Source: Thuidium tamariscinum
Lineage: Eukaryota; Streptophyta; Bryopsida; Hypnales; Thuidiaceae
Length of the DNA: 64,000 nt
Direction of reading: 5' to 3'
NCBI GenBank assembly: GCA_947034885.2
Contig: OX344754.2
Location: 28,579,369-28,643,368, forward strand
Shown here in pieces: positions 1-64,000 of this stretch. The position numbers were made by a program, and so were the translations under genes. A model generated the notes under the pieces. The model was not told the DNA's origin. It searched no databases and saw only the letters and a list, made by a program, of their open reading frames with translations. Positions within the stretch are counted from its first letter, which is position 1. Each line of letters begins with the position of its first letter.

Positions 1-1017
1 GTTATTCAAGAATATACTTGAATTTTTTTTCATGATTTTTGAAAATCTAAATGGTAGAATCATAGAGTCAAAGATTTTGAATGTGTAGAAAAAATCAAAA
101 TCTTTAACAATATAGATTGCACAAATATAGAATTGAAGTTAAATGAAAATATTCTTTTTCAAAATAGCTTGACATGGTTAACAAAGTTTAACTTCTATCT
201 TGGAGTGTGATTTTAGAACTAAATTAGTTATTTCTTATAATTTCATACATATTGTATAAATTATATATATGCTAAATTTCAAAATTAAATGAAGGTTTGA
301 TCAAAAGAATTTTGAAATGATCTAAACTACCTATATTTTTTTAGAGCAATACAAGTTCTTACTTTGGCATTCTATTAATCTTTCTTACTTTTCCATAAAC
401 GTAGTTAGTGTATGCACCCTATGTGTAAAAATTTCATAAACACCCATTGAAAATTGCCTAAGTAGAAACCTATTCTGTAACATAGATGAGAACAAACATT
501 CAATTGCCCCGATAGGATCACACATTCAATTATTATGATAATTGTCCTTCAAGAATTAAAACCTTTAAAAAATAAATGAAAAACATTGAGCTATTAAGTC
601 TTTTTCTAAATCAATTGAAGATCAAAACAACCTCGAAAATTCTTCAAGGTTCAAATGGAATGACATACAATTGGATAGTAACTATATAATATTTAATGTT
701 AGTGTTAGTGTAGAATCTTATTTTTGTAGAAATTGTAACAATAGAATAATGTTCTAGCCTATGTTTCCTAATCCGAAATGGATCATCTTTCTATGAATAT
801 CTTTGAACAATGAAGTTTAAATTAAGCATCACTAAGTAGATTCAATTTAGAATCATTTTGTTGAATGCTTTCCTAATTAGGAAGAGCAAAAGAGAAGCCT
901 TTAATCAATTATTCATGAGTGTTAGAGGGCCAAGCTTTTGCTTCTACATGAAGTAGAAGCCTCTAATATGTCAATTTCCAAGACAACCAAACGAATGACT
1001 TTGATGCAGCTTTCCAC
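1..1017. other. AT-rich intergenic DNA, no feature seen
   Basis: No open frame with recognisable protein character and no repeat structure was seen on either strand. Stop codons are dense in all frames. Confidence 0.6.
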
Positions 1018-1243
1018 TTGTCCAATAACACTTGTTTTGTAACTTCTTACAACTTCCCATTCATCTAGTGGCACTTGTATTGCAACTTCTCAATTAGCTA
1101 GCTAATGAGTAATGACACTCTTACAACTTTTCACTCATCTAATGGCATTAATGTTGCAACCTCCTAGCCAACAAATGACACTCTTATAACTTTCTACTCA
1201 CCCAATGGCACTAGCATTGTAACTTCTCATTTAGCCAATGCAA
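1018..1243. repeat. Degenerate minisatellite, about 3 units
   Basis: A pattern of roughly 65-80 bases repeats about three times. Each unit runs through a variant of aatgacactcttacaact, then cactcatctaatggca, then ttgcaac-ttct and a variant of tagcca. The units are clearly related but diverged and of unequal length, so this is an old tandem array. No coding role is apparent. Confidence 0.6.
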
Positions 1244-1298
1244 TGATTCTCTACATGCTAGGACTATGTTCACTCCTTGGTACATGGGAGAACATTAC

Positions 1299-1319
1299 CC
1301 CCCCCCCCCTTCTCCCCCC
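1299..1319. repeat. Poly-C homopolymer tract
   Basis: A run of about eleven C, then a short interruption and six more C. Such tracts are prone to sequencing error and slippage. A matching poly-G tract lies at about 1856-1868. Confidence 0.8.
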
Positions 1320-1889
1320 AAAGGTAATGGTTTAGGCTACTCAACAATGTTATGCTTGTAGTGATAAAAAAATGTTATGTACATTAATTATTTAGAAACC
1401 CTATGGACTAGAAAAAGTGGTTCAATGGATGACTTCATTGTTAATTATTAAAAAAATTACAACTATTGGTCCAATAATTGCAAAATTTTGGTAATTACCA
1501 TGGCTATCACAACAAGTAGGGTCAACAAGGGACCACTTGGCATGTGACTTGAATGAACCCAGGCCTGATGTCATGACATTGCTCTAGTGCAAGATGGGCT
1601 ATGAACATACAAGAATCATATTTGCTCACGTACTAAAGTGCTTTGGCATGAATGCTGACAAGAAAAAGAAATTTACAATTCAAAACATGCCTCAAAACTT
1701 GAAAGCAAAGACAAAAAACAACTCATACTAAGCCATTGTGAGAGCATCCCCATGCATAAGAGGGAATCTTGTCTTGGCTAGGGTTTGATAATGAAGGTGT
1801 CCAGGCAATGTGGAGGGAAATTACCCCACAACTCAGCTCGGCAAAAGTGACTAGAGGGGGGGGGGGGACAAACATGGCCTCCTAGGAGA

Positions 1890-2640
1890 AACATGACATA
1901 AGGATGAGGTGGTTGGGTCCTTTTGCTTGTTGTCACAATGAGAAAGCCCTCCCATGCGTCAATTGTACCTCAGAAGCCACGCAAAAGCACATACCAAGCC
2001 AAGTTGGGCACATTCCATTTCCTCATTTGCTTAGGAAATTTGGCCGTGGCTGGCCATTTGTTGAACCTTATTTTGTGTGCCATGAGACAATAAATTTGGT
2101 CGAGCCCAACCAAATGCCCAATTTGCACCATTGGCAGTATTGGCGTGAGGATGCTCTGAAGACTCTAGATTTGGTTGTCCACTCTCTACGTATGCTGTCT
2201 GTCCACTTTTTTTGCTTGGCCGTGAGTGCTAAGGGCAATAAAATTGCGAACGCCGGGCCAATCCCTAGGTTTGAACCTTTGCCACTGCAACCCTCTGGAT
2301 GCTCGTAGAGGCTTATCTTTCCTTATTTTACAAGACAAATTGGAGTGGCTACGGCCACTTAGTATCACCCTCTCTAATAGGACAACCCAGTGTCTTAGAA
2401 TTACACTTATTAGCTCTGGAAACAGTGCTGTCAAAGCCTCCTCCTCCTGGAGTCCTGGTGCAAGTTACAGTAATTTTGCATTATTCGAGGTTTTCACAGC
2501 TCCATCCGTGTGACACTCTTGTCAGCAGCCTCAAGCCTTATAGAATGGCTCACATTCTTTATTCCCAACAGGTCGGCCTGAAGCTTATTTGTTGGTCCCA
2601 AGGGACGGAGGCGAGGCTAGGCTAGGCTACTCTAATTTCT
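1890..2640. other. GC-richer block, function not recognised
   Basis: This block is noticeably richer in G and C than its surroundings and holds several overlapping open frames on both strands, the longest being 134 codons on the plus strand at 1904-2308. None of the translations shows a domain or motif that I recognise. Overlapping frames in a short GC-richer block are expected by chance, so I do not call a gene. It may be part of an unrecognised transposon or an old gene fragment. Confidence 0.35.
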
Positions 2641-2973
2641 AATACTGTGGGTACACCCAAAAGTACAGCCAACATTGACACGTCATCTACAGTGTGCGTA
2701 CATTTCCAAAATCAGTTATGTGCCTACTTGGATGAAGCACTTTCAGAAACAAACTTGGACCTTTTATAACTTTTGCATATTACAGCCAAATGCTGCATTT
2801 TTTAGTGCATTGGGACATGCTTTCAATTGCCAATAAGACCATATGAAAATCTGACCAGTCTGTGCCTTGTATTTTTATTTTTGCAATGAAATTCCATTTC
2901 ACTTGTGTCAAAGAAATCAAAATTTGACCAGCCTAATAATAGTAACTCAACACTTTTGAGAGTACTCACCTAG
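2641..2973 (-). mobile_element. Family C TIR element (diverged copy)
   Basis: This segment matches the reverse complement of the element at 59054-59325. Shared blocks include catctaca-tgt-c-tacatttcc, then tttcagaaaca, then ttataacttttgcata, ttggtgcgttggaacatg-like and ccaa-aagac-atat. The ends resemble each other as imperfect inverted repeats (gtgggtacaccc on the left, gtactcacctag on the right). It is longer and more diverged than the nested copy. No protein is encoded, so it must have been moved by a transposase from elsewhere. Confidence 0.6.
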
Positions 2974-3145
2974 GAGCATCCCCAATTCTCCATGCCTGCT
3001 CTTCAAAGCAACACTTTAAACATTTGGAACCGTTGATCTTCCTTGTCAGAGGAAGGTCAATGGTCCAGAATGTTTAAAGTGTGACATTTTATTTTATTTT
3101 TTGAAGTAAAGTGTGGCATTTGAAGAACAGGCATGGGGATGCTCT
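2974..3145. mobile_element. Foldback MITE-like element with GAGCATCCCC ends
   Basis: The left half (gagcatcccc, catgcctgctcttcaaa, acactttaaacatt, then a gatcttcct arm) is followed by its inverted counterpart (aggaaggtc, aatgtttaaagtgt, then tttgaagaacaggcatg and gggatgctc). The two halves can fold into a hairpin interrupted by small loops. This is typical of MITEs. It abuts family C on its left and family A on its right. Confidence 0.7.
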
Positions 3146-3156
3146 AAATTAGCTTA

Positions 3157-3482
3157 AGGGAGGAGGCTCCAAAACCGCTCAGGCTCCAAAACCGCTCACC
3201 TTCTGAAATGTATATTTTTGGTACATGATGCTTTTTGATCTTTACAGTAATGTACAACCAGTGAACATTTGAGGAGGTGGGCGGTTTTGGAGCCCTATGC
3301 CATATTGACTTCAGAAATTCATAACTAATTCTACAGAGCTCCAAAAAATATGAAACGACTTGGGTTCAATGCCTATTCAAGCTGACTTTCAAGAAAAATT
3401 CACTGAAAAATATTTCAAGCTGTTTGACCTGCCCAAAACTCTGTTCCAGCCCTTAGATGGTCGGTTTATGGACCTCCTCCCT
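3157..3482 (+). mobile_element. Family A TIR element, copy 1
   Basis: The ends are AGGGAGGAGG and its exact reverse complement CCTCCTCCCT, each flanked by TA. The element is 326 bp. Just inside the left end the 17-bp motif aggctccaaaaccgctc is present twice in tandem. An internal inverted repeat (ggctccaaaaccgctcacc near 3181 and ggtgggcggttttggagcc near 3275) adds a second stem. No protein is encoded. TA target sites and short TIRs fit a non-autonomous Tc1/mariner (Stowaway-like) element, although TIR sequence alone does not prove the superfamily. Confidence 0.8.
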
Positions 3483-3484
3483 TA

Positions 3485-6400
3485 GAGGTTTTCTAAGAGC
3501 CCACCCGCCTTCTGTTCAGTTTGGCAGAGGAACACATCACTGCAGATCATACTCCACAGCAGCACACGGACTGAGCATTCAGTTGGATAAGGTAAGATAA
3601 GATAACATAGTGTGCCCATCACTGCCTTGCCCCTATGAAAAAGGTTGAAGATTTTCTTACCCACAAATAAGGGAAGAAATGTATCAAAGAGAAGGCAATT
3701 GGAGCAATTGAAATTACATTGTTCTGGCAAATTATGAGTTTGTTACAAGCTTCAGAGTTTGTGTAAAAAAAATGATGTGTGTCTGATAGGAAGTAGGTTA
3801 GGAAACCAACAAACTTGGTTTAGTATTTTTCCAACTTTGCATGAATATAATACAAATTTTTTGATAGAATTATGTGGATGCACCTATTGTGAATTGCAGA
3901 TGATACATAAGTGGTCACAGAAACACCCTAAAAGCAATAGATTGTAATCTTATATTATGTGTAGGTGATTGACCAATACAAAATTTGCCATTGTGATTGT
4001 GACTACCAATTATGGAACATTGCTTGAATGTCTCCTTTACCCACATCCTTGCCTTGCTTTGGAGCATTTTTTACACGTCTCAAAATGATTTGTGTTACAA
4101 TTAGGTATATCTACCTTAATATTGTTTTATTTATGAGGTAGGGGTCTATTTTCCATCCTTGATCAAAGTAGATCCTACAATTAACAATATTGGTCTTATT
4201 GATGTCTCTTCAACCAATCTTTATCCTTGAATTATACTGAAAGTCACTCCTAAGCATCTAAGGAGACATAGTACATTTCCAATGTAGAATATATTGTTGC
4301 TTGGTAACTCTAGATAAACAATAAAAATTCTCTAAAATAATAGCCAAGGGATGGAATTCATGTCTCCATGTTTAAGAATATCAATTGATGTGTATGTTTA
4401 GAAAAGCATCTAGCCTAGGACTTAACAATCAATATTCCATCACTTTAAGAGAAGTTATTGTTTTAGAAAAATTCACCTTGAAGAAGTTCTATTGTAATAT
4501 GTTATGTTTTACTCAACTAGCCTAAAAGAGTAAAAGAATCAAATAAACTAATAATACAAATTCCAAAGTTTGAAAACAAAAGAAATAACTCATGAGAAGA
4601 CTTGTGGTGACCTATGTTGATTTTTGGTCCACAAGTGACAACTTAAACTATGTTTTTTTAGCAGACCCTAAATTTTTCCAATTCTTAGATGTAATTCAAC
4701 AAATTGGTAAATTGAAGGTCATATCCTATTATTTTATAATCAAAGAGAATGCCAATGTCTAAATTAATTGTAGATGACCTTCTCTACATTAGCTAGTTTA
4801 ACTTTCAATTAATTATTTCAATACTAAATTAGAAAATAAAATATATTGTTATCTATGAACCTTGAAGCCCCTTTGCTACCAATGCTTAATAATGTTGTGA
4901 ATACAAGCTTGTAAAGTTGGATTATAGATTGGTGATTCTATTGGATTCTCAAAGTACAAAGTGATTTTCAAAATCTAAACTAAAAACAAAAAAGAGAAAA
5001 AAATATCACACATTCAACCTTGGACTCTAGACACTTGCCTCCTAATAAAACATATTCCAACTTTTGTAGTTGGTTAATTTTTGTATTTTTTAATCTTCAA
5101 AAGCTACTTGGTAGGCTCCAATTCCAAAAATGATCACAATAGCTCTATTTTTTAATAAATAATACTCCTTCTTTGCCAATGAACCTCCAAAAACCTTCTC
5201 CTTGGCAAGTTAATTGAATTTTTAGTCATATTGCCAATAATATATGCATTCAATAACAAATAATTCATCCCTTAAATCTCTACAAAATCTCCAATATAGG
5301 CAAGATTGTTTAGGCACCAAAAATTCATACTGAAAGTATTATACATTAGTATAGTTTGTAAATGTTGCCAACTCTATCATTTTAGATGATTCAAAGGATG
5401 GTGGCAACAATGGAATTCTAGAAATATATGGACTAACCTATATATCTACAACAAGGAAACCAAGCCTACTTCATGATCAAATTTTTACAATACTGAAGTG
5501 GTGACTAAATACATTGTCAATACTATTATCTCATGAAGAATTTAGAACATGACACCTTACATTGGCAAGGCTGAAGGAATGCTCCTAGATTGTTTTACTT
5601 ACCCCACAAGGTCCTTCATCATGATGAATACTTAATCAATAGTCAAAATCTTAATAAATGGAGCTTTTCAATAGGTTTAAAACTTCTACCTAATTTGAAA
5701 GTTTTTAGGAAAACATTGGGAGTACATTTTAATGTTTTTACTAGGAGGCAAAGCAAAAGGGTTGGTTTTCCATGCCTATGCCTATTAAAAAAACTCATCT
5801 ATGAAATGAAACCTTCTTAAATTTTCAACAAGAAAATATTCAAGAATAGAATTGTTCTATTCATATGCATAAGACAATTACACCTAACAACATCCAAATA
5901 AGCAATTTAACAGAGTCCCTATTACTTAATTGCCTAATTCTTTTTATAGATCTAATTAGAATTCAAAAGAAGTTGGCTTTAGAAGGGGGTTACATTCAAG
6001 TGCCACTTCCTTGCAATTATCTTGTTGAGTAGAATACCTCAATCTCTACTATCACCAACCTAGTTTGAAGATGCTTCCTATCAATGTTTCCAACTCACCT
6101 CCATCAATCAACAACCAAATATTGCAACATTGACACTTAGGGTTGTCAATCACACCTTCTCTCCATTCCCAATCTTCAAAGAATGAAGATGTGGCATTTC
6201 TCTTCTTGAATTGTAGAGGGCTCACTTTTTGAAGATTGAGTGTTTTTTTTGTTTCCTCTAAAGATGAAGAATGGGCACAGAGAAGATTAACAAAGCATAT
6301 CCATTCTCATTATTCTTCACACAATGGAAAAAAAGTATCAAATCTACTTCATATAGAAGAAATCTTATGGATTCCTCTTTTCACGCCATACCTTCTCATT

Positions 6401-9400
6401 CTTCATAGAAGTTTCATTCTTAGAGAAGGTGTGACAACTCCTAGTGTACACCATTTCTATTCTATGCAAGAATGGTTAACTAAAGCCCTATCCATCTTCT
6501 TAGCTTTGCCCTGATCACCATAGAGTTAATCATAAAGTGTTTGCAATGAAAGACTAGCAGCCCGAGTTTGGGAAAAACTCTAAACAAAACTCCTTAAAGC
6601 ACCAAAACTGAGGTCCAAAGGAATTTGGTATCGATTTTTTTTCTACTATTCTCAATTATACCTCCCTCTCACACCCCTATTTCAAACCCGGGTTTCCTTT
6701 ATGATCAACTCTAATGAAAAGACCTACCAATTCCAACATCCAGTATATGAAGAGAATAATGAATCACGGCTCAAAGAGGCTCCGAATTAGAAGATTAGAG
6801 ATTCAAGGAAATCTCAAACTTGACCTCAGAAAGCAACAGAATGAATAGGATTGCAGATCGTGAGAAAGTCTTGCGTGTTTTACAGCACGGTCTTCATCGA
6901 TCAGATGCTATGCTCGTATCACTCCAACAGAAGATCCAGATCCAGCCAGAATCGTCTCAGTCCATACAAACATGGACCGACTAGCTGATTTCCTCATTTG
7001 TTAGCTTTGCATTTGACTGAGGGTGGGGAGGAGGCTTTGCATTCACAAAAGCTACACAATTGCGTGGAAGTTAGAGTAGGACCTTAGTACTTGAAAAGTG
7101 AGTCAATGCTATAAGGACAAATTCAACCTCAAACTTATAGCATAGGTAAGCACATGATGGGAACAAAAGTCTTGTTTGGCAAAGCTTTGCTTGGTCAAAA
7201 AAATGCAAATCTCACTGCAACACACTCATGTTGAAGAAGCACAAGGTGCAAGAAGAATGGTGAGAATTGGGAATCAAGGTATCAAGTGTGCTATCTTAAC
7301 TATGTTCTAATTTGTTGAATTCCCAACATCTTTGTTTTGAATGGAGTGTTGAGAGGAAATCATACTTGCTTGATGGCAACCACTTCAAAGTTTGTAAAGT
7401 TTTTTGTGTTTTGTTCGTTTTGGACAAAGTGAGCCATGCACTGTTTATTGGAGTGGTGAAGTTGTTCACGTTATGTTAGAAGGTTTTAGAAGGTGAATCA
7501 CTCGTCTACTCTACTCTTGCAACTTCATTAATTCTATCAATAGAAAGAGATGTTGCAAAGGTGCATAGTGGTTCAAAAGTTGCGTTGACAAATGAATATT
7601 ATACATGTATTAAAAAAACAGTAGTGTCATATTGGGGCCCATTATTTTTATAAATTCATTGCTCATGTTTAGTAGAATTTGTATGAGTTGAAACAAAAGT
7701 AAAAAAGTATTTGATAAAGTTGTGAAGCATGTCTAAAATTTCTTGTTTGCCACATGAAAGTGGATATAAAGGTGGGCCAAATCATTAATTACACATTTTT
7801 CATTAGAAATTTTCCAATGCTTGTAATTTGACACAGGCAACAATGCTTTCATTTTCTCAGCCCTCCTAAAGTCTCAAAAATTATAAGGTAACTACACCCA
7901 ATTATAACCTTTGTTCCAAATCAATTCTACAATTCTTGCCTAAAATATATAGTCAATGTAGGATTGATTTGGCCATACCTATTTGTAGTACTTTGAAATT
8001 CTTTATATACTCATACAAATGGTACCCAATTAATGCATGCTTTCAAAGCTTTGCTTCTCCTTTTTACTTCTAATAGGATCTTGAAAAAACTTAGATAGTT
8101 CAATTATAGGAAATATGCACATATGCTTATTTAAGCAATTTTAGTTTTTTGTGCCAACATTGATTAATTTATGGTTACTCATATAGGTGTGTCCAGAATG
8201 TGTAAGTTTATGAATATCCATATAAATAATAATTCATAGGTTAATACCAATATTGGTACCTACCTTGACATATGTATATATCTCATTGTTGGTACAAAAT
8301 GTATCATATATAATGGAACGATAAAAGATATTATACTTGTATAGTGTTAATACACTAATTTGTCTCCATAACATTTTAAACTAGTAGAACACCAAAGACA
8401 CTATAGAAGCATCTAAGAATTACGATGCTTACAATGAGTCAAAGAAGTTTAGTCACATCATTCTTTTATAGGTGCATTTTCCTAGACACATCATTTGTTC
8501 TTAAGGCCAAGAAGACAACTCCTTGCCTCATTAAGAATGCTATGTAAATAGAATGTGTGACACTGATTTATTATAGTCACATGGTTTTTGATTTGGTGTA
8601 GAATGAAACAATATTGTTTTGAACCACTTTCCACAAAAACAATTTTTTTGAGATGCTAATTTTCACCCTTAGGAATAGGACAAATCAATGCACAATAAAG
8701 GCTCCTATTTCTAAAACTTGAAGCTATATACCTTACTTCCAAATACTAGATACCAAGATTATTTTTTTCTAAATATTTACACTAAATAGGGATTTTTAAA
8801 GGGACCACAAAATTATAAGGGTCTTTTTTGAAAAAATGTAGATGCTTGAAATTTAATATATAGCATCCCCCTTCAATAATTATTGATGCATAGCTAAGGT
8901 AGAGATTTATATAGCATAGAATGATAGTTCATTAGTATAGGTTCTTTTGCCTACTTAGTGTAGGTAAGTTTGATGAAATCTAAGGTAGGCTAATCTAATT
9001 CCATGCTAATAGGTACATGTGAAGGTGGTTGTGGGTTGTTATTAGGGTGTTTATGATCCTTGTCTATCATTGCTTTTGTAATTTTGGGATGAATACTTTA
9101 AAAATTCACAGAAATTACAATTTTGATTGGAAAATTGTAATTTCACTTGGGATTGATTTATGAAACATGTACACACCTGTGAAAAATATGTGCCCCTCTT
9201 AGAATTGACTACAACATATCCACATTGCAAATGAAGGTAGTAATAGGTATGTCTATTTTAGTTATAAAAAAACAAAAATGAACTTCCAAAGTACCACCAA
9301 AAAATTTCAGAGTCTAAATTATTAAAGTGAGATTCCAGTGAACACCCCCATTAAAAAGAATCTCATTTTCTCTTTTTTCTTTTTTAAACACATGGACAAT

Positions 9401-9422
9401 TTTCATTGTAAAAGGAAACAAT
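3485..9422. other. Long AT-rich intergenic stretch
   Basis: No gene, transposon protein or clear terminal repeat was recognised here. Open frames are short and of low complexity. One sub-segment, about 6540-7030, is less AT-rich and has two competing short frames that look a little coding-like; it is treated as a finding rather than a gene. Confidence 0.5.
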
Positions 9423-9930
9423 CACTAGTAGAAACCCCCGTTTAAAGTGACAAGGCCTAATTTTTCTTGACGGATTTTGCTAGGCATTAAAAGTAACAAC
9501 CAGCCCCTTTTTTTTGGGCGATATGGTGCCAAAAAGCACCATTTCAAAAAAATATCTTTTTTTCGCCAGAAAAGTAACGAAAAAAGTAACCTTTTTTTGC
9601 CAGAAATTTACCATTTTTATGAAAACCGTGGATGAAATTGCCAAATTTAGATGATAAAGTGTATGAATATAACTATAAAGTATTTTTTAGTGCAAAAGTT
9701 GGATGAATGTAGAAATACAATGCTTCACCAAATTTTAAATGATCGTCATGTTGGCACTTTCTCAAAAAGCAAAAAAAAAGGGTTGGTAACAACCCATGTT
9801 TTTATGTCAACAAAAACGTTTAACACAACATCAATGTTGACATAAAAACATGGATTGTTTCTTTTGATGCCTAGCAAAATCCGTCAAGAAAAATTGGCCT
9901 TGTCACATTAAATGGGGGTTTCTACTAGTG
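9423..9930. mobile_element. Non-autonomous CACTA (En/Spm-type) element
   Basis: The element starts CACTAGTAGAAACCCCC and ends with the inverse GGGGGTTTCTACTAGTG. The inverted repeats extend about 70 bp (9423-9492 and 9861-9930) with only a few differences. It is flanked on both sides by AAT, the 3-bp target duplication expected for the CACTA superfamily. The 508-bp length and lack of any transposase frame make it non-autonomous. A second hairpin lies inside at 9789-9858. The near-identity of the two TIRs suggests a fairly recent insertion compared with other elements here. Confidence 0.93.
9789..9858. repeat. Internal hairpin of the CACTA element
   Basis: Two 24-bp arms (9789-9812 and 9835-9858) around the sequence catgtttttatgtcaaca pair with one mismatch, leaving a 22-base loop. 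It sits just inside the right terminal repeat. Confidence 0.8.
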
Positions 9931-9933
9931 AAT

Positions 9934-11718
9934 ACAATGAACTAGAAACCTTGCCCCGGCAAGAATTTTACATTTTTAGACAACAAGGGCAAAGAAAACA
10001 ACCACTCCACCAAAATTATTTTCTTCTTTCATGTACACTTCCAATACATCTTGGAAATTTTGGATATACATATTACCAAGATCTTAGTTAGAGTAAACCC
10101 ACCATTGACTAGACTCTTCCAATCACTTGATGCTAAAAATACAAACATTGGTAAGGCACTGGACACCACTGAGTCCTTGCGAATTAAACAATTGAAAGGC
10201 CAAATCTAACCACCAAATAGTCACCACGCAATGTGCAATGAAGGGCATTTTTCTCAAGAAATTTCAAGTTTATTACATTTAATATTTAAGCTTCAACAAA
10301 ATTTGCAAGAGGAATCCTTTCATGCAAAACTTTTTTGAAGTGAATCTCCACACGGTATTGCACAATCATTCCAAGTTTGAGAGCTTGCAAGTTCCTATTG
10401 TGTTGTGGAGAAGGATTTGAATTTCCTCAGTGCGGAGATTGGCAAGATTAGTATACCTTCATCCCAAGTCCACACACACACTCTCTGTCTGGACTCGTGA
10501 ACTGAAATGTGTCTCGACAACAAGGTTGTACCGAGTACTGTACAACACAGTACAATACTTTCCAAGCTGCCAGGAGTGTAGCGTAGTACTCATCCCAATA
10601 ATGAGAGACGCAACCCAAAGACGGCAATGAGCTTCTTCTCACACAAGCGACCCACAGTGCAAGCAAGTCATCCCCTTGTCCTCCCTGACACATCTCCCAC
10701 ACTCACCATCGCCAAAGCAAACTGAAGAAAGTCTCCGTCTTCTCCTTGAGGAAGACGCTGTCGCATGCACATGGTAATCAGCTCGGCATCGATCATGCTG
10801 CACAAATGTCGTGAACACTCTCGCCGCGAGGACATGCTCGAAGCTAGCTACTCCTGACAGCCACGAGCAGTACCAACAATACCTCTCTGCGCTCCGCATC
10901 CCACGCCTCCCTCTACGTTTCGTAAATATAGGTGCTCCAGCTAAATAAAGGACGCTCCTGTCATGCAGTAGTTGCTACAGTTGACATGCACCTCAATATA
11001 CTACAGGAAAACGAGCACTGTTATGATGAGCTTAATAGACAAGAGCTCAAGTTTCATGGCAAAGTGTTGAAGGAGACGAGGGAAAGAATTGAAAAACAAA
11101 TGGAAAACTGAACGGTGGAGAGGAGATTGAAGCTTTGATGTGAAAGAGACGATATGATGATTCACTTCAGAGTTGTAAATTACATGATGATCCTGGGTTG
11201 CTTTATACGGAGTTGCACCCCAGCAAGCACAACCTCGAAGGATCCCTATTCTACCAGAAAGTGCTGATGAAATACCACACCAACTGCTCTGAACTTAACC
11301 ATCATAGAATCTCTATGAAACTCAACAGCGCCGTAGTGTCCAATCTCCACTTCAGGAGCTTCCCAAAATTTTCTTTCCGACTTGCGTTGCACACCTCTGG
11401 GTGACAGCGGCGACAAAGCTAAGAATGAGAGATTGAAACCTAGAATATGTACTCCTATCACCCGAAGTTAGCTAAAATATTCTACATAAGAGCAGAACAG
11501 TCTGCACCTCCATGTACAAGAAAGAATCAATGGTGTGATAAACACGCTGTTTACCACAGGGAGCGCTGCTCTGGAAAATGTTCGTTGGTCGAGAAAGTGG
11601 AATGTAAAGAATAGTTTCATCTCCTTCATTCTCAGAGCTCTTCCATTGTGGAGTTACCGGTGGATTTGGCGACGTAGTTGAGAACAAGCGCTGTAAAGCG
11701 TTCAGGTGATTGTGTCGT
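9934..11718. other. 3' flank of SMR-A, GC-richer from about 10.4 kb
   Basis: From about 10380 the composition rises above the AT-rich background. This probably includes the 3' untranslated region and downstream flank of SMR-A, which is transcribed right to left. Several overlapping frames of 60-90 codons exist on both strands, but none carries a recognisable motif. A transcript end could not be placed from sequence. Confidence 0.4.
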
Positions 11719-12156
11719 TCAGCTGCTCACGGGAACTTTGTGCTGGGTGATGAAATTTTCGAATTCAGGCGTGTTGAAGAAGCTGGTGGGCTGCACGCGT
11801 CGGCGACGAGCCATAGCGCGCGGCTTCCGTGGCGCCGGCGGGCAGAAGCCCACGTCCACGTCGGGTATTCTGTGCTCCTTCGACTTGGGCGTCTCGCACC
11901 CTGACTCCAATTGCGCGACGGTGGCGACACTGAGCTTCTCCTCCCTAGTGACGTCCACGGTGAGCGCCTTCGCATGAGAAAACTCCCTCAGCGTCGTCGT
12001 GGTGGTTGAGCTTCCCGAACTCCCGGATGTGCAAACTGGCCACAGAATCGGCAAACAAACCCAACTGTCGAGAGACAGTCGTCGTCTTCCCGTCCCCATC
12101 TCCAGAAGCTCAAGGGATGGTGCTTGCAACATCGGACAAACCGTCGCGGGCGCCAT
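11719..12156 (-). CDS. SIAMESE-related (SMR) cyclin-dependent kinase inhibitor, copy A
   Basis: This intronless frame encodes 145 residues. Residues 87-98 read C-E-T-P-K-S-K-E-H-R-I-P and residues 105-113 read C-P-P-A-P-R-K-P-R. Together these are the signature of the plant SIAMESE/SMR family, small nuclear proteins that bind CDK-cyclin complexes and block mitosis, often promoting endoreduplication. A basic patch (R117-R120) could serve in nuclear import. Residues 126-135 (F-F-N-T-P-E-F-E-N-F) match the family's C-terminal FF..P-D/E-L/F-E-x-F motif. The N-terminal half holds a serine/threonine-rich run (residues 44-55), as is common. The length is within the usual range for the family. The start is the first in-frame ATG after an in-frame TAG at 12205-12207, and it has G at -3 and GCG after it. 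A longer reading from a TTG codon is not credible. The member number within the family cannot be assigned. Confidence 0.93.
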   Translation of the reverse strand: MAPATVCPMLQAPSLELLEMGTGRRRLSLDSWVCLPILWPVCTSGSSGSSTTTTTLREFSHAKALTVDVTREEKLSVATVAQLESGCETPKSKEHRIPDVDVGFCPPAPRKPRAMARRRRVQPTSFFNTPEFENFITQHKVPVSS

Positions 12157-13100
12157 TGCTTCAATGCTTGAACTCGAGCTCAAAAATCCAAATAACCCCA
12201 AATGCTATAATCACAGCGCCAACTAATATGCAAAAAGTGTGCTAGAAGAACTCCACTCAAGATCACACCTCCAAGACCTCAAACACTACTCAAAAAACTC
12301 CTATTAGTGCTCCACTCGAAGATCACACCTCCATAACCTCGACACGTACGGCCACCTACAAGAAACACAACCCCCCAAATGCCATTCCAAAATCACCTCC
12401 AATTTCCACTGCAAACCAACGCTCCCCCTCAACGTCCAACAAGAGATTAAAACCTTCAATGCTTAGACCTTCCAATGTCAAGCATTAAGATACTTATTCT
12501 TCTGCGTAACTCCCCGATTCAGATTCTCAGAGACAGAAAAAAAGGCTCCCAGTTTAAAGTGCGATCTCAGACCTCGTTAAACCTCGCCAACAACTAACGC
12601 CCCCTGTTTCGAAGACAAAACAACAACCAAAGACGTAATAAACTCCCCGCAGCGCAGCTTTTACTGAAGTGCAACTAACTTAACAAGCAAGCAAGCACGG
12701 GACTATTGTCAGATGAGAGCAGGAAGGCGATGAAGAAATGAATAGCGAGGCGTGAGCAAGGTGGGGTTTAAGGCCGGCCTGATGAAGAGCAGGGATTCCG
12801 CTGCAGCAGCATAGTATATGCGGGTCCCAGGGATGCTTCTCTTCCTCAGTTCTCCCTTCCGGCAGCAGCAGCCCACCTGCACTGGCGCCGGGTGGCTGGC
12901 GACTGGCGGACGGGACGGGAGACGCGTTTTGTCGCAAGGGTCGTCGCCTGTGACAGGTGGGCAGAGTGCCCGCGGGCAGTGGGGCAGATCGGTGGGAAAA
13001 AAACAGCGCCGCCATCACCGCGAACCTCACCTGGGATTGATGAGAGGGGCTGGGTTGATTTTATTAATTCTGGGTTTATTTAAATTTTAATTCTGGCCAG
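12157..13100 (-). promoter_or_regulatory. 5' flank and probable promoter region of SMR-A
   Basis: This GC-richer block lies upstream of SMR-A in its direction of transcription. It holds pyrimidine-rich stretches and a strongly GC-rich core at about 12830-13030. I found no convincing TATA box at a sensible distance from the ATG, so the transcription start is not placed. Overlapping open frames (for example 12818-13090 plus and 12680-13030 minus) are best explained by composition. Confidence 0.45.
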
Positions 13101-13339
13101 CGAAGGAACGAAAGCGGTGTGTGCTTTCATCATGATTTTCTAATTACTTTTGGGGAGAAATTTAATTAAGGTATAACAAACATGATTCTTTTATTGCTTA
13201 AAGTAGAGACACCACAAACCGACATTTTTTCTGCCATATATCTTTAATTATTATTAGATCGATGATTTTTTTTTCATTTTTTTCATTGGCAAATGATAGG
13301 AGATTTTTATGCACCGAAAATCGCATCATTTAGATATTA

Positions 13340-13681
13340 GAGTTATTCGTAAAGTCCTCTCTCAAACTCCAGTTTGCAACCTCGATGTGGAAAGTGGGGA
13401 CCAAACTTTCTAAACCTCCAAAAAGGTGAGAAAAAAAAATTGGACCGGAGTTTGAGGGAGCCAATGAAGGTTCATGACACATCCCAAGATTTTAGCTGCC
13501 ATTGTTTCCCCCCCCCCCCCCCCTTCCAAGCCTCAAACCAAAGCCAAAACCATGCCTAAATGGGCCACCGTGTAGTCCCAACTCAATAAATGTGTGTCTT
13601 GTATGTATCAGACTAGCTAAATCCGGTTTCAAAAGTGAGGACGAAACTCTAGAGAACTCCAATTCACTTTGCGAATAACTC
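13340..13681. mobile_element. MITE with GAGTTATTCG terminal inverted repeats
   Basis: The left end GAGTTATTCGTAAAGT and the inverse of the right end GAGTTATTCGCAAAGT differ at one base of sixteen. TA flanks each end (13338-13339 and 13682-13683). The length is 342 bp and no protein is encoded. The internal run of about 16 C at 13508-13523 is a slippage-prone tract. TA target sites again suggest a Tc1/mariner-like source of transposase. Confidence 0.82.
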
Positions 13682-13689
13682 TATTGCAT

Positions 13690-15640
13690 TCAAAAGTTTT
13701 GAAAAATATTAAAAAAATATTTGGTAGGTGTTCCCAATGCTATTTCTTGTTCAATATTTTAGGATAGGTACAAATTGATTTTGGAGATATACATGGTGTA
13801 GGCATCTCATCAAGTGGTACTTCAATAGTCATTTAGTGCACCTTAATGTCCTTATCTTAGATCATTTTTTATTTTTTTCCCCTATGCTTAATACAATTAT
13901 AATGAATTCATCTCTAAAATGAAGTTTAAAAAAAATCAAGGCAAAGATGGTATTACAATCTTTAATAGAAATGGAAGGGGGGCTTTCTACAAAAGCATTA
14001 TCATAAGATTATATTTGTATTATAGTAGAGGCAGCAACAAGTTGTATAGTGGAGGAAAGCACTAACAACAAAAGTGTTGCATTCCATAATCAATTGAATG
14101 AACCAATTTGATGGACGTAATTTCTCAAGGTACATCTAATTCTGTATATAAGGGATGGAACAAGTAGAGTTTGGAGGAAGAAATGGTTGTGAATTTTGAC
14201 CTTGAGGGTTTAGGATTTTGGGTGAAATTTGCGGTTGGACCAAAAAGCATGTGACTTGTAGCAATAGAAGTGCTTATATACTTTTAACCAATAGTCCACA
14301 TATATATTTCTACATAAAACTTCAACCTCCAAAAATCCCTAAAGAACATTCCTAAATTTCTCGTGAACAAATAGAATGTTTTAAACATCTTCATGTGCCA
14401 TCATTCAACATGCCAAATGGATCATTCATTAGTTCATCGGGATCCCCCGTGACTCTAAAGAAATATAAAACAATACCACTGAAAATCTTTTAGATATACC
14501 AAAGATGTCATGAAGGTCCAAATTGTTTTTTGTTAAGGTGATACAACTGTTGCTCCCATGAAGTGGTTGAAATTTAGAACATATTCCTAGAAAACTAACT
14601 TATTTTCCCGTGTTCAATTTTCTTAAGAAAAGCAAGTCAAAAACTAAAACCATAAGAATTTGCCCAAACTTTTATTAAACTTTATTTACTTTAAATTTTC
14701 CAAGGCTCTATTGCAAGCCCTAATTATGGGCTCTATTGTACCATGTTGCATCTCAATGTAGTTGAAAATGCAAAGGATTTCTATTATAATAATTTCATTT
14801 TAGAATCAAGCTAAAAGGTTTCAATTTCATGACTCCAATGAATATTACCACAGAATTTCTATATTTAGTAAACCTCCATTAATTATTATCTTACAATCTT
14901 AAAAGGATGCCTTTGACATTACATTCAACAAAATGCTAAACCTTCATTCATTATTTCATAGTCTTCAAGGATGCTTTTGACATAACATTCAATATCATGC
15001 ATTGTAACTATCTTGGCTCTATAGTAATTGATGTGGAATATTTCACAACCAATATTACTTCATCAATAGCTAAGTAGACTGGTAGAGGCTCAATGTCATG
15101 AGCAAGGTGCATGAAGGAAAAACAATGGGCACAAAGGCTACTAAGTGCTACAAAATGGACTGTGATAGGGAATGAAATTAAAGATATTAAAATCCAAATA
15201 GACGAAAATTGTTCTTATTGGAGGCCATAGTAGAAAGCTAAATATTCTTTTTTCATGTAAGGAATATTGATTAGATGTCTTATATTGTATCTTCTTGTTC
15301 GAAAATAAGTTGGTTGAAATATTTATTGAAAAGGACCCGATTTTGGTCAAAAATGACCCTAAACTACCCCATGTGATGGCATAGGTAGTAGATACTATTA
15401 GGTGCATCTATGATGTTGCCAGTTCAATTTCTTATATTGAAATTGCTTGCATAGCAGTATTAGTCATGTTCTTCATCTTTTGTCCTGACCAAGAAGCCTA
15501 TGCCATGTAATTTTGAATTAAGTTTCCGGTTATTGAGGATATTGTGTTGTGTCAATCTTCAAAGGTTGTATGTTATAAAAAAAAGGACCTTATTTTTTAT
15601 TTTAAATATGAATCTAATTAATTTTAATACATATACCAAC
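13690..15640. other. AT-rich intergenic DNA, no feature seen
   Basis: Only short, stop-bounded frames are present and no repeat ends were recognised. Confidence 0.5.
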
Positions 15641-15657
15641 CAAAGCACCTACAACCT

Positions 15658-15712
15658 TGGCTTAGTAGCTTTGACCTTGTCACAACTATGAAGTGGTTAT
15701 GGGTTCAAACTT
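15658..15712 (+). repeat. Possible tRNA-derived SINE head (A box and B box)
   Basis: TGGCTTAGTAG at 15658-15668 fits the RNA polymerase III A-box pattern TRGYNNANNNG. GGTTCAAACTT at 15702-15712 resembles the B box GGTTCRANNCC except for its last two bases. The spacing of 33 bases between them is normal for tRNA-like promoters. The intervening sequence does not fold as a good tRNA, so this is not a functional tRNA gene. The 3' limit of any SINE is not visible. Confidence 0.3.
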
Positions 15713-16159
15713 GAGTATTTTCAAGGTATTTTACATCAAATCCCACCTAAATATAGAAGAAAATCAAATCACCTCATTGTCAAATGATGTTCTCGTAGAT
15801 GCTTCATTCATACAGTTTCTTCAAATTGCAATTAATCTTCTTCTTATATGCAATAACCCAAGGAATGACAATGGACCATCCTACTTTAGTCCATTAATGG
15901 TAAAATCATTGAAACATCTTAATAACTTCCATTAATGATTTTGTAACTTATGATTTGGATTGTGATTACTCATTTATGGATTTTTTTTCAATCTCAAGTG
16001 AATGTGAGATTTAGGGTGTTTTACAGGAAGGCTAGACCTACTTACCATTGTCACAGACTGTGGCATGCTTCATTTCATTAGACATGACTAATAGAAGAGA
16101 GAACCTAATACAAAAAAATAGTAATAACAATTTTGCATGGTTGAGGTGTAAATTGGGGA

Positions 16160-16396
16160 GAGCTAGCATGTGAGCATTGACTCTTTGAGCCCATAAGCCT
16201 AACACACTCTACATTATAGACACCTTCTATTATTATAGATGTCTATGTTATAAGTATTTATGTCATAGACTCTCTCCATGTTATAGTGAATATATACATA
16301 TCTTATAAATACCTTCAAATGATTATTGAAACTTATCTACAATTAGATGCAAGAGTCATAGGCTCACACCTTTGTTCTCATGTACTAGTATTGTTG
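16160..16396. mobile_element. Family F (GCTAGTATGTGAGC-ended) element
   Basis: The left end reads gctagcatgtgagca and the inverted right end reads caatactagtacatgaga, an imperfect match. The interior has several short palindromic motifs built from tattatag and ctataa. Related copies occur at 27396-27859, 37195-37425 and 38438-38644. No protein is encoded. Confidence 0.5.
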
Positions 16397-17108
16397 GTAC
16401 CAAGCTCTAACTTTGTGGTGTAGTGCTCCACTTCTTCTTTTTAACATATACCTATATATGTGTATAAATACTTGATATTTAAGAATTGATCATCAGTAGA
16501 AAGGAGGGGAGGGGTTTGATTACTAAAAAATAGTATAAAAGTAAGAAACCTAAGGCTTGTATAAGCATAAGTTTGGTGTTGACAAAATTAATTGTAAAGT
16601 GCAGGCAATGCCTAACCATTCAAGTGCTAAAGTTTGGAAAAAAAGATAAGATGATACTCCTTAGAGCACCTAAATTGAGGTCCCATGGAGTTTATTGTTG
16701 TGATTCTTTTCTACTATTATTAATTATACCTTTCTCTTACACTTACTTATTAATACAAAACCAACTTTATGATTCATTCTAATGTAGACCTTGAGTTCCA
16801 CGCTTTGATACTATTCATTGATGCATGCGCTAAAGACCACCTTTCTACTTGTGGATGCAAAATATAGGAAATATTTGAAGGAACTTTCTGCTAATGATAA
16901 TAGTGTCCCTCATGAAAATTCATTGATTCTAATCAAGTCCATAAGACTTCTTTGCTTGAACAAATACGTGGTCATGATTGATGTTGTAACTTCTCTATCA
17001 TCTAAGGTTAGGTGATCCAAAAGCAACCATTGTAATAATGAGGCACATTTCACTTTCTCCAATGTACCAATGATGTACAAGAGGTAATTGCTTTCAAGGA
17101 TCGTTGCA

Positions 17109-17176
17109 TTTCAACTTCAAAAATTTGTAACTAATTCCACAAAGGTCCAAAAAATAAGAAATGACTTGCATTAGAT
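17109..17176 (+). repeat. Fragment of family A element
   Basis: About 70 bases here match the central part of family A, running from cttcaaaaatt-gtaactaattc through caaaaaata-gaaa-gactt to gatgc. No terminal repeats accompany the match, so it is an old or truncated copy. Confidence 0.5.
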
Positions 17177-17354
17177 GCTGATTCCATTTTTATTCTTAGA
17201 GTAATTAACAAAACAAATTTCAAAATTGAAATTAGTTGTTAAAAAAGGTTGCTTTAAAAGCAAACTACCTTCATCCCATCCCCATTTGCTTTTATATCTT
17301 TTTCTTTTTCTTTTCCTAAACAAACTGTAAAACGGAATTTCGTTTGCTATACAA

Positions 17355-17735
17355 GAGAGAAACACCCATTCCCGTCCATGTACCTTGCAATGGACTATAG
17401 AGTCACTCAAATATGTCCCTAGAGTGCAATTAATGTATTTACCACACATGTGGTTGTAATTTGCTGACACAATTGAAGGACACATAGGAAAATCTAGTTG
17501 GCTGAGTGCTGATTTTTGCAGGGTTCAATTTTGGGTGCACCTATTGCACACTTTCAGTGGTCTAGGGAGACATTACTTCAAAAAAACATAGAAATTACAT
17601 ACAATGTCCAAAAATTCTATTTCTTTTTTCAAATATTCATGATTTTCACTCGCTAATACTAGAAAAAGATCAGTTTCAGGAAAATCTCCCTCCAACTATG
17701 CTGAATTCCTTATGTGGACGGTTTTGGGTGCTTCC
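17355..17735 (-). mobile_element. Family D TIR element, copy 1
   Basis: This segment matches the reverse complement of 55194-55579 over most of its length. The shared sequence includes the stretch about 'gcacactttcagtggtctag' and a long AT-rich middle. Its ends are short inverted repeats around gagaaacaccc (left) and gggtgcttcc (right). No protein is encoded. Confidence 0.65.
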
Positions 17736-17739
17736 ACCG

Positions 17740-18600
17740 TCGTTACACAACCCATCTACAGTACTTGTTTGTATCTGAGGGAAATTGGAAAACAACTGAC
17801 TGTCTTCAGTTTGGTCTGCCAACTAAGTTAAGTTAGTACTCAGTGAAGTTGGATTCAAGTGTTTTTAACTTCGAATCCATATTTTGGGGGACATTTCCAT
17901 TCAGCTGCTCGTTCATTAAAAGTAGTTGATAGAATGTTCCCGGACTGATTGCTCACCTACGTTAAGTATCTTCGGAGGCCTGTCAGCAGGCCTTGAGCTT
18001 GAGAGATTCTCGCACAATTTAATTTGAACTTGAATCAAACTTTTCCATCCCCATCCTTTTGCCACTGAGATCTTCCCAGCTCACTGACTGACAAACATAC
18101 GCACTCTGGTGGAATGAAGGAACTGAAGGCATTAATAGATACAGTAACTTAGGAGTCCTGGGGAAATTGGTTCCAACTTGCAAAGGGAAAATTCTACAAA
18201 ATTTTAGATTTTAGATTTTCTTCTTCTTTTTCTTTTTCTTTTCTGGAAAAACGGAGATTTTAAAAGATTCTAGAAGATTTTAGATTTCCTTCTTCTTTTT
18301 CTTTTCTGGGCAAATGAAAACTTTAGTGAGATTTGAGACTGCCAAAACTATTGCTGCAATCTTAGCTTGAGTTAAGTTATTTGCAGACACTCAGGTCCCA
18401 CTGCCCGCCTGCACATCCTCGAGCAGACATTATCAGTTATCAATAGAACAGCAGCAGCACTGAGGACGGAAACGGAGTTCTAAAATTGATCCATATCATG
18501 GTGAGCTATAAGCTGAACTTAATTCCTAAAAAAACGACCATAATGCCACCAACTGGCTTCTGCAACATTGTTTTTTGCACCTCTAGTCCTGTATACCTAT
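17740..18600. other. Intergenic DNA with a pyrimidine-rich duplication
   Basis: Nothing gene-like was recognised. At about 18205-18310 a stretch of the form agattttagattt followed by cttcttctttttctttt and ctgg occurs twice, about 70 bases apart, showing a local tandem duplication. Confidence 0.45.
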
Positions 18601-18610
18601 GAGGTAACTA

Positions 18611-18939
18611 AGGTAGGAAGCTTGAAAACCGCCCAGGCTCCAAAATCGTCCACCTTCCAAAATGTACATTATCTGTACATGATGCTTTTTAATCTTTAAT
18701 GCCAAAATAATACAGGAATGTACAAACAGTGTACATTTTAGGGTGTGGGCAGTTTTGGAGCCCTATGCTATATTGACTTCAGAAATTCATGAAAGCTCCA
18801 AAAAATATGAAACGACTTGGTTTGAATGCCTATTCTACTTGTCTTTCAAGGAAAAGTCGCTGAAACATAGTTCAAGATGTTTTACCTCCCAAAAATTCAG
18901 CTCCAGCCCTTAGATGGTTGGTTTATGGACCTCCTACCT
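18611..18939 (+). mobile_element. Family A TIR element, copy 2
   Basis: The ends are AGGTAGGA and its inverse TCCTACCT-like, flanked by TA at 18609-18610 and 18940-18941. The 329-bp body follows copy 1 from the double ccaaaa-ccgc motif through the ggtacatgatgct segment to ccagcccttagatggt. The internal inverted repeat with ggttttggagccctatgc is retained. It differs from copy 1 by many substitutions and one extra short insertion near 18700. Confidence 0.8.
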
Positions 18940-19229
18940 TAATCATTGCATGCAAGTGATAGAGTTTTGTAGAGGGTATTTTTAGCAGGGAAGGAAAATC
19001 AATTAAAAACCAAAGGCAAAAGAAAACAATCGATCAAGCTTAGGAGGCCTAGTAAGTTTGGTAGATAGGCTAGAATAGAAAATATTGTCTTTGCACCAAG
19101 AGTCAAAGAACTCTTAGGTGATGGCACCCTATCTATCTTCTATTTTCTAATTACAAATAATAAGAAGGTGGTTACGTCATGCTATGCCTGTAAGGATTGT
19201 ATCCTTCCAAAATTGTTGGCAAATTAGTA

Positions 19230-19560
19230 TCATAGGGGTGTTTTCCTTGTCAAAAATGAAGTTATTGTGAGCACGCCAAAACCTCCACATAATGACAGAG
19301 CAAAGAATGTCTTTTGCAAAGTTAAGTTTTTCATTAGCCAAAGTATAGTTACCCTGGTCATTAAGAACCCTAGATAGAACTCCGTATAGGATCTCCCTCC
19401 AAGATGCCAGCTCTGAACAATTAGAAGCACATTTGATGTGTCTCTAAAATTAACAAGCAATTTTGTATGAGAAAAAACAAATGCTTCATGGTTTTTGGCA
19501 AGTTTAGTTTGCAACACTCGTAGATAGGTGAAAAGCCCACAATTACATTCTAAGTGGTTG
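19230..19560 (-). pseudogene. LINE C-terminal zinc-binding (zf-RVT-like) region
   Basis: The minus-strand translation reads C-C-K-L-N-L-P-K-T-M-K-H-L-F-F, which resembles the Cys-His pattern that ends many plant LINE polyproteins. It is followed by a tryptophan-rich phrase (L-C-G-G-F-G or, in an adjacent frame, W-R-F-W-R-A-H-N-N-F-I-F-D). At least one frame shift separates these. It is part of the dead LINE. Confidence 0.65.
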
Positions 19561-20949
19561 TAAGCATGCCTCTAAAGGTGATAAGCAAGAAGAAAGTCTA
19601 TCTAGAGCTTTGACAAGCGTTTATTGTTCTAAATAATTTGGATGGTGTACTATGATTTTTGTTCCATAAAGTTCAATTGATCCAATTTGGTGAGAAGGTG
19701 GGATGGATGGATTTTCTTTTGTAGTCCAATTTGATATTTGATGTAGTTGGTGTAATTAAAAAACATTGTGGTATATCTATTTGTGGTTGCTAATGTCCCT
19801 TATTTAAGTCAATGTCTAGGTCTTGAATTGGCTTGTGAAGCCAGATGGTGTCATTGTAATTCAATTCCGAGTTGATTGTCGTGTTGTAGAGGCTACCCTT
19901 GCTTGTAATCACTCTTGTGCACTTGAGGGTTTTTCCTATAAGGTTGTAGAGCTTGTCTTCTTTCCGGCTCCTATTGAAATTAGAATATAGGAAACAAAAT
20001 CGTTTACCTTTTCGATAATCTTGCATTTAAAATAGTTGCAAGTGTTGCTAAGGGAGGTGTATAGTCATCCACTTGAAAGCCTTAGATGTTGATGAATGGA
20101 TCACAATCCAATTGGTAGAGATTGCTTAGATGATCTCTTGAAATATGTTTCACCTAAAGCTTCAACCTATAGTAAAACGTAAGTTTGTCACATTTTTTTA
20201 GATGTTGTAAGATGCATCCCACAGATCTTGTATTTTAGTAATCCCTTTCTACATCCACATCCTACAATAGCCATATGGAGTGTCTCTTTACATATTGTCA
20301 CCGTGTGTTTGCAATTCATTGTTCCAAAAAATGTTTTGTCTTCTTGTTGCTTTTGCATACTTTGATTGTTGGAAAGGACATGCCTTGTTTAACTTGAGAC
20401 CATACATGTTTTTTATACTGCCCACTAATGTCATATCATTTTCCATATACTCTAGTAGCATAATAAATGAAGTAAATGTATTGTGGCAATTTACCTCTTT
20501 TTTTTGGACTAAGTGATTTCAAACAATATTGTAGAAGTATTTACCATGGGACATTACTAGGTAGCATACCTTGAATCATGAATTTGATTAAAAAACAACT
20601 AAACTCTGATTTCAAGGGAAGGATCAATTAATTTGATGTCTCCTTGGTTTTGAGGTTGAATGAAAGAATCCCATTAGTCCTAACTCTACAATGTCTGACT
20701 TTGAACTCTCTAGACCAAATATAGTTGTGGATAAGACTTTTGATTTTTGTTGAAGTGTTTAATTAAAGGAACCAACATGATGCAATATACCATATTGATG
20801 CAAGGAGAACTTGATAAGCTACAAGGAATTTGCTAGCTAGTATGAGTTTGGTTGTGCTTTAATGACCTAGCTTTTATCTTAAGTTTTGAAGGGTATTCCT
20901 AAATCTTTGCTCAACAGAAATGAAGAGGCCTACAAAAAAGCCTAAATAT

Positions 20950-21890
20950 TTTATAGATTCTCTATAGACACCCTAATGGAATGAACCTCTAAGCCCTAAT
21001 CAAAAGGCTAGGTAGAATGACCGACTCAAATTGTATTAAACTTGTGCCAATTAATCTTTGATCCTAAGGCAAATGCAAAGATGTCAAGGATGATTTTGGT
21101 TCTATTTATGCTTTCAAGATTTCTTTTGAGGTAGAGGTTGGTATCATTTGCAAACTCTTCGTTTGTAATACTAGTTTCAGACTCTAGTAGTCTTAGACTA
21201 TCTTCACCTTGACTTTCTTAAAAGTATACAAGGCTATCACCTATAAATAGATAAAAAAGGAAATTAGAGGACAACCTTGTTTAATTGACCTTGTGAATTT
21301 GAATGCTAAGCTTTGAAAGTGATTTATACTTTTTTTACACCATCATTGAGTGTTTTGACCCAATGAATCCATTGTTGATTAAAATCCATTGTAGACAAGA
21401 TTTCTTGCTAAAAGCTCTATTCTATCCTATCCTATGTTTTTTTTGAAGTTTAACAATAGCATTACTATGGGTTGGTTTGATTCAAGATCCCATTCTATAC
21501 ATTCATGTGCAAGAAAAATGTTGACTATGATACTCCTACTTTTGATGAAACATTTTTGATTAGGTAGACCTAATGAGTGTATCTAGAAGGGGTTGTAGTC
21601 TCTTGGCGATATTTTTGCAATAATTTTAAAGATTGTTTCTTATAAGGTGATTGGCCTCTAATTTATAATGTTGGTTTTTGAGCCTCCTTTAGGAATTAGA
21701 CATAATAGACATGTGTTCAGTTTAGGGTGTAAAGAACTTAAGTGAAGAGCTTCCTTACAAACATCAAAGATATCCCCCAATCTCATTTCAAAGTGCCATA
21801 TAAAATTCAACTGGTAGTCCATCTTTGCCAAAAGCGCGTCCTAAAGGTAGAACCTTAATAGCTGCATGTAGTTCATCTTTAGTTACCACT
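20950..21890 (-). pseudogene. LINE reverse transcriptase remnant
   Basis: Minus-strand phrases in order are A-I-K-V-L-P-L-G-R-A-F-G-K-D-G-L-P-V-E-F-Y (plus 21803-21870), L-I-P-K-G-G-S, R-P-I-T-L, I-I-A-K-I, I-V-N-I-F-L-A-H-E, then E-F-A-N-D-T-N-L-Y-L (plus about 21135-21170) and F-A-L-G-S-K-I-N-W-H-K (plus about 21040-21082). These are the usual sequence of RT blocks in plant LINEs. The catalytic F-A-D-D has become F-A-N-D, and numerous stops interrupt the frame. No activity is possible. Confidence 0.85.
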
Positions 21891-22499
21891 ACACTAAGCG
21901 CTTTATTCATCTATGGCTCCACCTTCCTTAGCATTGCAGTCCATATATTATTTTCTTACTTGTTGGCAATCGTTTGATCGTTTTGAGTTGTAAATAGGTT
22001 TCAAAACTAATTGATGGCAAATTTTTCCATTTTTCCATTTGTATTGTACTCATTTTTGCTTTTGTCAATTAGTTATGGGATTAGAGGGGTTGATTTGATT
22101 TATTGGATGCCAATGAAGAAATCCTTCTTCATACACTAGTCAAATCAAAACCATCGCATTGAGGGTCTAATTCAGCCTTTTTCAATTCTCTCTCTATCAA
22201 TTCTTGTTGTCCCTTGTCATGTGCTAGCTTTAGAAATAGTTCATTTGGATTTTGTTGGAGTAGGCACTCAAAAGATGCAAGTGTAGGCTTTAGTTGTAGG
22301 ATCCTTTTACAATGTACCTTTGCTTAGGTGACTCCCTCCTTGCAAAAATTCTAAATCCTAGAAATGGCTCTCACTACCCAATTTGACCAATATGTTGAAC
22401 TTGGTGGTGGTTAGGGCTGTTCAAACTAGTTAATTGTCAATTAAACCTTGCTTCAATTGATTGTCCTCTAAGAAGAATAGGCTAAACTTGAAGGATATG

Positions 22500-23230
22500 T
22501 TGTTCTTGTTTTCTCATATCATATCCCTCTAGTATCCAAATGTTTTTTTTTCTTATGTCCATTCTCTGATATAAGTGTTGTCCAACCTTGCAAATAAAAG
22601 TTTGGAGTGGCGCTTGTTGGACTAAGTATACTGGAACAATTTTTCTAGAGAAAAGTCATTGCTAAGGTTTGCATCTTCTAACCTATAGCTGAACATCAAG
22701 GTATCCCTTGCTTTCTACTTTGTTCCCTTGATTAACCTTTTGTTTCCATTTCTATCCAATTTATTTTCTATCATATCATAGCCTCCAATTATAATCCAAG
22801 AAGATGTAGGTGGTAGTTGAAAGTTGATTAAGTCCCAAAATATAGCCTTATATTGATCCATGTTTAAGGCCTAAATGTTTAAAAAGCCTATTTCTAGTCT
22901 TTCAATCTTGCAAATATTGTATTGTACTTTACCTTCTTTTATGACTCTATTTTTTATTATTGTGTGGTAAATGCTAGGTGACGCTACAATTTTCATTCTT
23001 CTTTTACACCTATTTGTTTTTGAGTTTAGTATTGTGCCATTCTAGAAGGCTTTCCCTTGCTTAATGCCTAAAACTCCTATGTTATGCAAATTTTGATTCA
23101 TTTTATGTTCTTGGATAAAAATCAAATTAGGTTTTGAAAAGATGTTATTGACTTGAGTGTAGATGCTTCTTCTTTTTGTTGGACCATGTTATTTACAAGA
23201 GAATATGTGGACATTCAATGAGAGGATGTT
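22500..23230 (-). pseudogene. LINE AP-endonuclease remnant
   Basis: The minus strand reads P-N-L-I-F-I-Q-E-H-K-M (plus about 23100), then Y-K-A-I-F-W-D-L-I-N-F, then S-W-I-I-I-G-G-Y-D-M-I-E-N-K-L-D-R-N-G (plus about 22740-22830). Functional LINE endonucleases have E-T/E-H near the first and G-D-F/Y-N at the second position, so the pattern is right but eroded. Stops and shifts break the frame. Confidence 0.8.
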
Positions 23231-24480
23231 GATGGTTGTTTCATTCATATGGTGAAGTTTCTATTCTCTCCTATAGGGAGGATAGTATTTCTTTGTATTT
23301 TAAAAGATGGAGGGTAAAACTTCAGGCCTTGTCTTCAATCATCTTGTTTGTTGAGTAGTAAAACTTTGTAAAATGATATTTATCACCACATATTCTTCCC
23401 CTTGTTTGTTTTAAAAAAATAAATTTCCAAGTGCTTAATTTTCAAGGCTTCAATTTTCTTGGAGGGGTCCATTTACTCTAGTTGTAAAGAGATTTTTTAG
23501 AAAATAAAGTTCTTTAAGAGGGATATATTATACCATGACGCAACTAGAATTGATGTTTGCAACCAAATGATGTAATCTCCTTTTCAATGGATTAACAAGC
23601 ACTTTCCAATCTATCTTAGTGTTGCTCTAATGATTGGATTAATGAGTATTTGATCCCATTGTTGGTTGTGTGCAAGGCTTTGGTGGTGTTCCTTGAGGTT
23701 GTTGTAATCGTTTTCTTTTGGATTGGATTGAGTTGGTAATGGTGGGTATCTTTGTCCTCACTAAATTGCTACTACTAGATTCTGGTGTAGATTGGGGCAG
23801 TCCAATGATGTTGTTCCTTCTTATGTGGTTCATCTTTTCATTGCCAATCTCTTGGTAGAGCCTTCTCTACTGTTTGTTTTTTTAGTTGAGTTGAGTGAGA
23901 AATTTCCATGTCTCTTTGGCTACCACTTCAATTTGCTAAGAGTTTCCTAATATCTACAAAGAAAATAAACATTTGCCTCCATCTCCCAGTCTCCACTAGT
24001 CCATATATTCAAGTCTTTAACAATAGTGCACTAGTAGGTGGATTCTTCTATATAAAATTGATTGTCATATAGTGTGTGTTCAATCAAGGCTATAGTATGG
24101 CTTGTATGGGAATTATCTTCTAGTTTTTGCCAACTCAAGACCTATTTGATGGAATCCCAATGACAATTTGCCAAGCATTTGCTACCTAATGTAGTGTTTT
24201 TTAAGGCTAATATGTATTTGGTCTTAGAAGTTAGTTCACAATATTATTCATGCGTTCTTTTTCAATTGGAAGAGAAGTATAAACCTCTAAAATTTCCCAT
24301 TCAAGAGGCTCAAATAGCGTTAAGATTCTCTACATTGTGTATAGATTCTTAGATTAGGGTGAGCTCTTCTTATCTAGGTTTGGGATGGCTTGATTTGAAA
24401 TAATCCGCCCTCTAGGGCCAACTGTTTTTTATTCCTTAGATTATTGAGTTACTCAAAGGTTCCATTCGATGAAATGGAGG

Positions 24481-27395
24481 ATCTCCTTTTGAAGTTTCCA
24501 AGTGGATGTGCAAGTGATAAAGTTTAATCCTAGAAGAAAGAACATGCCTATCATTACTAATTTGAAGTCTGACTATCTATGGATGTGTTTGCTACTATTG
24601 TTTGCAACTAGGTATGAACAAGGAGATTTATATTTATTTTTTAGCATTGGAATTGTATGTTTATTACATGTCATAAAATTTTCAAAATTTTTGGAAAAAT
24701 TCTGAAATTATTTTGAATTTATCAACTTTTAAAGTTCTTTAACTATGCTTTAATAAAAAAAATACTCCAAAATTGTCATTTCTAGCACAAGTACCAAAAT
24801 TTAGAAAAATTACACTTTTTGACACATATAAATACAGGATCATGTAGTATATTGACTCGAAATATATGGAAAAAAATTGAGAAATTTCTACCATACGGAT
24901 TGCAAGATATTTGAATTGATCAATATTCTATTTTTAGTCTTATAAAGAATTGAATAGATGTACTTCAGAAGCTCACATTTGTATCAAAAGAATGTCTAAA
25001 TAGTTGTGCTTCTTTGAATTCATTCTACACGGCAAGTTGGTCACATGCTTGAAAATTTTCAAATCATTTTGAATTGTACAATAAAGGGGGGAAAATAGTA
25101 AGTAAAAACAAGTAGAGAATGATTCAAATTTCCAAATTTTCCAAAATTATTTTGGAAAAAGTTTAAAGTCCTTTATTAACTCAAATTTTGGGAGATTTTA
25201 AATCCCTTTATTTAATTCCATCTTAGAGATATTAATGACAAGTTTTCCTTCTATTTTGTATCTACTATTTAACAATATTCTTAAGAATGAAAACTAAGTT
25301 CTTTTAGTTCATAATTTTTCCTAGATTCTCATCTCAATTTCCCACAGTAAAGATTTAGACCTCAAAACTTTGTGGTACAAAAAATTTGAGTTGAGAAGGT
25401 TCAAAGTCAATCAGTCGAGTCCTATGATGTACAAAAAAAACTTGTTTTCTTCACTTTAAATGTGGATATCTTGCAATCCATGCAACCAAAATTCCTCAAC
25501 TTTATTCCACATATTTTTAGGCTAGTTTAGTGTAAGATCTTATAGTTAAATATTAAAAAATAATAGTTTTCAGATTTTTGTACTTTTTGCTATAGAAGAG
25601 AGTTCTTTTAGTGTCTTTTGGAAAAAAAAAGGCCTTCATCATTTAGAAGTTCAAAGACATTCTATCTTCTAGATTGGTCAAATCTCATTAGTTTTCATTA
25701 GTAAAACAAACCTATAAAATATTGATATTTTTTTCATATAGTAATATACATCTAAAAGGTAACTTTATCTTTTCATAATTATGAACTTTAAAATGAAATT
25801 CTTATGATTTGTAAAGGTGATTTTTTGGTAATGATCATAGTAATTACCAAAATTCTAAAAATGATACTAGTTTTTTTTCTCAAAACTACAAATGATAGTA
25901 ATAAACATCATAGTGTAATTGGTATAGTCATTGAACTCAAACTTAGAGAAATACAATATTTAGTTCAATGTGGGGTATTTGAAGCTTTCAAGATGCTACC
26001 TTCAAAATGTTGCAAAATTAGAATTTTAATAATCTTGAAAAAAGAATAGGACTAAAAAGTAGATTAGTGGAAGTACATTTTTTAGTCAAAGCTCCAAGAC
26101 ATTTAACTTCTAAATAACCAAGTGTCTATTCAACATACGCAAAAAATATTGGGTAGGTTTCTACAAAGCCATATTAGATAGATGTTCTTGAGATTTAGAA
26201 ATTTAAAAGCAATATGTAAACATGTTCCCCCTCATGACAATCTTTTTCTTTTCTCCAATTGGATGCCTAGATCAAAAGTTATGTTGCCCTAAACTTTTAG
26301 ACAAATGCAATTTTGGGCAACTTTTGCAAAATTCCTTTTGTACTTGTGAAATTTGACAAATATGTAATTTATAAGTTAGAAGATACAATCATAAAAAAGA
26401 AACCTTGGGAAGTTTAAAAATATCACTCTAGTTCAAGGGATTAAAGGTTGTTGGCCCTATTGGACAAGGTCAAAAAAAATTCTTCTAACTTCAAACATTA
26501 TCAGTAGATATTTTTTAGGAGATTAGAAGCTTGTTTCAGGCATGTTCCTAATGTTGTGAAAAATAAAAATAAAAAGTAAAATAAAACAAAATTTCAATTT
26601 CAATTTTTTTTAAAGTATTATTATCTAATGTGGAAATCTCTCAACCGCATTAGATTGCATATGTGGCAGAGTTCCCCAATGTTCCCACAGTCGAGAACTT
26701 GTAATCTTCTAAATGGCAAAGAAAACATCTAATGAATCTTTCAATCTATACAATCAAATTTTTTTTTTAAAATTCCACACATTTCTATTTTAGTATAGTT
26801 CAAATTCATTTGCTTTAATTTAGAAAAAAATTAATTTATTTTCTTATTGCCTTCAAATGTGGCAATTTTTTGCAATTTTTGCCAAAAATGTGCCTTGGTT
26901 GTTTAGAGGTTAAGGTCAAGAATTATAAGAAATTTAGGTTTAACACTTAAATCATGTTCCTTATACAAATTTGTCCTTTAAGGATAAAGGCCATAAGTAG
27001 TACTTTTCTCTTAGTCTCCTTCCAAGAATTCATCATCCTCATAAGCTAGACAAATTGTTCCTTCTTCTTTGTTTTTTAAATTGATTTGGCACCATTTTCT
27101 TTGAAGAAAAAAAAGTTAGATCAATACTTTGGCCAAGGCCTCTGTCATCTTTTACGAATGGAAAGTTCATCTTAAAATCCTACAATGTCAAAGTAGACAA
27201 TGTTTTGCTAGCTTTTGGAAACTTTTGTTAGGACTACTTCAAGGCAAGCTTAATATAATTTTTAAAGAATATGAAAGATAAAACTCTCACAACCCTATAC
27301 TTGTCCTATTTAATTTATCTTTCAATTCTCAATGTGGGATCCAAAATTTTTTTTAATTTGGCTTGGCTTTGGTCTTTCTTGATTTTACACCCAAC
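24481..27395. other. AT-rich intergenic DNA, no feature seen
   Basis: Very AT-rich, with dense stops on both strands. No conserved protein and no terminal repeats were recognised. Confidence 0.5.
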
Positions 27396-27859
27396 AATGC
27401 TACTATAGTGTATAAGCATAGAAATGCAAGCATACAAGTCTTCAGTGTAAGTAGAAGTACAAGGATTGCTATTATGTAAACCTAGGAGTGTAGAATACTA
27501 CACCTATGATATATGTGTCTTTATTAAAGAAACCTTCTATTATTATAGTATATTTATATTATAGATATCTATATTATAGGTGCTCATATTACAAACACCT
27601 TTAGTGGTGGTAGTATATAAACTTATATATATATACTAAAGGCTCACATGCTCACATTCTTATGTTCACATAATAGCACTGCTGGTGTACGTACATCTTC
27701 TACAACCATTGAAGGTTCTTATAACATATATACCTATAGTATATTTATAGATAATATAGCTATACTATAATTGGAGAAGGTGTCTATAATATAAACATCC
27801 ATAACATGGGTGTTAAAATTCCTAGGCTCATAATTTTGGGCTCACATAATAGCAAACCT
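27396..27859. mobile_element. Family F composite: one element apparently interleaved with another
   Basis: Two left-type ends (about 27396, aatgctactatagtgtat; and about 27464, gattgctattatgtaaacc) and two right-type ends (about 27660-27685, cacataatagcactgc; and about 27840-27857, gctcacataatagcaa) lie in one stretch. The second left end and the last right end are good inverted matches (TTGCTATTATGT). The interior contains many short palindromic pieces such as cacctatgatatatgtg. The arrangement suggests one copy overlapping or inserted into another. Confidence 0.5.
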
Positions 27860-30800
27860 TTTGAATATTGTAAGCAAACAATAGGTATTTAACATTTCAA
27901 AATTTTAAGCTAAAAATTTTTGGAAAATATTGTCTAAATATATTGAAAAACTTAAGTATTATTAACGCATCGTCCAAAGCCTTATACAATCATTAAAGCC
28001 ATAACTCCCTAAAGGTCCAAGCATCAAAAAAGTAGATACTCTTTTATCAACTCCAATTGTAATTCTTAAAACAACCATTTTTTAAATTTGATTTAAACTA
28101 AGAAAACAAAGCCTGACAAATATTGTTTCTACTCCGGTTAAATTTTTTGAAAGAAAGTCAAAAATTGAAAAAGTAAATTAACATGAAGGTTATATAATTA
28201 GAGGTTAAGGTTTAGGGTTTTGAACCCAATTTTTTTTAAATCAACTAATAGGTGTTGTACCTACTATTTGACAATTTTCTCAAAATTATATAATTATCTC
28301 ATATGAATCTTTGAACACAATATTATAACCATTGAACATACTATATAATTTGCAAGCTTGCTCCTAAATAGTTTCAATGATCCACTTATAGTTAAATTTT
28401 CACACTAATTATACAATTGCTTCTATAATTCTAATCCTTGACAAAAATGATGTACTATAATAAAAATTTTAATTCATCATCTATCTACTTTATAGAGCAA
28501 CATTTTGGCTTATTAATCAACCAAAAAATAATTAGAATGCCACAAATAGATACAAATAAACTATATTTGGATGTAAAATTATTATTTCTCATTAAATATT
28601 TTTATAAAAAGATAAATAATATATGTTTCAATTCAAATTTATAATTGATTGTTCAAATTTTCTTGATTTGTCAATTCAATAATCAAATTTAAGTAGTGAT
28701 AAATTTTGTTTTTGTTTTTATGTGGATTTATTATGTGCTTCTAATTATAAATACTTTAACCGTATAGTTGAAGGTGAATAATAGGATTTTTCTTACAATT
28801 TTGAGGGTTGATTTAGAATTCTGTAAAAAAAGTTGAATGGTGACAAATAAGGCTAATTTTGTGTACAAGGTTTTTGGATCAAAATTGCAATGCAATATAT
28901 TATACATAACTTCATATGAATTCATTACTATATTACACCAATGTTTAGTCATTTGCAAGTTTACAATGTTTTTGTTTTTTTTCCTTATTTTATTTGCTTG
29001 AGATCATAGAAGAAGAGGCTTTGCATTTGAGAAGTTATTGTGAATAAATTTAAGTGTTTAATTTATTCAATATGTAAGTCAATGCTACAAAGATAGAATT
29101 GGTAGTGTAGCTACTTGTTAGTTAAATATTAATCTTGAACTTTAACTACCTAATATAGAAATAAGTTTTCAAAAGTTGTTTCTTTCGTCACAAGAGCATT
29201 GTTGCAATGGTTTGTTTTTTTCCAACATGAACAAATTCTATTGAGGAAATTCACAACAAGGAGAGAAATGTAAGCCTTTGGAACCCAAGGTTTTCAATTT
29301 AATTGGAGCACTTGTAAGAAAGAGACAAATCTTCTTCCTTTGGTATGTAGCATTATAGGAGGATACAGTTTAAAGCCAATTTTCTTAAAATTTGAATTCG
29401 TGGAATTATAAATTTCAAAAGGGATTAGATGTTTGAAGGAAATAGTGAGGTTATTTAAATCATATAAGGAAGGTGGTGTCTTTTTATTCATTGCTTTTTT
29501 TTTTTTTGCAAACAAATTTTTAATCATTGAAGGATCTTCATCTTTATATATAAATGTAATCAATGTATTTATCATGAGAATAATAACTATTCTACTTTTG
29601 GTTTTGCCTTGTATCAAGTAATTGTACTTAAGATCTTTTGGATAAGCATTTGAGTATAGTTCCATTGCCATCAATTGGAGGGGAAACCTTGTTGGAAGTC
29701 AACTTAGAGGGATACATGAATATCTTTTTGTACATTGTTGGGCAATAAATGAACAAACTAGGAATTTTCAATGTGTTCAAAATAGGTGTGTCTAAGATTG
29801 ATCATAGGCTATTAGGTTTTGAGAATTATCAAGTTTTGAACAATTTAGAAAAGAATTGTCTTAAGACAATTTTACAAATATATCATAATTAGATGTAGTT
29901 ACTTTATTGATAGTATAATAATACTCTAGCATTGGCAATAGATAATATTGAAATTAGGTTGCCTTATGTAATTACTTCATGATTTATTTTTTGTACATTT
30001 GGAGGTGCACAAAATTTTGTGAATCATCCTCTAAATGAACACTCCAACCCATGCCATACACATGGTTTTGGGTTGATAAAAATTACTACATCCTTGTACA
30101 ACAAAACTAAATACTTATATAGTGTAAAATGCAAGAAATTAGCAGAAGGAAACCTTTTTTCTTAACATGAGTGATAGGTATCCTTTACTACAGAGAAAAA
30201 ACATACAACAACCCTACCACAAGTGCCTTGGGTCAAGTCAAAGAATTTATATTATTGAGAGAGCCAATTGGATAGAATATACAATGAATACGCTACAAAG
30301 GCACTAAGAAAATACATGTTGCTTAGCAATGTTGGAAGCATAATCCAACTTGAAAGCCCATGAAGGTTTGTTGAAGGTTAGAGCACCCCCACGCTTGTAC
30401 TTCAAGAGGCAAAAATATATTGATTTGGCGTATAGGATTGTGGCAATGCCCCATGGCATGCACTCTAAGGTCAAAAAAATTGTTGGCCGCTTCATATTTT
30501 GAAGGTTATACAACCAAATGGGAAGTCTTGTGAGGGTGTGCTATGCATGAATTACATAGCTTCTAAGGTACAAAAAACAAAATTAATGTTGCAACAAGGT
30601 TGCAAATGTAGTAAGACATGTATTTAGAAGAAATAAATGTGTTTCTATATAGTCTTAGTTGTTCTGCCCCAATTTGTATTGCCATGAGGTACAATGTAGG
30701 ATAGAAGGGCCAGGCTCCTCAAGTATACACATTGAATGCAAGGTTGGTGCTTTATTCAACTTGAGCAACATAGGGATGCTCTTACCATTGCACATCTCTA

Positions 30801-31304
30801 CCATTAATATAGGACAACCTAATTTTACTATTTAGGGCCGACTTACATTTAGAAGCTAGATCCATTTGCTATGTCAAAGGCCAAGAATCCTCACTTGTAA
30901 TTAGTTGAAAGGTTGAATCAACCTATCCTTGTTTATACTTTGAATTTGGGCCAATTCAATGGTTAAAAAATTTTATTCCAAAAAGATATGATCTTATATG
31001 GTTAGAGTTCATTGAATTGGGTGCACTAAAAATGAGAGGCCAATGTTAGACTTTAATTTAAAGGATTTTATCTCATAGAATATTTTTTTTCAACAAATCA
31101 AATTTGTTGAATTTTGTGCAATTGGCCTCAAGGGAAATTGGTCCAACCTCTACATGTAAAGGAGTCCTAAAATTTTAGCCTTCCTCTTGTTTTTTTCAAA
31201 GTTCTTTTTAATCAACCGGGCTTCTTGAGCTCAAGGCCTTTACACATGCCAAAATCAACTTTTGCTATATTCTTATTCTATTGCATAGTTAAAACCTGTC
31301 TTTA
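27860..31304. other. AT-rich intergenic DNA, no feature seen
   Basis: No supported gene. Frames of 60-126 codons (for example 29294-29674 minus) are lysine-, isoleucine- and phenylalanine-rich, as random AT-rich DNA produces, and carry no motif. Confidence 0.5.
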
Positions 31305-31511
31305 AGGAAGGAGGCTTGAAAACCGCTCAGCCTCCAAAACTGCTCACCCTTTGAAATGTATATTTTTGGTACATGATGCTTTTTTATCTTTACAAAAATG
31401 TACAACCAGTGAACATTTGAGGAGGTGGGAAATTTTGGAGCCCTATACCATATTGACTTCAGAAATTCATAACTAATTCTTTATAGCTCTAAAAATTATG
31501 AAACGACTTGG

Positions 31512-31516
31512 GTTTT
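31512..31516 (+). repeat. Copia target-site duplication, left (GGTTT)
   Basis: GGTTT lies immediately before the 5' LTR and is repeated at 35755-35759 right after the 3' LTR. A 5-bp duplication is the expected signature of copia integrase. Confidence 0.92.
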
Positions 31517-31713
31517 GTTGAGATAGGATGATAAACGATCCTAGTTACATGGATGATATTCATAGTACCCTCCTATCGAGGGTTCATACCCCCCTACCGA
31601 GGGTTCATATCTTCCTATATAAATATATCTCCAAAGCCTCACAATACAGTTATTGGTTTTACTTCCTTGAGTTCGAGGGTTGTGTGTCTTGCTTTTGGCT
31701 ATCCATGACAATA
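31517..31713 (+). repeat. 5' LTR of Ty1/copia element
   Basis: It begins TGTTGAGATAGG and ends gacaata, corresponding to the TG...CA boundary with the final C changed. It is 197 bp, 20 bp longer than the 3' LTR because a segment around cctaccgagggttcat is duplicated in tandem. A TATATAAATA box lies at 31616-31625 and is a likely core promoter. Apart from the duplication, about half a dozen substitutions separate the two LTRs. Confidence 0.92.
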
Positions 31714-31795
31714 CGTGATCAATACGATTTGTCTCTCATTTTGCTATTCTCTTTTTCTATTTTCTTTTCCACTATTGTCTTTAGCTACGATAGCT

Positions 31796-32134
31796 ATGGC
31801 GGATAAGAAGTCACTGCGGGAGAGTAGCTCCCGGATACAACCACTTTTGTTTGATGCTCTTGAAGCAGATGGTAGCAATTACATGGAGTGGAGTATAGAT
31901 GTAAAAGCGTACTTTTATTCAGAGGAGTTGGACAATGCGATCAATGATGAACCGGAGGAGGATTTTCCAATGTCATCCAAGTGGAAAGCTTTGCTTGTTC
32001 TTCGTTGCCACCTTCACACCTCTCTTCGACAACAATACATCCAAGTTGACAACCCAGCGGAGCTATGGCGGGTGATTGCAAGAAACACCTGTCTTATTTG
32101 TTGCGTTTGGCTGATTTTTTCGGGAGTACTTTAA
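31796..32134 (+). pseudogene. Copia gag, N-terminal part
   Basis: The translation from M-A-D-K-K contains F-D-A-L-E-A-D-G-S-N-Y-M-E-W, typical of the copia gag N-terminus, and N-P-A-E-L-W, where the family commonly has an A-x-x-L-W-x-x-L phrase. Homology stops near 32085, where AT-rich DNA unrelated to gag follows. The gag core normally continues for another hundred or so residues, which are absent. Confidence 0.85.
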
Positions 32135-32583
32135 AATTAGAAAATTAATTTTAAAAAAATTTTAAAAATATGAATAGTGTATATACCTCTAAGATGAAGG
32201 TTTTCACCGAAGGAAATGGATAGAAAAATTCTCTAAGCAGGAGAACTTGAAAAGTGCCAAACCTCCAGAAAATACATCCCTTCATGTTTTAATTAGGGAA
32301 AAATAGTAAAAATAGATATTTTCAAAAAATAAGAAGTTTCAATTTGCAACAACTTTATGGAGATGGTCATTCACAAAAAAAAAAAACCAAAATAATATTT
32401 TATATGTTTCAAAATACAAGCAGAAGGGAGCTCTTTTTGTAGACCTCCACACCTCACAAAATTAACTTTTATTTAAAATCCTTCCCCGGAAAGTTAGAAG
32501 TCTATTAGAAGACCATCTCATCCAAATTTCATGTTAAAATCATTAAAAAAAAGGTATAGCTCAGGTATTAACAGTATAGAAAC
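32085..32583. other. Unrelated AT-rich insert or replacement within gag
   Basis: This segment has no gag coding character although gag homology lies on both sides. It has replaced about 100 gag codons. I found no clear terminal repeats or target duplication, so its origin (a nested element, or filler from break repair) is undecided. Confidence 0.55.
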
Positions 32584-33120
32584 ATGAAGTTTAAGACTCA
32601 TTCCGAACTAATGTCCTACCTTTTACTTGATGAAAAGGAACACCAACTTCTTCTCAAGAATGTAGAAGCAAAACCTGCCCAGGAGGCTCACACCTCTGAG
32701 ATCTCGAGGCAACAGCCACGGGGAAACAAACAACAATGGGAGCGATCACCAACACGGCGACACCCTAGAGATAAGTCCAAATTCTCTAAACCATCGACTG
32801 ATAGAGTTTCATGGTCTACTCAAAACTTAAATCGTTCATTTCGACCATATAAAAAATCTTTTGATAGGAACGTCGAAAAGAAGTCCTCTTTTCGTGACAA
32901 CCGTGACAAGCGTACTTGTCACAAGTGTGATTGCGAAGGGCATATTGCTAGGGACTGTCGCACTTCTCAGTATTTTGTGAGTATGTATGAGGAGTTACAA
33001 CAACTTAGAAACGAAAAGAAGGAGGCTCATACCTTAGATGCCCCTTCTTCTTCTGAGCTAAATACCAAAACTTACATGGTATATACCTCCAAAGAGTCAC
33101 CCCCCCGAGACTCTCATTGA
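32584..33120 (+). pseudogene. Copia gag C-terminal part with CCHC zinc knuckle
   Basis: Residues near the start (F-K-T-H-S-E-L-M-S-Y-L-L) match the end of the copia gag core. A basic, serine-rich linker follows, and then C-H-K-C-D-C-E-G-H-I-A-R-D-C at about residues 110-123, a CCHC knuckle that binds RNA. The frame runs into a stop just after a C tract near 33102, where the protease continues in another frame. Confidence 0.88.
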
Positions 33121-33344
33121 TAGTGCCACAACGCATACAATTCTTAAATATCCAAAGTATTTCACATTTTCTGGCCATAGAGCCGCTTGGCAAACTTGTG
33201 ATATAGTCACAATTGCTGGAAGTCGGAACTTTCGGTTCCGAGAGGGCCAGGCAACTATAGTATTGCCTGGGGGGACCCCCCTTCTGTGTAAAAAGGCTAT
33301 GTATGCCCCTGATGCCCCCCGGAGCCTGATTCAGCTACCGTGAT

Positions 33345-34220
33345 TTGCGGGCCAATGGAATTCATGTCTCCACTAATGTGGACAACCATGAAGAGGTATT
33401 GGTACTCAAGCAAGGAAGGTACCGCCTTGCCATTGCGAAAGCAGGAGTCACTAGCCTATATGAGATATTTATAAGTCCTGTGCAGGCATCTTTCCACTTC
33501 TCCTCTACGGCGGGAGTTGATGAAGAGTCCGGGACCTCAGGCTATGGCCAAGCAACCCACGTTACTGCAAAAGAAGCTCATGGACTATTATGTGAAAGCA
33601 ACCCACGGGGCTCTGCTTTGGTACTCCCATCTCCAACTAAGATTAGATTGTGGCATAGTTGGTTGGGCCATCCAGGTACCACTTTGATGAGAAAAATGAT
33701 ACCATTATTGGAAGGACATACTTTGAGCACAAGTGATGCTGACAAAGTTGGAAGCTGTGGAGCATGCTCACAGGGCAAATTTATTAAGCACCCATCTTAT
33801 TGGAAGTTACCAACGGAACTTCCCCCTATATTGGAGCGCCTACAAGTTGACATATGCGGACCCATTACTCCAGCTTCCGGTCCATTTCAATATTTTCTTG
33901 TATTGATTGATGCTTCGGGCCAACATGCAGAGGTGTCTTTGCTCAGCACTCAAAATTTGGTATTTTCCAAGCTCTTGGCAATGCTTATTAAGTTTCGAAT
34001 TCATTATCCGGACAATCCCGTGAAGAATTTATGGATGGATAATGCCCAAGAATTTTGTTCTCATACTTTTGAGGATTATCGTATTGCCAATGGGATTTCA
34101 TTGACATACTCTATACCGTATGAGCATTCACAAAATGGATTGGCGGAGGCGTATATCAAGAAGATCCAGCTTATTACTCGGCCTTTATTGATTCATGCCC
34201 AGTTGCCCACTACAATGTGA
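33345..34220 (+). pseudogene. Copia GAG-pre-integrase and integrase core
   Basis: L-W-H-S-W-L-G-H-P and C-G-A-C-S-Q-G-K form the His-His/Cys-Cys zinc-binding module. The integrase D-D-E residues are visible in order: D-I-C-G-P, then M-D-N-A-Q-E-F, then N-G-L-A-E. The frame ends early at 34220, where an internal deletion removes the rest of integrase and the N-terminal reverse transcriptase. The listed start is not a real initiation site; it is the middle of the polyprotein. Confidence 0.9.
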
Positions 34221-34329
34221 GGGCATGCAGTTTTACATGCACAGCTACACTACTCAGGTTCCGTCCTACCCTACTCAATACTCAATCTTCTCTTGAATTA
34301 GTATCCGAGAAAGTATTCTGGCCTCAAGC

Positions 34330-35444
34330 TGCAACGAGCTCTCTATGGATTAAAACAAGCCGGCCGCATGTGGTATAAGCATCTACGAGATTTTTTGATT
34401 GACCATAAATTCCAACATGACTCAACCCTTCCATGTATTTTTACTTCGAAGGATGGAAACGGCTTTGTGATAATTGCCGTATATGTTGATGATCTCAACT
34501 TGATTGGTACACCTTTGGCTTGCCGCCAAACGGTGACACTCGTGACCACTCACTTTGAGATGAAACTACTTGGTCGCACTTTTTTTTGTCTTGGTTTGTA
34601 GATCTCACACCTACCTGATGGTAGTATATTTCTTCACCAAACAGTGTACACTCAACGTTTATTGAAACATTTCCACATGCATCAAGCCAATGCTCTGTTT
34701 GCACCTATGGATGGTCGGAGTAAGATGTATGATGACTTGTACCACCCTTGCGAGGAGGAGGAGGAGGAATATGACAAGCAACGGTACCTCACAGCAGTTG
34801 GAGCATTATTGTATTTATCCACTTATACTCGACCAAACATAGCATTTGCAACAAGTGTTTTAGCTCGCCACAGTCAAAAGCCTACAATACGACACTGGAA
34901 TGGAGTCAAGCATCTATTTCGGTATCTCCGTGGAACAGAAGACTTAGGGCTTCACTACACCAAGAGCGCAACATCAAATTTAGTCGGATATGCGGATGCT
35001 GGTTTCAAATCGGATGAAAACACCAACAAGTCACAAACAGGTTATATCTTTCTTCATAATAATGCACCTATATCTTGGAAGTCAGTGAAGCAGACAGTGA
35101 CAGCTACATCAACCAACCATGCGGAGTTGATTGCGTTTTATGAGGCGACAAGAGAAGCAGTTTGGTTGAGGACAATTCACAAGATCATTTCACACCAATG
35201 TGAACTCAATCAAAGTATGGAGCCAACAGTGATTCATGAAGACAATGCGGCATGCGTGGCACAAGTTACAGGCGGATTCATCAAGGCTGATCGGACCAAG
35301 CACATTAGTCCATAGATCTTTGGATTTACTCAAGACCTTATTGAAGCACGAGAAATTAAAGTGGAGAAGGTTCAATTTTCTCATAACATTGCAGATTTAC
35401 TTACAAAGGCACTTCCAGCTTATATGCATAAACGATTAGTGTAG
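34330..35444 (+). pseudogene. Copia reverse transcriptase C-terminal part and RNase H
   Basis: The frame resumes at L-Q-R-A-L-Y-G-L-K-Q-A-G-R-M-W-Y, the copia RT phrase. Y-V-D-D-L-N carries the catalytic Y-x-D-D. RNase H follows: Y-A-D-A-G-F, then S-W-K-S-V-K-Q, then A-E-L-I-A and, after an in-frame stop at 35313, T-Q-D-L and N-I-A-D-L-L-T-K. Two nonsense changes, at 34599-34601 and 35313-35315, are in the same frame as the flanking coding sequence, so these are point mutations rather than shifts. Confidence 0.9.
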
Positions 35445-35568
35445 AAAGCCAGTATGAGGTCTCTTTAAGATCTCACTTCACATTAGGTTACACTCTTTTT
35501 CTTTCTGTGAATTTTCCTTACAAAGGTTTTTGTCACAATTAAGTTTTTTAACGAGGTAACCTAGGATC

Positions 35569-35577
35569 GAGGAGGAG
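35569..35577 (+). promoter_or_regulatory. Polypurine tract of the copia element
   Basis: GAGGAGGAG lies immediately before the 3' LTR, the position at which plus-strand DNA synthesis is primed in LTR retrotransposons. Confidence 0.7.
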
Positions 35578-35754
35578 TGTTGAGATAGGATGATAAACGA
35601 TCCTAGTTACATAGATGATATTCATAGTACCCTCCTATTGAGGGTTCATACCTTCCTATATAAATGTATCTCCAAAGCCTCACAATACAGTTATTGGTTT
35701 TACTTCCTTGAGTTCTAGGGTTGTGTGTCTTGCTTTTGGCTATCCATCACAACA
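35578..35754 (+). repeat. 3' LTR of Ty1/copia element
   Basis: It begins TGTTGAGATAGG and ends CACAACA, giving the canonical TG...CA limits, and is 177 bp. It carries the TATATAAAT box at about 35657-35665. It lacks the 20-bp tandem duplication present in the 5' LTR. Confidence 0.93.
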
Positions 35755-35759
35755 GGTTT
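35755..35759 (+). repeat. Copia target-site duplication, right (GGTTT)
   Basis: Exact copy of 31512-31516. The family A sequence resumes immediately afterwards. Confidence 0.92.
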
Positions 35760-35978
35760 GATGCCTATTCGAGCTGTCTTTCAAGAAAAATTCACTGAAA
35801 AATATTTCAAGATGTTTGACCTGCCCATAACTCTGTTCCAGCCCTTAGATGGTCGGTTTATGAACCTCCTCCCTTAACCTCTTTCAGGGCTGAAATTTTG
35901 TGCAATTGGCTTGGAGAGGAATTGGCCCAGCCTCTGGGTGTAAAGCACCCTTTAGTGTAGGGGTCAGCTTGTAGAAAC

Positions 35979-36560
35979 ATGGTAGCAAGAGCATGTGAGA
36001 TTGAAGGTCTCACCGTACACCCAAAGGGATCCTATCTCCATTTGTCACTCCCCGCATCCCCAAATGTTTTTTCTGGACCTCCAGTGATCCCTTGTTCTCA
36101 TTATCTCACAATCTCACTCTCAGTCATTACACCCAACTCGCGGCCGACGGCTTCCCTTACAGAAACTCCCCGAGCATTATAAATCCATGCTTTGGGTTTC
36201 CCCACATCCATTACTCCTTGCCCATAAGCCGCGACGGCTGTTCCAAGGTTGTAATTAGCCTCTCCTGTTTTTAATGTTTCTGATTCAATTTTCAAATCTG
36301 GTCTTCCTCGCAGAGCCAGTGTCATAAGCTTGATTATGGGAGGGTACCCCTCTCCATAATCAGGCCCTAGGGGCGATTCTTGTCAGTTTAATTAAGTGTA
36401 CCCTTGCGATTAGAATCCCTCCAGTTCGGCTTCTCAGCTCCCAAATCCGCTTTGATCAGAATGAATGGCTTCAAGGTAAACATGCCAATTAACTTACCTC
36501 CCTTCATTACTTTGCCTCCTATGCTGCATCAGCATCAGTGATCCCCAAACTGGCTAAATT
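35979..36560. other. GC-richer island with exon-like signals, gene unresolved
   Basis: Composition rises clearly above the flanking DNA. On the minus strand an open frame runs from about 36382 down to 36101 with balanced amino-acid composition (for example L-A-L-R-G-R-P-D-L-K-I-E and A-Y-G-Q-G-V-M-D-V-G). On the plus strand a strong 3' splice-like site (tcttcctcgcag ending at 36313) and a donor-like AAG/GTAAAC near 36476 are present, with a frame between them. I do not recognise either protein. It could be the first exon of a plus-strand gene, a gene fragment, or neither. Confidence 0.35.
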
Positions 36561-37194
36561 TCGCTCAATTGCTACATACTTTCTTCATGTCCTCAGTGTA
36601 AATTCAAAAAAAATCTTCCAAAAATGAACATTTGGCTAAGAACCCTGACTTGTTTTGAGATCACTGATCAGCATAGAGAACCTGATTGATTGTTTTCCTC
36701 CTCTCAGATTGTTTCTCTCAATTCAATGGTCACCACTCTTTTCAAAAGTAAAAGAACATGCCAATTACCAAGCACATTTGCTATCTAGATGGCTTGGAGA
36801 AGCTACTTGTCAACTCATGTATTTTTCAAGATAGAGAAGTTGGAAAGAAGTCATTTGCAAGTAGAATGAAGACATCTTGTTGAGAAATGATTTTCCTATG
36901 TTTTTCCAAAGTTTGCAAAGACAAAACTGGTAAAGTATAGCTAGGTACGTGCTAAACTGCATACTAATATATATGTTGCCTCCCCAATTGCATTGTCATG
37001 ATGCTAAGGGGTTAGTTAGTAAGATTATAGTAATGGATAGGTGATCGACACAAATAGAAGGTTCATGGATGTTGGAATTGGGTGAATAACAACATTGGGT
37101 TGTTCTACCTTATTTCAAAAATTAAATGATTCCACAAGAATCGAAGCCCAATTGTAAGTTTATGAAATGTATAACTTAGTTAAAGTAAATTTAG

Positions 37195-37425
37195 TGATGA
37201 TAGTATGTGAACATGAAAATGTAAATATGTAAACCTTGAGCATCTATACATGTAGATATTTTACAACTATTGAAGGTACTCATAACATAAACACCTACGA
37301 TATAGGTATTTGTAATATAGTTGACTGCAATCATAGAAGGATTTTATAAAAAAGACACATGTATCATAGGTACATAGTCTTCTATATTGATGGGCTCACA
37401 TTTCGAAGCTCACATAGTAGCAACC
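37195..37425. mobile_element. Family F element
   Basis: The left end gatagtatgtgaacatg and the inverted right end ggttgctactatgtgagc are imperfect inverted matches. The interior has the family's palindromic motifs, such as cacctacgatataggta. No protein is encoded. Confidence 0.6.
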
Positions 37426-38437
37426 CTCAACCCAAATTACACCCTCATCCAATATTAGAAATTGTAATAAAATATAATGAATGTGCAAATGGGATTCATA
37501 GAGGCCAAATTGGGCTTTAAAATGACAATAAATGGAGCCTTGAGGTTAATGCATATGATAAAGGAGTCAAAGTCTATTTACAATACAAAAACATCCAATT
37601 ACAAAATTTTGAAATGTGACCTTCCAATATTTAGTTATTAGTAGATAAATTTTTTGTTACTTAATATCTAAAAGACCACAATATATTTTCAATAAAAATT
37701 GTTGAAATTGACACTCTTTGGGGCATCAAGAAATAATGAAAAAAAATTGAAATTACAAAATTCAAAATTCAACTATACAAATTTGTATTAGGCTTCTATG
37801 GAAACGTGTGGAAAAAATTTCATAAAATTTCATTGTATGGATTGAAAGGTCATAACATTTGAAATTAGGAGAAAATCTTTTTTTTCCAACCTCACTTAAC
37901 AAGGCTAACGAACTTGAACTTCTACAAAAGGAAGATGTTTGTACTACACTTCGGTTTTTAGACATTTGCATCTTGTGTCATGTACAATATATACTTGCCA
38001 AATTTCAGAGAATTTTTTTGCATGTGGTGCCCAAAGGTGCCCAAGCTATCCACAAAAGTCAGGGTAATATAACTTTTGATTTAAACATTGGATCAAAATA
38101 AAAACCAAAAAACTAGATTTATTGTACGGGGGTACATATTCAAACATTGTATTTGAACTTTATGAGTATTTAATGTGATTATATGAGAGTAATGTAGATT
38201 ATACTTGATTAAAAATGTCAATTATTCTTTTAACCCCTAAAGGACGAAGTTGCATTTTTTTGCAATATAGCGATTTTAGGTAGCTTGCTACAAGTGGAGA
38301 TTTAATTTTTTCCTTTGAAATTTTTACACACTATGTGCGCAAAGAGTAGCTTTAAGTCCTAATAATTCTCATAACCTCTAACTATATGGTTAAAAATTTA
38401 TTGCAGATATGTGATTTTCATCGGTCAACAAGTCACG

Positions 38438-38644
38438 GTTGCTAGTATATGAGCATAGAAAAGTGAGCTTATGAGCCTCAAAGATGATACACCTATAGTA
38501 TAGGTGCTTATACTATAGAACCATTTTATGATAAGAGTATATTTATTCTTTGAGTACCTATATTATAGGTATTTTTACTATAAACACCTTCAAAGGTAGT
38601 GGTATATCCACTTAAAGCTTGCATACTTGCACACTAGCATTGTT
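38438..38644. mobile_element. Family F element
   Basis: The left end ggttgctagtatatgagc and the inverted right end caatgctagtgtgcaagt match imperfectly. The perfect palindrome-like motif cacctatagtataggtg lies at about 38491. About 1 kb separates it from the previous copy. No protein is encoded. Confidence 0.6.
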
Positions 38645-41195
38645 GATTAGCAAGTAATCCAAGCAAGTCAAAAAACTTCTTTGAAAAATCACCTTCCTAA
38701 GAAATAAAAGTTTGAAATTGTTTCTCTAGATTTATATAAACATGGGAAGCTTTGAATCATTCCATTTGAATTAATGATATGATAGTTATGAAGAGTCTTA
38801 GTTTGCAAGTAGGTATAGAGTTTGTGAAATGCTTTCCACATCTTCTCAAATGAGTTTACTACAAGATCCTATCATTACATGTGTCTAAAAATATTTCTTT
38901 TGTAAAAGTCAATACTTGTACTAAAAATGGCAATTTTAGAGTGATTTTTATAAAATCATAGTCACAAACTTCTAGAAATTAAACTAAGAAAACTAAGCTT
39001 GACAAAATATCTTCCTAATTCATATTATTATTACTATTTTAAAATCCAAAATTGAAAGAATTATTGTAATTGTAAGCTCTATGAATTAAAATCTAGGTAT
39101 GATCCATTTTTCATTTATATATATATTTTTTAGAAAGTATTTTTAATTCAAAAAAAAATTAGTTTTTCATTCTAAGCTTCATTTATGGAAAAATTTATAT
39201 ATATATAATAATCAATATAATTCTATTCTTACTTTTAACTTTGAAAAATCACAAAAAGTTATTCTTTCAACCAAATTTTTTGAGAAAAAATACAAAATAG
39301 GAATACATTATTTCAGTACTAAAAAAAATCAAATTTTGCATATAAATTAGATGAAAAGATAATTTGGGTATAATAGTGACAATTTTGACTTTAAGGTATT
39401 TGTTCTGATTGTTATGAGTGTAAGATTTTATTATTTTAAATTCATAAATTTTTTAATTGAGTGGAAAATTCATGTAATTTGGATTCTTTTTTCTATTCTT
39501 GATTATTTACTTTCATTTTTTGCAACGCACAAAAATGAAAATAATTATAATTCTTACAAAACAATTGAAATTTCCCACAATTATGTATAATTTGTAGTTT
39601 TAAGCAATAAAAATATAGGATTTATATATGAACATAGTCTAATAGGCTACATTAAACTCAAAGATGATGTCTATACAATTGACAATAGATTTTGTCCTTA
39701 TCCCTAAAGGCTTTTGACTAAGTTTTTACTAAAAATGCTTCAAAACTACCATTTCTATTATTATTATTATTATTTTAAATTTAAACACATGTAACCATGG
39801 GAACTTTGGTTATATTAGTGTTTGAACCAACAAATATATTTTCTTAACCCTACCAAAAGTTGGACAATAGTACTTCAAAACTATCATTTGTAGTACAAGT
39901 ATAAAATTTAAAAAAAAATTAGACACATATAACCATAGGGATTTTAGTTATATTAGAGGTGAAGTAATAAATATTCTTCTTTTAATCCTACAAAAAATCA
40001 GGCAGTGGTACTTTAAAAAGTCGCAGTTGTATGAAAAAATGTCTAAAATAGTGGTTATTCTTTGGAATTATTCTTCAAAGTAAGTTGGCTAAATAATTGA
40101 AGATTTTTCATTCATTTGGAATTATACAATAAATAGTAAAAAAATAATAAGTAGAAAGAAGTAGAGAATGATTCAAAATACTAAATTATTGACAATTTAT
40201 TTACAGAATTGAAAAATGCCAATCCCAATGGTTGTAATGTTGTATGGAGTAATAAACAAGCTACACTTAGTGTTTTATTTTTTCCAGAAACATTAAAAAT
40301 TGGTTGCTTTCTTAAAAAAAAATTCAAACTTTTTGTAGAATAAAGATTCTATAACTAATCACAAACTAGCTTAAACTAAAAGTCCTCATAACTTTTGACT
40401 AGTTGATCAAAACAAATAATTTTTGTAGAAGTTTTTTTTTCCACCTAGATTGTCTGCCAAGGAATGAAAATTACATATCATACAATAACTTTTAACTATG
40501 TAGTCAAAAGTTTGGAAAATTATTGTGCCTTAAAGGTACTCCTTGGGAGACTATTGTGTGAAAATGTCAAAGAAAATGAAAACTCCATTCGTAGAGAGTT
40601 GCTCAAAATTGCTATGTTGCGAATAAATGTAGTTTAGTGCTTTAGAGGTTAAATCAAATACCAAAAGTAGTCATGTAGAATGTTAAAATCAAAATTGACC
40701 AAGGTCCATCTACATTTTGGATGTGTGGATCTTTAAGGGTTAAAGATTTTAGATGAAATCAAGGATACAGACTATCATTAATATTTACAAAGAATCTCTA
40801 AGATTAAATCATAGTAGTTTTGACATCTATTTAAAATATATTTAAAAATATATATTAAATTGAATTAAATTACTCAAAGATAATCATATGGAATCATTTG
40901 ATTAATTTCATCCTCTGATCTTGAAGACTAAAGATGTTGATCTGAAGAAGTTTGTATAAACATTCATGTAATCTCTAAGAGAGCTAGTATGCAATGTGTG
41001 GATTATGAATGTATTTAAGAGTTTATTCTTAGAGATACAAGAAGAAGATGAAGTGCATTCAAATATGTTGAAAATGCAATTTTTTTTTGTCAATGATGCA
41101 ACTAGTTTGATCACTTGGTGCTTCACAACAATTCAAATTTCTCTATGTACCTACAAGGATTTGAAGTTGTTAATAATAGATGTATCTATAACATA
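38645..41195. other. AT-rich intergenic DNA, no feature seen
   Basis: Very AT-rich, with a short (tta)n tract at about 39758-39772. No gene or terminal repeat was recognised. Confidence 0.5.
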
Positions 41196-41199
41196 CAAA

Positions 41200-41345
41200 T
41201 ATATATTTGGAAGGTATGATATAATATGGAATGAGTATATAATATAGGTCCATATAATATGGACACCTACAACTATATAAGGTGCTTATAATATAAACTC
41301 ATAGACTTATAGGTTCATAGATTCTATATTCAGTTATAAGCAATT
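41200..41345. repeat. Partial family F-like sequence
   Basis: Interior-type motifs of family F (tataatatagg, ggacacctacaa, ggtgcttataatataaac) occur here without convincing terminal repeats. It is a probable relic. Confidence 0.35.
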
Positions 41346-41749
41346 CTTAGGGCTTTATGATTATTGTGTATGGTTTATAATGGATTCATGCAAGGTGGAG
41401 AAGAAAAGAAAATGTCATTGATGAAGATTCAATGTCTACATTTTCTTCACCCCTTAATCTATTTTGCCAAAAAAACTCAAAATTTATGTCTACTTCCATT
41501 ACATAGACATTGACAAACCATCCTTGCAATCATGATTTGCCTAGACCACTACAACTTTTTTTTATCATTACTTTGCTTTTAAAATGTTTGTTCAATGTCT
41601 AGATTCAAATATTTTTATGTCTATTCAAAGTGCTTTTGGATGCACTTTATATGATACAACTTTCAAGTTCTAATAATATACAAGTCAAAAGTTTGAAAAG
41701 ACCAATATACCGATTGGATTGATAATGCTTTTAGAGCATTTCCATCAAG

Positions 41750-41900
41750 CCTTGCCAATGACCTCGGAAATCCTACTCCAAGCTTGCCATGCTTGTCTAG
41801 GGCCAAACAACTCCACACTAGCATCCCTTTACCATACATGATGTGTTGTTTCTTCTGTCATTCCTATGTGCGTTCAACAACAAAAGGAGCTTTATAGTGG
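41750..41900 (-). pseudogene. Possible LINE C-terminal fragment
   Basis: The minus strand reads C-C, stop, T-H-I-G-M-T-E-E-T-T-H-H-V-W, then F-G-P-R-Q-A-W-Q-A-W. This resembles the Cys...E-T-x-x-H-L-F/W pattern at the C-terminus of plant LINE polyproteins. No reverse transcriptase was recognised upstream, so the fragment would be a small trace. The call rests on a short motif. Confidence 0.4.
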
Positions 41901-44128
41901 GTAATTTACACTCAAGATAATTTGGTTAACTTTGACTATGACTTCAATGACATACATGGTGGCTAGTAAGGTAAACCAGCTTACGACAATCCAACCAACC
42001 AATAAAGGCTCCTAGTTAACTACTCATTAGAAATTTCTATTTACCCATGATAAACTTTTTCTAAAAATTGGGATTAGGACTACATTAGATTGATTTGTGG
42101 CCATATTCACTATCTAGGGAGATGCTCTTGGAATTATTAATAATTGTCATAGGACACTTGCACCTTTCTAGTGTAAACTTGTCATAAAGCAATATTTCTT
42201 TATCCTTTCATGTCATGGCGATGTTAGAAATCATGTAGTCATGTTAGAAAATGTTGTGATTGCTTTGTGTAATACAATGACTATTACAAAAATACTTTTT
42301 TGTTGATTTGGGGTTGTCTATACATTCTTTTGGGCCAATTAGGTAGTACACTTCAATAATTCATATTTTTTTAGAAAAATAAAATTTTAGTTGTTGTCAT
42401 CATTCCTAAAATTTGTCTTTGTACAAAAAAAATTTGATTTTTTTGGGAATTGCAACAAGATAGACCACTCATTCTATCTATTATAGACATGTTTATCTAG
42501 AGGGAAATAAAAAAAGGGGGAAGAACTTTAGTGAGAACTTTTAGCGGTGGTTGGTGTAGAGCATTGAGTCTTTAGTGCACCACAACATCTCATGAGATAG
42601 AAGGTGCCTTGCCACTTCTTGATGTTGAGGTCAAATGGAGTGCAATTAATGACAATACTCTTAAGCCTTAAAGCCCTAAGGCCTTTTGGGGATTTAAAAC
42701 ATCATTGCTTTTGAAGTGTTATAGGTCTAAATGTCATTAAGGTATGGAACTCTCAATTGTACAATCTTGTAGTGTATATATTGTAGATGACATTAATCAA
42801 ATTTGGAGTCATTTGGCCCCACAAATTGAGGGATTATAATGTTTTATTGTTGAAAAAGGATACTTAATTTTTCCTCATTTCACATTTAGAGGTTAAGTAT
42901 GATTTCTAAACCTATTCAAATTCCAACACTTTTAGCTTTAAAGTGATTCAAAATCAACATACAAATACATTGGTGATAGAGGACATCATTCAATTTACTC
43001 ATTGTGTCTGCAAAATGGCTTTAAAATGTCAAAAAAAAGTTGCAAAAAACATATCTAGGGCTAAACCTCCTCCTCCTAAAATGCTTTGAAGTCACTTATA
43101 AGTTCATGGACTGATATGAAATTTTAGCAACACAAACAAGACTAATATGCACAATTTTTTCAACTTTTTTTTAATTAGGAACAGATAGTGTATCAGAAGA
43201 AGAAACAAGTTGCCGTAGTTCACTATAGCCAAAAAATAAGTGTTGAACTTTAAATTGCTACAAAACATTCAAAACAACTTGGATTGCCATAAAATTTTAA
43301 CAACAGTAATCCAACTTCTAGAGAAACATAAACCAACAAATTTTATTGAAAATAAGCATTGGATGAAGAAGATATATACCCCTAAAATTACACCCCTCAA
43401 TTGCAATTGGTGGATTCAATTTGAATATGTGAATCATTAGGGGAGATTGAGGCCAAAAAAATATTGCGAGTTCCCACACTGCAGGGAATAAGGAAACTGT
43501 GCAGTGGCAAGAATGTGTCATGGTTGAAACTTGGCCATGTCATTTTTTGGGCCTTTTTTCATATTTCAAGACCCAATTAAATTTTTTTTTTGGAAATTAT
43601 TGCCTGACAACAACTCGATGGTTATTATCTATTTCGGGAACAACAAGGAGAATAGGCCTGAAATGGCCCTCCCTTGCCTCAAGTCCCCCCAATGTTTGAT
43701 TGACTTTCAAAAAATTTGTGCATCTTAAATTGAACTAGAAATTTTATTACACAAATCAGAAGATAGAATGCAGATTTTTCAACAAGTTTTATTGAATTTG
43801 GACATGAGATGTAAAAGTTACAACACTTTGAATTAGACTTCTAGATTGTGAGGACACTTTTGGGCTCTTGGGGTATTTTAGGGGTAAAAGGTTAAATTAT
43901 CTATGTTCCAATCCTCACAGACTATTTTTTATTACAATTGTTGGCTACTATTTGTAAAGGCATTTCTTTGGGGCTTTAGCTTTTAAAGGATGTTGAGGAC
44001 CAAAAATGTTCAATGGATGACTTCATTGTTCAGTGTGCAGATGGGGAATGCATGCATTGGTCCATTAATTGTAACATTTTAATCCTAGGGTGTGTGTCCA
44101 AATTCATGGGTTAGTAAATTATAATATA
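41901..44128. other. AT-rich intergenic DNA, no feature seen
   Basis: No supported gene, repeat end or RNA gene was recognised. Confidence 0.5.
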
Positions 44129-44765
44129 AGAAGAGGTTCAAAAACCGCTTAGACTTTTCAAACCACCCTACTTAAGTCTTTGAAATTGTGTAGAAGGAAA
44201 GTACAAGTTTTTAGAAAAGACCCAAAACAAATGTTTATGTATGGTTATGCAATACTTGTCACGTGGAAATGCTCTATGTCATGGATGCTTCTTGGTAATA
44301 ATATGAATTTGATTTAGATCAAGTAAGATTTAGGAACCTGTCAAACTACAAACTAAACATTCAACTCTTATTTTTTTGTAAATACTATGAGCTATGACGC
44401 ATGCATATGAATTGCTTTCACATGTGTATAGCTCCATCTTTGTAATGAAGTGCATGGTTTTAAGACTAACATTAGAGCATTCCAAGAGTAATGTTGTTGC
44501 ACATTGGAACTCACTAACACTATTTATAGTGCCCACTTGTGCAATTACACTACATGTCTACAAGCAATTCTAGTGACCTATATTGTTGTGGCTTCCAAAA
44601 GAACGTACATAATTCATACAAAACCAAAATATCATTATAAAAATTGCCTTTTTGTTTCATTTGAATTCTTTTTTTTTTAGAATTTTGCAAAAAATTAATA
44701 ACTACCACACCCTTCCCTACATGGGTGTATTTAGTTTTAGATGGTCTATTATTGAGCCTCCTCCT
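44129..44765 (+). mobile_element. Long family A relative, first of two in tandem
   Basis: The left end agaagaggttcaaaaaccgc corresponds to the family A start and follows TA. The right end, tagatggtctattattgagc then CTCCTCCT, corresponds to the family A terminus and is followed by TA. At about 637 bp it is nearly twice the length of family A. The interior is unlike the short copies, so the short family may be deletion derivatives of something like this. Confidence 0.6.
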
Positions 44766-44770
44766 TACTA

Positions 44771-45382
44771 TAGGAGAGGACTTGAAAATGGTGCAAGCTT
44801 TTCAAATTGTACAGTAGGGGGTTGTGAAATGGATACTAGATTGTAGAAAAATGGACTCTTGATTACATCAAACCATGATAAGAGTTGTTTTTTACTTCTT
44901 CAATGGATGGTTTAAGCTCCAAAATGGGCTCATTCCTAACTAAGTCGATAGGTGTCTACTAATTTTATTCAAAATAAGAATTGGTAGTCCAACTCTCTTC
45001 TTACAAATGTTAAATTTTTTGAAATAATGATTGATTCAAGCATTCATTTTAGATTTAGAAAGGGTCGCATTTTGAAACCATCTCGATTACTTTTTACATG
45101 TTAGTTTTTACAATGTTAGTTTTTGGACAAAGACATAATCTTTTCCAAGCCAAACATGTGTGGATTTCCAAAGCTTATGAGACACAAATAGGGACCTATG
45201 CCAGATTTCGTTTGAAAATTTATAAGTAGTTCATAAAAGGTCTGAAAATCATGAAATAACTTGTGTTACATTCCTTGTTTATTTCTCTTTCACTGAAAAT
45301 GAGTGAAAAATATTACCATCCAAAAAAATACATGAAAAAGGTGGACCAGCCCTTAAATGAGCGGTTTTTTAGCCTCTTACCT
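44771..45382 (+). mobile_element. Long family A relative, second of two in tandem
   Basis: It starts aggagaggacttgaaaat only a few bases after the preceding element. It ends with ccagcccttaaatgagcgg and then CCTCTTACCT followed by TA. The last 200 bases align well with family A (gggacctatgcc, aattt-ataa, aaa-catgaaa-aacttg, ttcactgaaaa). Its length is about 612 bp and it has no protein. Confidence 0.65.
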
Positions 45383-45965
45383 TAGGTAAGAACTAACATG
45401 CTCCTTTCTTATTAACATACAGTTGTTGGTCACCAATTCTGGAGACAGTTCAGTTCCTTTATATTGGACATGAAAGTTAACTTAAGTTAGCTGCTTCAGT
45501 AGTGGATAGATTAGGGTTGACTACCTTAACTTTTAAAGTAGAGGTGGGTTAAGTCACCTCCACATTTGGTAGGGAATTAAATAAGTGAAAGCGCTGCATG
45601 ACCTTATTAACTTAGTTGAGTGGTTCATTCAATAGCATTTGAATTGAATGTTTCCCATGAGCTTATGATTGGGATGGTTTTTTTCTGAATTTGGAGGTCC
45701 TCTAAGTTATGTCCATCACAGGCAGGATTTTTTTGGTTTTGACTTTACTGCAGCTACTCAAAATAGTGAAATTAGGTTACCCCCACATTTGACACCACAT
45801 ATCATAATATTTTCACTCTCTGTCCAAGAATGAACTACTTTTGAATTAGGAGTTGTTGAAATTGGGACTCATAAACCTCCATGTGTGCCAAATTGCCAAT
45901 GGAAGCATTTTTAGAAATGATTGTTGACTTTTAGACAGCTTGTAAAGTAACCTTCTTGATGTATT

Positions 45966-46029
45966 GGCAGTTACTGCCACTTTTTGGTACATTGTGTGAA
46001 CAATGTACCAAAAAGTGGCAATAACTACC
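45966..46029. repeat. Near-perfect 30-bp hairpin with a 4-base loop
   Basis: The arms 45966-45995 and 46000-46029 pair at 28 of 30 positions around the loop GTGA. The core ccactttttggtacattgt is exactly inverted. On the sequence alone it could be a tiny foldback element, a recombination product or a small-RNA precursor. It is not a bacterial-type terminator. Confidence 0.85.
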
Positions 46030-46249
46030 GATTCTAAAAAATTTAAAATTTTAATTTGGGTTTAGTACACTTGGCATGTTCTTATAGGCCAAAGAATTTA
46101 AAATTTAAAAATAAATTTTTTTTTGGATGCATGATCACTGTGCACCCAAAAAAAATTTAAAATTTAAATCTTTAAATCTTCATTTCCCTCCCCCCCCTCC
46201 TCTGGTAATTTTTCGAAACCAACTTATTGACAAACATTATGGGACAAAT

Positions 46250-46390
46250 GATCATGTATTGATATTCGTATTTGTATTCATATCTACATTTGTATCTATA
46301 TTGTATTTGTATTTGTATTGTATCTAGACCGTATCCATATCATTCATATAGTATAGTAGAATATCCATATTCGTATCCATATCTGCACGG
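46250..46390. repeat. Imperfect tattyr simple repeat
   Basis: Hexamer-like variants of tatttg, tatcta and tatcca repeat for about 140 bases. A (cacattgt)n run of about three units follows at 46556-46576. Confidence 0.7.
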
Positions 46391-46576
46391 TTCAAATTAA
46401 ATCTTATACAATCAATGGCTTAGGAATTTTTGAGAAATCAATAGTAATTACAAAGATAAGCTTCTTTTTTTAATTTTAAATCAATGGCTTGTAAATTTTT
46501 TGAGAGAGGAGGGGGTGGGCTAATTAATTGACCTAGGTGGTACATCAGTTTTCGTCACATTGTCACATTGTCACAT

Positions 46577-49500
46577 TATAAGGCCACCTAATTGTTATTG
46601 CAATTTAATTTCACTATTTTGTGACATATTGAGGATGATCCACCACTGCATAAGGTATATATATATAATGTTTTTCTTTTTTCATGGACCTAATTCCTCC
46701 TCATGTGTCTATTATATACATTCTAGAAAGTAATTGTGCAGCAATGGTACATGAGAGAAGAATTCTGAAAGAAATGGGAATGGGTATGTCTACCTTATAG
46801 CGTCTTGGAAATCCTACTTTAAGGCTAAAGTTCAATACATGAGTCAAGTTGTTGGAGCTGAAACAAGACATGGCATATGATATGAGCATCCCAATTTATA
46901 ATTTTTCATTTGCTCATTGTTTGGGGTATGGCATTTTTGTATTTAAAATCTACACATTTAAAAAGAAAAAAGATCCGCAATATTGGAGATTAAAAAAAGG
47001 TGGTTTGTTTGCAATTTATTTCAACTCTAGTTACTCTCTAAAAACTTTAATGGTATGACCAACAACAACCTCACTATTTTGGAAACATATTAGGAAGGTT
47101 AAAATGAATTCAAAACAACAACACTCCAATAACATTGTCAAGGGGTTAAGTCCCATGCACTTGAGTTACTCAACTACTAGTCTGGGTAAAAGAAAGCATA
47201 TGGCCAAGATTAGAAAAAACAAAACTCTCAAGTGTTATAAATGTCAAGGGAATTCTAAAAAAACAATGTGATGAACAAATATGATGGTCTCCACACTTTT
47301 ATCCCCTAACCACTCAATCGGATCTCTAAGATTGACAATTTTAAAAAAAAACATTATAAAAAAGTCCTATTTGGAAGAATATTTTGGAATTGAGATGCAA
47401 ATAAAAGGTGTAGACTTTAAATTTTAGATTCTATCCAAAGGATTAGATTCACTTATGCTATCACCAATACTTTTCTATAAATTTTGAAAGGAAGAATTCA
47501 AAATTCCTTCTAAATTCAAATACAAGAAATATATTTTCATTTTTTTTAATAAACTTTGTTGGAATGGATTTGAAATGACACTCTCTTGATATAGTGATTT
47601 TTTGGAATTTTGGTGATCTTTAATTCTATAGCCTCGTTTTTGCAATTCTAGATTTGAACTAGAGCCAATGCAATTTTGGCTTGGTCAACCACTTGACATA
47701 CTTCTACATTTATAATTTTAAGAAAATATATAGTCTAGTAATACCAAATCCAACCCTTAGATAGGACAATGACTTCATAGAGTATCTTTAAAAATTGGTG
47801 TGACTTTCATCCAAGTTGTAATGAAAAAGAAATCTCATTTTCAATCTGTACACTGACTAGAAATTGGATGCCAGAGTGCTTGAGGGTTAATTGCCTGGAA
47901 TTCAAACTAAGAAATACTACTATTATATAGAAGAACTTGGTTGGAATGATTTAATTTTTGTCATAAGGTAAAAATTAGATGTACTTACCTTATAAGAATA
48001 CATCCTAGCTCTAAAACATTTACTATAGTTATTCCCTTCAATTCTAGGCTTCTTGCTATAATATGGCAAGGAGCACATTATTTCAAAACATTTTGATTCT
48101 TAATTCAAAATGTAGAATTTCAAAACATTAGAGACTAAAAACATCTATATTCAACTCTTGAAAAAACATAGTTCATTTAACAATAATGTACATTAAAAAC
48201 ACCAAAAATGTCTTCAACTTCAATTGTCAATAAGATCCAAGAGAAATTGAGATATTGAATGATAGGATCTATACCCAACACACTCATTGACTTGATTTTA
48301 AATGTGATTTAGTAACCTCCACTATACTTATTAATTCCTAAAAGACTGAGGAGTCTACTATATATTTTTTTAGAACTTAGGATAGGATCTATTGACTTCA
48401 TAATTTGGAATATTTGGAATGGATGCTAGTCATCCTAATCTATGTGTGAAGCTTTGTTTTACATCATTCCAATAAATAAAGCAAAAGTTAGAAAAGATTT
48501 CTTGCCATTCAATATCAATAATCAAGTAGTTGAAAATTTATTCTAAAACATATTGATTAATTTTATCACTAGATTGCATCTTCTCATACCTACTCAATTT
48601 TGAACCATTCAATTTTGAATAATGAGGTGATAGTCATAATTTTTATTTTGCAAGTAGTTCAAGTAGAAAATACATATAAAATCATTTTCTAAAATTCAAC
48701 TTTGAAAATTTGTACATAAAAAAATAAAGGGTACCAATTGTTTATTAGAACTTTCTTACCATTGGAGTTAAAATTCATCAATTTCCTGCAAAAATTAGAG
48801 GTAGTTTAGTTTGTTCTTACATTCAGTACCACCATATGATTCATAATTATTTTAAAGATAAATATAAAAGTTTTTTGGTTAAATTTTGTAGAGTTTATTT
48901 TCATCCCATTTACCAATATGTTAACTAAAACTCAAAACTTATGGGACATGCATTTAAAAAATATATATATTGACGGAAAAAACTTTACTTTTGCAAAGGG
49001 TTATAGAAGCCTACATTTTGAAGTTTAGGCAATTGGTGGAGGTAATCAATCTACATTACAAAAAACAAGTGTTTACAATGATTGTAACTTAACAATGAAT
49101 GCAAAATAAGTATTTTGCATTGATTGTGGACAAAAAATGAATACTATAGTCATTGTGGACAAGTCATTTATGCCCTTGTTTTTTTGTAGCGCTAAAATTT
49201 TGGTGATATTTGAACAAATTAATTAGACGATCTCATGGTTGAATTTAGTAAAATAGAAAACAAATATAGACAAAGACTATAGCTTTGCTTAGATTACAAG
49301 ACTGTTGAAGTAGTTTTAACTTCTAAACATGATATAACTATAGGGATTAACCTTCTAACAGGGTTCACATCATACTAACAATGAAATACTAAATAGTATT
49401 TGTAATAGTAGATACAAACTTGAACTTTATTGAAATGTCAATATGAAGACTAATTATCAACTAAATGTCTACCACTAAAACTAAATTAGGACTAAGACAA

Positions 49501-49762
49501 TTCACCTTGCCAATTAATTCGATATCCAACATATACACTAATTGTTGACTACGTGAAAATCAAAGTGAGTTACATAATAGGATAAATAACAAATATCTCT
49601 ATATATATCCTAACACTACACTTCATTATTAGTATAGTTTACCTATGTCCCTTTTTATTGAATTATTTTAAATAACTAAAGTGCAAACCATAATAAAATT
49701 GTACTAATTTCGACCATTGTTTTTTCCTTTGGAGTATCACTAATTTCTCACACTATAAATTA
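46577..49762. other. AT-rich intergenic DNA, no feature seen
   Basis: No gene or element ends were recognised. A short (ta)n tract lies at about 46656-46667. Confidence 0.5.
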
Positions 49763-50087
49763 AGGTAGGAAGTTTGAAAACCACTCAGGCTCCAAAACTG
49801 CTTACGTTTTCAAATGTACATTGTTTGTACAAGATGTTTTTTTAATCTTTATAGGAATGTAAAAACTATGTACATTTGAAGGTGTGGACAGTTTTAGAGC
49901 CCTATGCCATATTGACTTAAAAAAATTCATAACTAATTCCACATAGCTCAAAAAAATATGGATCGACTTGGGTTAGATGCCTATTTCACTTATTTTTCCA
50001 AAAAAATTCACTAAAATATATTTCAAGATGCTTCACCTCCCCCAAATTCAGTTCCAGCCTTGAGATGGTCAGTTTATGGACCTTGGT
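49763..50087 (+). mobile_element. Family A TIR element, copy 4, right end damaged
   Basis: It starts AGGTAGGA after TA and follows the family through ccaaaact-gct, gtttgtacaagatg, gttttagagccctatgcc and ccagccttgagatggt. At the right end the expected CCTACCTTA is replaced by a sequence reading ttggtagg, so the terminus is mutated or lost. Confidence 0.75.
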
Positions 50088-50472
50088 AGGATCTGTCATC
50101 ACTGGAGCACAAAGGCCACGTGTTCTCCCAATTCCACACCACCACATGAACATGAACTTCCTCAAATTTTCAACTGAAGTCCTCCAAATTTTGAACAGAT
50201 GTCATTTTGCTGCCACTCAACTCCAGTAGCAAATTATAGCCAAGTAATTCAAACAAGCTTTAAGTAAGTTAAGTTTTGTTGGACACAACCTCTTTAACTT
50301 GTGGATGGCAAAATGGCATTTGGCAGAAGCCAAGGCAAACACTTGCACTTGCCAAGGGAGTCCAGCTCCAAATGTTGGTGTTAACTTAATTTAGCATCGT
50401 TGTATGTAGAATTCAGATAACTAAACTTATAATCACTGTTCTTTTAAAATAAAAAAATCCTCTGTATCATTA

Positions 50473-50526
50473 ATAATAGATAACTGAACTAATCGCTTGA
50501 TAATAGATAACTGAACTAATCGCTTG
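50473..50526. repeat. Perfect 27-bp tandem duplication
   Basis: Two identical 27-base units, each beginning ataatagataactg and ending aatcgcttg, lie head to tail at 50473-50499 and 50500-50526. The identity implies a recent duplication. It lies just before a family B element. Confidence 0.9.
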
Positions 50527-50550
50527 GCCATGCTTGAGCAACTTGTCCTA

Positions 50551-50950
50551 AGGTAGAACCACCTATAACCAATAGGCTCCCCATAATCAACCTTTCAATG
50601 GATGTATTTCCAACCAAGGCTAGAATAAGTTTTTTTTTCATTTTTAAAGTTGGGACTAAAAGTTCATGGCACATGTTCCAATGTAGTGTGCAAGAAAGTA
50701 GAAAAGAGTGAGTAAAAATGTTTTTTTTTGCGTGATCGAAATTAGAAGACTTCACAGATTGGTATTTGGTCAAGCACACTTTATGCCTTCTAAAATTCAT
50801 AGTAATTTCAATTCATGTGATAAAATTACCAAAGTTTTTGGAATCCCCATCATTTTTATCTTTACACCTCTGAAAATATTTGTTTTGCTTTGCACTACAC
50901 TAGATCATGCCTAAAATACCTTAAATGATCGGTTACGGGTGGTTCTACCT
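50551..50950 (+). mobile_element. Family B TIR element, copy 1
   Basis: The left end AGGTAGAACCACCTATAACC and the inverted right end AGGTAGAACCACCCGTAACC match closely, and TA flanks each. It is 400 bp. The body aligns with 58709-59380 after removal of the nested element there. The interior reads ttcatggcacatgt and ttcaattcatgtgataaaat. No protein is encoded. Confidence 0.85.
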
Positions 50951-51061
50951 TATTTCTGTAGAGCAGCAGCGTCCACGCTTTCGTGGAAAACATGAATGGC
51001 CTGCAAGCAAACCCTTCTCAACTGAGGCCAGAGTTTGAATTGAGTCCCCCAATTCATAAAC

Positions 51062-51300
51062 GGCAAAGCCACTTGTCCTCATGGCCAAGCTAATGAGAGC
51101 TTGACCACCAAATCTTTTGATGAATTTGAATTTGAATTGAAGTTGTTAGCAGCCATCAAAAGCCACTTGTCCTCTTGGTGAAGCTGATACAAACTTGACC
51201 ACAAAATAGTTTGATGGGTTCCAATTGGATGGCACGGAGACACGTGTCCTCTTCGTGTAGGACTTGAATCTTTTGGTGCATTTGAATTGGCTTGCCGCAA
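51062..51300. repeat. Three diverged tandem repeats of about 75-90 bp
   Basis: Each unit has a gccacttgtcctc or acacgtgtcctc start, then ctt-accac-aaat and a tttgatg-gttt or tttggtgcattt part. They occur at about 51062-51150, 51156-51230 and 51231-51300. The units are diverged. An open frame of 76 codons on the minus strand merely reflects this repeated composition. Confidence 0.6.
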
Positions 51301-51309
51301 AGCCATCAC

Positions 51310-52255
51310 TGGTCCGTCTCCTGGAAGAGCTGAGGTGGAGAAGTGGAGGCCACTCCTATGGAGAGAGCTGAAAATAGGAACTGGAGGGCTCTAACTTAAC
51401 CTTGAACTGTCTCAATCTTTTTTTGAATTTTTGCACATTTTTTGCTTACAGCTTTGTACAGATATATCATTTACCAGAATTTAATGAATTTGGTCATTAA
51501 GGAAGGTTATCTTTTCTAGATTCAAGTGTTACATTTGATAAATGAGAAGTCAATTGGATGAAACAGTGCCTCGAAGCCCTCTGTTCATCGTTCAGAATAT
51601 GGATGTCAGAGCGCTTTAGGGTTAAATGGCCTCCATATGAAATGGGCCCAGCAGGGTGGATTTACCTTGGGGAAAACGCATGAATTTTTGTAGTTAGGTT
51701 TTTGGAATCCTTATTCCAAAATACTCCCGAGTTCGATCGCCAGGGAATGATCTATGTAAGGCTAGTGTAGTGTTCAAATGTCGTTATATATTAGAGTTTA
51801 GTAAGTAGAATGTAAATTCACTCTTATTCCCACTACAAACCCCAAGGAACACTCATCCGTCCATTATAAGATGAAAAAGACTCAACATGCACATCTCTGT
51901 CCTATCTAGTGTTCTAGGGCTTGTGACAATAGTTCTGGGACAATAGTTCAATGTGGACTGACTTGTGTATGGATGCAATGCAGGACTTAGACTTTAGTAT
52001 AGCCCACTATAGTACTTTGAAAATAGTACAAATATATGTATTCAATATTTCAAAACAAATTGGAATTAAGGGTTTGGAAAGGCTTACAATAAGTCACCCC
52101 AATGCTCTAGGACAATATGGCCAATATCAAGGGTTAGCAACTACCTACAATACACAAAATCCAAACTTACAACATGTGTATGCAATTTTCAATACAACAC
52201 TCTAATAACATTGATGCAAAACAAATAATAAGATTCTAAATCTAATTCCCAAATT
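51310..52255. other. Intergenic DNA, no feature seen
   Basis: Mixed composition without a recognised gene or element. The open frame at 51951-52205 has no motif. Confidence 0.45.
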
Positions 52256-53770
52256 AGGGTCCACGGCCCAAAGGGCCGTTCGAAAAATTTGTCCTTTTAT
52301 TTTAATTGGTTTTATCCGTCGCTATCCTATGGCTATGTAATACCCTGATTGGTTTCCTCACGGGTATCAATCAGTAAACCCGGGCCGGTTATCAATCAGA
52401 AAGGGGGTATCGGCAAGTCGAGGTGGGCCAGTGAATCCGCCGTAGGCGCCTGTCTACGAGCTGCGTCGCGTCGGAACCTGCTTCGGCCGTGTCCGTCTGC
52501 GCCTCGACAAATTCTCTCGCTATCAATTTGGCAATCAATTAGTTCAGAACAGCATGATTCACAAATTTTCACTGTGAATGCCCGATTACTCGGATCAATC
52601 AGTCACTAATCAAACGATCACAGTCCAGTTATGCAACCAGAACCACGTCAATCACCTCCTGTGACTCCAATTTTTGATCAGCTTGTAAGGTAGACAAACC
52701 CATACCCGACCTTTTAAGCAGATAGGGTGCTACAGAGACTTTGGAGGATGGGAGGAAATATTGACAAGATTAGCCTTTTTGTACCCAATGTGTGCACAGA
52801 AAAAAAAAAAAGATAATATAATATAACAAAGTTTTTATTTGAGTGCAAAATCAGGACTAGTAGGTCCCTAAAACCAGCTCTAGATCTACACTATGGCCGA
52901 GCCTTTGTTGACCTAAAACTGACTGCTGTGAATAATAAAACATTTAGAATTGGACCTTATTCCACCAACATAGAACTGGGAGACAGATGCCCATGTGTCA
53001 TTGCCAAATGCAGAGCACGTCATCATTGCAAGCCTGTTTCCAAATCCGCTCTGACAAACCAGAAACCCGTCAATTAACCCCTCAAATTAATGCACTCCCA
53101 ATCCCATCACCGTCTGCCACATTAAGTACAGAACTTTTAGATCTCAACTGCTCGGTGAAAGAGCCTGATGTAGGGTGCGGCATTGGGGACCAGTCGGAAA
53201 TGGGTTTGCCTACCTTAACACCAATTTGGTGAAGTCCAACTCACCGTGATCTCAACCAATCCTTTTGATCGCTACTGGGGTGCCGTCGTCTCCAAATCTG
53301 ACCGCCGCAACTCACCCACAACCAAATTAACACGGACAAGCGATCGATCCGAACTTCACAATCAGTCACTTCAAACTCCAAGTAAATCCACCAGCGCATC
53401 GATTGATCCCGGCCTCCCTTTCCACTTCTCCAATTTGAAAGAGAAAAGAAAATACAAATCCAGAAACAAATTTCTCAAACCGAATTTAGAAGACACTCAA
53501 ACCTCAAAAACCAGATTCAGCATTGAGACACAAATTTTTACACGATTGCACAGTAACACAAATCTAATATATATATATATTGCAAGTACTAAAATTACAC
53601 GCGCAAGGAAAACGCACAGGTAGCGCACTATTGTGATGGAAAAATTATCAACAGTATCGAGAGAGAGAAGGAGAGAAGGAAAGGAATTTAATTGTGAATC
53701 CCGGGGGTGATCAGAACGAGTGTAACGCTCGCAATCGGCGTGACTTCTTTGTGCACCTCCTGAAACCCTA
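52256..53770. other. GC-richer island, no gene recognised
   Basis: The composition is clearly less AT-rich than the flanks. The 125-codon plus frame at 53246-53623 and the 81-86 codon frames beside it are rich in serine, threonine and basic residues but carry no recognisable motif. A (ta)n tract lies at about 53568-53580. The island could be a 5' region, a degraded gene or the end of an unrecognised long element. I found no LTR pair. Confidence 0.4.
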
Positions 53771-55193
53771 GGTTCCTTGTCTTTTCCTTATCTTTTTCCT
53801 TTTTCTTTAATTTTTTAATCTTTTTCTTTCTAGAACTTTTACTTTAATTTTTTCTTTGCCTTTTTGCCCTTTTCTATTAGTTTTGTAGCTACTCACTAAA
53901 GTATCTTTTTACTTTTGGGGCACTTTAATGCATTTAGAAGCTACTTTTACACTAAAATTCTAATATATATATAAATAATGTATATAATGTCACAAAAATC
54001 GAAAAAGTTCTACAAAAAGCAAAAGAGCTAGACTACAATTTTCTATTTGGTGCACATAATATTTTTTTCCAAATTCTCAATTTAGGTTTGCAATCAGACG
54101 GCCCCTAAATTACTAATTGGAGATCTAGAACATACCCGAAACATGGCGCAAAATGGGGGGCTTTTATTACTTTTACCCTAGAAAATCCACCTTACCCTAT
54201 TGGCCCCAAAATAACTGAACTCCACTAATTAAAATAGAAGTTAACCCCTAAGCAACGCCATCACCATTTTTTGGCATTGAGATGACTTCGTAGGGGTAGA
54301 AGAAGACTTGAACAATAGTTTTTTCATCCACTACGTTAAGTTGTAAAGAGTCTCTAATTGAGTTTTTAGTCTAACTACTATTTGTTTTCATGTAGTCGAG
54401 AAGTAATTTGAGAAAACGGATGGCAAAAATTGCCATTTTAGTGTATTTTGAGAAATTGACTAAATATAAAATTTCTCCTTGAAAATGACATTTTTTGAGT
54501 TTGAAACCAACTAATGAAATGAAGGTCCTCCACTCTAGTTTCTACTCCAATTGAAATTTTGGAATTGTTAAAAAAATTGAATATTTTATTTCATTTTGAA
54601 CTTTGGATGCAATTTCATAACATTCAGTAGCATATTGTGGTACTACCTTCCTTCTACAATGAAGGATGTTGCATATTCCACATCCAAGTAGCTTCTCCAT
54701 CCTCCACCTTACCACTTCCTTCAATAGTTACTAATGAAACATTGATGGGGTGTCGAATATTCCACACCCTCTAAAAGGAGTCCTAACCAATGCTACTGAA
54801 TGTTATGTTTAATGTCCATTGCATCCTATTTATTGAAGTACATGAAAATTGAGTTTCCACCATGACGTTTTTCACTATTTAATGTATACACATGGTGAAA
54901 TTTTCAGATTTTTTAAGATAATTTTCTATTTGATATGATTTTTTCTTCACTTTTTCTTCAAATTTTTTCCTAAAAATCAATTTTCCTCAAAAAAATCTAA
55001 ATTTTTTGTGGAGTATAGAAGACATATACTTTCATCTTTGAAAAATTTTAAAAGAAATTTTAGCCATATCTACTTCCAAAATGGTAACAAATTGAGTGAT
55101 AAGCAAAGAGGCCTTCAAACCAGTGGTGATAGGTCCATCCTTCAAATGTTAATCTACTTTTGTGTCTGTGTATGATCTGAGGTATTCAAATAT
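53771..55193. other. AT-rich intergenic DNA, no feature seen
   Basis: It begins with a long pyrimidine-rich stretch at about 53775-53880. No gene or element was recognised. Confidence 0.5.
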
Positions 55194-55579
55194 GGGGGAA
55201 ACACCAAAAATAGTCTAAATAAGGAATTTAGTATAGTTGGAGCCTTGGAGGCAATTTTTTCTAAAAATAATATTTTTCTAGTATTAGTGAACAAAAATCA
55301 TGAACATTAAAAAATTATATTTTTTGGATGCTATATGTAATTTCTATGATTTTTCAAAGTGTTGGCTCCCTAGACCACTGAAATTGTGCAATAGATACCC
55401 CCCAATTTGAACATTGCTAAAATCAGCATTGAACCAATTAGATTTTGGTATGTGTCTTTCATATGCATGAACGAATTAAGGTCAAGCATTTGGCAAACAC
55501 ATTAATTGCAGTCTAAAGACAGTTTTAGATGAGTCTAGGATACAATAGAAGGTACAAGTGTAGTATTGGGTGTTTCTCC
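55194..55579 (+). mobile_element. Family D TIR element, copy 2
   Basis: It matches the reverse complement of 17355-17735 along most of its length. The left end gggggaaacacc and the inverted right end ggagaaacacccaa are short imperfect inverted repeats. No protein is encoded. Having two copies lets the element limits be placed with fair confidence. Confidence 0.68.
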
Positions 55580-57880
55580 TTTAAAAAAGTCTTGCTAACT
55601 TAAGTGGCTCTACAATGTTCTAGGGTTTCTAGAAGCTTACAACTTGTTTTCGATGGACAGGGTGAGTTGACTTGTTGCTTCGCTACTCAAGAAAATGCTC
55701 AAATTTTTTATTTTCCATACATGGAAAAATACACAAATTTTGATTTCATATTTGCAGTCAAAGGCCCAAAATTCATTTAGAGAAGTGCTTGGGATAATTT
55801 ATTTGAGCACAAAATAGAAGGCTTTTATTGGCTTTGTCCTTTTGGACAAAGTCCATGGCATTGACTTTGGTGGATTTGAATCTCTATTTCCAAATCTTAT
55901 CTATAACCCTATTCACACTACAATACAATGATATAGACAAACATTTGTTGGAGGTGGTGGTGTTGGAACCCTATTTAGTTGAGGGGGAGGTAGATTAGGA
56001 CCTAGGTAAATCCTTGAGTAGCCAAGGAGGGTTGTCTAAGCAAACTTCATTGGATTTGCTATTTATTTTATTTTAATAATTTTATTTATTGTTTTTTTTC
56101 TTAAACACATGGACAACAACCATTGATAGAGGAAACAATACATGTGAACCAAGGATGAACCCAAGCAAAGGTAAATTTTTTGTCTTCTACGTCCAAATTC
56201 AATATTACTTTCAAACTTCACTACAAAGCTAGAAGCCAACAATGGCCATCAAACCAACTACACTAGATTGCAATAATTTCTAAAAAAATTCCCTCTATTT
56301 AGTATTTTAGTATTTTAAGCAATAAAACTAATATTATTGTTCACCTAAGACAAAGCCTCATGGTCACACCATTCTTGTTTTACCTTACACCTTGGGATTG
56401 ACTTGGAGTGGCTGAGCTAGGAAGCCACTTTCACTTGACCTTTCCAACTACTTGTAGAATTCAATATAGCTCCTAGGTACATTTGCTTGAGGGGGGGGGG
56501 GGGGAATTTCTTGTGTGGAGAAATAGATTTCATACACATTTGAAAATTATTATGATTTTTTTAAATTAAAATTCCATTAAACCTATTCTTGATATATGGA
56601 TTTGTCTAATTCTGACCATAGGTTGGTAAAAAATTCAAAAGAAATCAATGGCTCATAGTGCATCATAATGGATTAGTTTTCTCTACCTCCTATGCTTGGA
56701 AATAAAACAACTTAAAGTGTGGAAATAGAGGGGAGAGGGAGGTGATTAGAAAGGGGTTGACTGCTTTAAGTTAGCTTGCAACCCAACTTGATAGGGGACA
56801 ATTTACAAACAAGTCAAAAATAGGTGCAATTATCTTAATAGAATTTTTGTGTATTTCTTGTAAGTCAATTGCCTTTAGAAGGCAACAAAGATTAAACCTT
56901 GCATTCTCAATAACCTATGTCATTGACCTAAAGCACAATTACATTTTTACTAATTTTTCTTGTTTTAGTGTGTGTAACACAAATTTTCCAAACTCTCACT
57001 ATATGAACTAATGCATGCATCTTCCTATGGAGATTTTTGAAAGCCTAGATAAATTTGAACTTGAAATTGTTTCTAGGAAGCATTATTTTTTTTCCAAATG
57101 GGTGTATGAATACCTTTATACATTCTTATAGTATTCATTAATAATAATGTATTGAAAAAAACACTCTTACATTCAATCTTCACTTATGGCACTTTTAGAA
57201 CAAATTCTCATGATAAATGACAATTTTAGAACAATTTTAAAATCACAACCGTACCTTGTATTTTAACCCTAAATTCTTAAGGAATTATATTTTAGTATTG
57301 CATGAACTTTGAAATTAAATAAAGTCTTAACTCCTAAAGCCATGAAGTGTGTTTTTTTGGCAATATAGTGATTTTGGGCAACTCACATATTGAATTTCAA
57401 AATGCAATGAGTTTTTTTTTGCAAGGAATGCCCCAAAGATTCCCAAATTGCCCAAACTACCCAAATATATTTAGGCATTATAACTTTGATCCAAGCACCA
57501 AATTAGAAAAAAAAAATCTATAATGATGGGTACTTGCTAACACCTTGTATCAAAATTTTGTCATCAACCAACTAAAATTGACTTTGTAGGAATCTACATG
57601 AATTGAACAAATACTTGGTTCTTCAAGAATTTTTTTTGTTAGTAGGATTCAGCTTTTCTAATGCTTAATTGGGTGGCATAACTTTTGCTCCTAAGGGCAA
57701 ATTGAAATAAAAAAATTATATTTATACAAAGCTAATCCATGGTCTTGTCATGATATTAAATCATGAAAAACATTGGGATCATACAAATTTGGCCAAACCT
57801 TCCAGTGTCTTATGAGGGAACACTTCAAACACTTGCAATTTTAGGGGATAGAACAACTGCACATCTTCAATGCACATGTT
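55580..57880. other. AT-rich intergenic DNA with a poly-G tract
   Basis: No gene was recognised. A run of about 14 G at 56491-56504 is the only striking simple feature. Confidence 0.5.
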
Positions 57881-58610
57881 ATATGCAATGTGTTCTTTCT
57901 CGCAATTGGTGCAAAATTGCACCAAATTTTTTAGCCTTGCACCAAGCCTATAAGAAAAAAACAGTAAAATATTGGATGAAATCACCAATAAACTTCAGTT
58001 TTTTTATAAATATTGGATGAAATTGCCAAATAATGGATGAAAATAGAATGATAGATATATATTATGTGCTAATATGATATTTTCAGTCCAATATATGGAT
58101 GAATGTTGAAATTTGGAGCTCCACAATAAGATGAAATATTGCCAGTTTGGCGCTTCATAAGAAATGAAAAAAAAACCCAGTGCCCCTCCTCTTCGTTGTT
58201 GGGTCTTTAGGATTTTGGTCCCAATTGTGCCAAACACTTTGCTCCACTCCCTCAGTACTTTGTGATTGTGATTTATTGATTCTCAACTTCTTGCGGCATG
58301 TTGTTGCTCAGCAACAGGATTTTTTTGGGGGCTTTCTGGTGCCAGATTGCACCTGAAAAAAAGAATTTGGCTAAAAAATGACAACAAATTGAATTTTTTC
58401 TGTTAAATAACTTCAAATATAAAAAAGGATCGTGGATGAAATTACTAGATTGTAAATGAAAACAAAACTTTTGACATGGGATATGTGCTAATGTGATGTT
58501 TTGTATCCAATGTGTAAATGAATGCTAAAATTTGGGCACCAATATAACACTTTATATCGCCACTTTGGCACTTCATAAAAAATGAAAAAAAACTCGGTGC
58601 TAAACAATGG
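57880..58610. repeat. Direct repeat pair related to the CACTA interior
   Basis: Two segments, about 57890-58180 and 58330-58600, run in parallel. Both have a ggtgc...gcacc-type motif, then tggatgaaatt, then atgtgctaat-tgat, then atgaatg-t-aaattt, then tttggc-cttcata-aaatgaaaaaaaa. The same order (ggtgcc-aaagcacc, gtggatgaaattgcc, gttggatgaatgt, gttggcactt) is found inside the CACTA element at 9520-9780. No CACTA termini were found here. Confidence 0.55.
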
Positions 58611-58708
58611 CTTGTTGAAAGCTTACCATTGCCCTAGGTTTTAGCATGAGCTTTGAGTTTTGTGTTCTTATGTTATGATGAAGTAGCATTGTGCAATTAA
58701 ATATGGTA

Positions 58709-59380
58709 AGGTAGAACCATCCATAACCAAACAACATCCTATAGCCAACATGTACATGGATGTAATTCTACTTGAGGATAAAATGTTTCTTTTTCTCCTT
58801 TCCAAATTTGGCACAAAAATTCATGGCTCATGTGCCAAAGAGTGTACAAGAAAGTAGGAAGCAACAAGTAAAGAAGTAGTTTTTTGAATGATTGGAATTA
58901 AAAGAGTCCATAGAATGGCTAGAGGTCCAGTGAACCTTTTGCCTTTCAAAATTCTTAGCAATTTCAATTCATGTGATAAAATTACTGAAGTTTTTGCAAT
59001 CCCCATTATTTCTATCATTGCACCTCTGAAAATATTTGCTTTCCCTTGCACTAAGGTAGGTACACCTAAATGGCCACTTGTTCTTACTGTGCGTAATTCC
59101 TGTCATCATGATGTTCAGATTTTTATATAGTCTTGTTGGCGAGTGAAAACATGTTCCAACGCACCAAAGAACATAGGATTTGGATATTGTATGCAAAAGT
59201 TATAAATGGTGAAAGCCTGTTTCTGAAATGGCCATCTACAATCTGGATACATGACTAATTCTGGAAATGTATGTACATTGTAGATGGTGCTTTAAGGTCA
59301 AGTGCCATTTTGGATGTACCTACCTTACACCAGATCATATCTTAAATACCTTAAATGATCGCTTATGGATGGTTCTACCT
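58709..59380 (+). mobile_element. Family B TIR element, copy 2, with nested element
   Basis: The ends AGGTAGAACCATCCATAACC and the inverse of the right end AGGTAGAACCATCCATAAGC match almost perfectly, and both are flanked by TA. Removing the nested element and its duplicated TA leaves 398 bp, against 400 bp in copy 1. No protein is encoded. Confidence 0.88.
59054..59325 (+). mobile_element. Family C TIR element nested in family B
   Basis: The left end AGGTAGGTACACCTAAATGG and the inverted right end AGGTAGGTACATCCAAAATGG mirror each other, and TA flanks both sides. The undisturbed family B copy at 50551-50950 has a single TA at the matching site (gcac-TA-cac, 50896-50897), so the pre-insertion state is visible. 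The element is 272 bp and encodes nothing. A diverged relative lies at 2641-2973. Confidence 0.92.
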
Positions 59381-59988
59381 TAAGATTCTTTGGCACTGAG
59401 AAACACATTGTATTTAAATTCACCTTGTAAGAACTTCTGGCAATGGGGCTCCACTTACCGGCAAGTGCACACTAGAAGAAACCGACACATTCCAGTTGAT
59501 AATTTTGTGTTAATCTAACACAACTGTGTTAAGAAAATAATGCAGCATTAAGGGATTTTTGAGGCCATTGGAAGACTACGGGTTCTCAGACTCCGAGAAT
59601 GCAGTTTTTTCCACGTGAACAGGAATCCGACATGGTCGAGAGAGTGCCACGTCATTATTATTATTTTTGAAATTTTGGGTAAATGCTGACCTAACAACGG
59701 CTAGTAGTTATGGAAACAGTTTCAGGGAACAGCCCCAAAACGGCCCTTTGAAGGCCTCAAATCCCCTCTAATGTTTCAACATTATTTTTAAAGCAGGAGG
59801 GTTTGGCCAACAGTAAGCTTACTCCCTAAGTGACTCTTTGCTGCGAGCAGAAATTGAGCTCACATTGGTAACAGTATAATGTGGACAGATAACTTAAAAC
59901 ATGTACATTGCAAATTACAATCAACTAAAAAGTCCTCCATCAGTAAGTTCATTGTCATTGTGTGAAGGATACTTACGGAATGAAGGTC

Positions 59989-60323
59989 CTAGGTAGAAGG
60001 CTCAGGAATCACCCATCTAAGGGCTACAACTGAATTTTAGGGAGGTGAAACATCTTGAAATATTTTTCAGTATATTTTCCTTGAAAGACAAGTGGGATTG
60101 ACATCTAACCCAAGTCATTTCATATTTTTTGGAGCTTTTTGAAATTAGTTATCAAATTTCGAAGTTGAAAGGGCACATGGCTCTAAAATGGTGCCCTAGC
60201 TAAAATGCACACTGTCAATACACTGTTGAAGGCTATGAAAAAGAAACATGTACAAATACTGTACATTTCAGGTAGGGCACCGTTCTAGAACCTGCTCCAT
60301 TTTAGAGCCTTGTAACTTACCCC
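59989..60323 (-). mobile_element. Family A TIR element, copy 5, diverged and inverted
   Basis: The reverse complement follows family A from ctgaaaaatatttcaagatg through cccttagatggg. The ends are eroded (ctaggtagaaggctc on the left; ccttgtaacttacccct on the right). It is the only confident copy in this orientation. Confidence 0.7.
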
Positions 60324-62762
60324 TAGCTGGGCTAACTTAAAAGAGACTTCAAATAAGTTACGGTGGCACCAACAATTCACCAAGATCAGGCTGATTTCTG
60401 TGTGCAGAAAGATCCATCTACCTCAACTGCAATTTTCTGCACAACAAGACTGAGTTGGGTAAGTTAGTTGTACTGAAATCAAAACTCAAATTAATGGACA
60501 TGGGTGACATTTCGAACCAAGTAATGGAGCATGCAATGTTTTCAGAGACCTACTTGCATTCATTAGCCAGGGCAAAAATGTAGTGGAATTGAGGTTTGTT
60601 ACTGATTACTAGTAATTCTCCTCAGCCCATGCCATGTGGACAATGCAGTCAACACTTCAGTTTTAAAAGTTCCTCTTAGTGTTAAATTTTTGAACATAAA
60701 ATAATATACTTGGAAAAGACATCAATAATGGGCTGCAGGGATGTGGGATGAAATTGGGGTAGTTGGAGGGGTGTCTGTAAGTTATGTGTTTAGAGAATTT
60801 CCAACTACCATGCACTCCGTAATTAATTGATGAACATGGTTGCTTAGAAACTGACCCCAAAAGACTTTTGATAATACATTTGACAAAGGTTCTATAGACT
60901 GGTTACAAATTTAGGGAGAATTATCCAACATGAGTACAAAACATGCATGATAGACCAAACTTTAAGACCCATATTTGTTGTAACTCATTGCAAAGACAAT
61001 GTTACGAGACAATGCTCACATTCTATGAAATGGGAGAATTCTCTCATTACTCTCAAATCCTTTTCTGAAATTTTGCACATTTTTGCTCAAGTCTTTGTAC
61101 AATTATTTTATTTTCTACCATTGTCTCAAGTCTACAGTAGAAAAAAGCCACACCTTTTGGAAGAATGAGAAACTATATGTACAACTCAAGACATGCCCCG
61201 AAAGTACCTCTATTCATCACACAAGAAATGCTTTTTGGAGATCCTAAGGGTTAAACCCTCCACGAAAGAAAAGAAACTGAAGATTATTCCAGTATTGCAA
61301 AACTAGCCTCTCTGTAATAGATTGTGAAGTATTATTGCCTTGGACGTTTTGAAGGAGGAGGCGTGCAAAGTTTGAGGAAGCTGAAATCAAGAGTTTGTGG
61401 CAAACCAAGTATGTGCCCAAAAGTTCAAGAAGCTTTTGAGCCTGCAGTAGGCAGGTTGCACACACAGCAGTATTTGCACAAGGTGATGGAAACCGAACAC
61501 AATTCCAGGTCCATTTTCTGGGAGTGCAGGCAAAATCAACCTTCATACATTCTCAGTCAGATGCACATGCAAGGCATCCGTAACTGGTTAGAGCAGAACA
61601 TGATTTCAGCTCCTGGCAAATCAGCAATCGTAGCCAGTAAAGAGAAAAACATGGAAAGGAAAAGGAAATGACTCGAAATGCTGTATCAAAAATAATGTCC
61701 AATGACAAATGATTGATTTGTCAATTTCCAATTAATGAATAAAAGAGAATGTGTTCTAGTTTCAAATGTGAAACTAGCCACAAACTCACACAATACTAGG
61801 GAATACTAATCTACTTGCTCTCTGGTTTGTGACAAATCCTTGTCACAAAACTTCAAATAATGTGTAAATTACTAAGAGGCGACAAATCACGCTTAGCAAC
61901 ACAATCAGCAAATGCCTCCCTGCACGGGAGTGCAGCAGTTCTGCAACTGGACGAGGATCGTCGCTTGTGTTCTATAAGTACTGCTAGGATCCCTTGCTCT
62001 TGTGCGCCAGTCATACAGCTTAATAAAACGCTTTCTTCACAGAGAAAGCTCTCGACACAGAAGGAACTCTGAACCAAACGCCGAGCCGGCATCTCCGTCC
62101 AGAAATGAATCCAGATCAACTCTCGGATGATGGGAGCAGAGCATAGTCGTGAGCTATGCTATGATAGAAGAGCAATACTTCAGTAAAGCACATTACTATC
62201 ATCCCATCCCTCGCTGGAGGCAGAAAGTCCATCCAGGGGAACAATCAGGAGCTTGACATTCCAGCAGCAATTACTGTCCTCGCGGATTAATCATAAAGAA
62301 TGGTTGAATAAGAAAATTGAGGCATCTCGCTCGGCGACATGCACTCTGAATCGTTAGAAGAGGGTCCAAGGACCTGCCACAACATTGCACATCAGTCAGG
62401 TAACAGTCTCGTCATACTAGATCTCTGTGCATTTTCGCCGCTTTGAAACTGTTAGTGCACGACTACCATGGGTTACGGTTGTCCACCTGACTGTAGAATC
62501 CTTCCGACATTCCTTCTGAAGTAATAAGAACTTCAAGAAACCATACATGGAGAGGGACGGATCTGAACCTGGAATGTAGTGTAGCGAGGACACCACATTG
62601 GGGCAATCGGAAAAAATGAGTATGTCTGGATGGCCTTGTACACCGTTCACAACCATATACCAACACCACGTCTTCGAACGCAAAGCAATCATGGAAAATA
62701 ACTACAAAATAGAAGCTCCAGCCATCACACCACACATCGCCCTACAGAGTCTTAAAGAACGC
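60324..62762. other. Intergenic DNA and probable 3' flank of SMR-B
   Basis: From about 61200 the composition becomes GC-richer. The last few hundred bases before 62763 should include the 3' untranslated region of SMR-B. Overlapping frames occur on both strands, the longest being 115 codons at 61324-61671 plus. That frame has balanced composition but I do not recognise it, and a 100-codon frame overlaps it on the other strand. Confidence 0.4.
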
Positions 62763-63197
62763 TCAAAAGAGGTAACACGGGGACAAGCCCAAATCCTGCT
62801 GACTCGGTTTCTCGTAAGCAGAGGAGCACGCCATCGCCATTCGACTCACTCCGCGAGCTTTCTTGGGAGCAGGTGGGCAAATCTCCACATCGACATCCGG
62901 TATTTGGTGATCCGTGTCTTTGGGCGTCTCACATCCCGCATCCCGCGTGAGCTCTTCGCATTCACTGATCTCCAAACTCAAAGCGCAACACTGACCCCCC
63001 TTGGGCGTTCCCGAGCTTCCAGTAAACGAGGCAGCAGTCGTCGTCGTCGTCGTCGTCACAGTACGAACAGGGCGGAGACTCGGGAGCGAAACCCAGGCAT
63101 CCACGAGCGACAGACGGCTTCTTCTTCCAAACGGGCTCCCGAATCCCAAATTCTCCATAGCCTTGGGAGATTGTGTGTGCACCATAGTCGACGCCAT
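62763..63197 (-). CDS. SIAMESE-related (SMR) cyclin-dependent kinase inhibitor, copy B
   Basis: This intronless frame encodes 144 residues. Residues 89-100 read C-E-T-P-K-D-T-D-H-Q-I-P and residues 107-115 read C-P-P-A-P-K-K-A-R, the SMR signature that places it with plant CDK inhibitors acting on CDK-cyclin complexes in the nucleus. It shares R-L-S-L, a V-x-L-P motif, a threonine run and I-P-D-V-D-V with SMR-A, so the two are paralogues. In place of the C-terminal F-F-N-T-P-E-F-E-N-F of copy A it has A-Y-E-K-P-S-Q-Q-D-L: the proline aligns but the aromatic residues are lost. This could weaken or change partner binding. The start is the first ATG after an in-frame TAG, with G at -3 and GCG following. 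A start one codon earlier would be a GTG and is rejected. A plus-strand open frame of 282 codons across the gene is an antisense shadow. Confidence 0.92.
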   Translation of the reverse strand: MASTMVHTQSPKAMENLGFGSPFGRRSRLSLVDAWVSLPSLRPVRTVTTTTTTTAASFTGSSGTPKGGQCCALSLEISECEELTRDAGCETPKDTDHQIPDVDVEICPPAPKKARGVSRMAMACSSAYEKPSQQDLGLSPCYLF

Positions 63198-64000
63198 CAC
63201 AATCTGGGACTATCACAGAAACCCAACCCAAAGGACAGAATGAAAACCGTCGAGGTTCGTGACGAAGCTATAAAGCTAAGTGAAGAGCCCAGCGATGAGC
63301 GCAGGGGTTTAAGACACGAACATGGAGCGCGATCAGCGACGAGTCACAGAGAGGATGGTATAAATATAACCATCCTCCTCGTTTCCTTTCCCATTCGCAC
63401 TCACCCAACTTTCGATTTGTGCCAATCAAGTTCAAATAAAATTTGAAATCGCACCCACCTCTGGGGGCGTTCGGATTCGCTCGCGCCCGGGCCTCCGCCG
63501 CCGCGCGCGGAGCAGTCGTCGCGAGCAGCACGCGAGCAAGAGGAGGAAGTTAGGATCGGCCCCCCCAAGCGGGTCTGTAGCGTGCAAGTGGCTCCGTCTG
63601 GGGTGGGGCTAATTTCTCGCTCGCAGCCACTTGGGTTTTTCGATTTTTATCTTTAGGCCCCGCTGATTCAATGTCCTTGAATGTTTTTGACCCTACGCTC
63701 GTTACTTTTGTCCTCTCCGTCGCTGGTTTGAATTGATTGCTTTTGTGTATTGTGGGACAGACTAATTGCAGCGTCCTTCTAAATGGACCCCGAATGGCCC
63801 TGGGAGTGATGGGAAGCTGCCTCGGACGTGACTTATTATTAGGATGCGTCGTAACTTAAGTCAAACCCTTTCCTGGCTTAAGCCTAATTAGTTCACTGCA
63901 GTCAGTGTGGGACTGTGGGCAGGAAATGCAACTAATCAAATCGTCATGCTGTTTGTCGAGTCTGCTGGCGTGGTAAGAGTTGGCTGCTGGGAGAATCTCG
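63198..64000 (-). promoter_or_regulatory. 5' flank and probable promoter region of SMR-B
   Basis: This is among the most GC-rich DNA in the window, with a dense core at about 63460-63560. It is upstream of SMR-B in its direction of transcription, matching the GC-rich block upstream of SMR-A. No other gene was recognised, and the window ends inside this block. Confidence 0.5.
63357..63369 (-). promoter_or_regulatory. TATA-like box upstream of SMR-B
   Basis: The minus strand reads GGTTATATTTATACC, which contains a TATATTTA-type box about 160 bases upstream of the SMR-B start codon. That distance would leave an untranslated leader of roughly 130 bases. It sits in an otherwise GC-rich stretch, which makes it stand out. 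The match is nearly palindromic, so orientation is not certain. Confidence 0.45.

Follow-up and report, generated by a model that had tools for sequence, protein, structure and literature searches.

The two genes described here, A and B, likely form an old pair of SIAMESE-RELATED (SMR) paralogs in a repeat-rich land-plant genome, in which gene A would be a conventional SMR and gene B a CDK-docking form without motif C. They lie in a stretch of 64,000 nucleotides of Thuidium tamariscinum DNA, called the window below. Gene A is a single-exon SMR-type ORF of 145 amino acids at 11719..12156 (GC3 0.705), and gene B is a single-exon SMR-type ORF of 144 amino acids at 62763..63197 (GC3 0.600). Both begin with ATG, end with a stop codon and contain no internal stop, and the predicted proteins have masses of 16.0 kDa (A) and 15.3 kDa (B). 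The preliminary description had placed two genes on the same strand about 50 kb apart, and this was borne out: the ORFs have these outer coordinates, both are on the minus strand, and the distance between them is 50,606 bp.

Each gene sits inside a GC- and CpG-rich island, and the rest of the window is mostly AT-rich. In 500-bp segments, the observed/expected CpG ratio was 1.14 at 11501 (gene A) and 1.19 at 63001 (gene B). It was 0.12-0.60 at 9501-10500, 13501-14500 and 60501-62000, and 0.81 in the AT-rich segment 13001-13500. A 288-codon open frame without Pfam matches runs antisense to gene B (62580-63443, plus strand) and is probably incidental to the GC-rich coding sequence. The regions upstream of the genes were scanned for SOG1, MSA and E2F promoter words. 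One SOG1-type CTTN7AAG site was found upstream of A, at 12691; the word is palindromic, so this single site was tallied twice (2 versus 0.58 expected). No CTTN7AAG was found upstream of B in the 803 bp within the window, and no MSA core or E2F word upstream of either gene. The scan is not informative.

Assignment to the SMR family was based on motifs and similarity. The letters of motifs A and B were assigned in the two genes through Arabidopsis SIM and SMR1 sequences. In the alignment of A with B, motif A (TP...H.IP type) is present in both, ahead of motif B, which is proline-rich and followed by basic residues. In gene A, motif A is CETPKSKEHRIPDVDV (11851-11898) and motif B is CPPAPRKPR (11818-11844); in gene B they are CETPKDTDHQIPDVDV (62886-62933) and CPPAPKKAR (62853-62879), all on the minus strand. 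The motif names follow the scheme given in a passage of PMC10904545.

The two proteins are clearly similar to each other. BLASTP gave 48/117 identities and 73/117 positives (E=2e-20), and the local alignment score was 191, compared with a mean of 31, an SD of 5.6 and a maximum of 66 for 1000 shuffled sequences. The segment before motif A scored 78 against a shuffled mean of 28.2, and none of 1000 shuffles reached this value, so the likeness genuinely extends beyond the signature blocks. A T-run is part of it, but its core has the form RLSL-(x)-D-[SA]-WV-x-LP-x-L-x-PV. The preliminary description had put both genes in one family and had claimed shared sequence beyond the signature blocks, and these scores agree with both points. 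After motif B, the similarity ends (score 13 versus a shuffled mean of 14.4; 728 of 1000 shuffles were as good).

The combined signature C.TP.{2,4}H.IP.{3,8}PP.P[RKQ][KR], a post hoc pattern devised after A and B were known, had two matches when all six frames of the window were read and was absent from 100 Markov-resampled windows; on its own, the shorter TP.{2,4}[HKR].IP occurred in 17 of the 100. Scores of A and B against the Arabidopsis SIM and SMR1 sequences were 72-82, with shuffled means of about 30 and no shuffle as good in 500 for each comparison. The domain-search family match that the preliminary description had looked to did not appear: neither protein matched Pfam or NCBIfam up to E=10, in libraries that may lack a model of the SMR family, so that SMR membership rests on the motifs and the similarity. 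Among solved structures, no match was found for A at E<=1, and the three YidC chains matched by B (E about 0.8) were attributed to chance. The pattern had 15 matches in viral contigs and 56 in prokaryote genome contigs, and tblastn confirmed no relative in either set, as expected for a plant family. The motifs and the similarity support A and B as paralogs of the SIAMESE-RELATED type.

A and B resemble SIM/SMR proteins (SIM, SMR1-SMR16, rice EL2 and the maize ZmSMRs) in size and in the order of motif A and motif B, and A may resemble them also in its motif C-like end; B differs in having no motif C. The N-terminal RLSL-D-WV-LP-L-PV block is known here from the window alone. Both predicted masses fit the 8-19 kDa range of SMRs given in a section of PMC10904545, where ICK/KRP inhibitors are listed at 19-32 kDa. 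According to the same section, a motif C-type cyclin-binding segment is common to KRPs and SMRs; A and B differ from the ICK/KRP group in bearing motifs A and B, which are named there as common to SIM and SMR (PMC10904545).

The genes differ at the C-terminus, a point absent from the preliminary description. In gene A, the C-terminus (11722-11820, minus strand) contains a basic stretch, RAMARRRR (11797-11820), and a motif C-like end, FFNTPEFENFI (11749-11781), with an E-x-E-x-F pattern. Its EFENFI scored 16 against the consensus EIERFF, and 4.3% of 5000 C-terminus shuffles were as good, so the motif is carried more by position and context than by score. Gene A may thus end in a motif C-like segment of the EIERFF type, of presumed cyclin binding, which the sequence shows weakly. 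The C-terminus of gene B (62766-62852, minus strand) is unlike that of A. No motif C was found in the B ORF, where the best EIERFF score was 4 and 58% of 5000 shuffles were as good. B is therefore classed as SMR-like and motif-C-less rather than as a full SMR, and is probably a CDK-docking variant of this kind. The direction of change was presumably a loss of motif C in B rather than a gain in A. No SMR without motif C was found in the titles or abstract openings of the papers searched, which does not prove that none exists. Counted by residues, the basic stretches hardly differ: A reaches five K/R in its richest octamer (RAMARRRR), and B reaches four (KKARGVSR). B has five S/T-P sites and A has two; A has two RxL-type words (RRLSL and KALTV) and B has none. 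Words as short as these may occur by chance.

An intron in gene B, with motif C encoded downstream, would also explain its absence from the ORF, and we regard this as quite improbable. There is a donor-like word, GTGAGT, at 62849 after motif B. Of the loose motif C matches, the closest to B is VDLDSFL at 62120; it shares the reading frame of B but lies some 640 bases beyond the stop codon, so that an intron would be needed to reach it. However, a coarse matrix with hand-set weights listed 11 donor-like words and ranked the one at 62849 only sixth. No acceptor adjoining 62120 was above the matrix cut-off, and the sole acceptor that was, at 61612, leads to no loose motif C match in an open frame. 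When the loose pattern was scanned in three frames downstream of B to about 52000, matches were scattered, and such matches are scattered downstream of A as well. In addition, gene A has no intron at the corresponding place. A hidden motif C exon is therefore unlikely, and the motif-C-less reading of B is kept below.

The divergence between the genes was quantified with codon methods, of which LWL85 and YN00 give no values for part of the codon sets. For the 101 aligned codons that run to the end of motif B, among which 54 residues are identical, dN was 0.42 and dS was 1.98 by NG86. With all 126 aligned codons, the unlike C-termini included, the values were 0.52 and 1.78 by NG86 and 0.55 and 2.24 by LWL85. 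Among the fourfold sites in codons for the same residue, 20 of 35 differ (Jukes-Cantor distance 1.08). Synonymous sites are near saturation. In the 28 codons of the motif A-B block, where dS is undefined, 17 third positions differ, compared with five first and five second positions. This third-position excess, together with dN versus dS, indicates that purifying selection has generally acted on both copies since an old split. The data support A and B as old paralogs.

The same pattern bears on whether B is a decaying copy on its way to a pseudogene. The missing motif C and a C-terminus unlike that of A would fit decay. Against it, the frame of B is still open, changes in the motif A-B block are mainly at third positions (17 versus 5 and 5), and the CpG-rich island has been kept at B. 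We consider decay an improbable account of B, and an old paralog that has kept motifs A and B is the preferred one.

The preliminary description had also proposed a local duplication followed by repeat insertion. When 7-16 kb was compared with 57-64 kb, the matches at E<0.01 were the 71-bp coding core (70%, E=0.004) and one probable repeat piece near 9.7 and 58.1 kb (E=7e-7). Thus, no convincing flanking DNA of the age of the duplication was found around A and B in these regions. This piece, of 180-200 bp, occurs in the same orientation downstream of A (9605-9790) and downstream of B (57990-58186 and 58409-58604); the only other match to it in the window, 58336-58415, is marginal (E=0.86). It was rejected as proof of a segmental duplication, since its A and B copies (69% identity) are nearly as alike as the two B-side copies are to each other (74%), which is the pattern of a dispersed repeat; a shared flank is also doubtful because neutral DNA of the age of the gene pair should have ceased to align. 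The piece is probably a dispersed repeat and, less probably, a duplicated flank.

A and B could instead come from separate old SMR clades and have come to lie near each other by coincidence or as part of a larger event, which is possible but on balance improbable, and would be compatible with the main functional reading. The near-saturated dS, the unlike C-termini and the absence of old shared flanks speak for it. The N-terminal block that both genes share apart from motifs A and B speaks against it (none of 1000 shuffles was as good), as does the A-B score of 191 versus 72-82 against the two Arabidopsis members; closer relatives may exist elsewhere. No literature on tandem duplication with SMR genes was found. 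A local origin of the pair is plausible.

The DNA between the genes has been widened by repeats. A degenerate Ty1/copia element lies on the plus strand at 31516..35754, with LTRs at 31516-31713 and 35578-35754 and a 5-bp target duplication (GGTTT); its coding part is split into several ORFs. The LTRs differ at 6 of 177 aligned positions and by a 21-bp indel. This divergence is about fifty times below the dS of the genes, an approximate ratio, since transposons may evolve at a different rate from genes. The insertion is far younger than the A/B pair, and it is the only dated insertion between them. It interrupts one of five copies of a dispersed 330-bp repeat (3155-3484, 18606-18941, 31302-31514 with 35755-35876, 49758-50083, and 59991-60310 in reverse), the aligned parts of which are 73-94% alike. 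Partial relatives of this repeat were seen near 17109-17226 and 45214-45308, and other repeat pairs, roughly 280-390 bp long and 73-76% alike, are also present (50549-50897/58707-59053; 17357-17738/55194-55578, in reverse; 24870-25152/39912-40202). By evidence within the window, repeats and the copia element cover at least 10,056 of the 50,606 bp between A and B. Of the duplication scenario, paralogy and a recent widening of the gap by repeats thus stood. A former adjacency of A and B stays conjectural, as dS is near saturation and no convincing old flanks were found; the young copia insertion is evidence of recent widening, not of an earlier adjacency.

Other content of the window was searched with Pfam in 58 stop-to-stop ORFs of at least 85 aa (a pair at 33008-33340 inside the copia element was left out of 60). 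At E<=0.01, the matches were the copia-type RVT_2, gag_pre-integrs, rve and zf-CCHC, and one POPDC1-3 (1 of 58 ORFs, E=0.00073), which was taken as chance and lay in none of the 10 ORFs that were rescanned. No Rfam match at the gathering score and no tRNA was found in the window. The earlier statement that A and B are the only two supported genes was partly upheld: apart from POPDC1-3, there was no other non-copia Pfam match, but genes without a known domain may exist, as A and B themselves match no Pfam family. Two GC-richer stretches, 1886-2622 and 52817-53620, contain several ORFs of 86-140 codons, three of which were scanned singly without a Pfam match; they are possibly unrecognised genes or old repeats.

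Published work on SIM and SMR proteins provides the basis for a functional proposal. A passage of PMC10904545 describes motif A as the CDK-docking segment, motif B as common to SIM and SMR, and motif C (EIERFF) as the presumed cyclin-binding segment common to SMRs and KRPs. According to the same source, SIM mutated in motifs B and C retains CDKA;1 binding, and motif A is also able to bind CYCA2;3 (PMC10904545). Complementation failed with a SIM construct that lacks motif C together with NLS1 and NLS2 (PMC10904545), a finding that speaks against B having full SMR function. PMC9505245 considers motif B of SIM indispensable for inhibition and gives cyclin binding as a possible role of motif C. 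In maize, all 12 SMRs are described as having motifs 1-4 in that paper's own numbering, apart from ZmSMR2 with motifs 1 and 2; the motif that interacts with cyclins is motif 1. Another passage states that ZmSMR1 is likewise without motif 3 (PMC7389639). ZmSMR10 showed no two-hybrid interaction with ZmCDKA;1 or ZmCDKA;3 and a weak one with ZmCDKB1;1, in a section of PMC10970704, and CDK docking can therefore not be taken for granted in all SMRs.

We infer biochemical activity and expression for both genes, and the following steps are proposed. In gene A, motif A would dock on CDK and motif B would be required for inhibition, while motif C and the basic stretch would serve cyclin contact and nuclear entry. 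Gene A would then restrain the G2-M kinase and favour endoreplication. Gene B would retain the CDK-docking half (motifs A and B) without motif C, and would most likely be expressed, as presumed here, as a weaker or partner-shifted inhibitor; alternatively, it may be a competitor of A.

A more specific reading is that an ancient duplication left a linked SMR pair between which the inhibitor is now divided: A would be the full form, and B a natural motif-C-less form that docks on the CDK but lacks the classic cyclin contact, and is perhaps a modulator or competitor of A. This reading is speculative, and we hold it to be doubtful. SMR-type genes slow cell division, and a neighbouring pair with and without motif C would be a ready natural comparison; otherwise, A and B would be just a further SMR pair from a plant genome rich in repeats.
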